Positions 1 to 64,000 of a stretch of 64,000 bases of DNA are shown one piece after another. Position 1 is the first letter of the stretch, and every line of letters starts with the position of its first letter. Under the pieces are notes generated by a model. The model did no database searches. It was not told the origin of the DNA and saw nothing but the letters and a program-made list of their open reading frames with translations. The DNA is taken from assembly GCF_900188275.1 (NCBI RefSeq), contig NZ_FZNY01000001.1, positions 806,001 to 870,000 of the forward strand. Reading direction: 5' to 3'. This DNA is from Dokdonia pacifica. Lineage in GTDB: Bacteria; Bacteroidota; Bacteroidia; Flavobacteriales; Flavobacteriaceae. A program made the position numbers and the translations under genes.

Positions 1-392
1 GCAACTTCGCCTCCATCTACTTTAGCAATAGCGCCTGTTAAATGACTCTTTTTTCGGGTACCATACCCAACTACAACGACTTCATCTAGTGCATTATCTA
101 TTGCAAGTACTACATTTAAAGTAGGTTGCCCTGTAATAGTAATCGTCTGAGTTGCAAAACCTACATAAGAAAATTGGAGAACATCTCCTACAGATACCGT
201 TATTTGATAGTTACCCTCAAAATCTGTTGTTGCACCCGTTTGAGTACTTTCAATGATTACATTTACACCGGGAATAGCAATGCCATCAGCACCAGATGTA
301 ACGTTTCCAGTCAATTCATAACTGTCTTGAGCAAAAAGCATAGCCCCATACAGAAAGAAGAATACTAAGGAAAGCTTAGTTTTTACATTCAT
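1..392 (-). CDS. susC: SusC/RagA-type TonB-dependent receptor, N-terminal part (runs off the window)
   Basis: Translating the minus strand from the ATG at 392 gives a signal peptide ending near Ala-Gln-Asp, then a carboxypeptidase-D regulatory-like domain (GVNVIIEST, TDFEGNYQI, FSYVGF) and the start of the plug (DEVVVVGYG followed by Arg-Lys-Lys). This is the standard N-terminus of SusC outer-membrane receptors, which import oligosaccharides with a SusD lipoprotein. Only about 130 residues are in the window; the rest and any susD lie beyond position 1. Given the downstream lyases and uronate enzymes, the likely substrate is alginate oligosaccharide (inference). Promoter and operator-like sites lie at 569-635. 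Confidence 0.93.
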   Translation of the reverse strand, partial: MNVKTKLSLVFFFLYGAMLFAQDSYELTGNVTSGADGIAIPGVNVIIESTQTGATTDFEGNYQITVSVGDVLQFSYVGFATQTITITGQPTLNVVLAIDNALDEVVVVGYGTRKKSHLTGAIAKVDGGEV

Positions 393-537
393 AATTAATA
401 ATTTAAGATTGAATTAATTTGTTTTTTAAATAATTCTCAAAAAAAATTAAATGCTGTAATTTTTATAAACGATTTATTACTTTTACAACAAATAAGTTCT
501 TTGAGCTTATTTATACTTCCTATCAGAAGTTAACTAG

Positions 538-567
538 AAGGACAGTCCTCGAAGCTGTCCTTTTTTT
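538..567 (+). terminator. rho-independent terminator-like hairpin, plus-strand orientation
   Basis: AAGGACAG pairs with CTGTCCTT, followed by a T run at 561-567. The U-tract is on the plus strand, yet both flanking genes are on the minus strand, so it would end a transcript starting inside the susC leader. It may end a divergent small RNA or act as a leader hairpin. Confidence 0.5.
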
Positions 568-568
568 A

Positions 569-606
569 TTGGTTTTCCAAACTGGTAAACCAGATTGGTT
601 TACCAA
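569..606. promoter_or_regulatory. three tandem GntR/FadR-type operator half-palindromes in front of susC
   Basis: Three 12-mers lie exactly 13 nt apart: TTGGTTTTCCAA (569), CTGGTAAACCAG (582) and TTGGTTTACCAA (595). TGGT-N2-ACCA is the core bound by FadR-subfamily GntR repressors (established). The array overlaps the -7 box of the susC promoter, so it probably mediates repression. Two sites of the same type and phase recur at 8256-8280 before the PL6 gene. Confidence 0.75.
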
Positions 607-635
607 ATATGATAATAAATATTTGTTAATGCAAA
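604..635 (-). promoter_or_regulatory. putative susC promoter
   Basis: Reading the minus strand, TTTG (632-635) is followed after 20 nt by CATATTTG (604-611), one mismatch from the Bacteroidetes TAnnTTTG -7 box. The -7 box overlaps the third operator-like 12-mer. Confidence 0.45.
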
Positions 636-723
636 TTATAATGTTAAAAATTTAAGATTTTTATAAAAAAACATCTTATGTTTTGTGTTATCCTTACAAC
701 AAAGGGCACATATTGTATCAAGC

Positions 724-1071
724 TTATTCCATAAAATCTTCTCTAATTGGACTAAAAACATCAATAAGTATCCCTGCTTTAGTACAAATTGCCCCATGCA
801 TTACGTTTGGTGGTATATAGAAAGAGTCACCGCCTCGAACTATTTTTGTCTCATTTCCAATGGTTAATTCGTATTCTCCACTTTCGACATATGTAACTTG
901 AGAATGATAATGCTGATGCATTACTCCAACTGCTCCAACCTGGAAGTCAACTTTTACCAGCATAATCTTATCGTCATATCCCATAATTTTACGTTTGAGA
1001 CCTTCACCTACAGTTTCCCATTCGATATCATCACCGAATATGAATTCTTTACTTGCTCCAAATGATTTCAT
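724..1071 (-). CDS. kdgF: KdgF-type cupin (4,5-unsaturated uronate linearisation)
   Basis: The 115-residue single-cupin protein matches KdgF, which converts 4,5-unsaturated monouronates released by lyases into the open-chain keto form (DEH for alginate). Candidate metal ligands are His52, His54 and Gln58 in the first cupin motif and His92 in the second (IPPNVMHG). The length is typical of the family and there is no signal peptide, so it is cytoplasmic. It follows the DEH-reductase-like SDR on the same strand, and the two would act in sequence on lyase products. Confidence 0.9.
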   Translation of the reverse strand: MKSFGASKEFIFGDDIEWETVGEGLKRKIMGYDDKIMLVKVDFQVGAVGVMHQHYHSQVTYVESGEYELTIGNETKIVRGGDSFYIPPNVMHGAICTKAGILIDVFSPIREDFME

Positions 1072-1186
1072 AATTTTATTTTTAATTTATCTTTCTTAGT
1101 TATGTGAGATCCTTCTAAAGAAATCTCATTATTATTAATTTTTCTGAATTACAGAAAGCACGAATCTCCTACAAATTAGACTATAT

Positions 1187-1204
1187 AAGCTTTCGCGAAA
1201 GCTT
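1187..1204. repeat. short palindrome, intergenic copy
   Basis: AAGCTTTCGCGAAAGCTT is a perfect dyad between kdgF and the SDR gene; its 12-bp core is at 1190-1201. Confidence 0.9.
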
Positions 1205-1279
1205 AATAAATCAACACTTTTAAATAAGAATATTCATTTTCATTATGTATTAAACTCGTGCTCTGATTTAGAAAATCTA

Positions 1280-2053
1280 TTACATATTGTATACCCCACC
1301 GTTGATGTCAAGGGTAGCGCCAGTGATAAAACCATCATATTCGGATGCTAAGTACAAAACTGCTCGTGCTACGTCTGCTGCATTACCTGCTCGTTGGATT
1401 GGAATATTTGCTATTGTTGCATCTGCCGATTTTTTTGTTGTATGGGTATTGTGAAATGATGTGCCAAGAATAAGACCTGGTGCAACAGCATTTACTCGAA
1501 TGCCAAGAGGTCCTAATTCTGTAGAAAGTGCTCGGGTTAGTGTTAATATTGCACCTTTACTAGTGGCATACGCTAACGATCCCGGATGACCTCCTTTACG
1601 CCCTGCGAGCGATGCCAAATTAATAATACTGCTGTTCTCATTTTCTGCTAAATAGGGAGTCGCTGCTCGTGTCACAAACATCATGGATGTAAGATTGATA
1701 TCCATTACTTTGTGCCAGAACTCAGTTTCTATTTCGTTTAGCATTTTACGGGCAACAAGTGAACCTGCGTTGTTAATCAGAATATCCAATCTACCAAACG
1801 CTTCTATTGTTTTTTCAATCACTGCATTCGCATCAGCTTCTTTTGTTAAGTCTCCAGATATAGTGACTGCTTTCTGTCCCTTGTTGATTGCATATTCCAT
1901 CAATTGGTTTGCCATTTCAGCACTAGAGAAATAGTGGATAGCAACATTAGCTCCACTATCAATAAAGTGTCTGGTAATTGATTCCCCTATCCCTTGAGCA
2001 CCTGCAGTTATGAGAACATTTTTAGCAACTAATTTGTCATTATCTTTCATCAT
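1280..2053 (-). CDS. SDR-family oxidoreductase, probable DEH reductase
   Basis: A 257-residue classical short-chain dehydrogenase/reductase with the nucleotide-binding glycine motif (GAQGIGES, residues 18-25), NNAG at 94-97, and catalytic Ser148, Tyr162 and Lys166 (YATSK). In flavobacterial alginate loci an SDR of this type reduces 4-deoxy-L-erythro-5-hexoseulose uronate (DEH) to 2-keto-3-deoxy-gluconate. The specific substrate is inferred from its position between kdgF and the PL7 lyase. It has no signal peptide. The second Met could also serve as the start. Another sugar-acid or sugar-alcohol SDR is possible. Confidence 0.85.
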   Translation of the reverse strand: MMKDNDKLVAKNVLITAGAQGIGESITRHFIDSGANVAIHYFSSAEMANQLMEYAINKGQKAVTISGDLTKEADANAVIEKTIEAFGRLDILINNAGSLVARKMLNEIETEFWHKVMDINLTSMMFVTRAATPYLAENENSSIINLASLAGRKGGHPGSLAYATSKGAILTLTRALSTELGPLGIRVNAVAPGLILGTSFHNTHTTKKSADATIANIPIQRAGNAADVARAVLYLASEYDGFITGATLDINGGVYNM

Positions 2054-2070
2054 ATCCTACATTAATTGAT

Positions 2071-3180
2071 TTAATCATTTTTAATAAAATAACCTTCATT
2101 AGACACAGCAGCATCACTTACATAGATACTCGCTGTTTTAAACCAAACTTCGGCGTAGTTTCCATCTGTATATTGTTTTTGAATATCACCTCCATGGATT
2201 TCTGCACCAGAACACCATACTTTATTTACTTCTGGAGATTTTCCATTGGTTTGATTGTAAGAACCTAGTTTAAAAAAAAGTCCCTCATCTGCATATGCAT
2301 TTTTACGCTCTACACCGTCTTGACCAATTGGCACAAATAAATGTTGTGTTTGCATAGGTATATCAGCGGTTGTGGTATATTCTGATACGATTAGGTTTTT
2401 TGTAAACGATTTAGTTTCGTGACCTTCACTTGTAAATTTCAAATTCATAATACCATCCTTAACTTCAATTTCATAACTAAACTCTTCACCTATAGCAATA
2501 CCATCTGTAGGTTCTTCTGGAGGGGTGTTTTCTTCGGCACCTATAACAGAAAAATCATTCCCCCAAACAGCTGTGGAATAATCCCATCTTCCAGAATTAT
2601 CATCACCTGCTGTATTAATTTCATAATTCCAAAAAACCGAACCTTTTGTATGCCCAGGGAATTTTTTATAAAATATTTTAAGAGGTTCATTCTCATGACC
2701 ATCTGCGCTATGAATCTGACCTACTACTACAGCGTGTGAAGCTGCTACACGAGCGTCTCCAGTAGATGATACATTCATTACTTTAAGCGTAGCTGTTAAT
2801 CTGGCATCTGTTAAAGGAAACCATTTTTTTGCTTGAGCAAGTTCGGTTCTTGTATTATTTGAAGTTCCATGAGTATCTCCAGAATTGGGTGCTTTATAAA
2901 CGACCCAATTATGATTACCATCATTTGCAGTATAAAAGAAATCTTTGTTTTCAAAATTATTTACAACTCCAGCATTAGTACCGTCACCTAAAATTAACTT
3001 CCAATGTTCAAAAAATGGAATCACGTCACTTGCGTAAACGGTTTTTTGGATTTCTTCTTTACCTGTGTTTAACGAGTCTGAAGCGTTCTTTTTTTTAGCC
3101 GTATCAGAACAGCTATTAAATAGTAGCGCAATACAGAAAACTAATCCAGGTACGATATATTTTTTATTGTTTGGTTTCAT
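2071..3180 (-). CDS. alginate lyase, polysaccharide lyase family 7, lipoprotein
   Basis: A 369-residue protein with a lipoprotein signal peptide (lipobox ending at Cys24) and one PL7 jelly-roll catalytic domain. The three family motifs are visible: RTELAQ (111-116), QIH (155-157) and FKLGSYNQ (303-310). The catalytic set Arg111, Gln155, His157 and Tyr308 is therefore complete. It should beta-eliminate alginate (the QIH variant is often linked to G or mixed specificity) at the cell surface or in the periplasm. A paralogue lies at 4641-5690; the two share long blocks such as the segment after QIHS. The gene ends 18 bp before the SDR gene, consistent with an operon. Confidence 0.95.
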   Translation of the reverse strand: MKPNNKKYIVPGLVFCIALLFNSCSDTAKKKNASDSLNTGKEEIQKTVYASDVIPFFEHWKLILGDGTNAGVVNNFENKDFFYTANDGNHNWVVYKAPNSGDTHGTSNNTRTELAQAKKWFPLTDARLTATLKVMNVSSTGDARVAASHAVVVGQIHSADGHENEPLKIFYKKFPGHTKGSVFWNYEINTAGDDNSGRWDYSTAVWGNDFSVIGAEENTPPEEPTDGIAIGEEFSYEIEVKDGIMNLKFTSEGHETKSFTKNLIVSEYTTTADIPMQTQHLFVPIGQDGVERKNAYADEGLFFKLGSYNQTNGKSPEVNKVWCSGAEIHGGDIQKQYTDGNYAEVWFKTASIYVSDAAVSNEGYFIKND

Positions 3181-3215
3181 TTTTTTTATTTAAAATTCTA
3201 TGTGTATCAGAATGG

Positions 3216-3237
3216 TTTTGCTTTCGCGAAAGCAAAA
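3216..3237. repeat. short palindrome, intergenic copy
   Basis: A perfect 22-bp dyad with core CTTTCGCGAAAG at 3221-3232, flanked by TTTTG and CAAAA. It lies between the Nramp-like gene and the downstream PL7 gene. Confidence 0.9.
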
Positions 3238-3302
3238 TAAAAAGCTATCAATAAGTGTTTCAAAATAAGGGAGTTCATTTTTATCATATAGTTGATTACG
3301 TA

Positions 3303-4577
3303 TTAGAAATAATCTAAAAGTGCTACTACACCATTGTATGAAATCACTAGAGAAAAGAATAGTGCGGCATACATACCTATATAGACACTGAGACTCGTTT
3401 TATATTCTTTCATTATTTTTTTATTGCTTACCATAAGGATGATTCCTAATATCACTAAAGGCAATACAAATACATTAAACACTTGAGATAAAATTTGAAT
3501 TTCAATGGGATTTGCATTAAAAGCAGGTCCGATTAAAGCCACTAAACAAGCAATTGCAGTAATAATTCTAAACTGACGCGAATTGGTATCTAATATTCCA
3601 GATTGATAATCTGCGATTAATAAAGGGGCTATTAATAAGCACGGAAAAATGGATGATAAACCAGCACTTAATGCTCCAAAGAAGAAAATAACAACTGCCC
3701 ATTTACCAGCTACTGGCTCTAAGGTATTTGCCATATCTAGTACATCGGTCACTTCTTTGCCTTGATAAAATAATGCACCAGCTGCTACTGCCATTATGGT
3801 TGCACTTATCATAAATATTAAAATAGCTGCTGTAATAGCATCTCTTTTTTGCTGTTTCAAATTTTTATGTGTCCATCCTTTTCCTTTTACAAATAGAGGT
3901 CGAGACAAAAACGTTGCTGCAGCCATCGTAGTACCCACAAAAGCTGCTACTAACATTTTTCCGCCAGGAACATCAGGTATTGTAGGTATCAACCCCTTCA
4001 CCACGTCTATGGAGAGTGGTTGTACAAAAAATAATGAAAACAAGAATGAAAACCCCATTAGGGTTACAAATAGGACTAGTATTTTCTCAAAGAAAGTGTA
4101 TTTACCAACAAGCATTAATAAATAGAAAGTAAATATTATCACAACAGCTATTACTAAAACGACCTCATATTGATAAGCACTTAATCCTTCAAAATTTAAT
4201 GCTAAGATTTCAAAAATAATATTGGAGGATATTCCTAAAATTCCCATAAGTGAATTCCATTGCCCAAATGAGACACCAATAATTATTAATACGGCTAAAA
4301 CTTTACCATATTTTAAATGCTTTTTAAAACCATAAAGTGCTGTATATCCTGTTATTAAAGCATAATTTCCATAAACAAACATCAACACGCCCGAAAAAAG
4401 ACAACTTAAAAAAAGCACCCATAATAACTGCATATTAAATCTACTTCCAGCAACAATCATAGATGTTACACTACCAGTACCAATAGTATATCCAATGGCA
4501 AAAATACCAGGTCCAAAGCCTAGTATTAAAGCTATGATTTTTTTAAAAATCGATATTTTAGGTGTGTCAACCTCCAT
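3303..4577 (-). CDS. Nramp-superfamily inner-membrane transporter lacking the canonical metal-binding motifs
   Basis: A 424-residue polytopic protein (about 11 hydrophobic segments) with the Nramp/SLC11 sequence pattern. Transmembrane segment 1 reads GFGPGIFAIGYTIGTGS where true Mn/Fe Nramps have Asp-Pro-Gly-Asn; Asp and Asn are both absent. The segment corresponding to TM6 (GTTMAAATFLSRPLF) lacks the Met-Pro-His metal motif. It lies between two alginate lyases on the same strand, with no other sugar permease gene in the visible locus. The inference is that it imports DEH or another uronate product rather than a metal ion. A divergent metal or Mg transporter (as in the NRMT branch) remains possible. 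Confidence 0.8.
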   Translation of the reverse strand: MEVDTPKISIFKKIIALILGFGPGIFAIGYTIGTGSVTSMIVAGSRFNMQLLWVLFLSCLFSGVLMFVYGNYALITGYTALYGFKKHLKYGKVLAVLIIIGVSFGQWNSLMGILGISSNIIFEILALNFEGLSAYQYEVVLVIAVVIIFTFYLLMLVGKYTFFEKILVLFVTLMGFSFLFSLFFVQPLSIDVVKGLIPTIPDVPGGKMLVAAFVGTTMAAATFLSRPLFVKGKGWTHKNLKQQKRDAITAAILIFMISATIMAVAAGALFYQGKEVTDVLDMANTLEPVAGKWAVVIFFFGALSAGLSSIFPCLLIAPLLIADYQSGILDTNSRQFRIITAIACLVALIGPAFNANPIEIQILSQVFNVFVLPLVILGIILMVSNKKIMKEYKTSLSVYIGMYAALFFSLVISYNGVVALLDYF

Positions 4578-4640
4578 TATTGTCTTTATTATAAACCCGT
4601 ATTATGTATTAGAAAATCTACCACATGCAGGTAAGTCTTC

Positions 4641-5690
4641 TTATTCTTTTGGCGGTGTGCCAGCACCTAGAGTGGCCTCTTTAAACCAAACCTCTGCATA
4701 ACTTCCATTTGCATATTGCTTTGCGATATCTCCATTATAGATGTTGGCTCCCGTATTCCAGATCATATTATCTTCTGGGTTTTTTCCATTAGTTTGATTA
4801 TATGCCCCTTGTTTAAAATATTGTAGTTCTCCTGCATATGCAGTAGGTTGTTCTGTACCATCACGACCTATTGATGCATATAGGGTTCGTATTTGCTGTG
4901 GGATATCTGACTCATTGGAATATTCAGATGTTATTAGATTTTTTGTAAATGTTTTAGACTCATGTTTCTCGCTTGTAAATGTGAGATACATAATGCCTTT
5001 GTAAACATTTACTTCATAACTGAACTCTTCTCCTAATTCGATTCCATCTTTAGGTTCTTCTGGATATACATTTGGACTGTCTCCTATAACGGACATATCA
5101 TGGCCCCACACTGCCGTAGAATAATCCCATCTTTCAGAATTGTCTCCTTCTGTATTGATTTCATAATTCCAATACACAGATCCTTTTTTGTGGTCAGGGA
5201 ATTTTTTGTAATAGATTTTTAAAGGCTCATTTTCATGACCTTCACCGCTATGGATTTGACCAACAACTACAGAATATGAAGCAGCAGCTCTGGCATCACC
5301 TGAAGTAGATACATGTTGTACTTTTAATGTCCCTGTTAATTTGCCTCCTGTTTCAGGTACCCAATGTGCAATTTGTCCTAATTCTGTTCTTGTATTACTT
5401 GAAGTACGTGAAGTAACTCCAGAGTTAGGTGTTTTATACACAACCCAATCTGTTGTACCATCATTTGAAACATAAAAAAAATCTTTTTTCTCAAAATTCA
5501 TCAATGAATCAGTATGAGTTCCATCTCCTAAGAGAATTTTCCATTCATCCATAAAAGGCATAACATCACTCGGATATTTTGTTACATCTTCACTTTCACT
5601 TTTAACCGTTGTATCTAAAACTGGCTTAGAGTTATTTTTACAAGCTGCACATACTAACAGCGTACTTATTATGAATACTATTTTTCTCAT
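4641..5690 (-). CDS. alginate lyase, polysaccharide lyase family 7, lipoprotein (paralogue)
   Basis: I chose the ATG at 5690 because translation from it begins MRKIVF with an immediate lipoprotein signal (lipobox ending at Cys17); an upstream in-frame ATG only adds eight residues before it. The 349-residue protein has RTELGQ (101-106), QIH (145-147) and YFKQGAYNQ (291-299), so the PL7 catalytic residues Arg101, Gln145, His147 and Tyr298 are all present. It resembles the PL7 at 2071 over its whole length, which implies duplication. Two lyases of one family with an intervening transporter suggest division of labour on G- and M-rich blocks (inference). Confidence 0.95.
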   Translation of the reverse strand: MRKIVFIISTLLVCAACKNNSKPVLDTTVKSESEDVTKYPSDVMPFMDEWKILLGDGTHTDSLMNFEKKDFFYVSNDGTTDWVVYKTPNSGVTSRTSSNTRTELGQIAHWVPETGGKLTGTLKVQHVSTSGDARAAASYSVVVGQIHSGEGHENEPLKIYYKKFPDHKKGSVYWNYEINTEGDNSERWDYSTAVWGHDMSVIGDSPNVYPEEPKDGIELGEEFSYEVNVYKGIMYLTFTSEKHESKTFTKNLITSEYSNESDIPQQIRTLYASIGRDGTEQPTAYAGELQYFKQGAYNQTNGKNPEDNMIWNTGANIYNGDIAKQYANGSYAEVWFKEATLGAGTPPKE

Positions 5691-5768
5691 TTTCAAATTG
5701 ATTAGCACCGCCAAAGGGTTTAATACTTCGAGGCTTACCTCGAGGTAGTTTACTTTCTTTTGGTATTA

Positions 5769-8072
5769 TTAATACACTAGTTTCAATTTCAGATTCTGTA
5801 CTACTTTAATTTCACCAGAATTTACAATTGTATTGTTTATAGGTTTTTGACCTTTCTCTCCCCAAAGCACGGCGATTGTTTTTATAGGGTTATTCTTAAA
5901 GGTGTTATTTTCTAATATCACATGTACAATGCCTCTTGTCTTAAGAAGAATGTTACTTTTTTCTTGAATACCGCAATTGGTAAATGTATTCCTACTCACG
6001 AAGAGACTCCCACCTATAGTAGACTCATCATAACCACCTCGGTAATAATCCAGAATATTCATTCCCACATTAGTAAATTGAGAATCTTCTATAAAAACAA
6101 ATCCTGCGTTATAATCTCCTTTATCATTAGTTTCCTTATTGAGTTGGATACCTCGTACTGTATTTTGAATGACACTGTTCTTTATTGAAATCGTATCGGC
6201 AAAGGAGGCCTTGCTTGTTTCTAACACACTCTTAAATCCATCAATTTCTACATGATCAAGCCAAAGTTCATACGATTGCCCCATGTTCTTATCAAGTGTA
6301 GCAAAAGCATCTGTATGTATTTCTCCTTTAAGAACGATGTTTTTGAGTTTCAATTTGGCCCGTGGTTGTAGCTCAAATCCTTTGTCTATGTTTTTAAAAC
6401 TAAGTACAGGTTTTTCGTTTGTAGATGAGGATTGAAGGGTTACCGCTTTCGCGAAAGCGTATGTTTCTTGAATCTCATAGTCACCTCCACTTAATTCAAT
6501 AGTATCACCATGAACACTTTCTGCAATCGCTTTAGTAAGTTCTGAAGTATTAGAAACTTTAATCGTCTTTGGGGTTGTTTTTGGTGGATTTGTATCAAAC
6601 CACGATGTACCGTAATTAGACGTATCTAACAATGCTGCTCCATTTTCTATTGATGTTACAATAGCTCCTATTCCATTTTTATCAGTGCGTTTATTCCCAA
6701 AAAGATCTTCTTCTATCTGGTTAAAACCAAAACCTTTATACATTTCCATATCAAGGTTTTGTGGTGCTTGGAATATTTTGGTTATATCTGAGGGCTTCAC
6801 ATCTTTAGTGATAAGTCCCTCCGTTTGGTATTCACTTTTATTCTGGACATTAATGATGTTACTTTTAAATGTAACTCCTGTTATCGAGTCATAGGTTTTT
6901 AAAGCTTTAAATTCTTTTGCATCCGTATGGATTAAATTATTTGCTACAATCATACGTTCTGCTCTTGCAGAGCGAATTTCTGAAGGAGGAAGCACTTCTG
7001 CTTGACTAAGATTTGCTCCTACACCAAAATGCCAAGGTGTATTCGTATTCATAAAAGAATTATGTGCTACGACAACATCGGTTACTTGATTGTAACGATT
7101 CAAAGGAGATTTAGGAATACCGTTCATCACTGCAAGTGGTGCTCTAAACTCGTTTCCTTTTAAATTATAGAAGTAATTATTTACAATCCAATGTCCTGTA
7201 TTAATTACTCGAATCCCACCGATAAATTCTGAAGCATCACTCCCTATGAATATATTCCCATCAATGGTCGCATAATTACCATGACGAAGTACTAATGAAC
7301 CTTCAGATTCAAAAAACACATTGTTTTTAAAAGTATTGTAATTAGACTTACTCGAGATAATTTCTACCTCACCATTACAACGCTCAAAGTAATTGTGTTC
7401 TACATGTACATAGCCTGGTGTCATAGAAGTGTAACTATCTCCTATTTGCATTGTTTCGGCACGAGGACCTCCTTTTCTTGGACGTGGTCCAAAGTGATTA
7501 TCTCTGATCTGATGGTATGTATTTACATTTTCGTTCCCTTTTAAGAATACGCGAAGTGTGGGTCCTTGGTTAGTTTTTCCTGTGATATAGTTATGATCAA
7601 AAGTGTTGTGTTGCCCCCAGAGTTCGATCCAATGATTCTTACTATCGCGATCTGGATTTGTAAAATCTTCGATCACACAATCTGTCACTCGCGAGTGATA
7701 AGCGATATTCTCATCATCTATCTTAAAACGAATAACTGCATTTTCGGTGGTGAAACCATTTTTAAAATGAAGGCCGCTTACTTCAAGATATTCTCCTCCT
7801 AGTTTAAGAGAGGAGTTTCCTTCTAATACTACTTTTCCAGGTGTTTCTGCGCGAAGTATTATAGGGTTATCTTTGGTTCCTTCTCCATAAAATTGAATGG
7901 CAATGTCTTTCCAAATCCCATCTTTAAGCACAATTTCATCACCGCCGTTTGCATTTTTGATAGCATCTTGGAGTTCGCTTTCTGTTGTGACTGTCTTGAC
8001 ATCAACTGGAGTTGACTCAGTACAGGATACTAAAAAAAACAACGTGCAAAAAAGGAGAAGATATCGAGTCAT
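5769..8072 (-). CDS. alginate lyase, polysaccharide lyase family 6, two-domain lipoprotein
   Basis: The start at 8072 gives MTRYLL with a lipobox at Cys17; an in-frame extension to 8162 would cross the palindrome at 8099 and lacks a signal. The 767-residue protein has an N-terminal parallel beta-helix of the chondroitinase-B/PL6 type (about 25-480). The conserved catalytic Lys242 (SSKS) and Arg263 (LRHG) are present, as are candidate calcium ligands Asn227, Glu230 and Glu235 just before them. Residues about 540-767 form a second right-handed beta-helix, as in long PL6 enzymes such as AlyGC. It should act on alginate in the periplasm or at the surface. It is the first gene of the minus-strand lyase operon, with its own operator and promoter at 8237-8322. 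Confidence 0.95.
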   Translation of the reverse strand: MTRYLLLFCTLFFLVSCTESTPVDVKTVTTESELQDAIKNANGGDEIVLKDGIWKDIAIQFYGEGTKDNPIILRAETPGKVVLEGNSSLKLGGEYLEVSGLHFKNGFTTENAVIRFKIDDENIAYHSRVTDCVIEDFTNPDRDSKNHWIELWGQHNTFDHNYITGKTNQGPTLRVFLKGNENVNTYHQIRDNHFGPRPRKGGPRAETMQIGDSYTSMTPGYVHVEHNYFERCNGEVEIISSKSNYNTFKNNVFFESEGSLVLRHGNYATIDGNIFIGSDASEFIGGIRVINTGHWIVNNYFYNLKGNEFRAPLAVMNGIPKSPLNRYNQVTDVVVAHNSFMNTNTPWHFGVGANLSQAEVLPPSEIRSARAERMIVANNLIHTDAKEFKALKTYDSITGVTFKSNIINVQNKSEYQTEGLITKDVKPSDITKIFQAPQNLDMEMYKGFGFNQIEEDLFGNKRTDKNGIGAIVTSIENGAALLDTSNYGTSWFDTNPPKTTPKTIKVSNTSELTKAIAESVHGDTIELSGGDYEIQETYAFAKAVTLQSSSTNEKPVLSFKNIDKGFELQPRAKLKLKNIVLKGEIHTDAFATLDKNMGQSYELWLDHVEIDGFKSVLETSKASFADTISIKNSVIQNTVRGIQLNKETNDKGDYNAGFVFIEDSQFTNVGMNILDYYRGGYDESTIGGSLFVSRNTFTNCGIQEKSNILLKTRGIVHVILENNTFKNNPIKTIAVLWGEKGQKPINNTIVNSGEIKVVQNLKLKLVY
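6444..6459. repeat. short palindrome inside the PL6 gene
   Basis: CGCTTTCGCGAAAGCG is read in frame as Ala-Phe-Ala-Lys-Ala at the start of the second beta-helix domain. Confidence 0.9.
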
Positions 8073-8098
8073 AAATAAATTGTAATTAATAATTATAC

Positions 8099-8112
8099 GC
8101 TTTCGCGAAAGC
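8099..8112. repeat. short palindrome in the PL6 leader
   Basis: GCTTTCGCGAAAGC lies 27 bp upstream of the PL6 start codon, between promoter and gene, so it will be in the 5' UTR. Confidence 0.9.
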
Positions 8113-8236
8113 AAAAGACAAATGTGCACATACGATATTATACTATTCAAAGTCGTAAACACAACAGTATGTAAACTCTTTATAAATGGGAAAAAATTCG
8201 GTATTTTCTATACAGAATGTTTAAGCCCGCGGGTAT

Positions 8237-8299
8237 TATATTTGAGTATTAAAAATTGGTTTTCCAAACTGGTTGACCAATTTTTAATACTCAAATATA
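8237..8299. promoter_or_regulatory. operator pair embedded in a 23-bp perfect inverted repeat before the PL6 gene
   Basis: The arms 8237-8259 and 8277-8299 are perfect inverted copies. The centre carries two 12-mers 13 nt apart, TTGGTTTTCCAA (8256) and CTGGTTGACCAA (8269), the same type and phase as the sites before susC. The second resembles the FadR-subfamily GntR consensus TGGTNNGACCA. The dyad lies just downstream of the minus-strand -7 box, a typical repressor position. Confidence 0.8.
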
Positions 8300-8322
8300 T
8301 AGATAATTTTGACACTCACAAT
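8292..8322 (-). promoter_or_regulatory. putative promoter of the PL6 lyase operon
   Basis: Reading the minus strand, ATTG (8319-8322), then 19 nt, then TATATTTG (8292-8299), an exact Bacteroidetes TAnnTTTG -7 box with near-consensus -33 spacing. The predicted transcript begins inside the operator dyad, giving a leader of roughly 210 nt. Confidence 0.6.
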
Positions 8323-8553
8323 AATTTAGGCATATTTTATATTTTAATAATTAGGCTCTGTACCATAGCATTGATGAAAAAAGAAGTAATCATAGGTAAA
8401 GGAAAAACTATGGGAGTACAAATATTAATTATGCCTTTAAAATCTAGGTTACGTATCATCGGCTGGTTCGATGTCTAAAACGCCTCTAATCTTCATTTAA
8501 CTCACTGAATATGTATAGAATGTGGTTCAACAATAAACTAAAAAGGGGGGGGC
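8300..8553. other. intergenic region without a convincing gene
   Basis: Outside the promoter this stretch shows only short open frames without recognisable products. It contains an 8-G run at 8545-8552 beside the terminator. Confidence 0.5.
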
Positions 8554-8598
8554 AAAACCCAAAAAGCCTTGACAAATATCAAGGCTTTTTGGGTTTTT
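8554..8598. terminator. strong bidirectional terminator
   Basis: An 18-bp stem built from CCCAAAAAGCCTTG and its complement, with A/T tracts on both sides. It separates the lipoprotein gene at 8668 from the alginate locus. Confidence 0.85.
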
Positions 8599-8667
8599 AT
8601 ACTTGTGTGTAATTTACAATACTATCTCTATAATTAGGTAAGATAAAAATCTCATCTATTTTCTTTT

Positions 8668-9825
8668 TTATTCATCTTGATCTCGAATCGCTGCCGCTGC
8701 ACCTCCTGCATTGAAAGCATCTGTAATTTCAACAAATGTACCTTCTCCCGTATTTGGGTCAATGATAATAAAATCTCCAAATGTTGTTAGACCTATCAAC
8801 TGATTTCTTAATAATGCCAAGCCCCAAACACTTGTATAATTAGTTTCACCAATAAAACTTGTTTCCCCAGTTATTGGATCAATGGTCACTAATTCATCTG
8901 TAGGGGAGTTAGGAACAACCAATGTTCCATAAAAAAAATCAAATCTAGGTTCAAAAACTATATCCCCTGAAGAGACAGCGCCAGAACCAAGGAGGCTAAT
9001 TATATTTCCTTGAGCTGTTGTAGGATCAATTGTTAAAAACTCACCATTTCTTGTTGCAGCATACAGTACTCCATTGTATCCTTCAAGAGCATTCACATCT
9101 GAAATGCCTATATTTCCAATAATAGAACCTTGACCTGAATCTAGGTCAATAGATATTAAATCTGAATTTAAATTTACTCCGTAAAGTTCATCATCTAAAA
9201 ATGCAATATCGCTTAAAGAAAACCCTATCGGTCCAATATCGTTAACTTCACCTGTATTAAAATTTAATGTAGAAAGCGTAGAGTTCACATCAAAATCAGC
9301 AAAATAAATGACTCGTTCATTTACAGCATTTTCTTTAAGTTCAATGCATATTTCCCTGAGATTTGATATAGATTGATTTGAATCCTTGACGCTAATTAAA
9401 GTACAGAAATTGTCATTTTCAATAGAAGAAGGGATGTCAATTAATATACTAACAGCTTGTTTTCCAGAATCAACAAATATGTCATTTTTAGTAAGCGTGT
9501 AATATTGAGATGCTCCTTGAATCGAAAAGTAAACTTCTTCAATATTAGATTCAACCTCAAAAACTAAATCAATCCTTTCTAATGTTGATCTTGTGGCTTT
9601 AATTGCGTCAGGATAGCTTATAAGCGATGGAGATTCACTTCCATCTGAAAACGGGAGAATGCCCGTTGTAATATTTCCAGTTTCGCCATCAAGGGAAATA
9701 GTAAGAGATTCTAACACTAAATCCAATTCAGGATCTAGAATAAAAGTTCCTTCATCTTCTTCACTACAGCCTATCAGGATAAGTGCTATGATTGAAATTT
9801 GTAAAATCTGGATAAAGTGTCTCAT
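8668..9825 (-). CDS. surface or periplasmic lipoprotein with beta-propeller-like repeats
   Basis: A 385-residue protein with a lipoprotein signal (lipobox ending in Gly-Cys, about residue 20) followed by Ser-Glu-Glu-Asp-Glu, an acidic stretch typical of surface-exported flavobacterial lipoproteins. Residues about 170-375 contain four or five degenerate repeats of the form 'ITIDPxTGExxxIG' and 'xYGxxxxxxLxxID', as in DUF4394/WD-like propellers. No catalytic motif is seen. It is the last gene before the terminator at 8554. Function unknown; ligand or surface binding is plausible. Confidence 0.8.
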   Translation of the reverse strand: MRHFIQILQISIIALILIGCSEEDEGTFILDPELDLVLESLTISLDGETGNITTGILPFSDGSESPSLISYPDAIKATRSTLERIDLVFEVESNIEEVYFSIQGASQYYTLTKNDIFVDSGKQAVSILIDIPSSIENDNFCTLISVKDSNQSISNLREICIELKENAVNERVIYFADFDVNSTLSTLNFNTGEVNDIGPIGFSLSDIAFLDDELYGVNLNSDLISIDLDSGQGSIIGNIGISDVNALEGYNGVLYAATRNGEFLTIDPTTAQGNIISLLGSGAVSSGDIVFEPRFDFFYGTLVVPNSPTDELVTIDPITGETSFIGETNYTSVWGLALLRNQLIGLTTFGDFIIIDPNTGEGTFVEITDAFNAGGAAAAIRDQDE

Positions 9826-10070
9826 TTTTAGTTGCTTTTTATATTAAAAAGACGTGAAATACATAAAAGGTTGCGCATGTTTTTAAAATTTAAGTTGGCA
9901 GGATGCAAAATTCTAGGAGATTGGTAATAAAATATTTACCTATCAAAGCTTCTATAAAAAGGAATAATTAGTAATATAGATCATATTAAAATGAGAGGAA
10001 AAGTGCTATCCTTAATGAATAGGTTCAAGTCTATTAGGATTTAAAGCCAATCATATAAAATTAATAAAAA

Positions 10071-10098
10071 AGCTCTCTGGTCATGAACACAGAGAGCT
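10071..10098 (-). terminator. terminator hairpin facing the promoter at 10138
   Basis: AGCTCTCTG pairs with CAGAGAGCT; on the minus strand it is followed by a T run (complement of 10065-10070). It lies only about 40 nt downstream of the -7 box at 10138. Confidence 0.75.
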
Positions 10099-10137
10099 AA
10101 ATCCTATAATTAAACAAACTACTATTTAATTATGGTA

Positions 10138-10203
10138 TAAATGTAATAGGTTGCTCAAAAATGAACTATCACAATCCTGCAAAATAGTATCACATTTCCG
10201 ACA
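10138..10203 (-). promoter_or_regulatory. regulated promoter C: 33-bp motif plus -7 box
   Basis: The plus-strand motif 10171-10203 begins ACAAT and ends ACATTTCCGACA. Exactly 25 nt away is TACATTTA (minus strand, 10138-10145), close to TAnnTTTG. The same arrangement occurs before the genes starting at 17388 and 26275. No gene follows before the terminator at 10071. Confidence 0.65.
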
Positions 10204-10249
10204 ATATGTACTATAATATGGCAACCCTATAGTACCGTCTATAAAAAAA

Positions 10250-10267
10250 GCACCTCAACTGAGGTGC
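10250..10267 (-). terminator. rho-independent terminator
   Basis: GCACCTCA pairs with TGAGGTGC (2-nt loop), with seven T on the minus strand after the stem (complement of 10243-10249). Confidence 0.85.
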
Positions 10268-10395
10268 CCTTTGTAATATGACTTGTTTGTGTTTTTAAGA
10301 AAACCTAACTGAAAAAATACTTAAAAACACATACTTTATATACGTCACATCTATTCTTTTTAGATTACGTATGTAAAAAATCAATTTTTAATAAA

Positions 10396-10425
10396 CAGCT
10401 CTCTGGAAATATATCCAGAGAACTG
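10396..10425 (-). terminator. terminator hairpin directly after the T9SS protein gene
   Basis: CAGCTCTCTGG pairs with CCAGAGAACTG (one mismatch) 46 bp beyond the stop codon of the gene at 10471. The U-tract is short, and the hairpin at 10250 may be the backup. Confidence 0.65.
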
Positions 10426-10470
10426 TCCCAAATTAAATAAACTACTATTTATTTACTCTTCTATTCATTT

Positions 10471-13400
10471 TTATCGCTTTATAAGCTGTTTTCTAGTACT
10501 TCCTAATGTTCCTTGTATCTCTACAAAATAAGCTCCTTTGGTTAGTGTAGTTACATCAAAACTTACAGTACCTATTGCAGTATGTCTATCGTGTGTAGCG
10601 ACTAATCGTCCACGAAGGTCATAAATCGCAATAGTTTCTATAGATATGCCTGAAGGGTTAGTTATATACACCATGTTACTTGCAGGATTAGGATACATTT
10701 TTAAGTCTTTTAGAATCATTGCATCTTCTATGCTTAATACATCTTCTACAGTCACTTCAAATGAGCAACAGGTTTCGTTTCCTGATGGATCTGTAGCACA
10801 TAAAGTAATCGTATGAATTCCTTCATCTAGTAATGTTCCAGGTATCGGATCTTGTGTAAGAAGTGCTACAGTTTCCTCACAATTATCTGAAGCCGTAGCA
10901 TCTCCCGTAGCAAAATAATCTGGCAATTCAAACAAAGGCATATCATCTGTGAGTTCGATAGTTTGATCTTCTGGACAAACTACTTCTGGTGAGATAAGAT
11001 CTTCAACCGTTACTGTAGCAGTACACATATCTATATTTCCACTAAGATCAGATACAATTAATGAAAACTCTGTAACTCCTACATTTCCGCAACTAAGATT
11101 GGATGAACTTACAAAACGCACATACCCATCATATGAAGGAATTACTTGTCCTGATTGGGAAGTACTAACATCTACAAAATACGTTGTGCCTTGTTCTAAT
11201 TCAAAATTTAATGTCCCATTAATGAACACGCCTTCTGGGCTTCTAAATGTAAAGCCAACAAATTCTGGTCTCGTTATTAAGTTCCCACTATTTCGTACAG
11301 GAGGAGCATCATAAAGTATTGCTATAGCCCCTAAGTCTCCTGTAGTTGTATGTGTAAGTTGATACGTCCCTGTAAAAGGCGCTACAAAACTATATGCATC
11401 TACAAACGAAGGATTATCACCTACAATAAATGTATCTTCTATATCGGTATCAGTTATTTCGCCACTATACAATAACGTTCCTAAATCTATTGTAAAATCA
11501 CAGTTGTCAGCACTACCACCATCTATTTGTGTAATGTCAAAATTTGCTTCGCCATTTTCATCTAACTGTACTGTTATATCTTGACAGATTGCTGTAGGAG
11601 TGATCAAATCTTCAACAGTTACTGTAGCTGTACAAGTAGCTTCATTTCCATGTATATCTATTGCTGTAAGCGTCACTGTATTCTCCCCTAAGTCAGCACA
11701 GGTAAATGTATCTATATCAACACTTAATGCCTCAATAGCACAATTATCACTTGCACCGTTAGTAATACTCTCTGCGGTAATTGTTGCTATTCCAGTGGCA
11801 TCTAGCTGTACTGTAATATCTTGACAAATCACTTCTGGAGCAACCGTATCTTCTACAGTAACTGTAGTCGTACAAGCAGCTTCGTTTCCATTAGTATCAA
11901 CAACCGTTAAGGTTACTGTATTTTCTCCTACATGAGTACAATCAAAACTATCTATATCAATACTCAAGGATGCGATTCCACAATTATCAGTACTACCTCC
12001 ATCTATATCTATTGCTGTAATTGTTGCGATTCCAGCTGCATCTAACTGTACAGTGACCGCTTGACAAATTACTTCTGGAGCAAGGGTATCTTCTACAATC
12101 ACCGTAGCTTCACAAGAAGTCATGTTGCCGCTTGTATCTGTTACGGTTAAGGTAACTGTATTCTCTCCTAAGTTTGCACAATTAAATGAGGCTGTATCAA
12201 TACTTAAGGAAGCAACACCACAATTATCAGTACTCCCATTATCTATATCTGTTGCAGTAATACTTGCATTTCCATTGGCGTCTAGTTGCAGGGTAATATT
12301 TTGACAAAGTGCCTCTGGTGCAAGCGTATCTTCTACCGTTACAATTGCAGTACAAGAATCACTATTATCATCAACACTGGTTGCAGTAAGTGTAACAGTA
12401 TTCATCCCAATATTAGAACAATCAAAACTAGTGATATCGAGTGTTACACTATCTGCATTTGCAGAACCCCCATCTATTTGGGCAGCAGTGATAGTCGCAT
12501 TTCCATTTGCATCTAATTGTACTGTAATGTCTTGACATACTGCGGTAGGAAAAGATTCTTCTACTATTGTTACTATAGCATCACATGTATCTGAATTACC
12601 ACTATCATCAGTTACTGTTAGAGTAACCGTATTTTCTCCAAGATCTGCTGTGGTAAATGTATCTTGAGAAATAGTTAGTGAAGCTATACCACAATTATCT
12701 GTACTTCCATTATCTATATCTGTTGCAGTGATACTTGCATTTCCGTTGACGTCTAGTTGTAGGGTAATATTTTGGCAAAGTGCTTCTGGCGCGAGTGTAT
12801 CTTCAATAGTAACAGTCGCGGCACACATTGCTGTAACACCCCCTACATTGGTAGCAGTTACAGTTACGGTGTTTTCTCCAATATTTGTACAGTTAAACGT
12901 ATCTATATCTATAGAAATCGTATCAATAGCAGGATCATTCACATCTCCAGCAAATATGTCTTGTACTTGTATAGTGCCTTGTCCATTTTCGTCGAGTTGT
13001 ACCGTAATATCTACACAGGCAATATCAAAATTATTTGGATCACTACAATCTGGGGTATAATCAAAAATTTGAGATCCTGGCTCCCCTTGACAATTGGCTC
13101 CCTCAAAATTAAAACCTACAAGTGGATTAAAAGGTCCACAAGCGGTAAAGAATTGATCATCAAAAGGGTTGGTAGCATCAAAACAAACCGCTGGATCTTC
13201 TCCAGCAGCACCTGGAAGAAATCTAATTTTTAAATGCACAAGTGCAACAGGCGTGCCTGCAGGAACATTATCTCCATACATACCACTACTAGCATTTTGT
13301 TGCCATATAAAAGATACTTTGGTGTCTTCTGTGTCATTATTAATAAAACTGGTATAGTGTGCTCCTAAAGGCACAGGAGTCCCTCCTACATCTACAATCA

Positions 13401-13674
13401 CTTCTCCACCAAGTAGTGAAGTGTCTGGACGCTCAAAGGTGATCCTATTATTATTGGCTACTTGTGTACCAAAAGCAGTTGCACTATAATCTAAAAAAAA
13501 TTGCCCTGAACCCATGCTAAAAGCAACATCAGATGCAATCATCACATCTACTTCATAGAAAGAATCTGGTCCCTCTGTAGTCACTTCGGGATTTTGAAAT
13601 GACAGCGTAATATCCTGAGCCTGTATAGTACATACAGCCAAGATCATTGTTAGAAAAATTGGAATATATTTCAT
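10471..13674 (-). CDS. T9SS-exported surface protein: cohesin-like module, seven Ig/HYR-like repeats, type A sorting domain
   Basis: A 1067-residue protein with a signal peptide ending near Ala-Gln. Residues about 20-190 form a beta-rich module (SMGSGQFFLDYSATAFG) that resembles cohesin/CBM2-type folds and recurs at the N-terminus of the protein at 14818. Seven repeats of about 75-85 residues follow, each with 'ICQDITVQLD', 'NGxSTDNC' and 'GENTVTLT'; the seventh carries a long insertion. Then comes a canonical HYR domain and a C-terminal T9SS type A domain (MYPNPASN, then GAYFVEIQ, ending KQLIKR). The protein should be secreted by type IX and anchored to the cell surface. Paired Cys in the repeats suggest disulfides. 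Role is probably adhesion or scaffolding (inference). Confidence 0.9.
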   Translation of the reverse strand: MKYIPIFLTMILAVCTIQAQDITLSFQNPEVTTEGPDSFYEVDVMIASDVAFSMGSGQFFLDYSATAFGTQVANNNRITFERPDTSLLGGEVIVDVGGTPVPLGAHYTSFINNDTEDTKVSFIWQQNASSGMYGDNVPAGTPVALVHLKIRFLPGAAGEDPAVCFDATNPFDDQFFTACGPFNPLVGFNFEGANCQGEPGSQIFDYTPDCSDPNNFDIACVDITVQLDENGQGTIQVQDIFAGDVNDPAIDTISIDIDTFNCTNIGENTVTVTATNVGGVTAMCAATVTIEDTLAPEALCQNITLQLDVNGNASITATDIDNGSTDNCGIASLTISQDTFTTADLGENTVTLTVTDDSGNSDTCDAIVTIVEESFPTAVCQDITVQLDANGNATITAAQIDGGSANADSVTLDITSFDCSNIGMNTVTLTATSVDDNSDSCTAIVTVEDTLAPEALCQNITLQLDANGNASITATDIDNGSTDNCGVASLSIDTASFNCANLGENTVTLTVTDTSGNMTSCEATVIVEDTLAPEVICQAVTVQLDAAGIATITAIDIDGGSTDNCGIASLSIDIDSFDCTHVGENTVTLTVVDTNGNEAACTTTVTVEDTVAPEVICQDITVQLDATGIATITAESITNGASDNCAIEALSVDIDTFTCADLGENTVTLTAIDIHGNEATCTATVTVEDLITPTAICQDITVQLDENGEANFDITQIDGGSADNCDFTIDLGTLLYSGEITDTDIEDTFIVGDNPSFVDAYSFVAPFTGTYQLTHTTTGDLGAIAILYDAPPVRNSGNLITRPEFVGFTFRSPEGVFINGTLNFELEQGTTYFVDVSTSQSGQVIPSYDGYVRFVSSSNLSCGNVGVTEFSLIVSDLSGNIDMCTATVTVEDLISPEVVCPEDQTIELTDDMPLFELPDYFATGDATASDNCEETVALLTQDPIPGTLLDEGIHTITLCATDPSGNETCCSFEVTVEDVLSIEDAMILKDLKMYPNPASNMVYITNPSGISIETIAIYDLRGRLVATHDRHTAIGTVSFDVTTLTKGAYFVEIQGTLGSTRKQLIKR

Positions 13675-13724
13675 AGTATTTAATTTTATAAGATCATTTT
13701 ATATTTTTTCTACACACGTTATTT

Positions 13725-13740
13725 CGCTTTCGCGAAAGCG
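13725..13740. repeat. short palindrome, intergenic copy
   Basis: CGCTTTCGCGAAAGCG lies between the YceI-like gene and the T9SS protein gene. Confidence 0.9.
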
Positions 13741-13752
13741 TATGAAAGTGTT

Positions 13753-14307
13753 CTATTCTTCATTTTGACATACTGCATACTCAAAATTGAATGTCATTTG
13801 AATTCTCTTTGAGATATGAGCATCAAATACACTTGGGATTGAAATGTTAAAATCTTTTATTTTTATTGCTGTTTCTCCTACCATTCTATAGGAGTCTTCT
13901 GTTCTAGTGATTAATACTTTTATTCGTATAGGCACAGTAATTCCTTTTATGGTCAATCCTCCTTCTACTATTCGTGCTTGCGGTGATTCTTGTGATGCAT
14001 CAAAATTCACAATCCTACCGATAAACCGAGCATCAGGATATAAATCAGATTCTAAATATGTCTTATTAAAATGCTGCTGCATTGACTCCTTTTCAAAGTC
14101 AAATGCACTGACCAATAGATGAATCGACAAATCCCCTGTACACACATCTAGCACGCTGGCCACTTTATTATTTATACCCTCTATCGTCGCTACAGAGGTA
14201 TGTGAAAAAAAGGCCACTTCTCCTGTTTTTGTTAGGTAGTGGTTTCTATTTCTTTCTGTACTTGACACAGAACTTATTAAAAGAAAAATGAGTATTAGTT
14301 TATTCAT
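13753..14307 (-). CDS. YceI-family protein
   Basis: A 184-residue exported protein with the YceI lipocalin-like pattern: GEVAFFSHTSVATIEGINNKV near residue 30, 'SAFDFEKESMQQHFNKTYLESDLYPDARFIG' in the middle, and 'GGLTIKGITVPI' later. Members bind isoprenoid or amphiphilic ligands in the periplasm (established for some). The signal sequence is short and lacks a clear cleavage site. It lies in the block of surface proteins, with terminator 14498 upstream of it. Confidence 0.85.
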   Translation of the reverse strand: MNKLILIFLLISSVSSTERNRNHYLTKTGEVAFFSHTSVATIEGINNKVASVLDVCTGDLSIHLLVSAFDFEKESMQQHFNKTYLESDLYPDARFIGRIVNFDASQESPQARIVEGGLTIKGITVPIRIKVLITRTEDSYRMVGETAIKIKDFNISIPSVFDAHISKRIQMTFNFEYAVCQNEE

Positions 14308-14497
14308 TTCTTATTTCTAAAAAGAAAAGATCGCTAGCCCTCCAACCAGACGACCTTTCCTACTACACAATAAATTAATCACGTATAAGTTGGATGGGGA
14401 CATAACTAATCTATCTACATTCACAATTCTCCTTTTAGTACTATTAAATAGGTAATTACATATCAAAATATGCTTGAAACATTACAGAAGTGTCTGT

Positions 14498-14529
14498 AAA
14501 AAAGCTCCTCCTATATGAAGGAGCTTTTT
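14498..14529. terminator. bidirectional terminator after the PID-CTERM-like gene
   Basis: AAAAAGCTCCT pairs with AGGAGCTTTTT, with A/T tracts on both sides. It lies 57 bp beyond the stop of the minus-strand gene at 14586. Confidence 0.85.
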
Positions 14530-14585
14530 ATTTTACTAAACCAATTATAATATCTCACTATAACAATTATGATTAGAAAAATTTC

Positions 14586-14795
14586 TTATCTAACATTCTT
14601 CATTTTCTTACGTAATCCTATATATGCTCCTGCAGCAAGCGCCACACCTATTAATCCATCTATAGGCATGGGTGGTGGGACATCTTCTACATCATCATCA
14701 AAAGTGATTTGAGGTGTCGTCGCACTTGCACTTAGCGATAGCATCAGCCCAGTAATTACTATTAGGATTCTTATATTTTTTATATATGGTTTCAT
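14586..14795 (-). CDS. small exported protein with PID-CTERM-like C-terminus
   Basis: A 69-residue protein with an N-terminal hydrophobic signal (ending near Ala-Ser-Ala), a short acidic linker (DDDVEDVPPP), then Pro-Met-Pro-Ile-Asp-Gly, a hydrophobic helix and a basic tail (RKKMKNVR). Pro-Ile-Asp followed by a transmembrane helix and basic end is the pattern of the PID-CTERM putative sorting domain found on tiny Bacteroidetes proteins. It starts 23 bp after the stop of the T9SS protein gene at 14818 and is probably cotranscribed, ending at terminator 14498. Function unknown. Confidence 0.8.
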   Translation of the reverse strand: MKPYIKNIRILIVITGLMLSLSASATTPQITFDDDVEDVPPPMPIDGLIGVALAAGAYIGLRKKMKNVR

Positions 14796-14817
14796 ATTAT
14801 GAGTTTTGATGTTATGA

Positions 14818-17388
14818 TTATTGCTTGATCATTCTACGTGTTACCGTACCAGCATCGCTTGAAAGGGTTACGAAATAAATTCCTTTACTTACATTGCTCA
14901 TAGCATTTGTAGTAAGTGTATTTCCAATAAATTGTACTTGCTTGTTATACAATTGCTGCCCTAACATATTAGTTACAGTAAGTGTTACTTCTTTTCCCTG
15001 TAAATCTGTAGATACGATACTTAGGTTTGTATTTCCTATTGGATTTGGGAATAGGGTAAGTGCAAACGCTTCTACAGTTTCTGTGGCTAATGCTTCTTCC
15101 GCGAAAGCGAAACTAAAACGATTACTAGCCGAGCTTTCATCATCTGAGCTTACAGTAAATGAAATCACATTTTCTCCTTCAGAAAGTGGTGTAGAGATTC
15201 CTGTAAATGCGTCTACCAAATAAGCCGTTACTTCTCCTAATGCAGCAACATCTACTACTAGCGTATAGGCATCGGTTCTATAGGTGGTATTTACTAATGG
15301 GATGATCTCCCCTTCTTGTGGAAGGAAACGACGCTCTATACTTAATGTCGTATCATCATTAGAAATCGCCATAGACTCATCTTGATTAAAGAATTTAGAC
15401 GCATCTTCTAGTGTGATACTATTACTATGATCTGGGGAAAAGAATATTCCAAAACTATCTTGTAATGATGTTCCTGTTTCATAGGCTTCTGTACGATATA
15501 ATTGGCCTATAATATGTGCTTCATCTAATGGATTATTTTCTGTAAAACTTGTGGCAGTATCTTCTCCAACAACTTTACTAGTTTCAGCAAATAGTATAGA
15601 AGCAGCGCCATTAGTTGCTGTCGTTACAAATCCAGCTTGTCCTGGTTGCAAAAACTGATTGGCTGCAGACATAGAGGTATTGGTCCCAGATGGAAGCATT
15701 ACCGTTACATAAGCACCACGTTCTCCTAAGGAAGGGTCCCACACAAAATATTGATTGGTATTTACATTGGTAGACGCCGTAGTAACTGTTCCCATATCTA
15801 CAGACGCTTGATATGGGTTTCCAAAGAAATTAAAATCACCTGCCGTTGCGCTAAAATCAGTTTGTGATACATTTCCAGTAACTAACGTTCCCGTAGCTCT
15901 AATAACTGTTTCTGAAGGAGTAGGTGTAGCCGCACTTAAATCTACCGCACGACTTCCGCGTACAAAAAGACGATATCCTTTCCCTGCAGTAAGCACATCG
16001 GTGTCTGTATTGGTAATTGCTTCCCATGCTTGTGCTACATTATTTAACTCAAACAAAGATGCATTATCTGTCACGGTATCATCAAAACCATTGGCTCCTG
16101 CATCACCTCCTGTGATATGGGTTCCAAAACCAGGATTCGGATCAAGATTAGTCCCATCTACATTGTTTACCCCTTCTTGCCAGTTGGCATTAATGGTAGT
16201 ACTCGTAGTCACAGCACTTGAAGTTAATCGAAACGCACGACGACTAGACATATAACGTTCTACAGTCACATCTCCTGTAATGGTTCCGTTTGCAACCTCA
16301 GCAAGCATCGCTGTAGTAGATGCATTACTTTTAAAAGTAAGCGTGCCTCCCGTTACATCTAGCGTCCCATCAGTAAGTATTACGGTACTCAATACATCAA
16401 CAGTTCCTGTAAGTGTCGCATCAGCGGTACTTGTATTATTCATTACTAAATTAGCAACGCCAAAATCTCCACTGATTGCTTGTGCAGCTACACCAGAAAT
16501 AACGATGGTAGATTGATCGGCTGTCAATGTTCCTGAAACATCAAGGTTACCATGAAGATTCAGTGTATTTGCTGCAATATCAAGTACACCTGTATTTGCG
16601 ATGGTTACATTATTTGCAATCACATCTCCTGTAAAAATCGCATCTGGCGATAGTACTTCAATATTATCGTTTATAGTTGCTACACCTTCAGGTGGCTGTG
16701 GCGTCCAAGCATCATTCTCCCATACAAAGGTGACTCCATTAAAAATTACAGATCCTGAACAGTCAGGCGAGTAATCAAAAATCTGACTTCCAGGCTCACT
16801 TAAACAATCTGCTCCTTCAAAACTAAATCCTACTAACGGATCAAAAGGCCCACAAGCTGTAAAAAATTGATCATCAAAAGGATTGGTCGCATCAAAGCAT
16901 ACATCAGGGCTTTCTGCTGTAGCGCCTGGTAAAAATTGAATTTTCACATGTACCAATACCACAGGAGTTCCTGCAGGTACATTATCTCCATACATTCCGC
17001 TACTGGCATTTTGTTGCCATAAAAAAGACACTTTAGAATCTGTAGTATCATTTGTTGTAAAACTTGTATAATGTGCTCCTAAAGGCACTGGTGTTCCACC
17101 TACATCTACAATCACAGCTCCACCTAATAAAGAGGTTTCTGGACGTTCAAATGTAATAGCCCCACTATTATCGGCTTGCGTTCCAAAAGCCAACGGATTA
17201 TAGTCTAAAAAAAACTGTCCAGACCCCATACTAAAGGCAACATCTGAAGAGATCATCACATCTACTTCATAAAAACTATCCATCCCATCGGTGGTGATTT
17301 CTGGGTTTTCAAAGGATAGGGTAATGTCTTGTGATTGCATTGTAAAAATGGCAAACAACATTAAAATTCCTAGGGTAATTTGTTTCAT
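14818..17388 (-). CDS. T9SS-exported surface protein with cohesin-like N-terminal module
   Basis: An 856-residue protein. The first 205 residues are closely similar to the N-terminus of the protein at 10471 (signal peptide, SMGSGQFFLDYNPLAFG module, and a shared tail 'CGPFDPLVGFSFEGA'). Residues about 230-345 look like a beta-solenoid segment (repeated 'DVxVxxTGVLDI'-like strands), and about 345-650 match the generic flavobacterial surface region seen before sorting domains. The C-terminus is a T9SS type A domain (LFPNPIGNTN, GIYFVTLSS, RRMIKQ). A degenerate palindrome copy near 15100 encodes AFAEEA. Its promoter (17440-17505) carries the shared 33-bp motif. Confidence 0.88.
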   Translation of the reverse strand: MKQITLGILMLFAIFTMQSQDITLSFENPEITTDGMDSFYEVDVMISSDVAFSMGSGQFFLDYNPLAFGTQADNSGAITFERPETSLLGGAVIVDVGGTPVPLGAHYTSFTTNDTTDSKVSFLWQQNASSGMYGDNVPAGTPVVLVHVKIQFLPGATAESPDVCFDATNPFDDQFFTACGPFDPLVGFSFEGADCLSEPGSQIFDYSPDCSGSVIFNGVTFVWENDAWTPQPPEGVATINDNIEVLSPDAIFTGDVIANNVTIANTGVLDIAANTLNLHGNLDVSGTLTADQSTIVISGVAAQAISGDFGVANLVMNNTSTADATLTGTVDVLSTVILTDGTLDVTGGTLTFKSNASTTAMLAEVANGTITGDVTVERYMSSRRAFRLTSSAVTTSTTINANWQEGVNNVDGTNLDPNPGFGTHITGGDAGANGFDDTVTDNASLFELNNVAQAWEAITNTDTDVLTAGKGYRLFVRGSRAVDLSAATPTPSETVIRATGTLVTGNVSQTDFSATAGDFNFFGNPYQASVDMGTVTTASTNVNTNQYFVWDPSLGERGAYVTVMLPSGTNTSMSAANQFLQPGQAGFVTTATNGAASILFAETSKVVGEDTATSFTENNPLDEAHIIGQLYRTEAYETGTSLQDSFGIFFSPDHSNSITLEDASKFFNQDESMAISNDDTTLSIERRFLPQEGEIIPLVNTTYRTDAYTLVVDVAALGEVTAYLVDAFTGISTPLSEGENVISFTVSSDDESSASNRFSFAFAEEALATETVEAFALTLFPNPIGNTNLSIVSTDLQGKEVTLTVTNMLGQQLYNKQVQFIGNTLTTNAMSNVSKGIYFVTLSSDAGTVTRRMIKQ

Positions 17389-17439
17389 TGTTAAATAAAT
17401 TTGTAGTTATTATTTGGGTGATATTTGTATATGCTTTCG

Positions 17440-17505
17440 CGAAATTAGCCTCAGATTCCCCTTTCCACTATAACAATACCGCACAATGCTGGCACGTTTC
17501 CGACA
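17440..17505 (-). promoter_or_regulatory. regulated promoter B: 33-bp motif plus -7 box
   Basis: Plus-strand motif 17473-17505 (ACAATACCGC at the start, ACGTTTCCGACA at the end). After exactly 25 nt comes TAATTTCG on the minus strand (17440-17447), 52 nt upstream of the ATG at 17388. The -7 box overlaps a truncated palindrome (CTTTCGCGAAA, 17434-17444). Confidence 0.75.
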
Positions 17506-17576
17506 TTTATGGCGAAAACGTACACATCATTATTAAAAGGGAAGAGATTATAGAAATTTTTGGCTGTTACATGACC

Positions 17577-20500
17577 TCAATCAAACTGCTGTACGGTACC
17601 AGAATTTGCGAGTACCAATAGCTGTATATCTGAATTCAACACAAAGCCATTCATATCGGCATCTGCTGTGGAGTAGGCTTCACTACCTCCTGCAAGGCTT
17701 AAGGCTTCTGTAATGTCTGTATTGAGAATCTGGCTACTGCCATCGGCATCTCCTGCGATCATCGCAAAGGTGCCATTCACTTCGGAAAGTGCGAGGTTTT
17801 CTCCTTTCGCGAAAGCGGGATCTTGTGTAAAATCAAGCGTGCTTGCAGTGCTACTTAAAGGCGCTGGCACTGCAGCTAGTATCCCAATGTGATTACGGTG
17901 TCTAATGGCGATAAAATAATCACCTGCATCTTCTGTAAAGGTGATGTTTGAGGTACCATCTAGCCCTACGATATCTCCGTCTCGCTGTAATAGCGCTGCT
18001 GTACTGTTTACAACCGTGGTATTGTCATTATCTGCTCCAGATCGTAATTCTACCAGTACCCAATCGACGATGGCATTGGCACCTATAGTAGTAAATACCG
18101 TTGGGTCAACCGTTGCACCATCACCGTATGGAGAAGTCGTAGGAAGGAGTCCATTTTCGCGTAAGCTATCACGCATTAAGTCTTCTTCTCCAGCAATAGG
18201 GTTTGTGGCAGCGCCTTGTAAGAATACTTTCGGAGCTACGGTGATATCAATCGCAAATTCTGTGATCGATCTAAATCCTGTCCAACCTTCATCTAAGTAG
18301 GCTTGTGTGGTACCCTCAGGAACGAATAAGTCTATAAGTATTCTTCTATTACCAAAAGAATCCTGAGTCCCTGTAACGATACTCGGGGGTGTAATGGCTT
18401 CTACTGTAACCGAAGCCATTGGATTATCTAGAAATATATTATCTCCAAGTCGTGTTACATTTGAAGGGATGACTAGATTCGTAATTTGGTTATTTCTAAA
18501 GGTATTATTCCCCAAATTAGTAATGTTAGTAGAAATAATTAGCTCAGTAATCTCATTATCTTCAAAGCTGGCATTCGCTAAGGATGATACACTATTAGGG
18601 AGTATGAATGTTCCTGAAATGTTATTTTCTTGAAAGGCTCTAAACCCAATACTATTTAAATTATCAGGGAGTATAGGCATTGTTATAGCATTTCCAAAAA
18701 AGGCTCTTATACCTATCGATTCAAGGGTATTTGGTAATGCCACACTGGTTAAGCTTCGTTCTTCAAAAGCAGCACGTCCAATTGCTGTGACTGTAAAAAT
18801 TTGCTCTTGAATTAATACGGTCTCTGGGACGATAAGATTTGTAGATATCCCTGTGCCGCCTATCACTTCTACTTCATTGGGTAGCTCAGAAATAATCCTG
18901 TATACAAGACCGTCATCTAAAAATGTATTATCATTTATGGATGCAAAATCTGTCCATCCTGCATCTAAATAGGCTTGTGTTGTGCCTGGTGGCACTGATA
19001 AATCTATACCCGCTCTGTTTCCGAAAGTAAGAGGTTGGATAGTCGCAGGTATTTCACCCAATGCGATCACAGTGTCCAGAGCATTTATTTCAAAGGCTCC
19101 TTGACCAATAGATTGCACCGTACTGGGTATGGTTATGCTAGTTAAATCATTCATTCTAAAGCTTGCAATACCAATGGTTTCCAATCCTTCGGGTAAGTTA
19201 ATTTCAGTCAAAGCATTGTTACCGAAAGAAAGGTCTTCGATATGGCGTATTGTGCTAGGTAGCGTTACACTGGTAAGTCCTGAAGTTAGAAAAGCACTCT
19301 CACCAATACTTACTAAGGTATAATCACCACGTTCTCCTATTGTTACCGTTTCTGGTAAAATCAAATCAGAAGGAATCGTTGTACCTCCTATCACTGCTAC
19401 TTCATTGGGTGATTCAGAAATAATGGTATACCTAAGCCCCTCAATAGTAAGTGTAATACCTACGGCTTCATCATTGATAGATCCAAAACCTGTCCAATCC
19501 GCATCTAAGTATGTCTGTATGGTACCTTCGGGTACGATCAAGTCAATCACAGAGCGATCTCTAAAGCTGTCATTATCTATACCACTGGTGACAATAGCTG
19601 CTGGCGTAGCTCCTAATGCGATCACTTTTGTCAAATTAGTATTATCTCTAAACACGCCATTGGCAAGACTTGTCATACTTGCAGGAAGTGTAATCTCTGC
19701 TACATCTGCATTTCTAAATGCGCCTGGACCCAATGTTGTGACACTATTCCCCAAGCTTACGTCTGTAAGGGCTACATTATCTCTAAAAGCATCTTGAGCT
19801 ATTTCGATCACGCTATTGGGTATACTCACACTGGTAAGGTCATTACCCCTAAATACTCCTATACCTATGGTTTCAATTGAATTTCCCAGGGTAACATCTG
19901 TTAGTTGATTGTCCCTAAAAGCATTTGCTCCTATATCTATGACACTATCTGGTATGGTAACGCTGGTAATATTATCATTTCTGAAAGCATCATCTTCTAT
20001 TTCAATGATATCAAATCGTATTCCGTTTAAACTGGGTCTGCCATTGATAGTTATATTTCCACTATTCTCATTACCAATAATAGTAGCTTGATTAGGGTTA
20101 CTAGCGATAAGCCTATAGTTAGTACCAGATGTTGCATTAAAAATACCACCCAAAGGACCTGTATACACGCCATTGACTCCAAAAAAACCGATCCAACCTG
20201 CATTTTCATAGATAGTTTCAAAACCCTCAGGAACGGTAAGGTTAACCCTAGAACGATCTCTAAAGCTATCATTATCTACACCGCTATTTACAATACTTGC
20301 TGGGGTAGTACCTAGTGCTATCACACGGACAAATGATACATTATCACGAAATACACCATTGGCAATATTTGTCATACTGGCTGGAAGTGTAATCTCTACT
20401 ATTTGGTTATTCCTAAAGGCGCCTGGCCCTAGCGTTTCAACACTATTCCCTAAGATCATGCTTGTGATTTGATTGTCTCTAAAAGCATCTTGACCTATAT

Positions 20501-22604
20501 CAGTTATGCTATTTGGAATCGTTACACTGGTAATATTATTATTTCTAAAGGCATTTGGTTCTATCTCAACGACATCAAAATCTGTTCGGTTGGATGTAAT
20601 GAATCCTTGTATCACTAGATCACCAGAATTGGTATTATCAACAATATGAGCCGTATTTGGGCTACCTGCAGCGACCACTTTATAGGTAATATTGTTACTT
20701 GTAAATTCTGTATCTAGTGGTAGGGTATACACCCTATTGACACTAAAAAAATTCACCCAGTTATCAACTGCGTAGGTAGCTTCAGAACCTTCAGGAACCA
20801 CTAGACTAATCCTAGAACGATCTCTAAAACTATCGGTATCCTGACCGCTACTAGTTACAACAGTAGCAGGATTTGTACCTAATGCATTAATTTGCCGTAT
20901 GGTGGTATTATCCCGAAACACCCCGTTAGCGATATCTCTCATACTGGCAGGAATGGTAATGGCTGTTATTTGGTTATTTCTAAACGCCCCTGGACCAAGG
21001 CTTTCAACACTATTCCCTAAGGTCATGCTTGTAATTTGATTGTCTCTAAAAGCGTCTTGACCAATGTTTATGACCGTATTTGGGATACTTACACTGGTTA
21101 GTGCACGATTTCGAAACGCGTTGTTTTCTATATCAATCACTTCAAAATCAGTACGGTTCTCTGTTATGACACCCTCAATCACTAAATCACCTGTAACTAT
21201 ATCATCATCACTTTCAACAATATCGACTAAATTAGGAAGGCTCCCTGTAAATGTGATATTGTAAGTAATGCCGTTAGCGGTAAAGGTTTGTCCTTCCGGA
21301 CGTGAATACACCCCATTGACACTAAAAAAATTCACCCAATCTGCCGCTGCATACGTTGCCTCAGTACCCTCAGGAACCACTAAGCTAATGAGAGTACGAT
21401 CTCTAAAACTATCAGTATCTAAACCATTACTGGTTACAATAGTTGCAGGGTTTGTGCCTAATGCATCAATTCGCCTTAAGGTGGTATTATCACGAAACAC
21501 CCCATTTTCAATAGTTGCCATACTAGCAGGAAGAGTAATCTCTTCTATATCATTATTCCTAAAGGCTCCAGCGCGCAAGGTGGTCACACTATTTCCTAAA
21601 GTTACCTCCGTGAGTTGGTTGTCTCTAAACGCATCTTGCCCCACTATGATCACGCTGTTTGGGATCGTTACACTGGTAATTTGGTTTTGAAAAAACGCAC
21701 CTCTACCTATATTAATAATACTATTAGGAAGCGTTACACTGGTAATATTATTTCCTCTAAAAGCGTCCTGTTCTATAATTATAACGTCAAAAATGATTCC
21801 TCTAACTGACAGTATAGGTCCAAAACTTATATCCCCAGAATTAGTATTATTTATAATGCTCGCTTGGTTGGGATTGCCCGATAGAAAGCGATAGGTAATG
21901 CTATTATTTGCTACAATAGTATCTCCTATCTCACCAGTATACTGGCCATTGACACTAAAGAAATTGACCCAATTTGCCGCTGCATACGCTTCTTCAGCAC
22001 CTGCAGGCACGGTGAGATTAATGACGGAGCGATCTCTAAAACTATCATTATCTACTCCACTCGTACTAACCATTGCCGGCGTGGTACCTAGTGCTTCAAT
22101 GGTTCTTAAACCTGTATTATCTCGAAACGCACCATTTTCAATATTTATCATACTGGCAGGAATCGTAATATCTACTATTTGGTTATTTCTAAAAGCACCT
22201 AGATCAAGTACTTCAACCCTATTCCCTAAGGTTACGTCTGTAAGTTGATTATCTCTAAAAGCATCTATACCCACTGTAACAACGAAATTTGGAATCGTCA
22301 CACTACTCAATTGATTATTTCTGAAAGCATCTCTATCGATAACAAAAATGGAATTAGGAAGTACGACACTCTCGAGTTGTCCGTTTTCAAATGCACTATC
22401 TCCTATCTCTCTCACGATAAATTCTGTACCATTATTGGTAACGAATGCAGGAATAGTTAGGTTTGTAAATGCAAAATTACCTCCTGTAACTTTTACCTGA
22501 TTTGATGAAATGACTTCATAATTGAGACCACTAACAGTAAAGGTCTGTGCATAGCTTACTACCGATAGTAATAAGGTGATCAAAAGTGATACTATTGTTT
22601 TCAT
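17577..22604 (-). CDS. giant BspA-type leucine-rich-repeat surface protein with dockerin-like C-terminus
   Basis: A 1675-residue protein with a signal peptide (ends Ser-Tyr-Ala-Gln). It has about seven super-repeats, each of BspA/LRR_5 units ('IxxxAFRNNQITSVTIPNSV' style) closed by a linker such as WVNFFSVNGVYT. After the last repeat a domain with 'PKVFLQGAA', 'EEDLMRDSLR', 'AIVDWVLVELR' and 'YFIAIRHRNHIGI' follows. The final 60 residues carry two Asp-rich calcium-loop-like segments (GDADGSSQILNTDI and ADADMNGFVLNSDI) and end at QQFD. No T9SS type A domain is visible. BspA-type proteins mediate binding to surfaces or host proteins. The last 300 bp are very similar to the end of the gene at 22712, which implies duplication or conversion. 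Confidence 0.88.
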   Translation of the reverse strand: MKTIVSLLITLLLSVVSYAQTFTVSGLNYEVISSNQVKVTGGNFAFTNLTIPAFVTNNGTEFIVREIGDSAFENGQLESVVLPNSIFVIDRDAFRNNQLSSVTIPNFVVTVGIDAFRDNQLTDVTLGNRVEVLDLGAFRNNQIVDITIPASMINIENGAFRDNTGLRTIEALGTTPAMVSTSGVDNDSFRDRSVINLTVPAGAEEAYAAANWVNFFSVNGQYTGEIGDTIVANNSITYRFLSGNPNQASIINNTNSGDISFGPILSVRGIIFDVIIIEQDAFRGNNITSVTLPNSIINIGRGAFFQNQITSVTIPNSVIIVGQDAFRDNQLTEVTLGNSVTTLRAGAFRNNDIEEITLPASMATIENGVFRDNTTLRRIDALGTNPATIVTSNGLDTDSFRDRTLISLVVPEGTEATYAAADWVNFFSVNGVYSRPEGQTFTANGITYNITFTGSLPNLVDIVESDDDIVTGDLVIEGVITENRTDFEVIDIENNAFRNRALTSVSIPNTVINIGQDAFRDNQITSMTLGNSVESLGPGAFRNNQITAITIPASMRDIANGVFRDNTTIRQINALGTNPATVVTSSGQDTDSFRDRSRISLVVPEGSEATYAVDNWVNFFSVNRVYTLPLDTEFTSNNITYKVVAAGSPNTAHIVDNTNSGDLVIQGFITSNRTDFDVVEIEPNAFRNNNITSVTIPNSITDIGQDAFRDNQITSMILGNSVETLGPGAFRNNQIVEITLPASMTNIANGVFRDNVSFVRVIALGTTPASIVNSGVDNDSFRDRSRVNLTVPEGFETIYENAGWIGFFGVNGVYTGPLGGIFNATSGTNYRLIASNPNQATIIGNENSGNITINGRPSLNGIRFDIIEIEDDAFRNDNITSVTIPDSVIDIGANAFRDNQLTDVTLGNSIETIGIGVFRGNDLTSVSIPNSVIEIAQDAFRDNVALTDVSLGNSVTTLGPGAFRNADVAEITLPASMTSLANGVFRDNTNLTKVIALGATPAAIVTSGIDNDSFRDRSVIDLIVPEGTIQTYLDADWTGFGSINDEAVGITLTIEGLRYTIISESPNEVAVIGGTTIPSDLILPETVTIGERGDYTLVSIGESAFLTSGLTSVTLPSTIRHIEDLSFGNNALTEINLPEGLETIGIASFRMNDLTSITIPSTVQSIGQGAFEINALDTVIALGEIPATIQPLTFGNRAGIDLSVPPGTTQAYLDAGWTDFASINDNTFLDDGLVYRIISELPNEVEVIGGTGISTNLIVPETVLIQEQIFTVTAIGRAAFEERSLTSVALPNTLESIGIRAFFGNAITMPILPDNLNSIGFRAFQENNISGTFILPNSVSSLANASFEDNEITELIISTNITNLGNNTFRNNQITNLVIPSNVTRLGDNIFLDNPMASVTVEAITPPSIVTGTQDSFGNRRILIDLFVPEGTTQAYLDEGWTGFRSITEFAIDITVAPKVFLQGAATNPIAGEEDLMRDSLRENGLLPTTSPYGDGATVDPTVFTTIGANAIVDWVLVELRSGADNDNTTVVNSTAALLQRDGDIVGLDGTSNITFTEDAGDYFIAIRHRNHIGILAAVPAPLSSTASTLDFTQDPAFAKGENLALSEVNGTFAMIAGDADGSSQILNTDITEALSLAGGSEAYSTADADMNGFVLNSDIQLLVLANSGTVQQFD
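17804..17815. repeat. short palindrome inside the LRR gene
   Basis: CTTTCGCGAAAG is read in frame as part of Pro-Ala-Phe-Ala-Lys-Gly. The paralogue at 22712 has unrelated codons at this place, so the palindrome is specific to this copy. Confidence 0.9.
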
Positions 22605-22624
22605 AAATTAATTTTTTAGTTTTT

Positions 22625-22688
22625 CGCTTTCGTACTTCGACTACGCTCAGCATAAACTTCTGCGTCACTACGTTCCTTGAAAGCGTAC
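22625..22688. repeat. mosaic repeat: palindrome arms split by a foreign insert
   Basis: Outer arms CGCTTTCG and GAAAGCGTAC flank an internal block with ACTTCGACTACGCTCAGCAT, related to the block at 28325-28350. It lies between the two LRR genes. Confidence 0.65.
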
Positions 22689-22711
22689 TTAGAATTATTC
22701 CTTTTTTTCAA

Positions 22712-25700
22712 TTAATCAAACTGCTGCACGGTACCAGAATTTGCCAGCACCAATAATTGAATATCTGAATTCAATACAAACCCATTCATATCTGCATCTG
22801 CGGTGGAGTAGGCTTCACTACCTCCTGCCAGCGTTAAGGCTTCCGTAATGTCTGTATTGAGAATCTGGCTACTGCCGTCGGCATCACCGGCAATCATGGC
22901 GAAGGTTCCGTTTACCTCTGTAAGTGCTAAGTTTTCGCCCAGAGCACTCGTTATATTTTGTGTGAAATCTATAGGCGCTGATGTTGTGTTAAGTGGTGAG
23001 GGAACCGAAGTGATGATACCTATGTGATTACGATGTTTAATCGCTAGAAAATAATCACCTGCATCTACGGTAAAGGTAATGGGTGATGTTCCATCTGTGT
23101 CTACAATATCACCATCGCGTTGTAATAATGCTGATTGACTTGCTATGATTGTTGAACTATTTGAGGCATCTCTTAATTCAACAAATACCCAATCAACAAT
23201 TGCATTTGGACCAGTTGTCGTAAATAATGCTAATGTGTCTGAAACAGGTAATGCATCCTCATATGGGCTAAACACAGGAATGATACCTGCCACTCGCAAG
23301 TCGTCACGCATTAAATCTTCTTCTCCTGCATTTGGATTGATGGCAGCACCTTGTAAGAATACTTTAGGCGCTATTGTAATAGCTAGGTCTATTTCTGTAA
23401 TAGAATTGAAATTAATCCAACCACCATCTATATAATCTTGTGTGGTTCCTGAAGGTATGGTTAACTCTATGTTTGATCGATTACTAAACGTGTCGTTATT
23501 TCCTGTTGTGATACTAGCAGGTATACTTCCTAGTGCTGTAACTTCAGATAATGGATTTCCTTCAAATGCACGAAAACCAATACTACTTATAGTTTCAGGA
23601 AATGTAATGCTTGTCAATTCGTTATTACGAAAGCCCTGCCCTCCTATAGACACCAAACTATTAGGTAGTATGACACTCGTTAATTCATTACCACGAAAAC
23701 CACTTGCTCCTATACTTACTAACGTATTTGGTAGAATGACACTTGTTAAATCGCTAGCATCAAACGCACTACCTCCTATAGCCCTAACCGTAAAGTCTGA
23801 ACCACTACTGCTGACGATAGCATCAATCACAAGGTCTTGAGGAACAGCGGTTCCTCCTGTTATAGTCACTTCATTAGGAACTACTGATGTAACCGTGTAA
23901 TTTAAATTGTTTACTATAAAGGTATCGCCTACTTCAAAATTAATCACTCCATTTATGGAGTTAAAATTCACCCAACCTGCAGCTTCATAGGCTACTTCTG
24001 TACCATTAGGTACTGTTAAATCTATATCATTTTCGTTATTAAAAGAATCATCACTTGTTCCTAAAACAACACTAGGCGGCGTTGGATTTAAAGAGTTAAT
24101 ACTATTGAAAGTAGATCCACTAAAAGCACGTTGACCAATGCTCACTACATTTTCTGGTAGTATGAGCGTTGTTAAGTTATTATTTTCAAAAGATCTAAAA
24201 CCTATGGTTTCTAAACTAGTAGGAAATGTGACACTCGTTAAATCATTGCTAGCAAAGCACCTATTCGGTAAGTCTGTAACGCCCTCTGGTATCACTACAG
24301 ATTCAAGTGCATTAAAACGAAATGCTGCCGTCCCTATAGCACGAATTGTAGTAGGAAACGTAACACTTGTCAAACCAGAAGAGGTAAACGCTCCATCTCC
24401 AACACCTACTACTGTAAATACAACTCCTTGTATAGTAACTGTTTCTGGAAGCACTAAATTGACAGGCACCGTAGTTCCTCCTGCTACTTCAACTTCTGTA
24501 GGATTTAAAGAAGTAATCGTATAAGAAAGTCCATCGACATCAAATGTATTTCCTATTCCCAGTGGTAATTCCCCATTGATGGTCGCAAATCCTGTCCATC
24601 CATTATTGAGATACTCTAGCTGTGTACCAACGGGTATGGTTAAATCGATATTACCTCGGTTGCTAAAAGAATCGGTATTTACGTCTGTCGTGATATTTGC
24701 AGGAGTACTTCCCAAAGCAATAACTGCTACGAGTGGATTCCCTTGAAATGCTCTAAAAGCAATAAGACTTACATTCTCTGGAATGGTAATACTCGTTAAT
24801 TGATTATTACGAAATGCTTGCCCTCCTATCGTTGTAATCGTACTAGGTAACGAAACACTTGTTAAACCATTAGAAATAAACGCGTTTCCCTCTACAGCAG
24901 TCACTACAAAATCTGAACCCCCACTACTTACATTTTCTGGAATAGTTAGATTTTGTGGAACCGATGTCCCACCTCTAATGATCACTTCATTTGGGGATAG
25001 TGAGGTTACCGTGTAATTCAAATTATTTTCAGTAAAGGTATCTCCAACTTCAAAATCAACTACTCCATTTACGGAGTTAAAACCTACCCAACCCGCTGCT
25101 TCATAAGCTGCTTCTGTGCCATCAGGAATGGTTAAATTAATGTTTCCTTCGTTAGTAAATGAATCATTATTTCCTGCACCTATAACAACACTTGGCGGTG
25201 TAGGGTTTAAAGAATTCACACTAGTTAAAGGGGAGTTTGTAAAAGCAAATTGCGAAATACTGGTCACATTTTCTGGTAGTACAAGACTTATAAGATCATT
25301 ATTTTCAAAAGATCGAAAACCAATCGTTTCTATACTAGTAGGTAAGCTTACACTTATCAAGTCATTGTTAGAAAAACAACGTTGTGGAATATCAGTAATC
25401 CCATCTGGAATAACCACTTCGGTAATCGAATTAATACGAAATGTTGATTGTCCTAAATTACGCAAAGTACTGGGAAACGAAACACTTGTAATGCCATTGC
25501 CTTCAAATGCATTATTACCGAGAGCTACAACCGTAAAATCCGTTCCATTATCTGAAACAGTCTCAGGAATTACTAGGTCTGACGTAGGGGGTGTACCTCC
25601 CGTTAATTGAACTTCATTAGGTACTAAAGCTGTAATAACATAGGATAATCCATCTACCTCAAATAGGCCACCAATGATAGGTTGTTGCACACCATTTATA

Positions 25701-26275
25701 GAATTAAAACCCGTCCAGCCTGCGGTAATATAAGTGTCTTCTGTACCATCAGGCACGGTTAAATCTATATTGCTTCTGCTACCTCCAAATGTTGTCGTTC
25801 CAATGGCAGCAGGTGTTGTGCCTTCTGCTGTAATTATTGCCAAAGGATTGGCTCCAAAGGCACTCTCACCTATAGATATCATTGTGCTTGGAAAAGTAAT
25901 ATTTGCAAGACTATTAAATCTAAAAGCTCTTTGACCAATGGTTTCTAATCCTTCAGGCAATTCAATAGTCGTCAATGAATTTTGATCAAAGGTAAAATCA
26001 CCAATACTCCGTATGGTATTTGGTAACGAAACGCTTGTAATACTCTTACTCTCAAACGCGTTATTGCCTAAGGCAACGACAGTGAAATCGTCAATACCAT
26101 CGTTTACGATATCTGGGATTACTAAATCTGACGTAGGCGGCGTACCTCCTGTTAATTGAACTTCATTAGGTGTCGTAGATAGTATCGTGTAGTTTAAACC
26201 ATCTACTGTAAAGGTTTGTGAAAACCCAGTTGCTGAAATACACAAGATCAGCAAAAGTATACATAAATTTTTCAT
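22712..26275 (-). CDS. BspA-type leucine-rich-repeat surface protein with dockerin-like C-terminus
   Basis: The start at 26275 gives MKNLCILLL with a clean signal peptide (ends Gly-Phe-Ser-Gln); an upstream ATG at 26299 only adds eight residues and lies closer to the -7 box. The 1187-residue protein has about five super-repeats of BspA/LRR_5 units, each ended by 'GFNSINGV'-like linkers, then the same C-terminal domain (PKVFLQGAA, EEDLMRDDLR, HRNHIGI) and dockerin-like tail ending QQFD as the gene at 17577. It is first in its transcription unit, with promoter A upstream; the gene at 17577 follows after 107 bp and has no motif of its own, so they may be cotranscribed. Confidence 0.88.
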   Translation of the reverse strand: MKNLCILLLILCISATGFSQTFTVDGLNYTILSTTPNEVQLTGGTPPTSDLVIPDIVNDGIDDFTVVALGNNAFESKSITSVSLPNTIRSIGDFTFDQNSLTTIELPEGLETIGQRAFRFNSLANITFPSTMISIGESAFGANPLAIITAEGTTPAAIGTTTFGGSRSNIDLTVPDGTEDTYITAGWTGFNSINGVQQPIIGGLFEVDGLSYVITALVPNEVQLTGGTPPTSDLVIPETVSDNGTDFTVVALGNNAFEGNGITSVSFPSTLRNLGQSTFRINSITEVVIPDGITDIPQRCFSNNDLISVSLPTSIETIGFRSFENNDLISLVLPENVTSISQFAFTNSPLTSVNSLNPTPPSVVIGAGNNDSFTNEGNINLTIPDGTEAAYEAAGWVGFNSVNGVVDFEVGDTFTENNLNYTVTSLSPNEVIIRGGTSVPQNLTIPENVSSGGSDFVVTAVEGNAFISNGLTSVSLPSTITTIGGQAFRNNQLTSITIPENVSLIAFRAFQGNPLVAVIALGSTPANITTDVNTDSFSNRGNIDLTIPVGTQLEYLNNGWTGFATINGELPLGIGNTFDVDGLSYTITSLNPTEVEVAGGTTVPVNLVLPETVTIQGVVFTVVGVGDGAFTSSGLTSVTFPTTIRAIGTAAFRFNALESVVIPEGVTDLPNRCFASNDLTSVTFPTSLETIGFRSFENNNLTTLILPENVVSIGQRAFSGSTFNSINSLNPTPPSVVLGTSDDSFNNENDIDLTVPNGTEVAYEAAGWVNFNSINGVINFEVGDTFIVNNLNYTVTSVVPNEVTITGGTAVPQDLVIDAIVSSSGSDFTVRAIGGSAFDASDLTSVILPNTLVSIGASGFRGNELTSVILPNSLVSIGGQGFRNNELTSITFPETISSIGFRAFEGNPLSEVTALGSIPASITTGNNDTFSNRSNIELTIPSGTTQDYIDGGWINFNSITEIDLAITIAPKVFLQGAAINPNAGEEDLMRDDLRVAGIIPVFSPYEDALPVSDTLALFTTTGPNAIVDWVFVELRDASNSSTIIASQSALLQRDGDIVDTDGTSPITFTVDAGDYFLAIKHRNHIGIITSVPSPLNTTSAPIDFTQNITSALGENLALTEVNGTFAMIAGDADGSSQILNTDITEALTLAGGSEAYSTADADMNGFVLNSDIQLLVLANSGTVQQFD

Positions 26276-26324
26276 AGTAGTTATTTTGATAAAACACATA
26301 CTGTTGGGTATGTGAATATGTCCC

Positions 26325-26390
26325 CAAAATTAGGTCTACTACTATTAGTAAGCTGTAACAATACCGCCTAATGCTAGTACATTTCCGACA
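26325..26390 (-). promoter_or_regulatory. regulated promoter A: 33-bp motif plus -7 box
   Basis: Plus-strand motif 26358-26390 (starts ACAATACCGC, ends ACATTTCCGACA), then exactly 25 nt, then a perfect TAATTTTG -7 box on the minus strand (26325-26332), 50 nt before the ATG at 26275. There is no TTTG at -33, which fits activator dependence. Confidence 0.78.
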
Positions 26391-26443
26391 TGTATATTGG
26401 TAATTTTATGCTCTATGCATAAGGAAATAGCTATTTTTTTAGG

Positions 26444-28102
26444 TTATGAAGCAACAATTTCTGTGGGTGTTACTCCAAACTCTTTTTTAAAACATTTTGA
26501 AAAATAAGAAGGACTAGAAAATCCAAATTGAAAGGCAATTTCTGCCACTGTATCTTGATAAGACAAGAGTGCAGATTTTGCTTTATTTAATCGCATAGAC
26601 GTAATAAGAGAGTTAGGTGATTTTCCCGTTACTTCTTTTACTTTTCGTTGCAATTGACGCTCACTCACCAGAAAGGATTGGCAAAGTGTTTCTATACCAA
26701 AATCTGTATCATCAAGATTATGTTCTATCACCTGAAGCAGTTTTTCTAGAAATGTTTCATTTTTTGGGCATCCTATTTTTTCAAACTCGTTATTACTTTC
26801 GGTTATCGTTTCATTGTCAATAACAAAAAGCTCACATAATGTGGTAGATTGAAAATTTAATACCGCAGCTGTTTTTATAAATTTAATACTGCCTCCTGAC
26901 AGAAGATTCTTTATGGTTTGAGATACAAGAATTTGATTGGTATGTGCTTGCAAGCGTATCGCTTTTATCATATAGTCATCCTCCATCTGCATTCTACATC
27001 TATCTATCAGATTCCCTTCTCGGGTATAGATTCCCATGGTTGTACAAATGTCATAGCTTTTTGATTTTTCTAGTAAGCTCATACTACAACGCGTTGCATT
27101 TTTTGAAGAATTGAATGTAGCCACAAAGTACATTTTGTTTGTTTGAACAAGTTCGCCTCCATAGGCCATTATTATTGCACAAATCCAATCTGTTTTGAAT
27201 CCTTTTTTAGATACTTTTTCAATGTGACCAAACAACATGGTAATCAATCCTTTTTTATGTACGATTTCTTGGGGTAACGAAGTGATAAAGTGTTTTATTT
27301 CTAACAGTACCTCATCTGTATTTCCTGCCCAAAAAAGATGATCATCTCCATCAAACTCAACCCACTTTGCTCCTTCAATATGCTTTGCTATAAATCTGCC
27401 TTCTTCAATCTTTACATCAATATCATGGGTGCGTTGCATCAAAAGCGTAGGTACTTTTATACTTGGTAAAATATCTGTGATATTTACTTCTGTATTCATT
27501 TTTGTAAGTCGTAAAGCTGCAGAAGGGCTAGCTCCAGATCTAAAATAATTAGCTAGCCAACTCATGAATACTTCATCTTTAGCTTTGGATGGTGCCAATG
27601 TTTCTAAATTCATTTGACCACTTCCCCAGCTATTTTCAATCATCTCATATACCTTCTGACGTTCCTCATCTGTAGGTGCCCATGGATAGTCTTCTGAATA
27701 GCGACGTTTTGCAAAGATTCCAAACGCCATCAATGCAAGTACACGATTGGGGTAGGTTGCACTAAATAACGCAGAGACACTTCCTCCTTCTGAATGTCCA
27801 AATAAAATGGCTTTCTTAGAACCTGCAGCATCCATAACCACTTTAATATCTTCCATGCGTTCTTCCAACGTAGCATGATCTAGAATTCTATCTGAAAGAC
27901 CTGTACCTCGTTTGTCAAAAAGAATGACTCTGGCTATTTTCCCAAGCTCATTAAAAAAGTGTACTAATTCTGGACAAGCCCACATCCAGTCTATATTGGA
28001 TACCCACCCTGGGATATATACAATATCAATAGGACCTGAGCCAAATGTCTGGTAAGCAATATTAATGGTTCCGCACTTAGCGTATTGAATGGAGGGATTC
28101 AT
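26444..28102 (-). CDS. alpha/beta hydrolase - degenerate class III cyclase domain - AraC-type regulator fusion
   Basis: A 552-residue cytoplasmic protein. Residues 1-275 are an alpha/beta hydrolase with nucleophile Ser104 (GHSEGG), candidate acid Asp227 or Asp229, and His255 (GDDH). Residues about 286-428 align with class III nucleotidyl cyclase domains (GGELVQTNKMYFVATF, then 'ARxxxxxxTNQILVSQTIKNLLSGGSI'), but the two metal-binding Asp are replaced (GHIE for FTDI; NKM for GDG), so cyclase activity is unlikely. Residues about 447-552 are an AraC/XylS double helix-turn-helix (VAEIAFQFGFSSPSYFSKCFKKEFG). The likely role is ligand-sensing transcription control. It lies directly upstream of the LRR gene bearing promoter motif A. 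Confidence 0.85.
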   Translation of the reverse strand: MNPSIQYAKCGTINIAYQTFGSGPIDIVYIPGWVSNIDWMWACPELVHFFNELGKIARVILFDKRGTGLSDRILDHATLEERMEDIKVVMDAAGSKKAILFGHSEGGSVSALFSATYPNRVLALMAFGIFAKRRYSEDYPWAPTDEERQKVYEMIENSWGSGQMNLETLAPSKAKDEVFMSWLANYFRSGASPSAALRLTKMNTEVNITDILPSIKVPTLLMQRTHDIDVKIEEGRFIAKHIEGAKWVEFDGDDHLFWAGNTDEVLLEIKHFITSLPQEIVHKKGLITMLFGHIEKVSKKGFKTDWICAIIMAYGGELVQTNKMYFVATFNSSKNATRCSMSLLEKSKSYDICTTMGIYTREGNLIDRCRMQMEDDYMIKAIRLQAHTNQILVSQTIKNLLSGGSIKFIKTAAVLNFQSTTLCELFVIDNETITESNNEFEKIGCPKNETFLEKLLQVIEHNLDDTDFGIETLCQSFLVSERQLQRKVKEVTGKSPNSLITSMRLNKAKSALLSYQDTVAEIAFQFGFSSPSYFSKCFKKEFGVTPTEIVAS

Positions 28103-28308
28103 AGGTGTAGTAGTTTCAATAAGATCTTTTACGACTCATTTACGTACACAAAGTAATTGGAGTAATGAGAAAGACACAAAAAATACAGGGTATCAAAAGG
28201 GGCTCAAAAAAATAAATGGCTGTTTGACAGGCACTTGAAAAACTACTTCATTACATTAAAAGTAATGACGAACACTATTTTTATATGGGATTTTAGTTAT
28301 ATATGTTT

Positions 28309-28357
28309 TCACGTAAGTGAAATTTATACTGAGCAAAGTCGAAGTGCGAAAGCGTAC
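28309..28357. repeat. mosaic repeat with partial palindrome end
   Basis: Contains TACTGAGCAAAGTCGAAGTG next to GCGAAAGCGTAC. On the minus strand the first part resembles the insert inside the repeat at 22625. Confidence 0.55.
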
Positions 28358-28391
28358 ATCTCCTCATAAAAAAGCTAAAAACAATCTCATA

Positions 28392-30056
28392 TTATAAATT
28401 TAAACTTGAAGAATCTTTACTTTCTATATATGCAATAATATCGTCATTAGATTGTAATCCTAATTTTTTTCGAATACGATATCTTGAAGATTTAATAGCG
28501 GGGAGTGTTGTATTAAGTAACTTGCTTATTTCTAAAGTACTCAATCCAAACTTTATAAGAGAAAGCAGTTCTTTTTCTTTAGGTTTTAGAGTGGGAAAAT
28601 GAGTATCTAATCGTATTTTAAAATCGAGATCTATCTTATCTAAATAATTTTGCAAACTCGTGGTTGAGGCTTTTGATGTTTTTTCAGAAAGTAAAGATGC
28701 AGATAACGATCGCAAGGCTACTTTCCGCTCTTTTTCATTCTCAAAAGTGATAATTTCTTTTATATCATCCAAGGTTTTATTAAGCACTTCTTCTGTAATA
28801 GAGTTTTTGAGTATTACTTTTTTAAGCTCTTTTTCTCTGGTAGCAAGAGCTAAATCTGTTTTTAGTTTTTCAACTTCTTTTAGCGCTATTTTATTTTGAG
28901 CAAGGATTAATTTTTGCTTGTTATTCTTTCTAAATAAGTAGAGTACTAACAAAGCAATAATCACCGCAAGGATAAAGAATACAAGATATACTTTCTTCTT
29001 CCTTTTTTCATTTTTAAGTGCTATTGCTGCAATTTCTTTTTCTTTTTCAAATTGATATTTTAAGTCTAACTCGGTAAAACGATTTAACTCTTCAACATTA
29101 TGTATAGAGTCTAGATACGTTATTGAGAGTTGATAATCTTCATAGGCTTTTTTATAATCTCCTTTAAGCTTATATATCGTATGCCTACTGTAATACTCAT
29201 TTTCTAATTGTCTTTTGTTACCAATAGTTTGAGCATAAAAAATGGCGCTATCTGTAAGCTCAATAGCTTTATCATATTCTTTAAGCTGTCTATAAATGTA
29301 TCCTAAATTCTGATAATGTGAGCTTAAGGTTTTATATTCTTTACGAGCTTGCGCTACTTTAATACTTTCCTCAAACAAAGGAATTGCCTTGTCATATTTT
29401 TTCTGCCCAGTATACAGGAATGCCATGTTTGAGTTTGTAATTATAAGACCTTCTTTAGACTGATCAACTTCTTTGGCCTTTTCAAAATAATAAAAAGCAG
29501 AATCTGGTTGCTTAAACTGTTGAAACCCTAGTGCCAAAACGTTATAGGTCATTGCTAGATCAAACGAATATTCTTCTCCTAAAGCCTGTCTAACTTTTAT
29601 AGCTTTTCTAGCATACTCTTTCGCTTTACCTTCATCGCTCTTTCCATAATATAAATATCCTAGATTATGATATGAAAGTCCCATGCCTATGGAGTCTAAA
29701 ATCTTTTCTGTGATCTTTACCGACTTTAAATAATAGTGTAATGCATTTGCTTTATCACTTTGATCCTGTGCACATTCCCCAAGTCCATTATAAACAGCCG
29801 CCTTTTGCTTTAGGTAGTATGCACTATTATAGTCATTTTCTTCTATTTCTTGTAAAATGTCTTTAAGAATTTCTTTTGCTATTTCTATATCAAATTGCCT
29901 TGTATGATTAGCTAGTTGTATTTGAAGAGGAATTTTAATAGAATCTGAAGCTGCTTGATCTATTTGTAATTTTAGTGCATCTAAAATGCTATCTTTTACT
30001 TGTGCGGTGACAGAGAAAGATAGTATTAATAATAGGAAGAGAATTTTTGTTTTCAA
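28392..30056 (-). CDS. TPR-containing membrane regulator with C-terminal LuxR-like helix-turn-helix
   Basis: A 554-residue protein with a signal peptide (ends Val-Thr-Ala-Gln), about six tetratricopeptide repeats (40-330), one transmembrane helix near 352-372, a coiled coil (380-430) and a C-terminal helix-turn-helix (LKPKEKELLSLIKFGLSTLEISKLLNTT ... SRYRIRKKLGL). This layout is common in Bacteroidetes, where periplasmic TPRs are linked through the membrane to a DNA-binding domain. The HTH lacks a kinase or receiver, so signalling is direct. It is the nearest other regulator to the surface-protein block. Targets unknown. Confidence 0.85.
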   Translation of the reverse strand: MKTKILFLLLILSFSVTAQVKDSILDALKLQIDQAASDSIKIPLQIQLANHTRQFDIEIAKEILKDILQEIEENDYNSAYYLKQKAAVYNGLGECAQDQSDKANALHYYLKSVKITEKILDSIGMGLSYHNLGYLYYGKSDEGKAKEYARKAIKVRQALGEEYSFDLAMTYNVLALGFQQFKQPDSAFYYFEKAKEVDQSKEGLIITNSNMAFLYTGQKKYDKAIPLFEESIKVAQARKEYKTLSSHYQNLGYIYRQLKEYDKAIELTDSAIFYAQTIGNKRQLENEYYSRHTIYKLKGDYKKAYEDYQLSITYLDSIHNVEELNRFTELDLKYQFEKEKEIAAIALKNEKRKKKVYLVFFILAVIIALLVLYLFRKNNKQKLILAQNKIALKEVEKLKTDLALATREKELKKVILKNSITEEVLNKTLDDIKEIITFENEKERKVALRSLSASLLSEKTSKASTTSLQNYLDKIDLDFKIRLDTHFPTLKPKEKELLSLIKFGLSTLEISKLLNTTLPAIKSSRYRIRKKLGLQSNDDIIAYIESKDSSSLNL

Positions 30057-30294
30057 GAGGGTTTAATTAAATGAAAAATTGCAGCTATTATCTAAAAATG
30101 CAAATCGTAAGTTTTATACTTTACTGAGAGCAAAGATATCATTTGCTACCTTTTATTAGTGTTTTTATATGATTTTGCTACCTATTTACTACCCACATAG
30201 AGGTAATCATCTTTATCATATTTCTAACTTTACACCTGCAAAATAAGTATCACACCTACTTCCTTATTGATCTAAAATTCATTTTATACACCCA

Positions 30295-31260
30295 ATGGTT
30301 TTAAGCATTATTATTCCTGTTTATAATACTGAGAAGTTTATTAAAAAATGCATCCTTTCTATTTTAGATTCCTGTGATGATTCTATGGAAATAGAAGTGA
30401 TTGCCGTAAATGATGGTTCTACAGATACTAGTTTAAAAGAGTTACAGGCTATTCATGATCCAAGACTCATTGTTATAGATCAGGATAATGCAGGCGTAAG
30501 CGCAGCTAGGAATAGAGGTTTAGATGAAGCAACGGGCTCCTATATCTGGCTTATAGATGCAGATGATTATTTGAACGATCATTTTATTGGGGAGGTGTAT
30601 GATATTTTGATCAAAACAGCTCCAGAACTCCTTTTATTTGGAATTAATTGGGTAGAAGAAGATGTGGTGCATGGCCAACGTATCTATCCTCCTGGAGACT
30701 ATACAGTACAACAAATCATAGCCTCACGGATATATGATAGTAATGTTTGGAGTAGAGTTATTAAAAGAGAGCTTATCGAAAATCATCATATTCGGTTTAT
30801 TGATGTGATGAATGGAGAAGATTTTGATTTTTGCATGAAGGTATTTTGTTATACTCAAAAAGTTACCATTCCCAAGATTATTGGGTATAATTATCTTACA
30901 AATCCAAATGGGTCGAGTAAAAAAAGATCGCAAACACATCTCGAAAATTTAGCTACTCATTCTGTCAAAACCCTAGCACATCTCGGCATTTATTTTAAAA
31001 ATTCAAGAGGAAGATTGCTTAATGAATTTGAGGTATTTAAGCCTTGGTTCAACAATAATGTTTTTGGACTATTATTCAGTTTATACCGGTTTGACTACAA
31101 CGTTTCTTTTGCAAAAAATATCATTCATTCTTTAGAACAAAATGGATATTATCCTGTAACTAAAGAAGGTCAAGGATTGAAGCAAAAAATATTTATCACT
31201 ATAGCCAATCAGAAAGCGCTTTTTTTAGGTATTCTAAGACTGAGAAGAGTTTTTAATTGA
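30295..31260 (+). CDS. glycosyltransferase family 2
   Basis: A 321-residue GT-A enzyme with the family-2 start (VLSIIIPVYNTEKFI), nucleotide-binding VNDGSTD near residue 39, the DxD-like LIDADD near 90 and NGEDFDFCMK in the acceptor region. No membrane segment is seen. It should transfer a sugar from an NDP-sugar to a glycan or lipid acceptor. It stands alone, divergent from the TPR regulator, and followed by an intergenic palindrome. Substrate cannot be told. Confidence 0.9.
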   Translation: MVLSIIIPVYNTEKFIKKCILSILDSCDDSMEIEVIAVNDGSTDTSLKELQAIHDPRLIVIDQDNAGVSAARNRGLDEATGSYIWLIDADDYLNDHFIGEVYDILIKTAPELLLFGINWVEEDVVHGQRIYPPGDYTVQQIIASRIYDSNVWSRVIKRELIENHHIRFIDVMNGEDFDFCMKVFCYTQKVTIPKIIGYNYLTNPNGSSKKRSQTHLENLATHSVKTLAHLGIYFKNSRGRLLNEFEVFKPWFNNNVFGLLFSLYRFDYNVSFAKNIIHSLEQNGYYPVTKEGQGLKQKIFITIANQKALFLGILRLRRVFN

Positions 31261-31587
31261 TCATAAAAGGATTCGTTTAAACTTATATACATTGTCCTTA
31301 AAATCAATAATTCTTTATACGCTTTCGCGAAAGCGTATAGCACCCATAACAAGTGGTTGTAAATAGTTATAACAAACAACGTTTTATCCTTTTTTAAAAT
31401 TGAACAGATGCTTTATACGATATGTTGTTTTTACATACACAACATATTGTGCTTTTTTATCAAAAAACAGTAACAGATAATTTATAACAATCTCATTAAC
31501 AGTTATTTATGTAAAAATATCTTTTTGGCACATATTTAGGGTAGTAGATCATCAGTAATAAAAACCACTTAAAAATCTTATTATAAA
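31261..31587. other. intergenic region with a long palindrome
   Basis: No gene seen. It holds the 22-bp palindrome at 31318-31339 and AT-rich upstream sequence of the sigma-factor gene. Confidence 0.6.
31318..31339. repeat. longest perfect short-family palindrome, intergenic
   Basis: A perfect 22-bp dyad from ATACGCTTTCG to its complement, with the core at 31322-31333. It could act as a terminator stem after the GT2 gene although no U-tract follows. Confidence 0.9.
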
Positions 31588-32145
31588 ATGACTACACAAT
31601 CGCTAAATCCTAATATGTGGATTAACTCATATGCAGACTTTTTATTTAATTATACGATTACAAGAGTAAGAGATGAAGAGACTGCAAAAGATATCATTCA
31701 GGAAACTTTTTTATCTGCCTTGAAAGCAGCTCCTAAATTTAGAGGGGAAGCTACAGAGAGAACATGGTTAACATCTATTCTTAAACGAAAAATCATAGAT
31801 TATTACAGGAAAATCAATAATCCTAAGCATAGAGCTATTGTTCGTTTTCAGAATATACAAAGAGATGGTTCAGATATCAATTGGCTAGAAGAGCGTTATG
31901 AAGATCGTACAAACGTATCTGGAGATATGAAAATTGAGGCAAAAGAATTTGAAATATTGGTTTTTGAACATATGGCTAAACTTCCCAAAAAACAATATAA
32001 AGCACTTGCCATGAAGACAATTCAAAAGATGAGTACAGAAGATATTTGTAATGAATTAGATATTACAGTAGATAATTTTTGGGTAACTATACATAGGGCT
32101 CGAAAAAGATTAATGTTGGAAATAAATAAAGAATGGTATAACTAG
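31588..32145 (+). CDS. ECF-type RNA polymerase sigma factor
   Basis: A 185-residue sigma-70 family protein. Region 2 is clear (YADFLFNYTITRVRDEETAKDIIQETFLSAL, then FRGEATERTWLTSILKRKIIDYYR), and region 4 lies at the C-terminus (LPKKQYKALAMKTIQKMSTEDICNELDITVDNFWVTIHRARKRL). The insert between the two is longer than usual. No anti-sigma gene is adjacent; the next gene is a TPR histidine kinase, so control may be transcriptional or by a distant partner. Its region 4 resembles the C-terminus of the protein at 37574. Confidence 0.92.
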   Translation: MTTQSLNPNMWINSYADFLFNYTITRVRDEETAKDIIQETFLSALKAAPKFRGEATERTWLTSILKRKIIDYYRKINNPKHRAIVRFQNIQRDGSDINWLEERYEDRTNVSGDMKIEAKEFEILVFEHMAKLPKKQYKALAMKTIQKMSTEDICNELDITVDNFWVTIHRARKRLMLEINKEWYN

Positions 32146-32233
32146 TTAGTAAGTACAAAACAACTAGTATTGTTCTATATCCAAGTTTAGTATCTTTAAT
32201 AATTACATATAGTATGTTTATAGCTTCTTAGAA

Positions 32234-34348
32234 ATGATATTTACTCCAAAAACATTAATACGTCTACTACCCATTATCTTCTTTTGTAGCTATACATATG
32301 GGCAAGTTTCTGAAAAAAAAGATAAAGAATTAGATAGCTTACATCAACTTGTAAGACAAGCAGACACTCAAGAAAAAATAGACATACTTCTTGAATTGAG
32401 TTTTTATTACAGTAAAATTGATACCGAAAACCTGGATAGTATCCGCTACTATGCAAATCAGGCATTAGTACTTTCAAAAAAATATGAAAATACAGAAGAA
32501 AAGAAAGTAGAAGCTATTATCTCACTATGCTATGCCGAGATCTATGCTGGAGATTTTGAAAAAGCACTTCCTTATGCACAAGAAGCACTATCATTAGCTG
32601 AACAATTAGATCATGGTGCTAGTTTACAGAGCTCAAACAAAGCGATGGGACGATTATTAATAGATCAGGGAAATTATACAGAGGGTTTATATCATTATAA
32701 CAAAGCCTATGAAATAGCAAAAAAATATAAAGTTGATAATAGCACGATCATAGATTTGGCAATTGATTTAAGCACTGAATATTTACTCCTAGAATATACT
32801 GAAGAAGCTTCTAATTTATTAATAGATGCTACAAAACTACTTGATGACCCATCTGTTTCTTTAGAAAGTAAAGGAATTTTTTATACAAATTTGGCTGTCA
32901 TACATCAGGATAATAATAATTATGAAGAAGCGGTTGAATACTATAATCTTTCTATAGATTATTATAAACAAGATGGCAATCTAGCTTTTCAATTGGCTCC
33001 TATGTTAAATATAGCAAACGCATATATGCATATTCAAGAATATACAAAAGCCATAAATGTCTATAAACAAATGCTAGAATTAGCTAGTGAAGTAGATGAT
33101 CGTTCCAATGGACCTGCATATTATGGAATAGGAATTTGTTACTTAGAATTAGAAGCGTATGATAAAGCAGAAAAATATCTTTTAAAGTCTCAGCAATATC
33201 ACAAGGCTACACATTATACATATCGAGAAGCTGGTTCTTTTGAAATACTAGGAAGGGTAGATTTAAAGCAAAACAAAATGCAAAATGCAAAAATGCATTT
33301 CAAAAAAGCATCAGAACTCTTTTATGAAAGTATTCTATTTAACAAAAAGAATAATATCCGAAAAGATGAAATCAGTAATGCATATTTAAGTCTTTCCAAA
33401 ATTGATTCTATATATAAAAACCCTGAAAGAAGTCTTCAAAATTATAAGCAACATATTATTTATAAAGACAGTGTAAATGATGAGAAAAAAATAAAAATTG
33501 CTGAGCGACTTGAGTTTGCTAGAGAGGCAGAAAAAAAGAATCAAGAAATCGCTTCTTTAGAAAACAAGAACAAAATCCAGCAAGTAAGAGCAGAGAAACA
33601 ACGCTATTTAGAAATAGGTTTATTGATCTTTCTGGTGCTAGTGATTTTACTTCTAGGTGTTCTTTTTAATAGATATCGTCTTAAACAAAGAGCGCTAAAA
33701 ATTATTGAAGAAAAAAATGAAGAAAATAAATTATTAATGCGAGAGATTCATCATCGTGTTAAAAATAATCTTCAGATCATTTCAAGCCTCTTAGGGACAC
33801 AAATCGATAAAAATATTGATAATAATGAACTAAAAACAATACTTCAAGAAAGCCAGAATAAAATCAAATCGATGGCTATTATACATCAGAATCTATATAA
33901 AGGCAATCAATTTGCAAAAGTTTCTGTAACCTCATATGTCAAAGAACTAATCGAGCATATCCAACAAAGTTTTGAAAAAGACAATACAAAGATTCAGTTT
34001 GATTTAGACATAGATCCGAAACAAATTCAAATAGGACTAGCAGTACCGTTAGGGTTAATTTTAAATGAATTAATTACCAATTGTTATAAATATGCATTTT
34101 CAGATAAAAATGCCCTAAATAACACTATTAAAATTGTGTTTAACCAAATAGATGATACTTCTAGATATTCTCTTATTATTAAAGACAATGGAAAGGGCCT
34201 GCCTCAAGATTTTGACATTGATAATCTTTCATCTTTTGGGATGCAATTGGTACAAGGATTGGTAGAGCAATTACAAGGTGAAATTCAAATCAATCAACAA
34301 CAAGGCACAACATTCACCATGTATATAGAAGAACCTATAGCTGTATAA
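32234..34348 (+). CDS. TPR sensor histidine kinase (HisKA_2/HWE-like)
   Basis: A 704-residue protein with signal peptide, TPR array (about 35-400), one transmembrane helix (near 460-480), coiled-coil, then a HisKA_2 dimerisation/phosphoacceptor region (REIHHRVKNNLQIISSLL, His near 507) and a HATPase_c domain (LNELITNCYKYAF, DNGKGLP, FGMQLVQGL). It should sense a periplasmic or envelope cue by TPRs and phosphorylate a response regulator not encoded next to it; the nearest receiver protein is the sigma-54 activator at 35424. It lies 88 bp downstream of the ECF gene, same strand. Confidence 0.9.
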   Translation: MIFTPKTLIRLLPIIFFCSYTYGQVSEKKDKELDSLHQLVRQADTQEKIDILLELSFYYSKIDTENLDSIRYYANQALVLSKKYENTEEKKVEAIISLCYAEIYAGDFEKALPYAQEALSLAEQLDHGASLQSSNKAMGRLLIDQGNYTEGLYHYNKAYEIAKKYKVDNSTIIDLAIDLSTEYLLLEYTEEASNLLIDATKLLDDPSVSLESKGIFYTNLAVIHQDNNNYEEAVEYYNLSIDYYKQDGNLAFQLAPMLNIANAYMHIQEYTKAINVYKQMLELASEVDDRSNGPAYYGIGICYLELEAYDKAEKYLLKSQQYHKATHYTYREAGSFEILGRVDLKQNKMQNAKMHFKKASELFYESILFNKKNNIRKDEISNAYLSLSKIDSIYKNPERSLQNYKQHIIYKDSVNDEKKIKIAERLEFAREAEKKNQEIASLENKNKIQQVRAEKQRYLEIGLLIFLVLVILLLGVLFNRYRLKQRALKIIEEKNEENKLLMREIHHRVKNNLQIISSLLGTQIDKNIDNNELKTILQESQNKIKSMAIIHQNLYKGNQFAKVSVTSYVKELIEHIQQSFEKDNTKIQFDLDIDPKQIQIGLAVPLGLILNELITNCYKYAFSDKNALNNTIKIVFNQIDDTSRYSLIIKDNGKGLPQDFDIDNLSSFGMQLVQGLVEQLQGEIQINQQQGTTFTMYIEEPIAV

Positions 34349-34499
34349 GATGCTCTCTTCTTACAAAAACACAACAAATTGTAACTTCTATTATATATTG
34401 GATAATCACTTTTGGATTTTTGATATTGTTTAAATTCACTTTAAATTTAAGTATTTGATAATCAGTATTTTAAAATAAAATTTACAAATAACTGCTGCA

Positions 34500-34515
34500 T
34501 GGTATACCTATTGCC
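34500..34515 (+). promoter_or_regulatory. putative sigma-54 promoter
   Basis: TGGTATACCTATTGCC has GG (34501-34502) and GC (34513-34514) separated by 10 nt and fits the TGGYAYRN4TTGCW consensus except for the last base. It lies 62 nt upstream of the TauD-like gene, which is convergent with a sigma-54 activator gene. Confidence 0.65.
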
Positions 34516-34577
34516 TTTATAAAGACATCTACTCAGAAAGTAGAATTAAAAAATGCTATAAAACGTAACTAGTTGGA

Positions 34578-35417
34578 ATGATGGATTTAGGATTAAGAAA
34601 AATTACTCAGAACTTTGGAATAAAAAAACTCACAAGAAAGAATATTATTGATATCCAAAATTTAAAAACCTCATTTGGTGTCCAGATCAATAATAAAATA
34701 GACATAACAGATATTAGTGGTCAAGAGATTATCAGACTTCAATCTTTATTAAAACATAAAGGAATGATTGTGATTCCTTCACATCGTATATTAAGTGAAG
34801 AAGAGCAGATAAAAATTACAACTCTTTTTGGAACACCTCACAAAAAAGTGAGTTATATAGCACCCCACATAAAGATGTCTGGACAATTAAATACAACTAA
34901 TAACACCTATCTTTCAAGCTCTTTATGGCATAGTGATTACTCGCATTCAAAAAACCCAGCACATGTAAGTATTTTTCAGATGACAGAAGTTGTACATCAA
35001 GAATGGGAAACTTCTTTTATTAGTTTACACCAAGTGTATTCAAAACTTAATGATGATATTAAAAAAAAATGGGATGGGATAAAAGTAATGTATTCAGGTA
35101 ATGATACAATACACCCTTTATTATGGGTACATCCTTTCACCGGGAACCCTAGTATTTATTTTGATTTCAGGTTTGCAAAAGAGGTGTTTGACATTTGTAC
35201 AACTACAGGGGAAATTTTATTTAAAAACATAAATGACACCATATCAAGTTTGAACGATTTGTTTTCCAAAAAAGCAGCTATTTACACCCATAGATGGTGT
35301 TCTGGAGATATTATTATTGTAGATAATTATGCTATTTCGCGTAAAGAATCATTACAACCAGATTATTCTCAAAATACAGCAATAAGACGTACCACTACAA
35401 AGGGAGTTTACTTTTAA
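34578..35417 (+). CDS. TauD/TfdA-family dioxygenase-like protein with an altered iron site
   Basis: A 279-residue protein aligning with TauD-type Fe(II)/2-oxoglutarate dioxygenases over its full length (TauD is about 283). The His-x-Asp iron motif is present (WHSDYS), as are HPLLWVHPFTGNPSIYF and GDIIIVDN. The distal iron His, expected after the VDN motif (TauD: VTQHYA), is Arg here (AISRKE), and the GGDT loop is replaced by EWET. The C-terminal Arg for 2-oxoglutarate is kept (IRRTTTKG). So the fold is TauD-like but standard catalysis is doubtful. A sigma-54 promoter precedes it and the activator gene at 35424 converges 6 bp away. Confidence 0.82.
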   Translation: MMDLGLRKITQNFGIKKLTRKNIIDIQNLKTSFGVQINNKIDITDISGQEIIRLQSLLKHKGMIVIPSHRILSEEEQIKITTLFGTPHKKVSYIAPHIKMSGQLNTTNNTYLSSSLWHSDYSHSKNPAHVSIFQMTEVVHQEWETSFISLHQVYSKLNDDIKKKWDGIKVMYSGNDTIHPLLWVHPFTGNPSIYFDFRFAKEVFDICTTTGEILFKNINDTISSLNDLFSKKAAIYTHRWCSGDIIIVDNYAISRKESLQPDYSQNTAIRRTTTKGVYF

Positions 35418-35423
35418 TCCTTA

Positions 35424-36812
35424 TTATTTGTATTCATTTTCCTTCTGAATGTCTAATTTTTTAATTCTAAAATCTAGTGTGCTAGGATGTAATTTAAGGA
35501 TTTCAGCAGCTCCTCCTTTACCTCTCACCTTTCCTTTACAGTATTTTAATGTTTGAATAATTTGTTCCCTTTCTACATCTTGAAGCGATTTCAATTCAAA
35601 CTCTTTCTGTAGGTTCCCAAGGTCTTTAGCATCATGATTATCTAAAGAATTAAATAACACATTATCTTCAGCAAGTAAAATACCTCGCTCTATAAAATGT
35701 TGCAATTCTCTAACATTTCCAGGCCAATCATGTCTCATAATACCTTTAAGAGTCTCTTTATCTAATGCTGGACAAGGTCTATTAATTTCTTTAGAAAAAC
35801 GACTCATAAAATAATTTGCCAATAGCTCAATATCTTTCCCTCGTTCTCTCAATGGAGGAACCGATATTGGAAAAATACTCAATCTAAAAAATAGATCTGC
35901 TCTAAAAGCTCCTTTTTCTACTTCTTCTTCCAGGTTTCTATTGGTCGCAGCTATAATACGTACATCAATTTTCTTAGAAATAATACCGCCCACGGTTTCA
36001 ATTTCTTTTTCTTGAATGCATCGTAATAATTTTGATTGACTATTTAAAGGAAGTTCTCCTATTTCATCTAAAAACAAAGTACCTCCATTGGCTTGTTCAA
36101 ACTTTCCAATTCTCTTTTCTGTAGCGCCTGTAAAACTTCCTTTCTCATGGCCAAACAAAACAGATTCGATTAAATCACTTGGTAATGCTGCACAATTTAC
36201 TTTAACTAAAGGTTTCTTTTTCCTTGGCGAACTCTTATGAAGTGCCTCCATAATAAGTTCTTTCCCTGTTCCTGTTTCTCCCTGTATAAGTACCGTTATA
36301 TCTGTAAAAGCAACCTGCTGAACTTGTTTTAATGTTTTCGCGATAACTTCGCTTTCACCGATAATACCAAGCGTATCTATTTTTTTAGAGACACTAGTAG
36401 TAGAGACACCAGTATCTGAAGTAGAAGACAATGGTGAATCATCAACTTCTATTTTACGAAACCCTAGTTCTAAGGCAACTCTAATATCTCGTTCATCAAA
36501 AGGTTTTAAAATATACCCCAACGGATTTGTCTGAGTCATTTCACGTAACGTTCCAGAATCAGAATACGAAGTAACATAAATAAAAGGAAGTCCATATTCT
36601 TCACGTATTTTCAGGGCTAACTCTGTACCTCTTACATCTCCTATAATATGAATATCTAGCAATACTAAATCTGGAGCTTCTTTTGCTATCTTTTTCATAG
36701 CTTCATCGGCAGATTTTGCCATACCCATTACAGCATGCCCCAAACCAGATACTATTCTCCTTAAATCTTGAGCAATGATAAACTCATCCTCTACAATAAG
36801 AATTTTTCCCAT
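35424..36812 (-). CDS. NtrC-type sigma-54-dependent response regulator
   Basis: A 462-residue protein with receiver domain (phospho-acceptor Asp53 in LLDIHI), AAA+ sigma-54 interaction domain (Walker A GETGTGKE, GSFTGA loop in place of GAFTGA, Walker B GTLFLDEIG) and a Fis-type helix-turn-helix at the C-terminus (GGAAEILKLHPSTLDFRIKKL). It activates sigma-54 promoters when phosphorylated. The adjacent TauD-like gene carries a matching sigma-54 promoter and is a likely target. The kinase may be the TPR kinase at 32234. Confidence 0.95.
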   Translation of the reverse strand: MGKILIVEDEFIIAQDLRRIVSGLGHAVMGMAKSADEAMKKIAKEAPDLVLLDIHIIGDVRGTELALKIREEYGLPFIYVTSYSDSGTLREMTQTNPLGYILKPFDERDIRVALELGFRKIEVDDSPLSSTSDTGVSTTSVSKKIDTLGIIGESEVIAKTLKQVQQVAFTDITVLIQGETGTGKELIMEALHKSSPRKKKPLVKVNCAALPSDLIESVLFGHEKGSFTGATEKRIGKFEQANGGTLFLDEIGELPLNSQSKLLRCIQEKEIETVGGIISKKIDVRIIAATNRNLEEEVEKGAFRADLFFRLSIFPISVPPLRERGKDIELLANYFMSRFSKEINRPCPALDKETLKGIMRHDWPGNVRELQHFIERGILLAEDNVLFNSLDNHDAKDLGNLQKEFELKSLQDVEREQIIQTLKYCKGKVRGKGGAAEILKLHPSTLDFRIKKLDIQKENEYK

Positions 36813-37021
36813 TTTTAATCGTTTAACGTATTCATCTAAACAAACAATACATACAATGTTAGCTACTAGTATTAATGCTTATTATGGAGTAATTATTAAC
36901 TAAAATACGCGTGAAACAATTTAAACATTTTGTTAAACAAAACAAGTATTTTTATTAAAAAAATAGTTCAAAATTCTATTTTTATTGACTTACGGCTATT
37001 TTTGTTTAACTTTTTGAAAAA

Positions 37022-37510
37022 TCAACTGTTTAACCAATTCTTAAATGCCAGTGACTTATTTTTCCCTACAAATATTGGATTTTCTGAAGGGGGATATGTT
37101 TCTATTTTTAATCCCTGACCCATTTTTATAATTTTTTTAATGGCAGAAACACCTAAGATTACTTGCCTGTTTACTCTAAAGAAATAATGATGATCTAATC
37201 CAGCAAAAAGACTATCTAAGCTGTTATTTGAGACACTCTTCTGTCCATTCATATGTACAACATATGTAATAGAATTTTCTTTATATATATAAGCGATTTC
37301 AGAAACATATACGATCAAAAGTTCATTGCGAAAATACGTGAGGATACGATCTTTAGAAGTACTTTGATCTACTACTACTTCTCTAGCATCACTCTCTACA
37401 TTTTCAACATCTATCGTTTCTGTTAATGTCTCTTCTGTATATAAATAAGTAATAGTCGTTTCTTTAGGTTTAAATGTAAAACTTGGAATTTGATAGTTAA
37501 GTGATAACAT
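37022..37510 (-). CDS. LytTR-domain DNA-binding protein without receiver
   Basis: A 162-residue protein. Residues about 60-160 form a LytTR DNA-binding domain (LLIVYVSEIAYIYKENSITYVVHMNGQKSVSNNSLDSLFAGLDHHYFFRVNRQVILGVSAIKKI). The first 55 residues are not a receiver domain and show no clear family. No phospho-acceptor is present, so activity is not controlled by a classical kinase through this chain. It lies 63 bp downstream of the sigma-like gene at 37574, same strand, probably one unit. Confidence 0.85.
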   Translation of the reverse strand: MLSLNYQIPSFTFKPKETTITYLYTEETLTETIDVENVESDAREVVVDQSTSKDRILTYFRNELLIVYVSEIAYIYKENSITYVVHMNGQKSVSNNSLDSLFAGLDHHYFFRVNRQVILGVSAIKKIIKMGQGLKIETYPPSENPIFVGKNKSLAFKNWLNS

Positions 37511-37573
37511 AATAAATAAGTATGAATGGGTGGGTTAATAAATGGATAGTTGCATGAATTTTGTTAGGAAGAT

Positions 37574-38017
37574 TTAATTGAGATCTAAACTTTCAATAAG
37601 TTCTTTTCTTGCATTCTGAATAAGCTTCCAAAATACAGCCTCATTAATATCTAGATCTGTACAAATCAATGATGTCTTTTTACCTTCAAAGGTTTTATAA
37701 ACAAAAGCTCTTCTTTGTATTTTTGGCATCCTATTTAAACACGCCTCAAGTATAGAATTCCTTTGATTTTTTGTAGAGTCAGGAAAAAGATGGATCGAAT
37801 TTGATGTTCCTGAAGGATGAGATACTGCGACAACATTATTAATGTGTAGATGCGCATCTTCAATACCATTAAATTTTGATCTTCCTAGATTTCTTCTCAG
37901 AAGCTGTTGTCTTAAATTTTTAAATATCGTTTTGATACGATCTTTGCAAATCTTTTTTGCTTTCTCAACTACTAATTTTAATTCTAAAAACGCCGTTATT
38001 TCTATTTGTTTATACAT
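37574..38017 (-). CDS. small protein with sigma-70 region-4-like C-terminus
   Basis: A 147-residue protein. Residues about 90-147 (LNRMPKIQRRAFVYKTFEGKKTSLICTDLDINEAVFWKLIQNARKELIESL) match the region-4 helix-turn-helix of ECF sigma factors and resemble the sigma factor at 31588. The N-terminal half is a basic helix (KLVVEKAKKICKDRIKTIFKNLRQQLLRR) without the region-2 signature, so it probably cannot bind the -10 element. It may be a truncated sigma-like regulator. It is followed by the LytTR gene. Confidence 0.65.
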   Translation of the reverse strand: MYKQIEITAFLELKLVVEKAKKICKDRIKTIFKNLRQQLLRRNLGRSKFNGIEDAHLHINNVVAVSHPSGTSNSIHLFPDSTKNQRNSILEACLNRMPKIQRRAFVYKTFEGKKTSLICTDLDINEAVFWKLIQNARKELIESLDLN

Positions 38018-38261
38018 CCCTTTAAGGTTTATAATTGTAATTTTTGTTTGATTATAAGATTCTACAATTCTATTATAACCTAAAGTTATGCCGTAAAAGA
38101 AATAAGTTACAATTATCTGATAAACAGTATTTTAAAAATATTTTTCCGTTTTATTCTATTCATAAAAAACACAAAATATAGTAGGCACACAATATATTAA
38201 AGCTCAACAAAGTGCTAGATTTGGTTATAAAACAGGTAGGTATGCATATGTGTAAGTTGGT

Positions 38262-38330
38262 TATACGCTTTCGCGAAATCGAGCTTGCGAGATTCACAAA
38301 CGTAGAGAGAGCGAAGCGGTAAAGCGTATA
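38262..38330. repeat. long mosaic palindrome element
   Basis: Outer arms TATACGCTTT and AAAGCGTATA flank an internal block with TCGCGAAATCGAGCTTGCGA and GAGCGAAGCGG. Related to the elements at 46402 and 63412. Confidence 0.8.
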
Positions 38331-38419
38331 CTACAACATCAAAATAACACAAAACACACCTTCCAAAAATCATCATAGTGCCCTGAAAAAGCGTTTAAAT
38401 AAACAATAGATTTAGTATC

Positions 38420-38448
38420 TTGTTGGAGAATTTATAATTATAAATTTC
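38420..38448 (+). promoter_or_regulatory. possible promoter of the cytochrome/DUF1501 operon
   Basis: TTG (38420-38422), 18 nt, then TAAATTTC (38441-38448), one mismatch from TAnnTTTG. It is 53 nt upstream of the proposed TTG start codon. Confidence 0.35.
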
Positions 38449-38501
38449 AGAGTTATCATTCTATTAATCCTACTGTAAATAGCAATAAAACGCTCTCTAC
38501 T

Positions 38502-40841
38502 TTGAAGAAGAAACAACAGCATACGTCCTTTACATGGTTATTGTACTTTGTAATCCCTTTTGCCTTGGTATTAGGATATAAATATATTTCAAAAGAAACA
38601 CAAGAAGATTACACAGCCATAGATACAAGTAATCCTGAATTGGCAAGTGAAACCAAAGCACTTCCAGAAACCATCGATTATATTTTTGATGTAAAACCTA
38701 TTCTTTCAGATAGGTGTTATTTATGTCATGGCCCTGATGATGGTACCCGTGAGGCAGGTTTAAGACTAGACACTAAAGAAGGGGCGTTTGCAGCCATAGG
38801 CCCCAACCAAGACAGATTTGCCATTGTACCCAACGATACACTTACCAGCCAACTTGTCTCTAGAATACATGCTACCCAAATAGAAAAACTCATGCCTCCT
38901 GAAGATTCTAATCTCAGTCTTACTGAGTATGAAAAACAAATACTCACCAAATGGATTGAGCAAGGAGCAGTTTGGAAAGATCATTGGGCATTTGTCGCTC
39001 CCCAAAAAAAAGAAATTCCTCAAATTTCCAATACAAGTCTTGTTGCTAATGAAATAGATCATTTCATTATTAAAAAATTAGAACAACAAGGATTATCACC
39101 TTCCGAAAGAGCCAGCAAAGAAAAATTAATACGACGTGTTTATTTTGATCTTACAGGACTCCCACCTAGTATTACTGCTATAGATGCTTTTTTAAATAAT
39201 AGCAATCCAAATGCATACGAAAGTATCGTAGATAGTCTACTAAGTTCTACTCAATATGGTGAGCACATGACGACCAGTTGGCTAGATATTGCTAGATATT
39301 CAGATACGCACGGATATCAAGATGACCTAGAGCGTGTGATGTGGCCATGGCGTGATTGGGTCATTAATGCCTTCAATAAAAACATCCCCTATAATGATTT
39401 TGTGACATGGCAATTAGCAGGAGATTTACTACCTGATGCTAGTCTAGAACAAATTATAGCTACTGGTTTTAATAGAAATCATAAAATCACACAAGAAGGC
39501 GGTGTGATCGATGAAGAATATCGTGTAGAGTATGTATTGGACAGAACCAATACGGTCTCTAAATCTTTATTAGGACTCACCATGGAATGTGCACAATGCC
39601 ACGATCATAAATACGATCCTATCTCTCAAAAAGAATATTTTAGTTTCTATAGTTTTTTTAATAAAGTAAATGAAAAAGGACGTATAGATTATGGAGAAAT
39701 TCCAGAGCCTAATATCAAAATCACACAACAACAAACCGAAGCATTACTTTCATTTATCAATATGCCAGACTCTATACAAGAAGTACAGCTTATGGTGATG
39801 AAAGATGATGCTCCTACCCGAAAAACATACGTTTTAAAAAGAGGCGCTTATGATGCCTATGGAGAAGAAGTACAAGCAGATACTCCAAAATCAGTACTCG
39901 CATTTGATGGTTTTGAAACCAATAGATTAGGACTTGCCCATTGGCTTTTTGATGAAAAGAATACACTCACTGCACGCGTGGCTGTAAATAGACTATGGCA
40001 ACAAATCTTTGGAACGGGTATCGTAGCTTCTAGCTCTGATTTTGGAAACCAAGGCGCCTTACCGTCCCACCCAGAACTTCTGGACTGGCTCGCGATTACT
40101 TTTAGAGAAGAAGGATGGGATATGAAAAAAATGATCAGACGTATGGTCTTATCTAATACCTATCAACAAACCTCCAAAACAAGTCCCGAACTCTTAGAAG
40201 CTGATCCTTACAATAAATGGCTTGCGAGAAGCACACGTCAAAAATTAACTGCCGAGATGATTAGAGACAATGCACTTGCCGTGAGTGGATTGCTTGTCGA
40301 AAAAATAGGTGGCCCAAGTGTTAAACCTTATCAACCCAAAGGACTTTGGGCAGAAACCACTTCAGGACAAGGGCTCACAGAATACATCATGGACACAGGA
40401 GAAAACCTATATAGAAGAAGTCTATATACCTTCTGGAAACGAACCGTACCACCGCCATCTATGATGACCTTTGATGCCGCCACAAGAGATTATTGCACCG
40501 TAGAACGCCAAAAAACCAGTACCCCATTACAAGCACTCGTCATGCTTAATGACCCACAGCTTATTGAAGCAGCAGAGGTGCTGGCCTCCCAAGTATTACT
40601 AGATCAAAACCTCACAGATCAAGATCGGATACACACTATATTCAAAAAAATTACCTCACGTGCTCCCGATGAAACAGAAATAGAAAACTTACTCGCATTT
40701 CTAAAAGAATCGGAAGCCAATTATGACGAAACCAAAAAAGTAGTCACTACTCAAGTCGCTATTGACAAAGAAAAACTATATGCTTTTAGCGCTGTCACAA
40801 GTTTAATTTTTAATCTAGACGAAGCTATTATAAAAGGATAA
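38502..40841 (+). CDS. planctomycete-type cytochrome c / DUF1549 / DUF1553 protein
   Basis: A 779-residue protein starting at TTG 38502; no ATG precedes the membrane anchor (TWLLYFVIPFALVLGYKYI), so TTG is the best start. Order: anchor, PSCyt1 haem c domain (CYLCHG, near residue 72, with RLDTKEGAF and MPPEDS), PSCyt2/DUF1549 (LTGLPPS, WLDIARYSDTHGYQ, second haem-like CAQCHDHKYDPIS), and PSD1/DUF1553 (NRLWQQIFGTGIV, LPSHPELLDWLA, QKLTAEMIRDNALAVSG). It is periplasmic and membrane-tethered. The family is abundant in planctomycetes and has no settled function; a redox role is inferred from the haem motifs. It starts an operon with DUF1501 4 bp downstream. Confidence 0.9.
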   Translation: MKKKQQHTSFTWLLYFVIPFALVLGYKYISKETQEDYTAIDTSNPELASETKALPETIDYIFDVKPILSDRCYLCHGPDDGTREAGLRLDTKEGAFAAIGPNQDRFAIVPNDTLTSQLVSRIHATQIEKLMPPEDSNLSLTEYEKQILTKWIEQGAVWKDHWAFVAPQKKEIPQISNTSLVANEIDHFIIKKLEQQGLSPSERASKEKLIRRVYFDLTGLPPSITAIDAFLNNSNPNAYESIVDSLLSSTQYGEHMTTSWLDIARYSDTHGYQDDLERVMWPWRDWVINAFNKNIPYNDFVTWQLAGDLLPDASLEQIIATGFNRNHKITQEGGVIDEEYRVEYVLDRTNTVSKSLLGLTMECAQCHDHKYDPISQKEYFSFYSFFNKVNEKGRIDYGEIPEPNIKITQQQTEALLSFINMPDSIQEVQLMVMKDDAPTRKTYVLKRGAYDAYGEEVQADTPKSVLAFDGFETNRLGLAHWLFDEKNTLTARVAVNRLWQQIFGTGIVASSSDFGNQGALPSHPELLDWLAITFREEGWDMKKMIRRMVLSNTYQQTSKTSPELLEADPYNKWLARSTRQKLTAEMIRDNALAVSGLLVEKIGGPSVKPYQPKGLWAETTSGQGLTEYIMDTGENLYRRSLYTFWKRTVPPPSMMTFDAATRDYCTVERQKTSTPLQALVMLNDPQLIEAAEVLASQVLLDQNLTDQDRIHTIFKKITSRAPDETEIENLLAFLKESEANYDETKKVVTTQVAIDKEKLYAFSAVTSLIFNLDEAIIKG

Positions 40842-40845
40842 TCAT

Positions 40846-42303
40846 ATGGAAGAAATCTCAAAACATTTTCTCAATAATAACCGCAGACATTTTCTAAAGA
40901 AACTGAGCTTGGGTATTGGTGGACTTGCTGCTGCTTCGATGTTAGATCCTTTTTCGGCTATAGTAGAAGCACCAGATTCTCCGCTTAAAGGCATGAATCT
41001 GCCTCACTTTGCTCCCAAAGCAAAACGCGTTATTTATTTATTTCAAAGCGGAGGCCCTTCCCAATTAGAATTGTTTGATTACAAGCCGTTGTTGGATAAA
41101 ATGAGAGGTCAGGATTTACCTGATTCTGTACGAAAAGGACAACGTCTTACAGGAATGACTTCTGGACAAGATAGCTTTCCGCTAGTGGGTAGTAATTTTA
41201 CATTCAATCAATACGGAGAGTCCCGAGCTTGGGTAAGTGATCTCATGCCATATACCGCAAAAATTGTAGATGAGTTATGCTTTGTAAAATCCATGCATAC
41301 CGAAGCCATAAATCATGACCCAGCTATTACCTTTTTCCAAACAGGATCACAACAAGCAGGAAGACCCAGTATTGGATCATGGATGAGTTATGGATTAGGA
41401 AGTCTTAATGATAACCTCCCAACATTTACAGTATTATTATCCAGAGGAACGGGAAGACCGCTTGCACAACCTTTATATTCCCGACTGTGGGGAAATGGAT
41501 TCTTAAGTTCGCTACACCAAGGAGTGCAATTTAGATCAGGAAAAGACCCTGTATTATACCTAAAAGATCCTGAAGGAATGAATAGATCTGAGCGACGCAA
41601 AATGCTCGATCATATTGCCGAATTAAATGAAAAGCAGGAAAAAGAATTTGGCGATCCAGAAATCAATAGCCGCATCGCACAATATGAGATGGCCTATAGA
41701 ATGCAAACTTCTGTTCCCGATACGATGGATATAGAAGGAGAACCCGATCATATTATCCAAATGTATGGCGCCGAAGCAACGGTACCTGGCACCTATGCAG
41801 CCAATTGCTTACTCGCAAGACGCCTAGTTGAAAAAGATGTGCGTTTTGTACAACTCTACCATATGGGTTGGGATCAGCATGAAAATTTACCCACACAAAT
41901 AGAAAAACAAGCCAAAGATATTGATCAGGCGACCGCTGCATTAATCATGGATTTAAAACAACGCGGACTCCTTGAAGATACCCTTGTGGTTTGGGGAGGT
42001 GAATTTGGACGTACCAACTACAGCCAAGGAACACTCACCGAAACCAATTATGGGAGAGATCACCACCCAAAATGCTTCACTATGTTTATGGCGGGCGGTG
42101 GTGTAAAGCCTGGATTTACGTATGGAGAAACCGATGACTTTGGGTATAACATCGTAAAAGATCCCGTACACGTACATGATTTACAAGCCACCATGATGCA
42201 TTTAATGGGGGTAGATCATACAAAATTCACCTACAAACATCAAGGCAGAAGATTCAGACTTACGGATGTTTCTGGCCATGTAGTTCACGATCTTATTAGC
42301 TAA
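40846..42303 (+). CDS. DUF1501 protein with twin-arginine signal
   Basis: A 485-residue protein of the sulfatase-like DUF1501 family. The N-terminus has a twin-arginine signal (NNRRHFLKKLSLGIGGLAAASML), so it is probably exported folded. Conserved segments include IYLFQSGGPSQLELFDYK, SMHTEAINHDPAITFFQTGS, LYHMGWDQHENL and WGGEFGRTNYSQGT with a late GRDHHPKCF. These lie in the alkaline-phosphatase-like fold, but the formylglycine Cys/Ser motif of true sulfatases is not obvious. DUF1501 genes normally pair with DUF1549/DUF1553 genes, as here. Confidence 0.92.
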   Translation: MEEISKHFLNNNRRHFLKKLSLGIGGLAAASMLDPFSAIVEAPDSPLKGMNLPHFAPKAKRVIYLFQSGGPSQLELFDYKPLLDKMRGQDLPDSVRKGQRLTGMTSGQDSFPLVGSNFTFNQYGESRAWVSDLMPYTAKIVDELCFVKSMHTEAINHDPAITFFQTGSQQAGRPSIGSWMSYGLGSLNDNLPTFTVLLSRGTGRPLAQPLYSRLWGNGFLSSLHQGVQFRSGKDPVLYLKDPEGMNRSERRKMLDHIAELNEKQEKEFGDPEINSRIAQYEMAYRMQTSVPDTMDIEGEPDHIIQMYGAEATVPGTYAANCLLARRLVEKDVRFVQLYHMGWDQHENLPTQIEKQAKDIDQATAALIMDLKQRGLLEDTLVVWGGEFGRTNYSQGTLTETNYGRDHHPKCFTMFMAGGGVKPGFTYGETDDFGYNIVKDPVHVHDLQATMMHLMGVDHTKFTYKHQGRRFRLTDVSGHVVHDLIS

Positions 42304-42309
42304 TTCCAT

Positions 42310-43353
42310 ATGAGTCGTAGAAAATTTTTAAAACAATCTTCCTACCTCGCTATGGGGTTTCTGACATATCCCGCTTTCGCGAAAGCGTTCTCAGTATCAT
42401 CCTCTAAGGATGTTATTATAGGTCATAACGCACATCAATATAAAGTAAACCTCAACTGGGGAAATCTCAATCCATCACAAACACCTGTAAATGACTGTCA
42501 CGAGATGGTACAGGACTCCAAAGGACGGATTGTATTATTAACCAATCACACTAAGAATAATGTCATTATTTATGACAAATCGGGAAAACTAATCGAAACA
42601 TGGGGAACTGAATATCCAGGAGCCCACGGACTCACTCTTGTTAAAGAAAATGGCACCGATTTCCTATTCATCACAGATTATGAACGCCATCAGATTATCA
42701 AAACTACTATCGATGGTAAAGTAGTTTTTAAAATAGATGCGCCTTTAGAAACTGGAAAGTATACTAATAAAGAAGATTTCAAACCCACCGAAACTACCGT
42801 TACCAAAAATGGAGATATTTATGTAGCAGATGGCTATGGGAAACAATATATTACACATTATAACCATAAGGGAGAATTACTGAATATCTTTGGAGGACAA
42901 GGCACCGAAAATGGACAATTCCTGAATGCACATGGCATTTGTTATGACTATAGAGATTCCGATAATCCATCGTTATTGATTACTGCCAGAGAACTCAATC
43001 AGTTAAAACGATTTGATTTAGACGGTACTTTTATAGAAACTATTCCTGTACCTGGCGCATTAATTTGTCGTCCTGTGATTCATAAAAATGATATCTATTT
43101 TGCAGTATTACGATCTAAAAACGCAGTACATGATGACTCTGGTTTCATCTTGATTATGAATGAAAAAAATGAAGTAGTTTCTTGTCCTGGTGCGACAGCG
43201 CCTTCGTATCGTAATAATGAACTGGATGAGTTGTATCAAACCATCAGATTGTTTCAACATCCGCATGATGTGTGTATAGATGATGATGAAAATATGTATG
43301 TCGCCCAATGGAATTCTGGTCAAACCTATCCTATAAAATTAACAAGAGTATGA
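42310..43353 (+). CDS. NHL-repeat/six-bladed beta-propeller protein, exported
   Basis: A 347-residue protein with a probable Tat signal (SRRKFLKQSSYLAMGFL). The mature part has propeller repeats (VQDSKGRIVLLTNHTKNNVIIYDKSGKLIETWG, VTKNGDIYVADGYGKQYITHYNHKGELLNIFG, HPHDVCIDDDENMYVAQWNSG), as in NHL and peptidylglycine alpha-amidating lyase-like proteins. No catalytic residue set can be assigned. The palindrome at 42372-42387 encodes AFAKA right at the signal-peptide cleavage region. It overlaps the next gene by 4 bp (ATGA). Confidence 0.85.
   Translation: MSRRKFLKQSSYLAMGFLTYPAFAKAFSVSSSKDVIIGHNAHQYKVNLNWGNLNPSQTPVNDCHEMVQDSKGRIVLLTNHTKNNVIIYDKSGKLIETWGTEYPGAHGLTLVKENGTDFLFITDYERHQIIKTTIDGKVVFKIDAPLETGKYTNKEDFKPTETTVTKNGDIYVADGYGKQYITHYNHKGELLNIFGGQGTENGQFLNAHGICYDYRDSDNPSLLITARELNQLKRFDLDGTFIETIPVPGALICRPVIHKNDIYFAVLRSKNAVHDDSGFILIMNEKNEVVSCPGATAPSYRNNELDELYQTIRLFQHPHDVCIDDDENMYVAQWNSGQTYPIKLTRV
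42372..42387. repeat. short palindrome inside the propeller gene
   Basis: CGCTTTCGCGAAAGCG is read as Pro-Ala-Phe-Ala-Lys-Ala-Phe at the end of the Tat signal peptide. Confidence 0.9.
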
Positions 43354-44144
43354 GGATAGCCATTCTAAGTATACTCTTGATAAGCATCCTAAGTTGTGCT
43401 GAAAAAACAACACCTATTGATAGCGTGTTTGTACAACAACAGCAAGTCAGCATCACACAACCTCGCGTAACGGCTACGAGCACGATTATAGATTCTGCTG
43501 TAACAATAACTGCTGCATTAGCGCTAGAAGATGTTGGTATTTATTATACAACTGATGGTACAGCTCCTACTGAAAACAACACAAAATACACCACTCCTCT
43601 TACGGTTGAAAAAGAAGGCTCTTATTCCTTTAAAGCTTTTCATGCAGATTGGAAACCCAGTGAAACTACAACCTTAAAATTGTATAAAAAGGGGATTATT
43701 CCTCGTAAACTATTTTGGAATACAAAGCCCAATTCCAAATATCCTGGAATAGATTCTATCACGCTGATGAATCATACAAAGGGATCTGTAAATTTCAGAG
43801 ATACGCAATGGGTCGGATATGATACAACCGCTATAGCTACTATGTATTTTAAATATAAGCCTCGTATAAAAAACATAACCATAGGCTATCTTATTGATAC
43901 AAAATCATGGATTTTTCCGCCAGAGGCAGTAGAGGTATATATAAATAAAACCCATAGGATACGCTATAACGTATCCAATATACCTAAAGGAGAACTTAAA
44001 AAACTAGAAGATTTCCAAATCCCCATTAATAGGAATGTTGAAACCATGACAATTAGAGTATATAATTCAAAACTTCCGGAATGGCATCCTGGAAAAGGCA
44101 TGAACGCATGGTTATTTATGGATGAATGGATTTTTAACGAATGA
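43350..44144 (+). CDS. lipoprotein with chitobiase/hexosaminidase C-terminal-like and discoidin-like domains
   Basis: Start at 43350 (ATGA overlap with the preceding stop) gives MRIAILSILLISILSC with a lipobox. The mature part has a CHB_HEX_C_1/Fn3-associated module (GIYYTTDGTAPTENNTKYTTPLTV) followed by an F5/8-type-C-like region ending KLPEWHPGKGMNAWLFMDEWIF. It is paralogous to the C-terminal part of the protein at 44141 (same order, same KLPEWHP ending). These modules usually bind carbohydrate or cell walls; no enzyme site is present. Overlaps the next gene by 4 bp. Confidence 0.82.
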   Translation: MRIAILSILLISILSCAEKTTPIDSVFVQQQQVSITQPRVTATSTIIDSAVTITAALALEDVGIYYTTDGTAPTENNTKYTTPLTVEKEGSYSFKAFHADWKPSETTTLKLYKKGIIPRKLFWNTKPNSKYPGIDSITLMNHTKGSVNFRDTQWVGYDTTAIATMYFKYKPRIKNITIGYLIDTKSWIFPPEAVEVYINKTHRIRYNVSNIPKGELKKLEDFQIPINRNVETMTIRVYNSKLPEWHPGKGMNAWLFMDEWIFNE

Positions 44145-46270
44145 AAGAAAGCAATCAAGCATATAAAAGTATATTTCTCATCATCCTAACGGTGTTTGGC
44201 GTGATGACTTTATATACGCTAAATACAGAAGAGGCCCCTCGGTTTGTATTATTCTTTGGACGATTTCACCCATTATTGTTGCATCTGCCTATTGGTGCGC
44301 TAGTGGTTACTTTCTTTATAGATATGACCAGTCGTTTTCAAAAAAAGTATCCAACGGCCATCATTAGAAATTTACTAGGATTTACAGCCATTTTTGCGAT
44401 AATCACCTGCTTTTTTGGTTATTTCCTTTCGCTAGAAGGAGGGTATCAAGAAGAGATCTTAGATCTTCATTTTTACACAGGTATTGCAACAGCTGTATTA
44501 ACGAGTATCCTATTTGTAATAAGCAACACTTCAAATCCAAAAACAAAAAAGCTATTCTTGCCGCTATTTATAGCAACGCTTATCCTCATAAGTATTGCAG
44601 GACATTATGGAAGCGTCCTCACGCATGGAGATGGTTTCCTAACAGAATATGCACGTGTTCCTGAAAAAGAAAAAACGATAGAAGTAATAGATAGTTTGAG
44701 AATGTATGATGATGTTGTCGCAAAGATTTTAGATGATAAATGTATACAATGTCATAATGCGAGTAAGCAAAAAGGAGAGCTATCGTTGCTTACAAAAGAG
44801 ACGATTCTAAGAGGAGGTGTGAGCGGTGCCAATGTCATTGAGGGAGATGCTGCTCAAAGTTTATTATATACACGCTTATTACTTCCCATTTCTGATGAAG
44901 AGCACATGCCCCCTGAAGGCAAAGCGCAATTAACAAAGGATGAGATTTGGCTATTAAAACATTGGATTGATCAAGGGCTAGATTTTAAAAATTATGCGAC
45001 ACATACTATAGAGAATGACACCTTACGGAATAAACTCAAAAAATACCTCGTTTTTAATGAAGTGATCATTCCGAAAGCTTCTACTGATGCTATCGAAGAA
45101 GTGAAAACGGCTGGTTTTAGAGTATTGGAATTAGTGCCAGGCAAAGGAGCACTAACTGTAAAACTATTAAGATCCAATCCTACCAAGGAACATATAGAAA
45201 CCCTTTCTGAACTGGAAGACCAAATCGTTGAATTAGATGTCAATACTTCTGAAATCACAGACGAAATGACTACGGTTTTTAAAGATTTCAAAAACTTAAA
45301 ATCATTGCGTTTAGACAACACAAAAATTACGGATGCTTCTATTAAAAACATCAAAAAATTAGAACATCTTGAAGTATTAAATATGTACAACACTGCTATT
45401 TCTAATGAGGGTCTTACAGAATTAGTACAAACGATACAACCTAAACAAATCTATGCGTGGCAAACACAAGTAGATCAAGAGACAGCCATCAAATTGGGGG
45501 AACAATACAACATCAATATTCAAAGCAATAGTGCCGAAGGTTTTGTGGAAAGTAGTCAGCTAGAGCCTCCATTAATAACACCCATTAAAACATTATTTAA
45601 AGACACGATTCATATCACCCTTGACAGTCGTTTAAAAAATGTTGAAGTACGGTATACTCTGAATGGAGAAGCACCTGATACAACCTCAACGATCTATACT
45701 GATAAAATTATTCTAGATCAATCCAAAACCCTTAAAGTAGCTGCTTTTAAAAAAGGATGGGAACCTAGTGAGGTGACCATACGTGAATATGCTAATATTC
45801 AACAGGAGATTACCAACTTCACCATCCAAACAAAACCTGATAAGAGTTATCCTGATGCCAATAAACTTTTTGATCTAAAAGAAGGCAGTCTCGACTTTAA
45901 GGATGGGAATTGGACAGGGTATTTTGGGACAGATCTCAATACAACTATAGATCTTGGTGCTATAAAACCTATACAACATGTTTCTTTTAGTACTATGGAG
46001 AGTGTAGGTAGTTGGATTTTATACCCTACCGATTTTACAGTGTATACGTCTACTACTAAAAAAGGGCCTTTTAAAAAAGCAGCAGCCATGAAAGTCTCTA
46101 GAGAAGGAGAAGGCGGTGATACAGAAACAAAAAAAGTAACACTTGAACTTTCAAACACAGAAGCCCGATATGTAAAAGTAGTGATCAAAAATCATGATAA
46201 ATTACCCGAATGGCATCCTGCAGCTGGGAATCCTGCATGGCTTTTTGTGGATGAGATTTATTTTTGGTAA
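44141..46270 (+). CDS. membrane protein: DUF2231-like helices, cytochrome c, LRR, chitobiase-C/discoidin-like domains
   Basis: A 709-residue protein. It has about five N-terminal transmembrane helices (HPLLLHLPIGALVVTFF), a PSCyt1-type haem c domain (CIQCHNASKQKGELSLL, then EEHMPPEGKAQLTKDE) and a short leucine-rich segment (IVELDVNTSEITDEM ... LKSLRLDNTKITDASIKNI). At the C-terminus come a CHB_HEX_C_1/Fn3-associated module (VRYTLNGEAPDTTSTIYTDKI) and a discoidin-like domain ending KLPEWHPAAGNPAWLFVDEIYF. It appears to tie a periplasmic cytochrome to the membrane and a glycan-binding end. It is the last gene of the operon, before the hairpin at 46290. Confidence 0.85.
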   Translation: MKESNQAYKSIFLIILTVFGVMTLYTLNTEEAPRFVLFFGRFHPLLLHLPIGALVVTFFIDMTSRFQKKYPTAIIRNLLGFTAIFAIITCFFGYFLSLEGGYQEEILDLHFYTGIATAVLTSILFVISNTSNPKTKKLFLPLFIATLILISIAGHYGSVLTHGDGFLTEYARVPEKEKTIEVIDSLRMYDDVVAKILDDKCIQCHNASKQKGELSLLTKETILRGGVSGANVIEGDAAQSLLYTRLLLPISDEEHMPPEGKAQLTKDEIWLLKHWIDQGLDFKNYATHTIENDTLRNKLKKYLVFNEVIIPKASTDAIEEVKTAGFRVLELVPGKGALTVKLLRSNPTKEHIETLSELEDQIVELDVNTSEITDEMTTVFKDFKNLKSLRLDNTKITDASIKNIKKLEHLEVLNMYNTAISNEGLTELVQTIQPKQIYAWQTQVDQETAIKLGEQYNINIQSNSAEGFVESSQLEPPLITPIKTLFKDTIHITLDSRLKNVEVRYTLNGEAPDTTSTIYTDKIILDQSKTLKVAAFKKGWEPSEVTIREYANIQQEITNFTIQTKPDKSYPDANKLFDLKEGSLDFKDGNWTGYFGTDLNTTIDLGAIKPIQHVSFSTMESVGSWILYPTDFTVYTSTTKKGPFKKAAAMKVSREGEGGDTETKKVTLELSNTEARYVKVVIKNHDKLPEWHPAAGNPAWLFVDEIYFW

Positions 46271-46289
46271 ATCGATATGAACATGCTTA

Positions 46290-46364
46290 TGTCCGTTCGA
46301 GCGCAGTCGAGAACTATCGTCAGCTATTCATTTATTGTAGTTCTCGACCGCCCTTGAACGGACA
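46290..46364. repeat. large imperfect inverted repeat after the cytochrome operon
   Basis: Arms 46290-46316 and 46338-46364: TGTCCGTTC ... GTCGAGAACTA pairs with TAGTTCTCGAC ... GAACGGACA. The GTTCGAGCGCAGTCGAGAAC core is of the type found dispersed in flavobacterial genomes. It may also terminate the operon, though no strong U-tract follows. Confidence 0.75.
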
Positions 46365-46401
46365 CCTTTTACGTCTCTAGTCTTTATTCCTATTATACAT
46401 T

Positions 46402-46470
46402 TATACGCTTTCGCGAAATCGAGCCTGCGAGATTCACGACCAAAGGAAGAGCAAAGCGTTAAAGCGTACA
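46402..46470. repeat. long mosaic palindrome element
   Basis: Arms TATACGCTTT and AAAGCGTACA flank TCGCGAAATCGAGCCTGCGA, GATTCACGAC and GAGCAAAGCG. About the same length and order as 38262-38330. Confidence 0.8.
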
Positions 46471-46569
46471 TTACAATTCAAAAGTCATTTACGACAGTTG
46501 AGCGAAATCGCCTTTCTATTCTCTTATAAGAATCACATCTTTGACCTATCAATTAAAAAACGAACAACC

Positions 46570-46992
46570 ATGACACCCACAGAAGTTTTTTCGATAGCAG
46601 GAATGATCACCATGCCTATGTGGATTTTAATGATCGTATTGCCAAAATGGAAAGTGACTCGCTTCTTCATAGATTTTAAAGTAATCCCTCTAGCCTTATC
46701 AGCTATTTATGCGGTATATATTTTTAAAGCTATGCAAATAGGTGGTGGGATGGATTTTGGAAGTCTCCAATCGGTTATGGCATTATTTACCGAAGAACAT
46801 GCTGTACTCGCAGGTTGGGTACATTATCTCGCATTTGATCTTGTGGTGGGCATGTGGATGTTAGATCAAAATAAAAAACTACAAATTCATCAATTACTCA
46901 TGGCTCCGTGTCTTTTCGGGACATTTATGCTAGGACCTATAGGGTTCCTTGCCTTTATGATACTACGAGCTATTAAACTTAAGAAATCATGA
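46570..46992 (+). CDS. ABA4-like (DUF4281) membrane protein
   Basis: Start at 46570 (MTPTEVF) after a poorly coding upstream extension. The 140-residue protein has four hydrophobic helices with the family pattern FSIAGMITMPMWILMIVLP, FTEEHAVLAGWVHYLAFDLVVGMWMLDQ and GPIGFLAFMILR. ABA4 in plants is needed for neoxanthin formation; bacterial members are of unknown function, possibly carotenoid- or lipid-linked. Overlaps the next gene by 4 bp (ATGA). Confidence 0.8.
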   Translation: MTPTEVFSIAGMITMPMWILMIVLPKWKVTRFFIDFKVIPLALSAIYAVYIFKAMQIGGGMDFGSLQSVMALFTEEHAVLAGWVHYLAFDLVVGMWMLDQNKKLQIHQLLMAPCLFGTFMLGPIGFLAFMILRAIKLKKS

Positions 46993-47789
46993 AAAGTATC
47001 AAAAACATAATTCATACTGTAAAAACATCAAGTCCTATTCTATATGGGATTGTCATACTACATCTACTCATGGCAGTAGGATGTTTCATTGGTCTCCTAG
47101 TAGATGATAGAACATTAATGGGAATTAATGTTTGGATCAAACCTTTAAAGTTTACCATCTCTGGAGCGATTTATATTTTCACATTTGGCTATCTCATTAC
47201 GCTATACCCTTTTTCTACAAAGAAAAAGAATATCATCAATAATATTAATTCATGGACATTACTTCTAGAGATTAGCATTATTGTATATCAGGCAGCAAGA
47301 GGCGTACAATCACATTACAATATGTCTTCTGCTTTTGACGGAATGCTCTTTGCCGCGATGGGTATTTTAATAGGAATCAATGTTTTGATTATGGTATTCT
47401 TTATTATTGAGACCTTAAGACTGCGATTAAAAACACCAAGACCAGTGCAATGGGCCATCCTTATGGGATGGATTATTATAGTGGCAGGAAGTTGGATTGG
47501 CGGCCAAATGATTAGTCAAGTAGCACATACTGTAGGCGTAGCCGATGGTGGTGCAGGATTACCTATCTTAAACTGGAGTACGGTTGCGGGAGACTTAAGA
47601 GTAGCACACTTTTTTGGATTGCATAGCATACAAATTATACCGTTATTCGCAGTATGGCTCTCTAAAAAATGGAATACTACCACTCGAAATCAAGTGATTG
47701 GTGTTGTTCTTTTTGGACTCCTATTTGCTGGATGGATTGGGTTTACATTCTATCAAGCAAAACAAGGAATGCCATTTATAAAGTTGTAA
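46989..47789 (+). CDS. multi-pass membrane protein of unknown function
   Basis: A 266-residue protein with about seven hydrophobic segments (for example ILYGIVILHLLMAVGCFIGLL, ISIIVYQAARGVQSHYN, AHFFGLHSIQIIPLFAVWL). I recognise no family. The His/Asp-containing loops (GVADGGAGLPILNWSTVAGDLRVAHFFGLH) may bind a ligand. It is translationally coupled to the ABA4-like gene. Confidence 0.75.
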   Translation: MKSIKNIIHTVKTSSPILYGIVILHLLMAVGCFIGLLVDDRTLMGINVWIKPLKFTISGAIYIFTFGYLITLYPFSTKKKNIINNINSWTLLLEISIIVYQAARGVQSHYNMSSAFDGMLFAAMGILIGINVLIMVFFIIETLRLRLKTPRPVQWAILMGWIIIVAGSWIGGQMISQVAHTVGVADGGAGLPILNWSTVAGDLRVAHFFGLHSIQIIPLFAVWLSKKWNTTTRNQVIGVVLFGLLFAGWIGFTFYQAKQGMPFIKL

Positions 47790-48049
47790 TAATAACCAGT
47801 TGTGCATTTAGAAAAAATAGAGTGGGTTTAGATGCTATATTTTCATTCTTTTCCTCAAATCCTAAAGGATGGAATGAAAATTTCTACTATTCACCCTTTA
47901 GGGTAGGGAAAAAAGTAGTAGAAATAGAATCAAATGTACAACGGGTTCATAATAGTATTAGTAAATATAATGCTGGTTGTATACGCTTTCGCGAAAGCGA
48001 AGTTTATATTGAACCTGCCGAAATGCAAAAACGTATACTAGAAGAATAG
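47790..48049 (+). pseudogene. decayed or ATG-less coding fragment ending in a palindrome-encoded segment
   Basis: An open frame runs on from inside the previous gene to a stop at 48047-48049 without an ATG after 47789. Its end (VYIEPAEMQKRILEE) has coding character, and the palindrome 47984-47999 supplies CIRFRES. The only in-frame alternative start is a GTG without clear context. It looks like the C-terminal remnant of a gene whose start has been lost. Confidence 0.3.
47984..47999. repeat. short palindrome within the fragment
   Basis: CGCTTTCGCGAAAGCG is read here as Arg-Phe-Arg-Glu-Ser, a different frame from the copies in intact genes. Confidence 0.9.
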
Positions 48050-48062
48050 AATTTAAAACGGT

Positions 48063-49130
48063 ATGAGATTATTTAACAAAGAAAAACGTATTAAATATTT
48101 AGGGTTTAATGACTTTTGGTTTGCGTTTGTTTCTATTCTAATACTAAGTATAGTAACATGTTATCTCTTCAGTAATTTTCCAAAAGATATTGCATTTATA
48201 GAAGTTTTTATTAGCTGGCTGATATCATTATTTTTTACACTTTTTAATTGGTTTTTTATGCGTAATGTGATCATCTACTTACGTAAAAACTACCCGTCAT
48301 TTCATGATACGCTAAAACGTATCATGATTGTGTTCTTTTTTATTATCATATCTGTACCACTTATAGATTATATAGGAAGTATGATTATTGGTTCGTTTTT
48401 TGAAAACTACCATTATAACCTCTTTGATAGATTTAAAGTTCTTTTGCCTATAATCATTATAAGTGTGATGATTCAAGCCATCTATGAAGCGATTTATTAC
48501 CATGCGATGCTTAAAAAAAGTATTCGAGAAGAGGAGCAGACAAAACAAGTGATGGTGCAAGCACAATTAGATGCATTGCGTAATCAAGCACAGCCTCATT
48601 TTTTCTTTAATACGCTCAATACATTACGAGATATTATAGATCAAAACTCAAAAGATGAAGCCAAAGAATTTGTAGATAAGCTATCTGGTGTATACCGTTT
48701 TATATTAGAGTCTGGAAATGTAAATTTAATCACCTTAAGAGATGAATTAAAGTTTTCACAAGCTTATATTCATATCCAATCAGAACGCTTTGGAGACAAC
48801 TTGCAAGTGCAATGGGATATTCCCGAAACTGCACTTGATAAAATGGTGGTTCCTATGAGCATTCAACTTCTGTTAGAAAATGCAATCAAACATAATGTGG
48901 TTTCTAGATCTAAACCACTTATTATCGAAATATCCATTAAGGAGAATCATGTATGTGTCACTAATAAAATTCAAGCAAAGTCTACAAAATTGCCTTCTAC
49001 GAAGTTAGGGTTGAAAAATATTGAAAAACGCTATGCGCTCATATCTAATCAGCCTATAGAGATAAAAAACGACGGAGAATTCTTTACAGTACATCTTCCT
49101 TTATTAAATATGTCGGATCAAAAAAAATAA
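48063..49130 (+). CDS. LytS/YehU-type sensor histidine kinase
   Basis: A 355-residue protein with four or so transmembrane helices in the first 150 residues, then a His_kinase domain with the phospho-acceptor motif at His179 (ALRNQAQPHFFFNTLNTLRD) and a HATPase-like end (VVPMSIQLLLENAIKHN, TKLGLKNIEKRYALI). No extracytoplasmic sensor domain is present. The LytTR regulator gene follows after 2 bp and is its certain partner. Confidence 0.93.
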   Translation: MRLFNKEKRIKYLGFNDFWFAFVSILILSIVTCYLFSNFPKDIAFIEVFISWLISLFFTLFNWFFMRNVIIYLRKNYPSFHDTLKRIMIVFFFIIISVPLIDYIGSMIIGSFFENYHYNLFDRFKVLLPIIIISVMIQAIYEAIYYHAMLKKSIREEEQTKQVMVQAQLDALRNQAQPHFFFNTLNTLRDIIDQNSKDEAKEFVDKLSGVYRFILESGNVNLITLRDELKFSQAYIHIQSERFGDNLQVQWDIPETALDKMVVPMSIQLLLENAIKHNVVSRSKPLIIEISIKENHVCVTNKIQAKSTKLPSTKLGLKNIEKRYALISNQPIEIKNDGEFFTVHLPLLNMSDQKK

Positions 49131-49132
49131 TT

Positions 49133-49885
49133 ATGCAAGTACTCATTATTGAAGACGAACCACGCGCAGCGAGCCAGTTACAACGTATGTTAAAAGCATG
49201 TGCATTTGAGTATGAATTATTAGATATTATTGATACGGTAGAAGATGCTGTGATATGGTTTCAGAAAAATGCAGTACCAGATTTGGTGTTTATGGATATT
49301 CAACTAGCTGATGGATTGAGTTTTGAAATCTTTCAAAAAACAACCGTAGAAGCGCCTATTATTTTTACAACAGCTTTTGATCAATATGCTATTCAGGCAT
49401 TTAAAGTAAATAGTATAGATTATTTATTAAAACCTATACAGAAGGAAGATGTTACTACTGCATTGAAAAAGTTTCAAAAAACTAATCAACCCACTGCAGT
49501 TGATCCTGCTATATTTAAACAACTTCTTACAAGCATTCAAGCTCCACAAACCAGAACAGGTTTATTAGTAAAAGAGGGTAACGGTTTTGTACAAATTAAA
49601 ATTACGGACCTTTTGTATGCATACTCAGAAGAGAGCATCACTTTTGGTGTTACTTCAGACAGGCGTTATATTATTGATGAAACGATAGATCAATTATTTA
49701 ACACACTAGATCAAAGTAAATTTTATAGAATTAATAGAGGCCAAATAATTGCTAAAGAAGCTATTCATAAGATAGATCCCTATTTTAATCATCGTGTAAA
49801 ACTTACCATTACAAATCCAAGAGATCAAGAGTTTATCGTAAGTAGGCCCAAAACAAGTGACTTTAAAACTTGGATGAATACATAA
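49133..49885 (+). CDS. LytR/AlgR-type response regulator
   Basis: A 250-residue protein with receiver domain (phospho-acceptor Asp55 in LVFMDIQL, Lys of LLKPIQK) and C-terminal LytTR DNA-binding domain (LLYAYSEESITFGVTSDRRYIIDETIDQLFNTLDQSKFYRINRGQIIA). Coupled to the kinase at 48063. Targets not evident; the preceding membrane genes are candidates. Confidence 0.95.
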   Translation: MQVLIIEDEPRAASQLQRMLKACAFEYELLDIIDTVEDAVIWFQKNAVPDLVFMDIQLADGLSFEIFQKTTVEAPIIFTTAFDQYAIQAFKVNSIDYLLKPIQKEDVTTALKKFQKTNQPTAVDPAIFKQLLTSIQAPQTRTGLLVKEGNGFVQIKITDLLYAYSEESITFGVTSDRRYIIDETIDQLFNTLDQSKFYRINRGQIIAKEAIHKIDPYFNHRVKLTITNPRDQEFIVSRPKTSDFKTWMNT

Positions 49886-49963
49886 ACACAAGTACTCCAT
49901 AATCCATTCGTCTACAGATATATGCCACTCATCTAAGGATTATTCTATTTAAAAGAATATCTG

Positions 49964-50293
49964 ATGAATGCACATCAATGTGGTTTAATTTTATACCATA
50001 ATGATGAAGCAATGGAGTTGTATGTATCAAGAAATCAAGGGGAAAAAAATAAAGAAAATGATGTTTTAAAGTATCATTTAAGGCATTTAGAATTTATCTT
50101 GTTTTTTGAAATTCAAATAGAACAACGATATGTTCATGATTGCTCTTACCGTTTTTTAGAAAAATTTAAGGCATTAAAACAGGAAGCTCAAATGAATGTT
50201 TTGAAGTACAGTTCATATAATAGAAAGAGCCAAAATGCTCAATTCCATTCGTCGACACTTAATGGTTATTCACCGACAGTACCTTTTGATTAA
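49964..50293 (+). CDS. hypothetical protein
   Basis: A 109-residue soluble protein rich in charged and aromatic residues (HDCSYRFLEKFKALKQEAQMNVLKYSSYNRKSQN). No family recognised and no signal or membrane segment. It lies between the LytTR regulator and the H-NOX operon on the same strand, with 78 and 67 bp gaps. The second half looks disordered. It could be an accessory factor of either system or a spurious frame. Confidence 0.45.
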   Translation: MNAHQCGLILYHNDEAMELYVSRNQGEKNKENDVLKYHLRHLEFILFFEIQIEQRYVHDCSYRFLEKFKALKQEAQMNVLKYSSYNRKSQNAQFHSSTLNGYSPTVPFD

Positions 50294-50360
50294 ACGAAAC
50301 ATACGGGTAAACCATAAAAATTGAACTATTTTCAAATAAAATTTGATATACTATCTCATT

Positions 50361-50774
50361 ATGAGTAACTTACTTGATGTGTTGTTAATTGAAGACGACA
50401 CGATAGAAATCATGAAATTAAATAGAACGATTTCTAGCCTAAACTTAAACCACAATATTATCGAAGCTAACAATGGAGAAGAAGCACTTTCTATTTTAAA
50501 AGAAGGAAACTCATTACCAGATATTATTTTATTAGATTTAAATATGCCTAAAATTAATGGGATTGAGTTTTTAAAGATTTTAAAAAGCGATCCCAGTTTA
50601 AAATATTTACCTACTATTGTACTTACCACTTCCAATAATAGAAAGGATTTACTAGAATGTTATAAAATAGGAATTGCTGGCTATGTTTTGAAACCTTTAA
50701 AGTATGATGATTATGTTTCAAAAATTGAAAAGCTTTTAGCATATTGGAGTGTTAACGAATTAATTAAAGCATAA
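50361..50774 (+). CDS. single-domain CheY/Rcp-like response regulator
   Basis: Start at 50361 (MSNLLDVLLIEDD); an upstream ATG at 50343 adds six residues. The 137-residue receiver has acidic pocket Glu11-Asp12-Asp13, phospho-acceptor Asp59 (IILLDLNMP) and Lys in YVLKPL. It has no output domain. The H-NOX gene begins directly after its stop codon (TAA then ATG), so the two are translationally linked. It is probably a phosphorelay intermediate or modulates a partner by binding. Confidence 0.92.
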   Translation: MSNLLDVLLIEDDTIEIMKLNRTISSLNLNHNIIEANNGEEALSILKEGNSLPDIILLDLNMPKINGIEFLKILKSDPSLKYLPTIVLTTSNNRKDLLECYKIGIAGYVLKPLKYDDYVSKIEKLLAYWSVNELIKA

Positions 50775-51314
50775 ATGAAAGGAATTGTTTTTACAGAATT
50801 TTTAGATCTTGTAGAAGATAAGTTTGGATTAGAAATGGTTGATAAAATCATTTCCCAATCTGCTTTAGAATCTGAAGGCGTCTATACTTCAGTGGGTACT
50901 TATAAGTTTTCTGAAATGCTACAATTACTCCAAAACTTAAGTACTAATACAGGGATAGAAATAGATAATTTATTATTGGTATATGCAGAACATTTCTTTA
51001 GCGTTCTAGAAGATAGTTACCCAGGGCTTTTAAGCACTTATAAAGATCCTATAGAAATGCTAGCTTCTATTGAAAATCATATTCACGTAGAGGTACGAAA
51101 AATATATCCAGATGCAGAGCTTCCTACTTTTTTAGTAGAGAGTAAAACAGAAAACTCACTTGTTATGATATATAAATCTAGTAGAGCGATGCATCATTTT
51201 GGTTTGGGGTTAATGAATAAAACATTTGAACATTTTAATGCCACAGCAACAATCACCTTAGAAAAAATAAAAGAAGATGGTACAGAGGTGAAGTTTATCA
51301 TTACCAAAAATTAA
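50775..51314 (+). CDS. H-NOX (heme NO/O2-binding) sensor protein
   Basis: A 179-residue protein typical in length for bacterial H-NOX domains. The N-terminal helix pattern MKGIVFTEFLDLVEDKFG is diagnostic. The proximal haem ligand is probably His104 (NHIHVEVRKIYPDAELP; His102 is adjacent), and the haem-propionate YxSxR motif is Tyr133, Ser135 and Arg137. There is no Tyr in a position clearly assigned to O2 binding, so NO is the favoured ligand. Bacterial H-NOX proteins control a neighbouring histidine kinase; here the kinase gene overlaps its stop codon by 1 bp. Confidence 0.93.
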   Translation: MKGIVFTEFLDLVEDKFGLEMVDKIISQSALESEGVYTSVGTYKFSEMLQLLQNLSTNTGIEIDNLLLVYAEHFFSVLEDSYPGLLSTYKDPIEMLASIENHIHVEVRKIYPDAELPTFLVESKTENSLVMIYKSSRAMHHFGLGLMNKTFEHFNATATITLEKIKEDGTEVKFIITKN

Positions 51315-53293
51315 TGAGTCAAGAACAAATTGATATATTACAAAGAGCACTACAAAGAGAAAAAGCCGCACGAAAAGCTTCTGAAAAAATTCTAGAAGAG
51401 AAGTCCCTACAATTATATAATACTGCTCAAGAATTAAAAGATGTAAATCAACAGTTAGAGCATCTTTTAGACGAAAAAACCTCACAACTACAAGGGATTT
51501 TTGAAAATATAAATGATGCCTATTTAGTCATGGATCTCAATGGCAATGTCATCAAAATGAATGATGCTGCTATTGATCTTTTTGGTTATGACATTGAAAA
51601 AGAAAAAATTAATGTTGTAGCACTTATCTATAATGAAGATTATGGGTATGCAATGAGATCTTTTAATGAACTTAGAACCAAAGGGGCTTTTACAAATTAT
51701 ACTGCTCGTGTAAATACAAGAAATAAAGGAGTACGATGGGTGCATATTAATGCTAGTGTTGTTTTTGATAAACAAAAAAAACCTATTGCTGCTCAAGGAA
51801 TTGTACGAGATATGACTGATGAGAAAGCCGCAGAACAGCAACTCATAGATTCTGAAAACCGTTTATCTGCTTTAATCTTAAATCTAGAAAGTGGGGTTCT
51901 CCTTGAAGATGAATATCGCAATATTGTTATTACAAATACGCGTTTCTGTGATTTTTTTAATATCCCTGCAACTCCAGAACAACTTATAGGACAAAATTGT
52001 GAACATGCTGCAGAACAGAGTAAGCATCTTTTTTTAGATCCTGAGGGGTTTGTTACTCGTATTAATACGCTTACGCAAAATAAAAAACAGACACTCTCAG
52101 ATGAGCTTGCGCTTGTAGATGGCCGTATTTTAGAAAGGGATTTTATCCCTATTTATGAAGAAGGGCATTATAAAGGACACTTATGGACTTATCGCGATGT
52201 CACCTTACACCGAAGATTTCGAGAAAATATAGAAGCAGAGCGTGAAAAATACAGCAATATTATTGCAAATATGAAACTAGGCCTCATCGAAGTAAACAAT
52301 GATGACGAGATCTTGATGGTTAATCAAAGCCTTGAAGAAATGTCTGGTTATCGTGAAGCAGAGTTATTAGGCAAAAAAGGGGGCGAAATACTGCTTGCAA
52401 AAGAATTCAAAGAAAAGATGGCCGGTGAGAATCAAAAAAGAATACAAGGAAAATCTAACTCCTATGAAGTGCAAGCACGCACAAAAAATGGAGAATTAAG
52501 GTACTGGCTTATAAGCGGCGCCCCTAATTATAACCTCAACGGCAAAGTGGTAGGCTCTATCGGAATTCACTTGGATATTACAGAACTAAAACAATTAGAG
52601 TTACAAAAAGAAAATTTACTCCAAAAACTGGAAAAAAGTAATAATGAATTACAGGAATATGCACATATCGTATCTCATGATTTAAAATCTCCGTTACGCA
52701 GTATAGAAGCACTTACTTCCTGGATCAAGGAAGATAATAAAGGAAAGCTTGATGAAGCCAGTTTAAAAAACTTCTCCCTCATCGAAATGACCTTAGAAAA
52801 AATGGAACAATTAATCTCAGATATCTTAAAGTACTCTAGTATTGGAGCTACTACTGATGAATCTGAAGAAGTAAATCTTAATACCCTCATTGATGACTTA
52901 AAACAGGTATTATATGTTCCAGAAAACATTTCTATTGATGTTGTAAACAACTTGCCTATCATAAAAGGAGATAAGATAAAGTTTCAGCAAGTTTTTCAAA
53001 ACTTAATTAGTAATGCCATTAAGTTTAATGACAAAGAAAAAGGGCATATCATTATTGACTATAAAGACAAAAAATCCTATCATCAGTTTTCTGTTAGTGA
53101 TAACGGGATTGGCATTGATAAAAAATATTATGATACTATTTTCAAAATATTTAATTCTTTAAAACAAAGCAAAGACTCTTCTGGTATTGGACTTTCTATC
53201 GTAAAAAAAATCATCGATTTATATAAAGGAAATATTTGGGTAACATCAAAAGTAAACGAAGGCACTACATTCTTCTTTACGATTAAAAAATAA
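51314..53293 (+). CDS. multi-PAS histidine kinase, predicted H-NOX partner
   Basis: A 659-residue soluble protein: N-terminal coiled coil (1-60), PAS domains at about 60-180, 185-300 and 310-430, HisKA with phospho-acceptor His455 (HIVSHDLKSPLRS) and HATPase_c (FQNLISNAIKFN, DNGIGID, SSGIGLSIVKKI). It has no transmembrane helix and no receiver domain, so the phosphate must pass to separate receivers. The operon supplies a CheY-like protein, an Hpt protein and a LytTR regulator. H-NOX bound to NO would be expected to alter its autophosphorylation, as known for other H-NOX/kinase pairs. Confidence 0.93.
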   Translation: MSQEQIDILQRALQREKAARKASEKILEEKSLQLYNTAQELKDVNQQLEHLLDEKTSQLQGIFENINDAYLVMDLNGNVIKMNDAAIDLFGYDIEKEKINVVALIYNEDYGYAMRSFNELRTKGAFTNYTARVNTRNKGVRWVHINASVVFDKQKKPIAAQGIVRDMTDEKAAEQQLIDSENRLSALILNLESGVLLEDEYRNIVITNTRFCDFFNIPATPEQLIGQNCEHAAEQSKHLFLDPEGFVTRINTLTQNKKQTLSDELALVDGRILERDFIPIYEEGHYKGHLWTYRDVTLHRRFRENIEAEREKYSNIIANMKLGLIEVNNDDEILMVNQSLEEMSGYREAELLGKKGGEILLAKEFKEKMAGENQKRIQGKSNSYEVQARTKNGELRYWLISGAPNYNLNGKVVGSIGIHLDITELKQLELQKENLLQKLEKSNNELQEYAHIVSHDLKSPLRSIEALTSWIKEDNKGKLDEASLKNFSLIEMTLEKMEQLISDILKYSSIGATTDESEEVNLNTLIDDLKQVLYVPENISIDVVNNLPIIKGDKIKFQQVFQNLISNAIKFNDKEKGHIIIDYKDKKSYHQFSVSDNGIGIDKKYYDTIFKIFNSLKQSKDSSGIGLSIVKKIIDLYKGNIWVTSKVNEGTTFFFTIKK

Positions 53294-53297
53294 TCCC

Positions 53298-53615
53298 ATG
53301 GAACTACCAAACCATTCATATATCGATCAATTAGCTGCTGGAAATAAGGCATTTAAAGAAAAACTACTTGCCGTTATCAAAGATGAATTCCCTGAAGAAA
53401 AAGCCATCTATCTTAAAAACATAGCGGCAAAAAATCATAAAGAAGCTGCAGAAAATGTACACAAGATTAAACATAAAATTAGTATTTTAGGACTTGAGAA
53501 GAGTTATGAAATAGCAGTTGCATTTGAAAACAATCTAAAAGAAGACGATTCTACTTTAAGAACTGAATTTGAAGCTGTTTTAAATGTTATTTCTGAGTAC
53601 TTGATAACCCTGTAA
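53298..53615 (+). CDS. Hpt-domain phosphotransfer protein
   Basis: A 105-residue all-helical protein with the phosphotransfer signature: His55 within AENVHKIKHKISILGLEK. It starts 4 bp after the kinase gene. Because the kinase lacks receiver and Hpt domains, this protein would carry the phosphoryl group between the CheY-like protein and the LytTR regulator. Confidence 0.88.
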   Translation: MELPNHSYIDQLAAGNKAFKEKLLAVIKDEFPEEKAIYLKNIAAKNHKEAAENVHKIKHKISILGLEKSYEIAVAFENNLKEDDSTLRTEFEAVLNVISEYLITL

Positions 53616-53624
53616 GCCATAGAT

Positions 53625-54338
53625 ATGAATTGTATTATTATAGATGATGAAACGACTGCAAGAGTGATCATAAACCAATTATGCTCGCAAATAGATGATC
53701 TTACAATTTTAGAAGAATTTCCTAACGCCATACAAGCTATTAAATACCTAAATCAACATGAGGTAGATCTGATTTTTTTGGATATTCACATGCCTGATTT
53801 TACAGGATTTGACTTTATACAAACACTCAAAAACCCTCCTAAAATAATTTTAACTACATCTGATGCTAATTTTGCTATCGAAGCATTTGAGTATGATTGT
53901 ATTGTAGATTATTTGGTAAAACCTATCCCGTTCCCAAGGTTTGAAAAAGCAATTCAAAAAGCACGCAATTTTGCTGCGACAAATACTACTGCTACACAAA
54001 CTCCTACAGATCAAGAGTCAGCATCAGACACACATTTATATATAAATATAGATAGACGTCTAATAAAACTCGAGATTCCGAGTATCTATCTCATAGAAGC
54101 CAAAGGAGATTACATCAATGTCAAAACAGAAGACAAAAATTATACGGTACATTCTACTTTAAAGAAAATAGAAGATAAACTTCCTAAAGATCTGTTTTTA
54201 AAAGTACACAGATCCTATATTATTAATGTCAAAAAAATTATTGATATTGAGGATAATAGTGTTTTAATTAAGAAAGATGTCATCCCAGTAAGTAGATCAA
54301 ACAGACCTGAACTCATGAAAAGGCTCAATTTACTTTAA
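53625..54338 (+). CDS. LytTR response regulator, predicted output of the NO relay
   Basis: A 237-residue protein with receiver (Asp53 in FLDIHMP, Lys in LVKPIPF) and LytTR DNA-binding domain (IYLIEAKGDYINVKTEDKNYTVHSTLKKIEDKLPKDLFLKVHRSYIINVKKI). It follows the Hpt gene by 9 bp and ends the operon. It turns the H-NOX signal into transcription; its sites are unknown. Confidence 0.94.
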   Translation: MNCIIIDDETTARVIINQLCSQIDDLTILEEFPNAIQAIKYLNQHEVDLIFLDIHMPDFTGFDFIQTLKNPPKIILTTSDANFAIEAFEYDCIVDYLVKPIPFPRFEKAIQKARNFAATNTTATQTPTDQESASDTHLYINIDRRLIKLEIPSIYLIEAKGDYINVKTEDKNYTVHSTLKKIEDKLPKDLFLKVHRSYIINVKKIIDIEDNSVLIKKDVIPVSRSNRPELMKRLNLL

Positions 54339-54863
54339 TTAGACTTCTAGTAGCTTAGTTACGACCATACCCTATTCCTTCTTTATTTAACCTGAGTCGG
54401 CTTAAATAATTAGTCATCTTTAATTTGGTTATACTAAAACTCATTTAATTAATTCAAAATAAACATGTTTGTTCATTTTCTTTGCTCGTCCAAAGAAAAC
54501 AGAACCAAAAGAAAAGACGCTTTTTCTTAGGTATTTTTTCGCTTGAAGCGAAAAACCAAAAGGAGTTTCCTAAATTTTTTCCAAGGCTTCAAAAATTTTT
54601 AACGGAAACACCTTGTTATACTGTAGAAAAAGAAGAAAAACTAATATCGAGTTCTCTTTTATTTTATTTCGCTTTAAGCGAAATTCAACACATACGTAAT
54701 CAACATATTACGTTTTTTCTGATTTCTTATTTATCACAAATCTTCAGTAGCAAGCCATTCATCTACAGTAAATGGCAACTCACCGAATTCTGACCTAATT
54801 CCTACCATTCCTAAACGATATTTACACCAGAATTAAAACAATAACTCATTAAAAATAAGAATC
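54339..54863. repeat. non-coding region with a Bacteroidetes intergenic repeat
   Basis: Contains a 'TTTGCTCGTCCAAAGAAAAC ... CCAAAAGAAAAGACGC' type sequence often seen between genes in this phylum, and two perfect hairpins: TTTTTCGCTT/AAGCGAAAAA (54535-54555) and ATTTCGCTT/AAGCGAAAT (54666-54684). A frame at 54482-54793 begins with TTG and is not credible. Confidence 0.6.
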
Positions 54864-55148
54864 ATGGCTTTACAAATTTTAGAATGCAACGGAACTTTTT
54901 ACATCACTGGAAAAATAAATTCAAGAACTTCTAACTCTTTTCTAACACATTTTACGCACGTATTAAGAAAGCATGAAGATGAAGCATTAACAATCAATAT
55001 TGATAAAGTAAGTGAAATAGACAGAACAGGTGTAGAAACTTTCAAAAAACTACATACAACTGCAACAGAAAATCAAAAAGAATTTTCAATCACTGGTTAT
55101 GGATGCAAAGACATCTACTATGAGTTTAGCTATCATAAAGCTGCTTAA
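54864..55148 (+). CDS. STAS-domain protein with Thr at the phospho-serine position
   Basis: A 94-residue protein with the beta-alpha pattern of anti-sigma factor antagonists (TFYITGKINS, LTINIDKVSEIDRTGVETFKKLHTTA). The segment that reads Asp-Ser-Ser-Gly in SpoIIAA is Asp53-Arg54-Thr55-Gly56 here, so Thr55 replaces the phosphorylated Ser. No anti-sigma/RsbW-type kinase lies beside it. It precedes the GT4 gene by 75 bp. Confidence 0.75.
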   Translation: MALQILECNGTFYITGKINSRTSNSFLTHFTHVLRKHEDEALTINIDKVSEIDRTGVETFKKLHTTATENQKEFSITGYGCKDIYYEFSYHKAA

Positions 55149-55223
55149 AAATAATACCACCCCACATCATATATAGATAACATATAACATAGCCCCTACC
55201 TATTCACATTAAAAACAATACTT

Positions 55224-56444
55224 ATGAAACTCGCCATAGTCACTGCCTATCCTCCTAGTAAAGTAACATTAAATGAATATGCTTTTCATCTTGTAAAGCA
55301 TTTTAGACAGAAAGAAGAGGTTACAGAAATTGTATTACTTACGGATAGAACTCAAGGAGAAAAAAACCTATCATTTGTTGAAAATGGTTGTAAAATAACG
55401 ATCAAAGAGTGTTGGTCATTTAATAGTTACGGTACGCTTTTTAGTGTGAGTAAGGCTATTAAAAAAACACAACCAGATGCAGTCTTGTTTAACTTACAAT
55501 TCATGAAATTTGGAGATAAAAAAATACCTGCTACACTAGGACTTTTATTACCTCTTGTCTGTAAATTAAAAAAGATTCCTACCATTGCATTACTTCATAA
55601 TATATTAGAAGAAGTAGATCTTGGTTCTGCAGGATTCACCTCTAATAAGATACTCCAGAAAGGGTATAATTTTATTGGATCTATGATTACTAGATTGATC
55701 TTACAAGCAGATGTTGTTGCAGTAACTATGCAAAAGTATGTAACTATCCTTGAAGAAAAATATAAAGTATCTAATGTGCAATGCATCCCACACGGAACTT
55801 TTGAAGTTTCAAAAGAAGCTCCTGAATATACCATTCCAGAGGGTCCTTTACAAATCATGACCTTTGGAAAGTTTGGAACGTACAAAAAGGTAGAGCCTCT
55901 TATTGAAGCTGTTGAATTGATAAGACAAACATCAAATCTAGATGTAGAAGTAGTTATCGCTGGAACAGACAACCCTAATGTGCCTGGTTATTTGGCAAGT
56001 GTAGAAAAAAAATATAAGCATGTAAACCAAGTTCGTTTTACAGGATATGTAGAAGAAGAGGAAGTTCCTTCTTTATTTAAAGACAGTGCCGTGGTTGTAT
56101 TCCCTTATACAGCAACTACAGGAAGCTCTGGTGTATTACACCAAGCTGGAAGCTATGGAAAAGCGGTTGTACTGCCAGACCTAGGAGACTTAGCTTTATT
56201 AATTAAAGATGAAGGATACCAAGGAGCGTTTTTCAATCCTGAAAGCGTACAAAGTTTAGCAACAGCTATCAAAAAAATTATCACAAATGATAGCTATAGA
56301 ATAGCATTGGGCGAATCAAATTATAAAGCCTCTATTGCCTTCCCAATGGAACGAATTACAGATATGTATCTTGATACATTTAAAACTATTATTCAAAGAA
56401 AAAAACATATAAACACCACAAACGAAGCCCCTTCTATTATTTAG
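55224..56444 (+). CDS. glycosyltransferase family 4
   Basis: A 406-residue GT-B enzyme. The N-terminal domain starts MKLAIVTAYPPSKVTLNEYAF; the C-terminal donor-binding domain contains LQIMTFGKFGTYKKVEPLIEAV, VRFTGYVEEEEVPSLFKDSAVVVFPYTATTGSSGVLHQAGSYGKAVV. No membrane segment. It probably adds a sugar during assembly of the polysaccharide made by the genes at 56562-63369. Confidence 0.9.
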   Translation: MKLAIVTAYPPSKVTLNEYAFHLVKHFRQKEEVTEIVLLTDRTQGEKNLSFVENGCKITIKECWSFNSYGTLFSVSKAIKKTQPDAVLFNLQFMKFGDKKIPATLGLLLPLVCKLKKIPTIALLHNILEEVDLGSAGFTSNKILQKGYNFIGSMITRLILQADVVAVTMQKYVTILEEKYKVSNVQCIPHGTFEVSKEAPEYTIPEGPLQIMTFGKFGTYKKVEPLIEAVELIRQTSNLDVEVVIAGTDNPNVPGYLASVEKKYKHVNQVRFTGYVEEEEVPSLFKDSAVVVFPYTATTGSSGVLHQAGSYGKAVVLPDLGDLALLIKDEGYQGAFFNPESVQSLATAIKKIITNDSYRIALGESNYKASIAFPMERITDMYLDTFKTIIQRKKHINTTNEAPSII

Positions 56445-56561
56445 AAATATACTTGAACATTCCCCCTTTCACCCTTTTTTAATGCCCCAAATTGTTTTTT
56501 GATTATTTATTTTAAGCTGGGGAAGGTCCCCTAAACTTCTCTGGCTTTTTAAAAAATGATA

Positions 56562-58079
56562 TTATTCTTTAAAAATATACTTGAATGCAGCCTTTTCATC
56601 CCCTTTTTGATTTATGAACCCAAATTGTTTTTGATTGTTTTTTTGCCAAGGAAGTCTACCCACGACTTCCTTTGGTATTTCTACAAAGTCATATAATGTC
56701 CATGACATAGACGGGATTTTATGCTTTGCAATAATACCTTGTATCTCTTTATGATATGTAGCTTGATCATTTTCGGAGTTTCCAAATGGATTCCAAATAC
56801 CTTTATAGGAAGACATTCCAAATTCACTTAATACAATAGGTTTTGTAGGTATTTCTTCATTTAAATACAGATATACATCTTCTAAGGTATCTAGATCTTC
56901 ATAAAAATGGAAGGAGACAAAATCTACGTGGTCTTTAAGAATAATAGCACTTTCTGCATTAGACCATCCTATCGTTACTGGATGATCTGGATCTGTATTT
57001 TTTACAAAACTTGTCATCATTTGTAACCAAGCGGTCACTTGCTTTTCTCCTCTAGATTCAAAATCTAAATTTGGTTCGTTTTTAATATCCCAAGCATACA
57101 GAGCGGGGTGTTCTTTAAGTGAAGAAACGATTGTTGCTGCGTGACGTCTATTTAACGTCCAATCTAACACAGCATAATCTCCATAAAAATCAAACAATGT
57201 CACCATGACTTTTAAATTGTGACGTTCAGCAAGGTCTAGTGTTTGTTTTAGTTTTTGGAGCTTATCTTCTTGCACATTTGCTTTTCCAAAATCGTCATAT
57301 TGAACAAATATGCGTATACTTTCCAATCCTGCATCTTTGATAATTTGAAAATCTTTTGATAGAATCTCTGGATCAAAACCATCACCAAACATATCCCAAG
57401 GTGTTGCTTGAGGGTAATAATTAATCCCTTTTACAGAGATATCTTTTAGGGTATCAAAGCGTTCTTTTTCAGTATACACTTCCTGATGCTCCTTGACCAT
57501 ATGTCGTATACGCCAAAATCCATCTTCAAGCAATAGGACTATTTTATACGTAGCCGTTTCTGTAGTTTCTAAAATGAGCACTTCATCTTTATACAAACGC
57601 TTATATTCAACAACATCATAATCTGTAATCACAACCAATTGACCATCTTCACTAAAAAATTCTAAGGTCGGGTGATGTTCTAAAGTGGTTGCTTCTACGA
57701 CAATACCTTCTTCTGTATTATGAGCTATCGTATTATATAGGTTTTTTCGAGCATTCTCTGTATAATAATCTTCAATACCGCTTGTAGTATTGGTTTTATA
57801 TGCTATTTGTTTTACATACCACGCATCTAAATAATTATTCTCTATACGTTCTAATGTTTCTTGATCCATAGGTCTTCCTTCATTGTATAAAGGTGCCCAA
57901 TATACATCAGGAATATATTGGTCAATTTTTTGTATTTCTGTATGTAATATCGTGGCCCTATCTGCCCCTGTATTTAAGTAACTATATAATGAACTAATAC
58001 CACCTATAATTACCGCAATGATGATCATATAAGAGATGATCAATATACTTCTAAGTATATTTCTGTTCATCTTTACCAT
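56562..58079 (-). CDS. membrane-anchored GH5-like (clan GH-A) glycoside hydrolase
   Basis: A 505-residue protein with an N-terminal transmembrane anchor (10-33), a region of about 50-205 with no assignment, and a TIM-barrel hydrolase domain (215-500). The clan GH-A residues are visible: acid/base Glu335 (WDIKNEPN) and nucleophile Glu419 (VLSEFG). Family 5 or a close relative is likely. ATG at 58079 overlaps the stop of the upstream gene; ATG at 58070 is the alternative. It lies with glycosyltransferases, so trimming or releasing a secreted polysaccharide is more likely than food digestion (inference). Confidence 0.85.
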   Translation of the reverse strand: MVKMNRNILRSILIISYMIIIAVIIGGISSLYSYLNTGADRATILHTEIQKIDQYIPDVYWAPLYNEGRPMDQETLERIENNYLDAWYVKQIAYKTNTTSGIEDYYTENARKNLYNTIAHNTEEGIVVEATTLEHHPTLEFFSEDGQLVVITDYDVVEYKRLYKDEVLILETTETATYKIVLLLEDGFWRIRHMVKEHQEVYTEKERFDTLKDISVKGINYYPQATPWDMFGDGFDPEILSKDFQIIKDAGLESIRIFVQYDDFGKANVQEDKLQKLKQTLDLAERHNLKVMVTLFDFYGDYAVLDWTLNRRHAATIVSSLKEHPALYAWDIKNEPNLDFESRGEKQVTAWLQMMTSFVKNTDPDHPVTIGWSNAESAIILKDHVDFVSFHFYEDLDTLEDVYLYLNEEIPTKPIVLSEFGMSSYKGIWNPFGNSENDQATYHKEIQGIIAKHKIPSMSWTLYDFVEIPKEVVGRLPWQKNNQKQFGFINQKGDEKAAFKYIFKE

Positions 58080-59284
58080 AACTTTATATTGGGAAGGTTT
58101 TTTTCTAATCCCGCTGTTTTTATTGTGAACGTATAGGTGTCATTTTTAAAAATAGCTTCCTCCAAACTAAAAGAGACATACCCCTTTCTTGAGGTTTTTG
58201 TATATGTTTCAAGCAATACATTGTCTTTATAAACTTCCAATACTACTTGAAAACCATCAGGGATCATTTGGTTCATAAAACTTTTTAAGGGTCCTACTTG
58301 GATTTCTCTATTCGCTTTCGCGAAAGCGATCTCAACATTTTCCACCACTTGTTGATAAGCTATTGAAATCGTATTACTTTCTGCCATTCCATCTACATAG
58401 GCCTGGACTGTCCATTGTTCTTCCTGATCTGGATGGATCATCTTAGCGGTAGCTATTCCTTGTACCGTTGTTCCAGAAGCCTTTAATACATTACCCGCTT
58501 TATTTCTAATAAAGAACGTAACAAAGGTACCGTCACTTACAATATTGGCATGTGCATCTCTTAAAATAGACGTATAAAATGATGTGATTTGATTTCCGTC
58601 TGCATACTCATGAGGCCGATCTACCGAAATTGTAAAATCAGTTGGAATGGCAGGAAGCACATCGACCGTATACTCTGTTGAATGGGTTTCTAAACATTCT
58701 GCAGCGATAAATAACCTTCCGCTCTTTCTTCTTGAAGATATATTTTTATAGCTTATTATCTTTTTGGTCTCAATCTCTTCTTCTGTTTGTGTATCTAAAA
58801 ACCGATGATGTACCATTACCGGTGTTCCCTCAGGCATCGGGTTATCTAACGCATCTGTTGGGATAACCACAAGCATGGTATAATCAATATCTCCCGCCTC
58901 TATTGTGGGCGGACCAATATAGGTTTCCATCGTAGCAACATGCTGTTGAGGACTCATTACAAAGGAACCAGATGTAGGGTTATTATGAATTAATTTCCAA
59001 TGAACTAATCCTGATTTATTTGCTATAAAATCAGGGATTTCATAATTAAGTGTAGTCTCTTCAAGTACAGGAGTAATAACGGTACTTCCATAACTATTTG
59101 AACAATATAAAAGTGGCGTCACAGCTTCTGCCGATGAAAATTGCAACAGTACTGTACTTCCAACTTCAAATTCCGTTTGACTGGTTAATAAGCCAATACT
59201 ATTTCCCTGATCTTTTTCTTGACCAGTAGAAATAGTAGCGATTAGTATCGCTATAAAGAGGAATATATGTTGTTTATACTTCAT
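58073..59284 (-). CDS. secreted protein with Ig-like domains
   Basis: A 403-residue protein with signal peptide (ends Ser-Thr-Gly-Gln). The mature part is beta-rich with probably three Ig-like modules; DGNQITSFYTSILRDAHANIVSDGTFVTFFI resembles bacterial Ig (Big_1-like) domains. No enzyme motif. The stop codon overlaps the GH5-like gene and its start abuts the stop of the gene at 59284, so the three form one tight operon. Confidence 0.78.
   Translation of the reverse strand: MKYKQHIFLFIAILIATISTGQEKDQGNSIGLLTSQTEFEVGSTVLLQFSSAEAVTPLLYCSNSYGSTVITPVLEETTLNYEIPDFIANKSGLVHWKLIHNNPTSGSFVMSPQQHVATMETYIGPPTIEAGDIDYTMLVVIPTDALDNPMPEGTPVMVHHRFLDTQTEEEIETKKIISYKNISSRRKSGRLFIAAECLETHSTEYTVDVLPAIPTDFTISVDRPHEYADGNQITSFYTSILRDAHANIVSDGTFVTFFIRNKAGNVLKASGTTVQGIATAKMIHPDQEEQWTVQAYVDGMAESNTISIAYQQVVENVEIAFAKANREIQVGPLKSFMNQMIPDGFQVVLEVYKDNVLLETYTKTSRKGYVSFSLEEAIFKNDTYTFTIKTAGLEKNLPNIKLW
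58312..58329. repeat. short palindrome inside the Ig-like gene
   Basis: TCGCTTTCGCGAAAGCGA is read as Ile-Ala-Phe-Ala-Lys-Ala in a region between Ig-like modules. Confidence 0.9.
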
Positions 59285-62200
59285 TAATTAGGGTTTCCTA
59301 TATAGGAGTTTATTTCAATTTTAATATACTCATAATCGGGATGTTCAATTTTTTGAAGTTGAGCATCGGTATGATTTTGTATTCTATCAGGAACGATCTT
59401 ATTAGAAATCCCTTCATTAGGCAATCCATTTACAAAGATATTTTCCATCGAATCGTTCACCACTCGCATGGATGCTTCTTTTAAAAGAGGATATCTAAAT
59501 GTTTGTTGGCGTTGTTGTCGTATGCCTTCTTTTATAAACAAATGATCTACCCACAACAAGGTTTTATCTTTATCATAGTATGTGATTAAGAGTTGTGGTA
59601 CTGTAATTTCTTCAATTCCGCTATTAAACACACTTCCTGTAATTGTTTTAGAATCTATCGATATTGCACTCAAAGAAGCTTCCTTATATAAATCTGAGCC
59701 AGATACATTACCTGCTACTTGAAGATTAAACTTGGTGGGTTGCTCTTCAAATTCAATAGGTGTAAACTCATCTGGATTAAATGCCTTAGGAATAGAGTCT
59801 TTTGTTTTAGACCAAGCAATACCTTCAAAATCAATTCGAAAAGAGCTCACTTCTTTAGGCATTAATTTATGCTTCACATGATGTTTTGCATTATAGGTGG
59901 CAAGTTCTTTATTAGCATCATTATACAAGGTGCCTTTTAAAACAATATCTGCAGGTACACTCTCTAAATTCTGCACTTCTCCTACAATGGCATAATGTGT
60001 ATCATATTGAACCAATTTGGCAGAAAGCACTTCTAAAACGGGTTGTTTTAATACATCTTCATGGTGTGTTTGTTCTGTGGTTACTCGTCTTCGTCCTTGA
60101 TTAAAATACCTAGATGTATTAGATGCATATAATTGATCCGGAGGAATATCTGTGTCTAAATCATAGTGTTGCAACAACCACTTCCCATTACGTTTTATAA
60201 CCGTTCTATATTCTTCTTTATGAATCTTTTCAAGAGGTGTGATCCAATCTGTAATGACTTTGGCTGTAACCAGTGAATCACTATTTCTAGTAATGATCGT
60301 ATGAATATTATCCAATTTAGCATACGAGCTTAATAAGCCATCTGTTACTGAAATCTCTAGCATATATTGTGCTATGGAAAGATTGTTTTTAGTATCAATA
60401 AGTGCATATGCTTTTTCAAACTCTTTAAAATCTAGGGCATCATAATATGCAACAATAGCGTTTTCAGGGGAACGCTGTGCATCATTTTTTATATAAAATA
60501 AGTAGATCCCATAAAAAACTAATATCGCCAATGCAATAGACCAAATATGTGTAACTCTAAGAAGGTTTTTTGAAAACGATGCATAGGTATTTTTAAATGC
60601 TAAGTACACAGGAGGTGTTTTTAAGTTAGTTTTTAGCATTCGAATCCAAAGTATCTGGATATTGAGCATAAAGGCAATGATTACAGTTAAAAAAGGAATT
60701 ACTCCCCATAGTATTTTTTGCCATTTAGGGATTTCATCTTTAGGTAATATCGCAGGAATAGGCTTTACATTAAGTCGTTCCCAAACCATAATACCGTTTT
60801 CTAATTGCCGTAAGCGTTGCCACCCGCAGAAATACAAAACAGGGTCATAGAACTTATCGTTAGAAAAGATATACTTTAGATTATATTTCTCTGGAGTCGT
60901 TAAAAATTGTTGTAAGGAGCCTATTCCTGCAACTCCTTTATACTTTGAATTTTCTAGTCGCTCAATAGGTCTTGTGGTAAGCTCTGGTAGACGTCTTGCT
61001 GAGTGGTAATTACCATCTACAGACAACGCATTTGTTTGTGCAGATAACCATGCCATTTGATCTCCAAAACCTAATGTTAAAAATCGCCATTTGTCATGAT
61101 CATCCTGATTAAGGAAATTAACAATAGGTAGCATTTTAATTTTTTGAGGTTGTGAAGGTCTAAAATACCCCAAACTCATTGTAAACACCGTCATAAAAAT
61201 AAACAAGCCTGCTAATATCCCTCCTATAATACGATGATATACACCTCCAAATTTTGACTGAATCCGCTGTTTTAAATCCCCTTCAGAAAATCGATATACA
61301 AACTCTCCAAAAAGAGGCAATGACATAATGCTTCCCCAGAGTGTAAATCGATCTAATGTCAATATATTAAATGCGGTTTCTCCTAAAACCATTCTAGGAA
61401 TAGGCGTTGTTCCTCCAGTTCCTAAAACAAAAAGAATAGTCATAGAAAGTCCAAAGAATACATAACGCTTACTATAATATCTATAATATATATATGGTAA
61501 TAAGATTAATAGAATTCCCCACGGAATCAAAAAGAAAACAAGCCCAGAAGAAGTGATTTCTAAAAAATTATCACGAGACCCATGCGGAATAGGAACCTGC
61601 GTAATAGGGTTGTTTTTAGAATTAATCCAATACGGAAGAATACATCCTATAATGATTACTAAAGATGACATTCCAAAACCTACAATACGTTTAAATAATT
61701 TAAGGAAGCTCCGTAAAAAAACATTAAACGTTATCTCCTTTATAGAGGAAACTTGTTCTCTGGATACATCCATAATGGCCATTCCTATCAATGGAAAAAT
61801 AAAAAATACCATTCCAAAAATAGGAGTCACATGGTGTGAGGTTACCGTAACTGCTATTAATGACAAGGATGTAAATAGATAGCGATACTTTCCTGTTTTT
61901 AACCAAAGGTAAATCTCTGGTAAGGCATGCATCAATATGGAGATTCCTATAATGCTAGGTAGTTGTCCAAAAATATGTAATGTCTCTACAAAAGAAGAAG
62001 AGAATACAGCAAGAATAGCTGCATACCCAGCCACTGTTCTATTTGCAGTAATCAATAAAGAAAACCTATAGACTCCTGTTATAAAAAGCACAATACTTAA
62101 AAGTGCCACGGTAAACAAACCAAATTTCAATCCTCCAATTAAAGAAAGTATTCCAATAGATTGATGCACCAAAGGAGGATAACTAGTTACTGTAAACCCA

Positions 62201-62373
62201 GTATACCATTTATAATTCCAGGGTTCAAACCAGCTATTTGCATAATGATCTGCAAAAAATAAATGTATTAACGCATCATAGGTTGTTTCTAACGTAAAAA
62301 AGATAGACGTACCATGAAATGCAAGTCCCACAAGTAGGGCTATCAACAGGTATTTATTAGTACTTCCTTTCAT
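59284..62373 (-). CDS. large GT-C-like membrane protein (PTPS-related family)
   Basis: A 1029-residue protein. About 11 transmembrane helices lie within 1-400 and two more near 535-555 and 590-610. After helix 1 an acidic loop (LETTYDALIHLFFADHYANSWFEPWNYKWYTG) has the Asp expected of GT-C glycosyltransferases and resembles the 6-pyruvoyl-tetrahydropterin synthase-related membrane family. The rest (about 620-1029) is extracytoplasmic and beta-rich. It probably transfers sugars from a polyprenyl-linked donor outside the membrane. First gene of the three-gene minus-strand operon, divergent from the GT2 at 62551. Confidence 0.78.
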   Translation of the reverse strand: MKGSTNKYLLIALLVGLAFHGTSIFFTLETTYDALIHLFFADHYANSWFEPWNYKWYTGFTVTSYPPLVHQSIGILSLIGGLKFGLFTVALLSIVLFITGVYRFSLLITANRTVAGYAAILAVFSSSFVETLHIFGQLPSIIGISILMHALPEIYLWLKTGKYRYLFTSLSLIAVTVTSHHVTPIFGMVFFIFPLIGMAIMDVSREQVSSIKEITFNVFLRSFLKLFKRIVGFGMSSLVIIIGCILPYWINSKNNPITQVPIPHGSRDNFLEITSSGLVFFLIPWGILLILLPYIYYRYYSKRYVFFGLSMTILFVLGTGGTTPIPRMVLGETAFNILTLDRFTLWGSIMSLPLFGEFVYRFSEGDLKQRIQSKFGGVYHRIIGGILAGLFIFMTVFTMSLGYFRPSQPQKIKMLPIVNFLNQDDHDKWRFLTLGFGDQMAWLSAQTNALSVDGNYHSARRLPELTTRPIERLENSKYKGVAGIGSLQQFLTTPEKYNLKYIFSNDKFYDPVLYFCGWQRLRQLENGIMVWERLNVKPIPAILPKDEIPKWQKILWGVIPFLTVIIAFMLNIQILWIRMLKTNLKTPPVYLAFKNTYASFSKNLLRVTHIWSIALAILVFYGIYLFYIKNDAQRSPENAIVAYYDALDFKEFEKAYALIDTKNNLSIAQYMLEISVTDGLLSSYAKLDNIHTIITRNSDSLVTAKVITDWITPLEKIHKEEYRTVIKRNGKWLLQHYDLDTDIPPDQLYASNTSRYFNQGRRRVTTEQTHHEDVLKQPVLEVLSAKLVQYDTHYAIVGEVQNLESVPADIVLKGTLYNDANKELATYNAKHHVKHKLMPKEVSSFRIDFEGIAWSKTKDSIPKAFNPDEFTPIEFEEQPTKFNLQVAGNVSGSDLYKEASLSAISIDSKTITGSVFNSGIEEITVPQLLITYYDKDKTLLWVDHLFIKEGIRQQRQQTFRYPLLKEASMRVVNDSMENIFVNGLPNEGISNKIVPDRIQNHTDAQLQKIEHPDYEYIKIEINSYIGNPN

Positions 62374-62550
62374 GTATTACGTCACTATTCTTTTGAATTT
62401 TAAAGATATAACAAACTTCCCGCTTAGAAAGAAAGTGTGGTCTATGCTTTTTTTTCATTCACCTATACAAAAGCGCCATCCATCGAATATCGCTCAAAAA
62501 GGCAGGGGTTCACACCTACTTTTGACCAAAGAAACCCAAACATATTGAAC

Positions 62551-63369
62551 ATGAAAACAGGAATTATCATACCATGCTACAACGAAGAAAAACGTTTAAA
62601 TGTAGATGCGTTTATCAATTTTATTACAACAAACGAAAAGTATCATTTATGCTTTGTAAATGACGGAAGTAAAGACAACACACTAGAAGTTTTAGAATCT
62701 ATTCAAAAAAATGCTCCTTCAAGCGTAAGTATTGTAGATATCAAGAAAAACTCAGGAAAAGCAGCTGCTGTACGATATGGATCAAGATATTTATTCAATA
62801 GAAAAGATATCGACTATATTGGTTTTATAGATGCCGATCTCTCCACAGATTTTGATGACTTCAAAAATCTTACAGAGACACTTCACAAAAACAAAGAACT
62901 TATGCTTGTGTATGGATCTAGAGGGAAAGGCGAAGGACAGATAGAAAGAAATTTTATGAGATGTGTATTCTCTAAAATTGTAAAATCCATTGTATTCTTC
63001 ATTTTAGGTCTCCCAATAGAAGACACACAGTGTGGCGCAAAAGTTTTTAGAAGAAATGCAATCCCTGTTGCGTATAATAATACGTTCTTAACGAGATGGT
63101 TATTTGATGTCGAGATCTTTTTACGTTTAAAAAAGCACTTTGGTTCAAAAGAAATTATGAATAAAATGTATGAGCAACCTTTAAACCGTTGGGTACATGT
63201 AGACGATTCTAAATTAGGAATGAAAGACGCTATTCAAATTCCAGTTAAACTATTACAAATTTGGGTGTCTTATAATGTATATAGTACTTTTAATGTACAA
63301 GAAAACACTCCTGAAATAGCGCCACAAGTCATCGTATTACAACCAGAAAATCTTCCTATGGCAGCATAA
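62551..63369 (+). CDS. glycosyltransferase family 2, polyprenyl-phosphate glycosyltransferase-like
   Basis: Start at 62551 (MKTGIIIPCYNEEKRL); upstream in-frame sequence to 62437 is not coding-like. The 272-residue enzyme has FVNDGSKDNT, FIDADLSTDFDDF (DxD) and the GLPIEDTQCGAKVFRR segment typical of dolichyl/undecaprenyl-phosphate glucose- or mannose-transferases, but no C-terminal membrane helices. It would make the lipid-linked sugar donor for the divergent GT-C-like protein at 59284 (inference). Confidence 0.88.
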   Translation: MKTGIIIPCYNEEKRLNVDAFINFITTNEKYHLCFVNDGSKDNTLEVLESIQKNAPSSVSIVDIKKNSGKAAAVRYGSRYLFNRKDIDYIGFIDADLSTDFDDFKNLTETLHKNKELMLVYGSRGKGEGQIERNFMRCVFSKIVKSIVFFILGLPIEDTQCGAKVFRRNAIPVAYNNTFLTRWLFDVEIFLRLKKHFGSKEIMNKMYEQPLNRWVHVDDSKLGMKDAIQIPVKLLQIWVSYNVYSTFNVQENTPEIAPQVIVLQPENLPMAA

Positions 63370-63411
63370 TTACACGAACTACATAATATAATAAGGTATT
63401 ATGTTTTTAGG

Positions 63412-63502
63412 TGTACGCTTTAACGATTCGCTCTCCATATTGTCGTGAACCTGCCTACCGGCAGGTAGGTCTCATAAGTTCGCTTTCGCGAAAGCGTATA
63501 CA
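63412..63502. repeat. long mosaic palindrome element with nested hairpin
   Basis: TGTACGCTTTAACGATTCGC ... GTCGTGAA, then the hairpin CCTGCCTACCGGCAGGTAGG (63450-63469), then TCATAAGTTCGCTTTCGCGA and its palindrome partner. Inverted relative to the elements at 38262 and 46402. The short perfect palindrome is at 63481-63496. Confidence 0.8.
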
Positions 63503-63531
63503 ACAAAATTAACTGTGTAAAATAACACTCC

Positions 63532-64000
63532 TTATATATCAACAAAAGCTTTTTCTAAAACACTAGCCCCTGTGCAGAATACAATAAGCTGGTCATCATC
63601 ATCCGTTTTTCTTTCTTTTTCTATTTGATTTGTAGGGTTTACAATAATTTGACGCTTTAATCCTTCCTCATCTAATAACTGTTTTAAAGCTTCTTCGTCT
63701 ATGATTTCTTGATCGTTAGTATTATGGTATACAACTCTTACCCCTATTAATAAAATACCTTGATTTCTTAATATAGGTATTAATTGATCATATGTTTTAT
63801 GTACTAATGATTTAAACTTTTGAAGTTTTAAATCTATTGTATAAAACTCATTGAATTCATTGTAATTAAGCACTTCATCTAACACTTTTGAAACTCCATG
63901 ATTTAAAAGGCTTTGTGTAATAATATTTTTACTATAAACGCTGCTATTTATTATCTCGTTTACATCAGATTTTTTCAGATCTTCTGTATACTTCTGATCA
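63532..64000 (-). CDS. C-terminal part of a probable RCK/TrkA-type ion channel protein (5' end outside window)
   Basis: The minus-strand frame is open from the window edge to the stop at 63532. The end has the pattern of a TrkA-C/RCK domain: ILLIGVRVVYHN, an acidic helix, IIVNPTNQ, then DDDDQLIVFCTGAS. This suggests a nucleotide-gated potassium channel or related (Castor/Pollux-like) protein. The upstream visible part is helical (DLKKSDVNEIINSSVYSKNIITQSLLN). Family assignment is by resemblance only. No GTG or ATG within the window need be the start. Confidence 0.55.
   Translation of the reverse strand, partial: DQKYTEDLKKSDVNEIINSSVYSKNIITQSLLNHGVSKVLDEVLNYNEFNEFYTIDLKLQKFKSLVHKTYDQLIPILRNQGILLIGVRVVYHNTNDQEIIDEEALKQLLDEEGLKRQIIVNPTNQIEKERKTDDDDQLIVFCTGASVLEKAFVDI

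Follow-up and report, generated by a model that had tools for sequence, protein, structure and literature searches.

A predicted cohesin/X-dockerin adaptor system associated with type IX secretion in Dokdonia pacifica

How might large secreted LRR proteins that carry no type IX secretion system (T9SS) sorting domain be displayed at the cell surface? The question is raised by four genes of Dokdonia pacifica that lie side by side in a 64,000-nucleotide stretch of DNA, referred to here as the window. Their neighbourhood and coordinates are as a preliminary description of this DNA gave them, and we refer to each gene by its first coordinate.

22712..26299, reverse strand: LRR (BspA-type) protein with a predicted X-dockerin tail at its end (LRR_5, 319 bits)
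17577..22604, reverse strand: LRR protein with a predicted X-dockerin tail at its end (LRR_5, 502 bits)
14818..17388, reverse strand: putative adaptor, with signal peptide, cohesin-like module, middle region and T9SS type A C-terminal sorting domain (CTD)
14821..15054, reverse strand: T9SS type A CTD of 14818 (Pfam and NCBIfam matches)
10471..13674, reverse strand: second putative adaptor, with cohesin-like module, HYR repeats and T9SS type A CTD
10474..10698, reverse strand: T9SS type A CTD of 10471 (Pfam and NCBIfam matches)

Both smaller proteins are T9SS type A proteins with a common N-terminal module, as first described: TIGR04183 scores 41.9 bits with 10471 and 48.2 bits with 14818 (cut-off 23), and residues 1-211 of the two are 79% identical (166/211). 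Pfam additionally recognizes HYR (93.5 bits) and Por_Secre_tail (51.5 bits) in 10471. A type A signal carries proteins through the outer membrane, after which they are left at the surface or released, and the translocon protein SprA is present in the host genome (2745 bits). Neither 17577 nor 22712 has a T9SS type A, B or C domain by Pfam or NCBIfam, and both end in a tail with two loops; these parts of the preliminary description hold, although the tail is about 226 aa and longer than claimed. The true start of 22712 is probably an internal Met at 26275, judged by eye. The signal peptide of this protein was likewise assigned by eye.

The tails common to 17577 and 22712 are 74% identical, with the two loops lying in the last ~66 residues, and can be divided as follows.

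22913..23392, reverse strand: beta domain of 22712 resembling an X module (residues 1-160 of the tail; AF2 and Foldseek)
22715..22912, reverse strand: dockerin-like module of 22712 (family profile matches PDB dockerins; loop conservation)
22850-22885 and 22763-22798, reverse strand: putative Ca-loops of the 22712 dockerin, with a helix directly after each
17580..18257, reverse strand: predicted X-dockerin tail of 17577, with its dockerin part at 17580-17777 (74% identity to the 22712 tail)

An AF2 model of the tail (pLDDT 89.7, pTM 0.88) places helices at 179-189 and 208-218, directly after both loops. When this model is compared with the PDB by Foldseek, eight of the ten best matches are X-dockerin-bearing chains (4u3s, 4wi0, 2b59, 5g5d, 3kcp and three of 4fl4), the best being 4u3s_B (1.4e-4 over 230 columns), with TM-scores by query of only 0.41-0.46. 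The predicted architecture is that of the type II X-dockerin dyad, in which a beta X module directly precedes a C-terminal dockerin, with a fold as in 2b59 and 4u3s; these two structures, together with 5g5d and 5k39, we take to be type II cohesin/X-dockerin of clostridial cellulosomes. The tails also have the dockerin Ca ligands (D1, D/N3, D/N/S5, D/E12) in two loop-helix motifs. At the four loop positions scored (1, 3, 5 and 12), the ligands are present in 43, 42, 43 and 43 of 43 aligned tails for loop 1 and in all 43 at each position for loop 2. The resemblance to dockerins claimed earlier is thus borne out by the predicted fold and by Ca-loops that are intact bar one position in one tail. 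The genes 17577 and 22712 have 20 synonymous differences and 1 nonsynonymous difference in the 66 codons of the dockerin part, and 51 synonymous and 57 nonsynonymous differences in the 158 aligned codons before it.

Profile searches had been proposed as a check in the preliminary description. With a profile of the nine tails from the D. pacifica genome, the nine top-ranked PDB matches are all dockerin-bearing chains of cellulosomes (best E 0.0029), and a 43-tail profile gives 24 weak matches that include LpxD chains and calmodulins. Dockerin_1 matches 29 of the 43 tails at E<=1 (best 3e-4), the tail of 22712 not being among them at that threshold, and one tail protein (C18) scores 21.4 against PF00404, for which the cut-off is 22.9. 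Pfam Cohesin (PF00963) matches none of 30 modules, for which reason we do not file the module as a member of that family; PDB sequence searches with it returned no cohesin, giving nothing and then two weak irrelevant matches (Pgp2). We describe the module as cohesin-like from its predicted fold and its partner.

16756..17331, reverse strand: cohesin-like module of 14818 (residues 20-211; AF2 and PDB structure matches)
13042..13617, reverse strand: cohesin-like module of 10471 (residues 20-211; 83% identity with that of 14818)

The AF2 model of the 14818 module (pLDDT 91.4, pTM 0.86) has cohesins as its 19 best structural matches in the PDB, followed at rank 20 by the cellulose-binding domain 6qfs. 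A cohesin fold is therefore indicated rather than a non-cohesin one, with TM-scores to the 19 cohesins of only 0.33-0.45 by query length and a single match at E<=0.001.

Using profiles from the D. pacifica genome only, tails of the window's type (class I) were found in 6 of 149 genomes of the family, the cohesin in 7 and both in 6, D. pacifica included (Fisher 5e-10). Among 395 family genomes the counts are 17, 18 and 16 (Fisher 2e-25), the exceptions being one genome (G366) with a tail and no cohesin and two (G061 and G285) with a cohesin and no tail. Class I was assigned where a match reached the end of the profile, two tails of the D. pacifica genome were added by hand to the pairing count, and three of the profiles (A3-A5) derive from public genomes, a set that partly overlaps those surveyed (L058, G279:C11); since 7 or 8 candidates were scored per genome, copy numbers in the 395-genome survey are lower bounds. 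For 23 of the 32 listed cohesin matches the same strand carries a tail that ends no more than 395 bp upstream (3 being fused in one ORF), and for 5 more a tail lies within 4 kb (4 of these in one polycohesin).

In the 74 public loci derived from the best 80 of at least 563 confirmed relatives (GTDB), a cohesin is present in 28 and absent from 11 of the 39 loci with class I tails, and it occurs in 1 of the 35 loci without them (L085, a weak match). Of the 67 class I tails in these loci, 33 have no downstream partner within a gap limit of 1200 bp, and 2 of these 33 are situated where a locus ends. A TPR/LuxR-type regulator was considered as a mark of the clusters and rejected, its motif being present in only 4 of these 74 loci from the best 80 of at least 563 relatives. 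Tails occur in 46 of 395 family genomes and 27 of 198 phylum genomes. They are therefore widespread, but within the family nearly every genome that has them also has the class-specific adaptor, which is often the gene next to the tail, yet many single tails have no close partner. Dockerins covary with the cohesin of the neighbouring gene (r 0.70, 24 pairs), the value for a dockerin and its own protein's X module being 0.16; we do not take this as proof of contact, because the correlation depends on four divergent groups and drops to 0.18 without them (partial 0.22, p 0.12).

A second type of tail (class II) is accompanied by a different T9SS partner, which is present in 12 of the 13 genomes that have class II tails and in none of 136 others (Fisher 8e-17); 17 of 20 partner matches lie directly downstream of a tail. 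This genome survey is the cleaner test, as the class II count in the public loci used 16 partner genes picked by eye and is thus partly circular. Profile comparison finds no relation between the class I and class II partners (probability 0.1-0.2%), and a PDB search with the class II partner gave one match at E 0.1, which we took as chance. For 18 divergent tails outside the family we identified by eye a plausible candidate partner next door in 12 and none in 6. The class I cohesin profile matches these candidates at E 0.13 or worse; one distant partner (L131) matches Pfam Cohesin at E 0.016, below the cut-off, and PDB searches with two single divergent partners gave none or weak irrelevant matches. 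In the set of 198 phylum genomes the class I profile has matches in only 2, which belong to the window's family, and it therefore misses divergent partners.

T9SS signals accompany the partners elsewhere too. Among ten class I adaptors from other loci, Por_Secre_tail exceeds the Pfam cut-off in 8 and falls just short of it in 2, and a T9SS domain is present in 6 of 6 class II adaptors of other species. Five loci in four genomes encode fusions with the order cargo, X-dockerin, cohesin and CTD, the CTD being above cut-off in all five; natural fusions lie, for example, at L033:973-2697 and L095:12228-15080 (reverse strand). One adaptor, 2622 aa long, combines four tandem cohesins with a CTD. The nine tail proteins of the D. 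pacifica genome contain LRR, DUF285, Lectin_C, HYR or P-domain matches in Pfam, or nothing; no glycoside hydrolase was found by Pfam among these nine, and we do not refer to the system as a cellulosome.

The preliminary description also proposed that the genes are co-regulated through a 33-bp motif with identical -7 spacing.

26325..26391, reverse strand: putative promoter element before 22712, a 39-bp motif (26353-26391), 19 nt, then CTAATTTTG
17440..17506, reverse strand: putative promoter element before 14818, a 39-bp motif (17468-17506), 19 nt, then CTAATTTCG

The spacing stands, a -7-like box CTAATTT[T/C]G lying exactly 19 nt after the motif at both promoters, whereas the motif itself is 39 bp long with 33 identical positions. 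When up to 3 mismatches are allowed, the 5.52-Mb genome contains exactly two copies (a reversed-pattern control gave 0), and a weaker third copy with 8 mismatches is located at 10166-10204. Best scores are 14-16 in seven other loci and 16 in one shuffled locus; for the genome's other tail/cohesin clusters, the stretches examined contain no copy at up to 11 mismatches, and the motif was not found in a Dokdonia locus (L021, best 15) whose stretch contains no adaptor promoter. We consequently rejected it as a signal common to such systems, and co-regulation is indicated for the promoters of 22712 and 14818 only.

We propose, with a probability of roughly three in four, that these genes encode a Ca-dependent cohesin/X-dockerin adaptor system on the T9SS that displays LRR adhesin-like proteins; binding, its Ca dependence and surface display of the LRR proteins we infer from the folds, the Ca ligands, the pairing and the fusions. 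The products of 14818 and 10471 would be adaptors with an N-terminal cohesin and a C-terminal type A signal, exported by the T9SS across the outer membrane and then either kept at the surface or released. The large adhesin-like products of 22712 and 17577 would have a Sec signal peptide as their sole export signal and, in the position of a T9SS sorting domain, an X module and a dockerin with two apparently intact Ca-binding loops. This dockerin would bind the adaptor cohesin in a Ca-dependent manner, either outside or while still in the periplasm, and the adaptor would thereby display the LRR proteins at the surface. A more specific version, to which we give somewhat less than even odds, is that proteins without a T9SS signal cross the T9SS translocon piggyback, in a non-covalent cohesin-dockerin complex with the signal-bearing adaptor, and that Bacteroidota use mutually exclusive (orthogonal) cohesin-dockerin classes for addressing, each adaptor exporting and displaying only its own adhesins.

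The position of the tail also suits a different explanation, in which the X-dockerin tail would act on its own as a non-canonical sorting signal for the T9SS, exporting its protein without an adaptor, and the cohesin genes would be co-regulated neighbours and no more. Like a CTD it is extreme C-terminal, since among 64 unfused class I tails in loci from the best 80 of at least 563 relatives 53 are followed by no residue and all 64 by 20 or fewer; its last residues are conserved, mostly as Gxx[QE]QF, and the host has a T9SS. We nevertheless consider this improbable, as the fold resembles X-dockerins, the tail proteins scanned have no Pfam T9SS domain, and in five fusions the tail lies inside the protein, with a cohesin and a normal CTD after it; moreover, a sorting signal would leave unexplained why each class of tail has its own class of partner, and the fold of that partner. 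These fusions, by placing cargo, dockerin and cohesin on one T9SS substrate, also argue against an arrangement in which the partners do bind but reach the medium separately (the adaptor by the T9SS, the tail protein by vesicles or otherwise) and build a released matrix instead of a surface display. Type A substrates are described as being released or else attached to surface lipopolysaccharide (PMC10994853), which would accommodate such a matrix, but domain scans found no other export signal in the tail proteins scanned, vesicle sorting being outside their reach, and we think this arrangement unlikely.

Still other functions could be assigned to the two modules. The N-module might be a jelly-roll carbohydrate-binding module whose topology is cohesin-like, and the tail might bind another target, the neighbours having in common adhesion to one substrate, in keeping with the presence of 6qfs among the structural matches and with the adhesin- and lectin-like cargo domains (LRR, Lectin_C, HYR, DUF285). 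The higher rank of 19 cohesins speaks against this, and the class-specific pairing together with the 20:1 ratio of synonymous to nonsynonymous differences in the dockerin part points to a protein partner; we judge it very improbable.

Cohesin and dockerin modules are already known, and a 2009 survey reportedly found them outside cellulosomes. As in clostridial cellulosomes, the carried protein of the putative system ends in an X module followed by a two-loop Ca-binding dockerin, the cohesin is on a surface-bound partner, and there are polycohesin proteins (one here with four). The system differs in relying on T9SS substrates at a Gram-negative outer membrane where cellulosomes have scaffoldins bound to the cell wall, in cargo that in the D. 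pacifica genome is LRR- or lectin-like and not cellulases, in cohesin sequences too distant for Pfam Cohesin, and in gene pairs as opposed to one scaffoldin with many enzymes.

The literature on cohesins and dockerins in Bacteroidota is divided. One genome study found neither, consistent with other Bacteroidetes genomes (PMC5831590, in its passage on the subject), two cellulolytic species are described as lacking dockerin and scaffoldin (PMC6247017), and neither "cohesin" nor "dockerin" appears in a review of T9SS effectors (PMC10202324). Pfam dockerin matches have been published for Bacteroidales single-cell genomes (Alistipes and Bacteroides), which like D. pacifica would thus be Bacteroidota with dockerin domains; the relevant sections of that study treat dockerins as cellulosome parts of Firmicutes and report no cohesin partner for these matches, with cohesin only in a Firmicute (PMC10266427). 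For Ca. Stygibacter (Cloacimonadota), a protein resembling a scaffoldin, in which tandem cohesins are combined with a T9SS-type CTD, and secreted enzymes with C-terminal dockerins were inferred. This is however another phylum, with one 3755-aa scaffoldin that has CBMs and with degradative enzymes, and the account of that scaffoldin says nothing of an X module, of paired genes, of classes of partner or of fusions (PMC8542988). A dedicated partner that keeps a surface protein on the cell also recalls the type B CTD and its PorP/SprF-like partners, although in that case a beta-barrel holds a protein that bears a CTD itself (PMC9143113), whereas here the carried protein has none and the partner would supply it.

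If the pairing holds, complete cohesin-dockerin systems exist in Flavobacteriaceae and perhaps in more of the phylum, probably overlooked because their cohesins fall below Pfam thresholds. Such systems would explain how large secreted proteins without a sorting domain are displayed, would make non-covalent co-export through the T9SS directly testable, and would provide new and possibly orthogonal protein plugs. They would also constitute the group's own route for displaying proteins on the cell surface.

The four genes lie where the preliminary description placed them, all on the minus strand, and the transcription order, with genes named by window coordinate, is 22712, 17577, 14818, 13753 (YceI) and 10471. 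Pfam and NCBIfam find LRR_5 in both giant proteins (22712 and 17577), and T9SS type A domains, among the four, in the adaptors 14818 and 10471 only. The N-terminal region that the adaptors were said to share spans residues 1–211 and is 79% identical, and a Pfam search with it matched no cohesin family. The giants share a tail of ~226 residues (74% identity); its last 66 codons hold 20 synonymous and 1 nonsynonymous differences, and the preceding 158 aligned codons hold 51 and 57 respectively. A chondroitinase-B-type lyase (PF14592, 621 bits) is encoded nearby (window 5769–8162, minus strand).

AlphaFold2 models were built from alignments drawn from the window and public loci (30 N-module and 43 tail sequences), with pLDDT values of 91.4 for the N-module (adaptor residues 20–211) and 89.7 for the tail. 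When compared with 350,542 PDB chains, the N-module has cohesins, or cohesin-bearing chains of cohesin-dockerin complexes, at all of ranks 1 to 19, nine of them with type II in the title. Because the TM-scores by query length are 0.33–0.45 and a single one of the 19 matches reaches E≤0.001, the predicted relation to cohesins is a remote one. The ten best matches of the tail model are eight X-dockerin-bearing chains and two with an Ole e 1-type domain. Searching PDB sequences with a profile of the nine tails of this genome gave 19 matches, of which the first nine are cellulosomal dockerin-bearing chains (best E 0.0029). With the 43-tail profile all 24 matches are weak; 2jnk, a hyaluronidase fragment that we take to be a dockerin, comes first (E 0.0067) and 5k39, a dockerin, second (E 0.039), and LpxD chains and calmodulins are also among them. 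Dockerin_1 is matched at E≤1 by 29 of the 43 tails, the window's own tail not being one of these. Across the 43 tails both calcium loops are conserved: of the 43 x 8 ligand positions a single one deviates. The two loops of a tail closely resemble each other (on average 8.5 of 13 residues the same).

The 5.52 Mb Dokdonia pacifica genome, whose contig C21 contains the window, encodes the T9SS translocon (SprA, 2745 bits), nine tails and six N-modules. Five of the six N-module genes directly follow a tail gene on the same strand, and the sixth is 10471, two genes further downstream; the remaining clusters are on contigs C27 (about 105–157 kb) and C18. By the ORF table, C27:131612 is the one tail gene of the nine that does not lead on to an N-module gene; the other eight do so, either immediately or after a run of tail genes. 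In the tail proteins encoded outside the window, seven in number, the carried region is LRR_4/LRR_EndoS, DUF285, Lectin_C with HYR or P-domain, or matches nothing recognised; these regions look adhesin-like by sequence, and no glycoside hydrolase was recognised in them.

A first survey of 149 family genomes, with profiles from this genome only, found N-modules in 7 and tails in 18. Tails of the window's type (class I) are present in 6 of these 18, own genome counted, and all six have the N-module, which starts adjoining the tail end in each of the five others; one genome, G061, has an N-module without a class I tail. Larger profiles applied to 395 genomes gave class I tails in 17, N-modules in 18 and both in 16 (Fisher 2e-25). 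In G366 the tail occurs alone, and in G061 and G285 the N-module alone; the G285 match begins 633 bases from the first base of its contig. For 23 of the 32 N-module matches, three of them in single fused ORFs, the same strand carries a tail that ends ≤395 bp upstream; five more have a tail within 4 kb (one polycohesin ORF accounts for four of these), and four have none.

Matches listed in a scan of GTDB genomes include the genera Dokdonia, Aquimarina, Tenacibaculum, Kordia, Winogradskyella, Lacinutrix and others. Among the best 74 loci, a cohesin is present in 28 of the 39 with class I tails and in one of the 35 with other tails only (weakly, at L085). For the 67 class I tails of these loci the next such gene is an N-module gene in 23 cases, tandem tail genes intervene in eight, and three are fused; 33 have no N-module after them when gaps of up to 1200 bp are allowed. 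A docking system in which plugs outnumber sockets should leave some tails unpaired, although a weaker hypothesis would give the same. Por_Secre_tail scores above the Pfam cut-off in eight of ten class I adaptors from public loci and just under it in the other two (24.5 and 23.4 vs 27). All 64 unfused class I tails in the best 74 loci are followed by ≤20 residues, and therefore there is no room for a T9SS C-terminal sorting domain (CTD) behind them. A recurrent minimal tail protein has a signal peptide, a short stretch and the X-dockerin and nothing more, and is perhaps a plug without cargo:

L016:7008–7880, minimal tail protein, ~290 aa; also in L022, L029, L037, L038, L040, L053, L055 and L102

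A second tail type, class II, has the X domain of class I and a longer dockerin-like end (...EQLPEN). Of the 149 genomes, 13 have it, and 12 of these 13 lack class I tails. In public loci these tails adjoin a small gene encoding a signal peptide, a ~180-aa domain and a T9SS type A CTD (the latter in 6/6 tested). Of the 149 genomes, the profile of this partner domain matches 12 of the 13 that have class II tails and not one of the remaining 136; 17 of its 20 matches come immediately after a class II tail, and the other three are all in one genome (G081). In the best 74 public loci, 22 of 53 class II tails lead to the partner (gap limit 1200 bp). A comparison of class I and class II partners gave no sequence relation. 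Tail class and partner class thus correspond, which speaks against a mere clustering habit of secreted-protein genes. Across 24 adjacent tail-cohesin pairs, distances between dockerins correlate with those between the neighbouring cohesins (r 0.70), compared with 0.16 for the dockerin and the X module of the same protein and a weak 0.21 for the X module and the neighbour's cohesin. For the 21 pairs with a CTD sequence, the dockerin-cohesin partial correlation given X is 0.69 and the dockerin correlates with the adaptor's CTD at 0.32; with four divergent groups removed, the remaining 13 pairs give a dockerin-cohesin r of 0.18 (partial 0.22, p 0.12).

Across the phylum, tail-profile relatives are more widespread than the class I cohesin: they occur in 27 of 198 phylum genomes, vs two for the cohesin profile, both in the window's family. 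Of the 25 matching genomes outside the family we examined 15, in 16 stretches that contain 18 tail ORFs. Judged by eye, 12 of these are followed by a gene for an apparently secreted protein whose N-terminal domain is of beta type, and such a neighbour is absent next to six. Ten of these neighbours were tested: a T9SS type A or B domain scores above cut-off in eight, and one has a weak, nearly full-length Pfam Cohesin match (E 0.016). On this evidence we regard phylum-wide pairing as a lead, not a result. L085, a Saprospiraceae MAG locus, has a third kind of tail (ending RNRKSQLP), and the two genes after it weakly match class I cohesin profiles (E 6e-4 and 0.02), which suggests from sequence that pairing extends beyond Flavobacteriaceae.

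The common motif and equal spacing described for the 22712 and 14818 promoters hold, with the length corrected from 33 bp: the element is 39 bp, 33 of them identical, and is followed at both promoters after 19 nt by a -7-like CTAATTT[T/C]G. Allowing ≤3 mismatches, it occurs genome-wide before these two genes only, which fits co-regulation of the tail and adaptor operons. A weaker third copy (window 10166–10204, minus strand; 8 mismatches vs 14–16 for the best in other loci) lies 341 bp ahead of 8668, a lipoprotein-like gene, and does not keep the box at 19 nt; 8668 may belong to the same local regulon. Upstream are 26444 (26444–28102, minus strand), an alpha/beta-hydrolase protein with an AraC HTH (Pfam) on which NCBIfam LipJ scores 227 bits, far under its cut-off of 800, and 28392 (28392–30056, minus strand), by eye a secreted or membrane-type TPR protein with a LuxR-type HTH. 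Similar TPR/HTH genes adjoin the C27 and C18 clusters; as a recurrent neighbour this gene was rejected, the motif being found in just 4 of the best 74 public loci.

Five loci in four genomes (L033; L045; L058, the same as L097, and L096; L095) encode cargo, X module, dockerin, cohesin and CTD in a single ORF, in the same order as the genes of unfused pairs. The CTD is above the Pfam cut-off in all five, and the L033 cargo region is just ~75 residues. In G213 the gene after the fusion has a scaffoldin-like arrangement and also contains 14 MopE-type metal-binding stretches (546 bits):

L095:4321–12186, minus strand, 2622-aa polycohesin ORF with four tandem cohesin modules and a T9SS CTD

Cargo with X-dockerin ahead of cohesin with CTD therefore occurs naturally; the fusions are a covalent arrangement, and co-export of a non-covalent complex goes beyond them.

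The portions of the open-licence journal literature on dockerin and T9SS covered here contain no description of paired cohesin and dockerin genes in Bacteroidota; they do report dockerin matches in Bacteroidales (PMC10266427) and infer a cohesin scaffoldin with a CTD in Cloacimonadota (PMC8542988). According to PMC10994853, the CTD targets T9SS substrates and binds them in the SprA pore, and type A substrates are subsequently either released or attached to lipopolysaccharide. By eye, a Sec signal peptide is present on the tail proteins; a CTD is found on the partner and not on them. In the simplest model the dockerin makes use of its partner's CTD, and the two proteins would either bind before export or dock afterwards.
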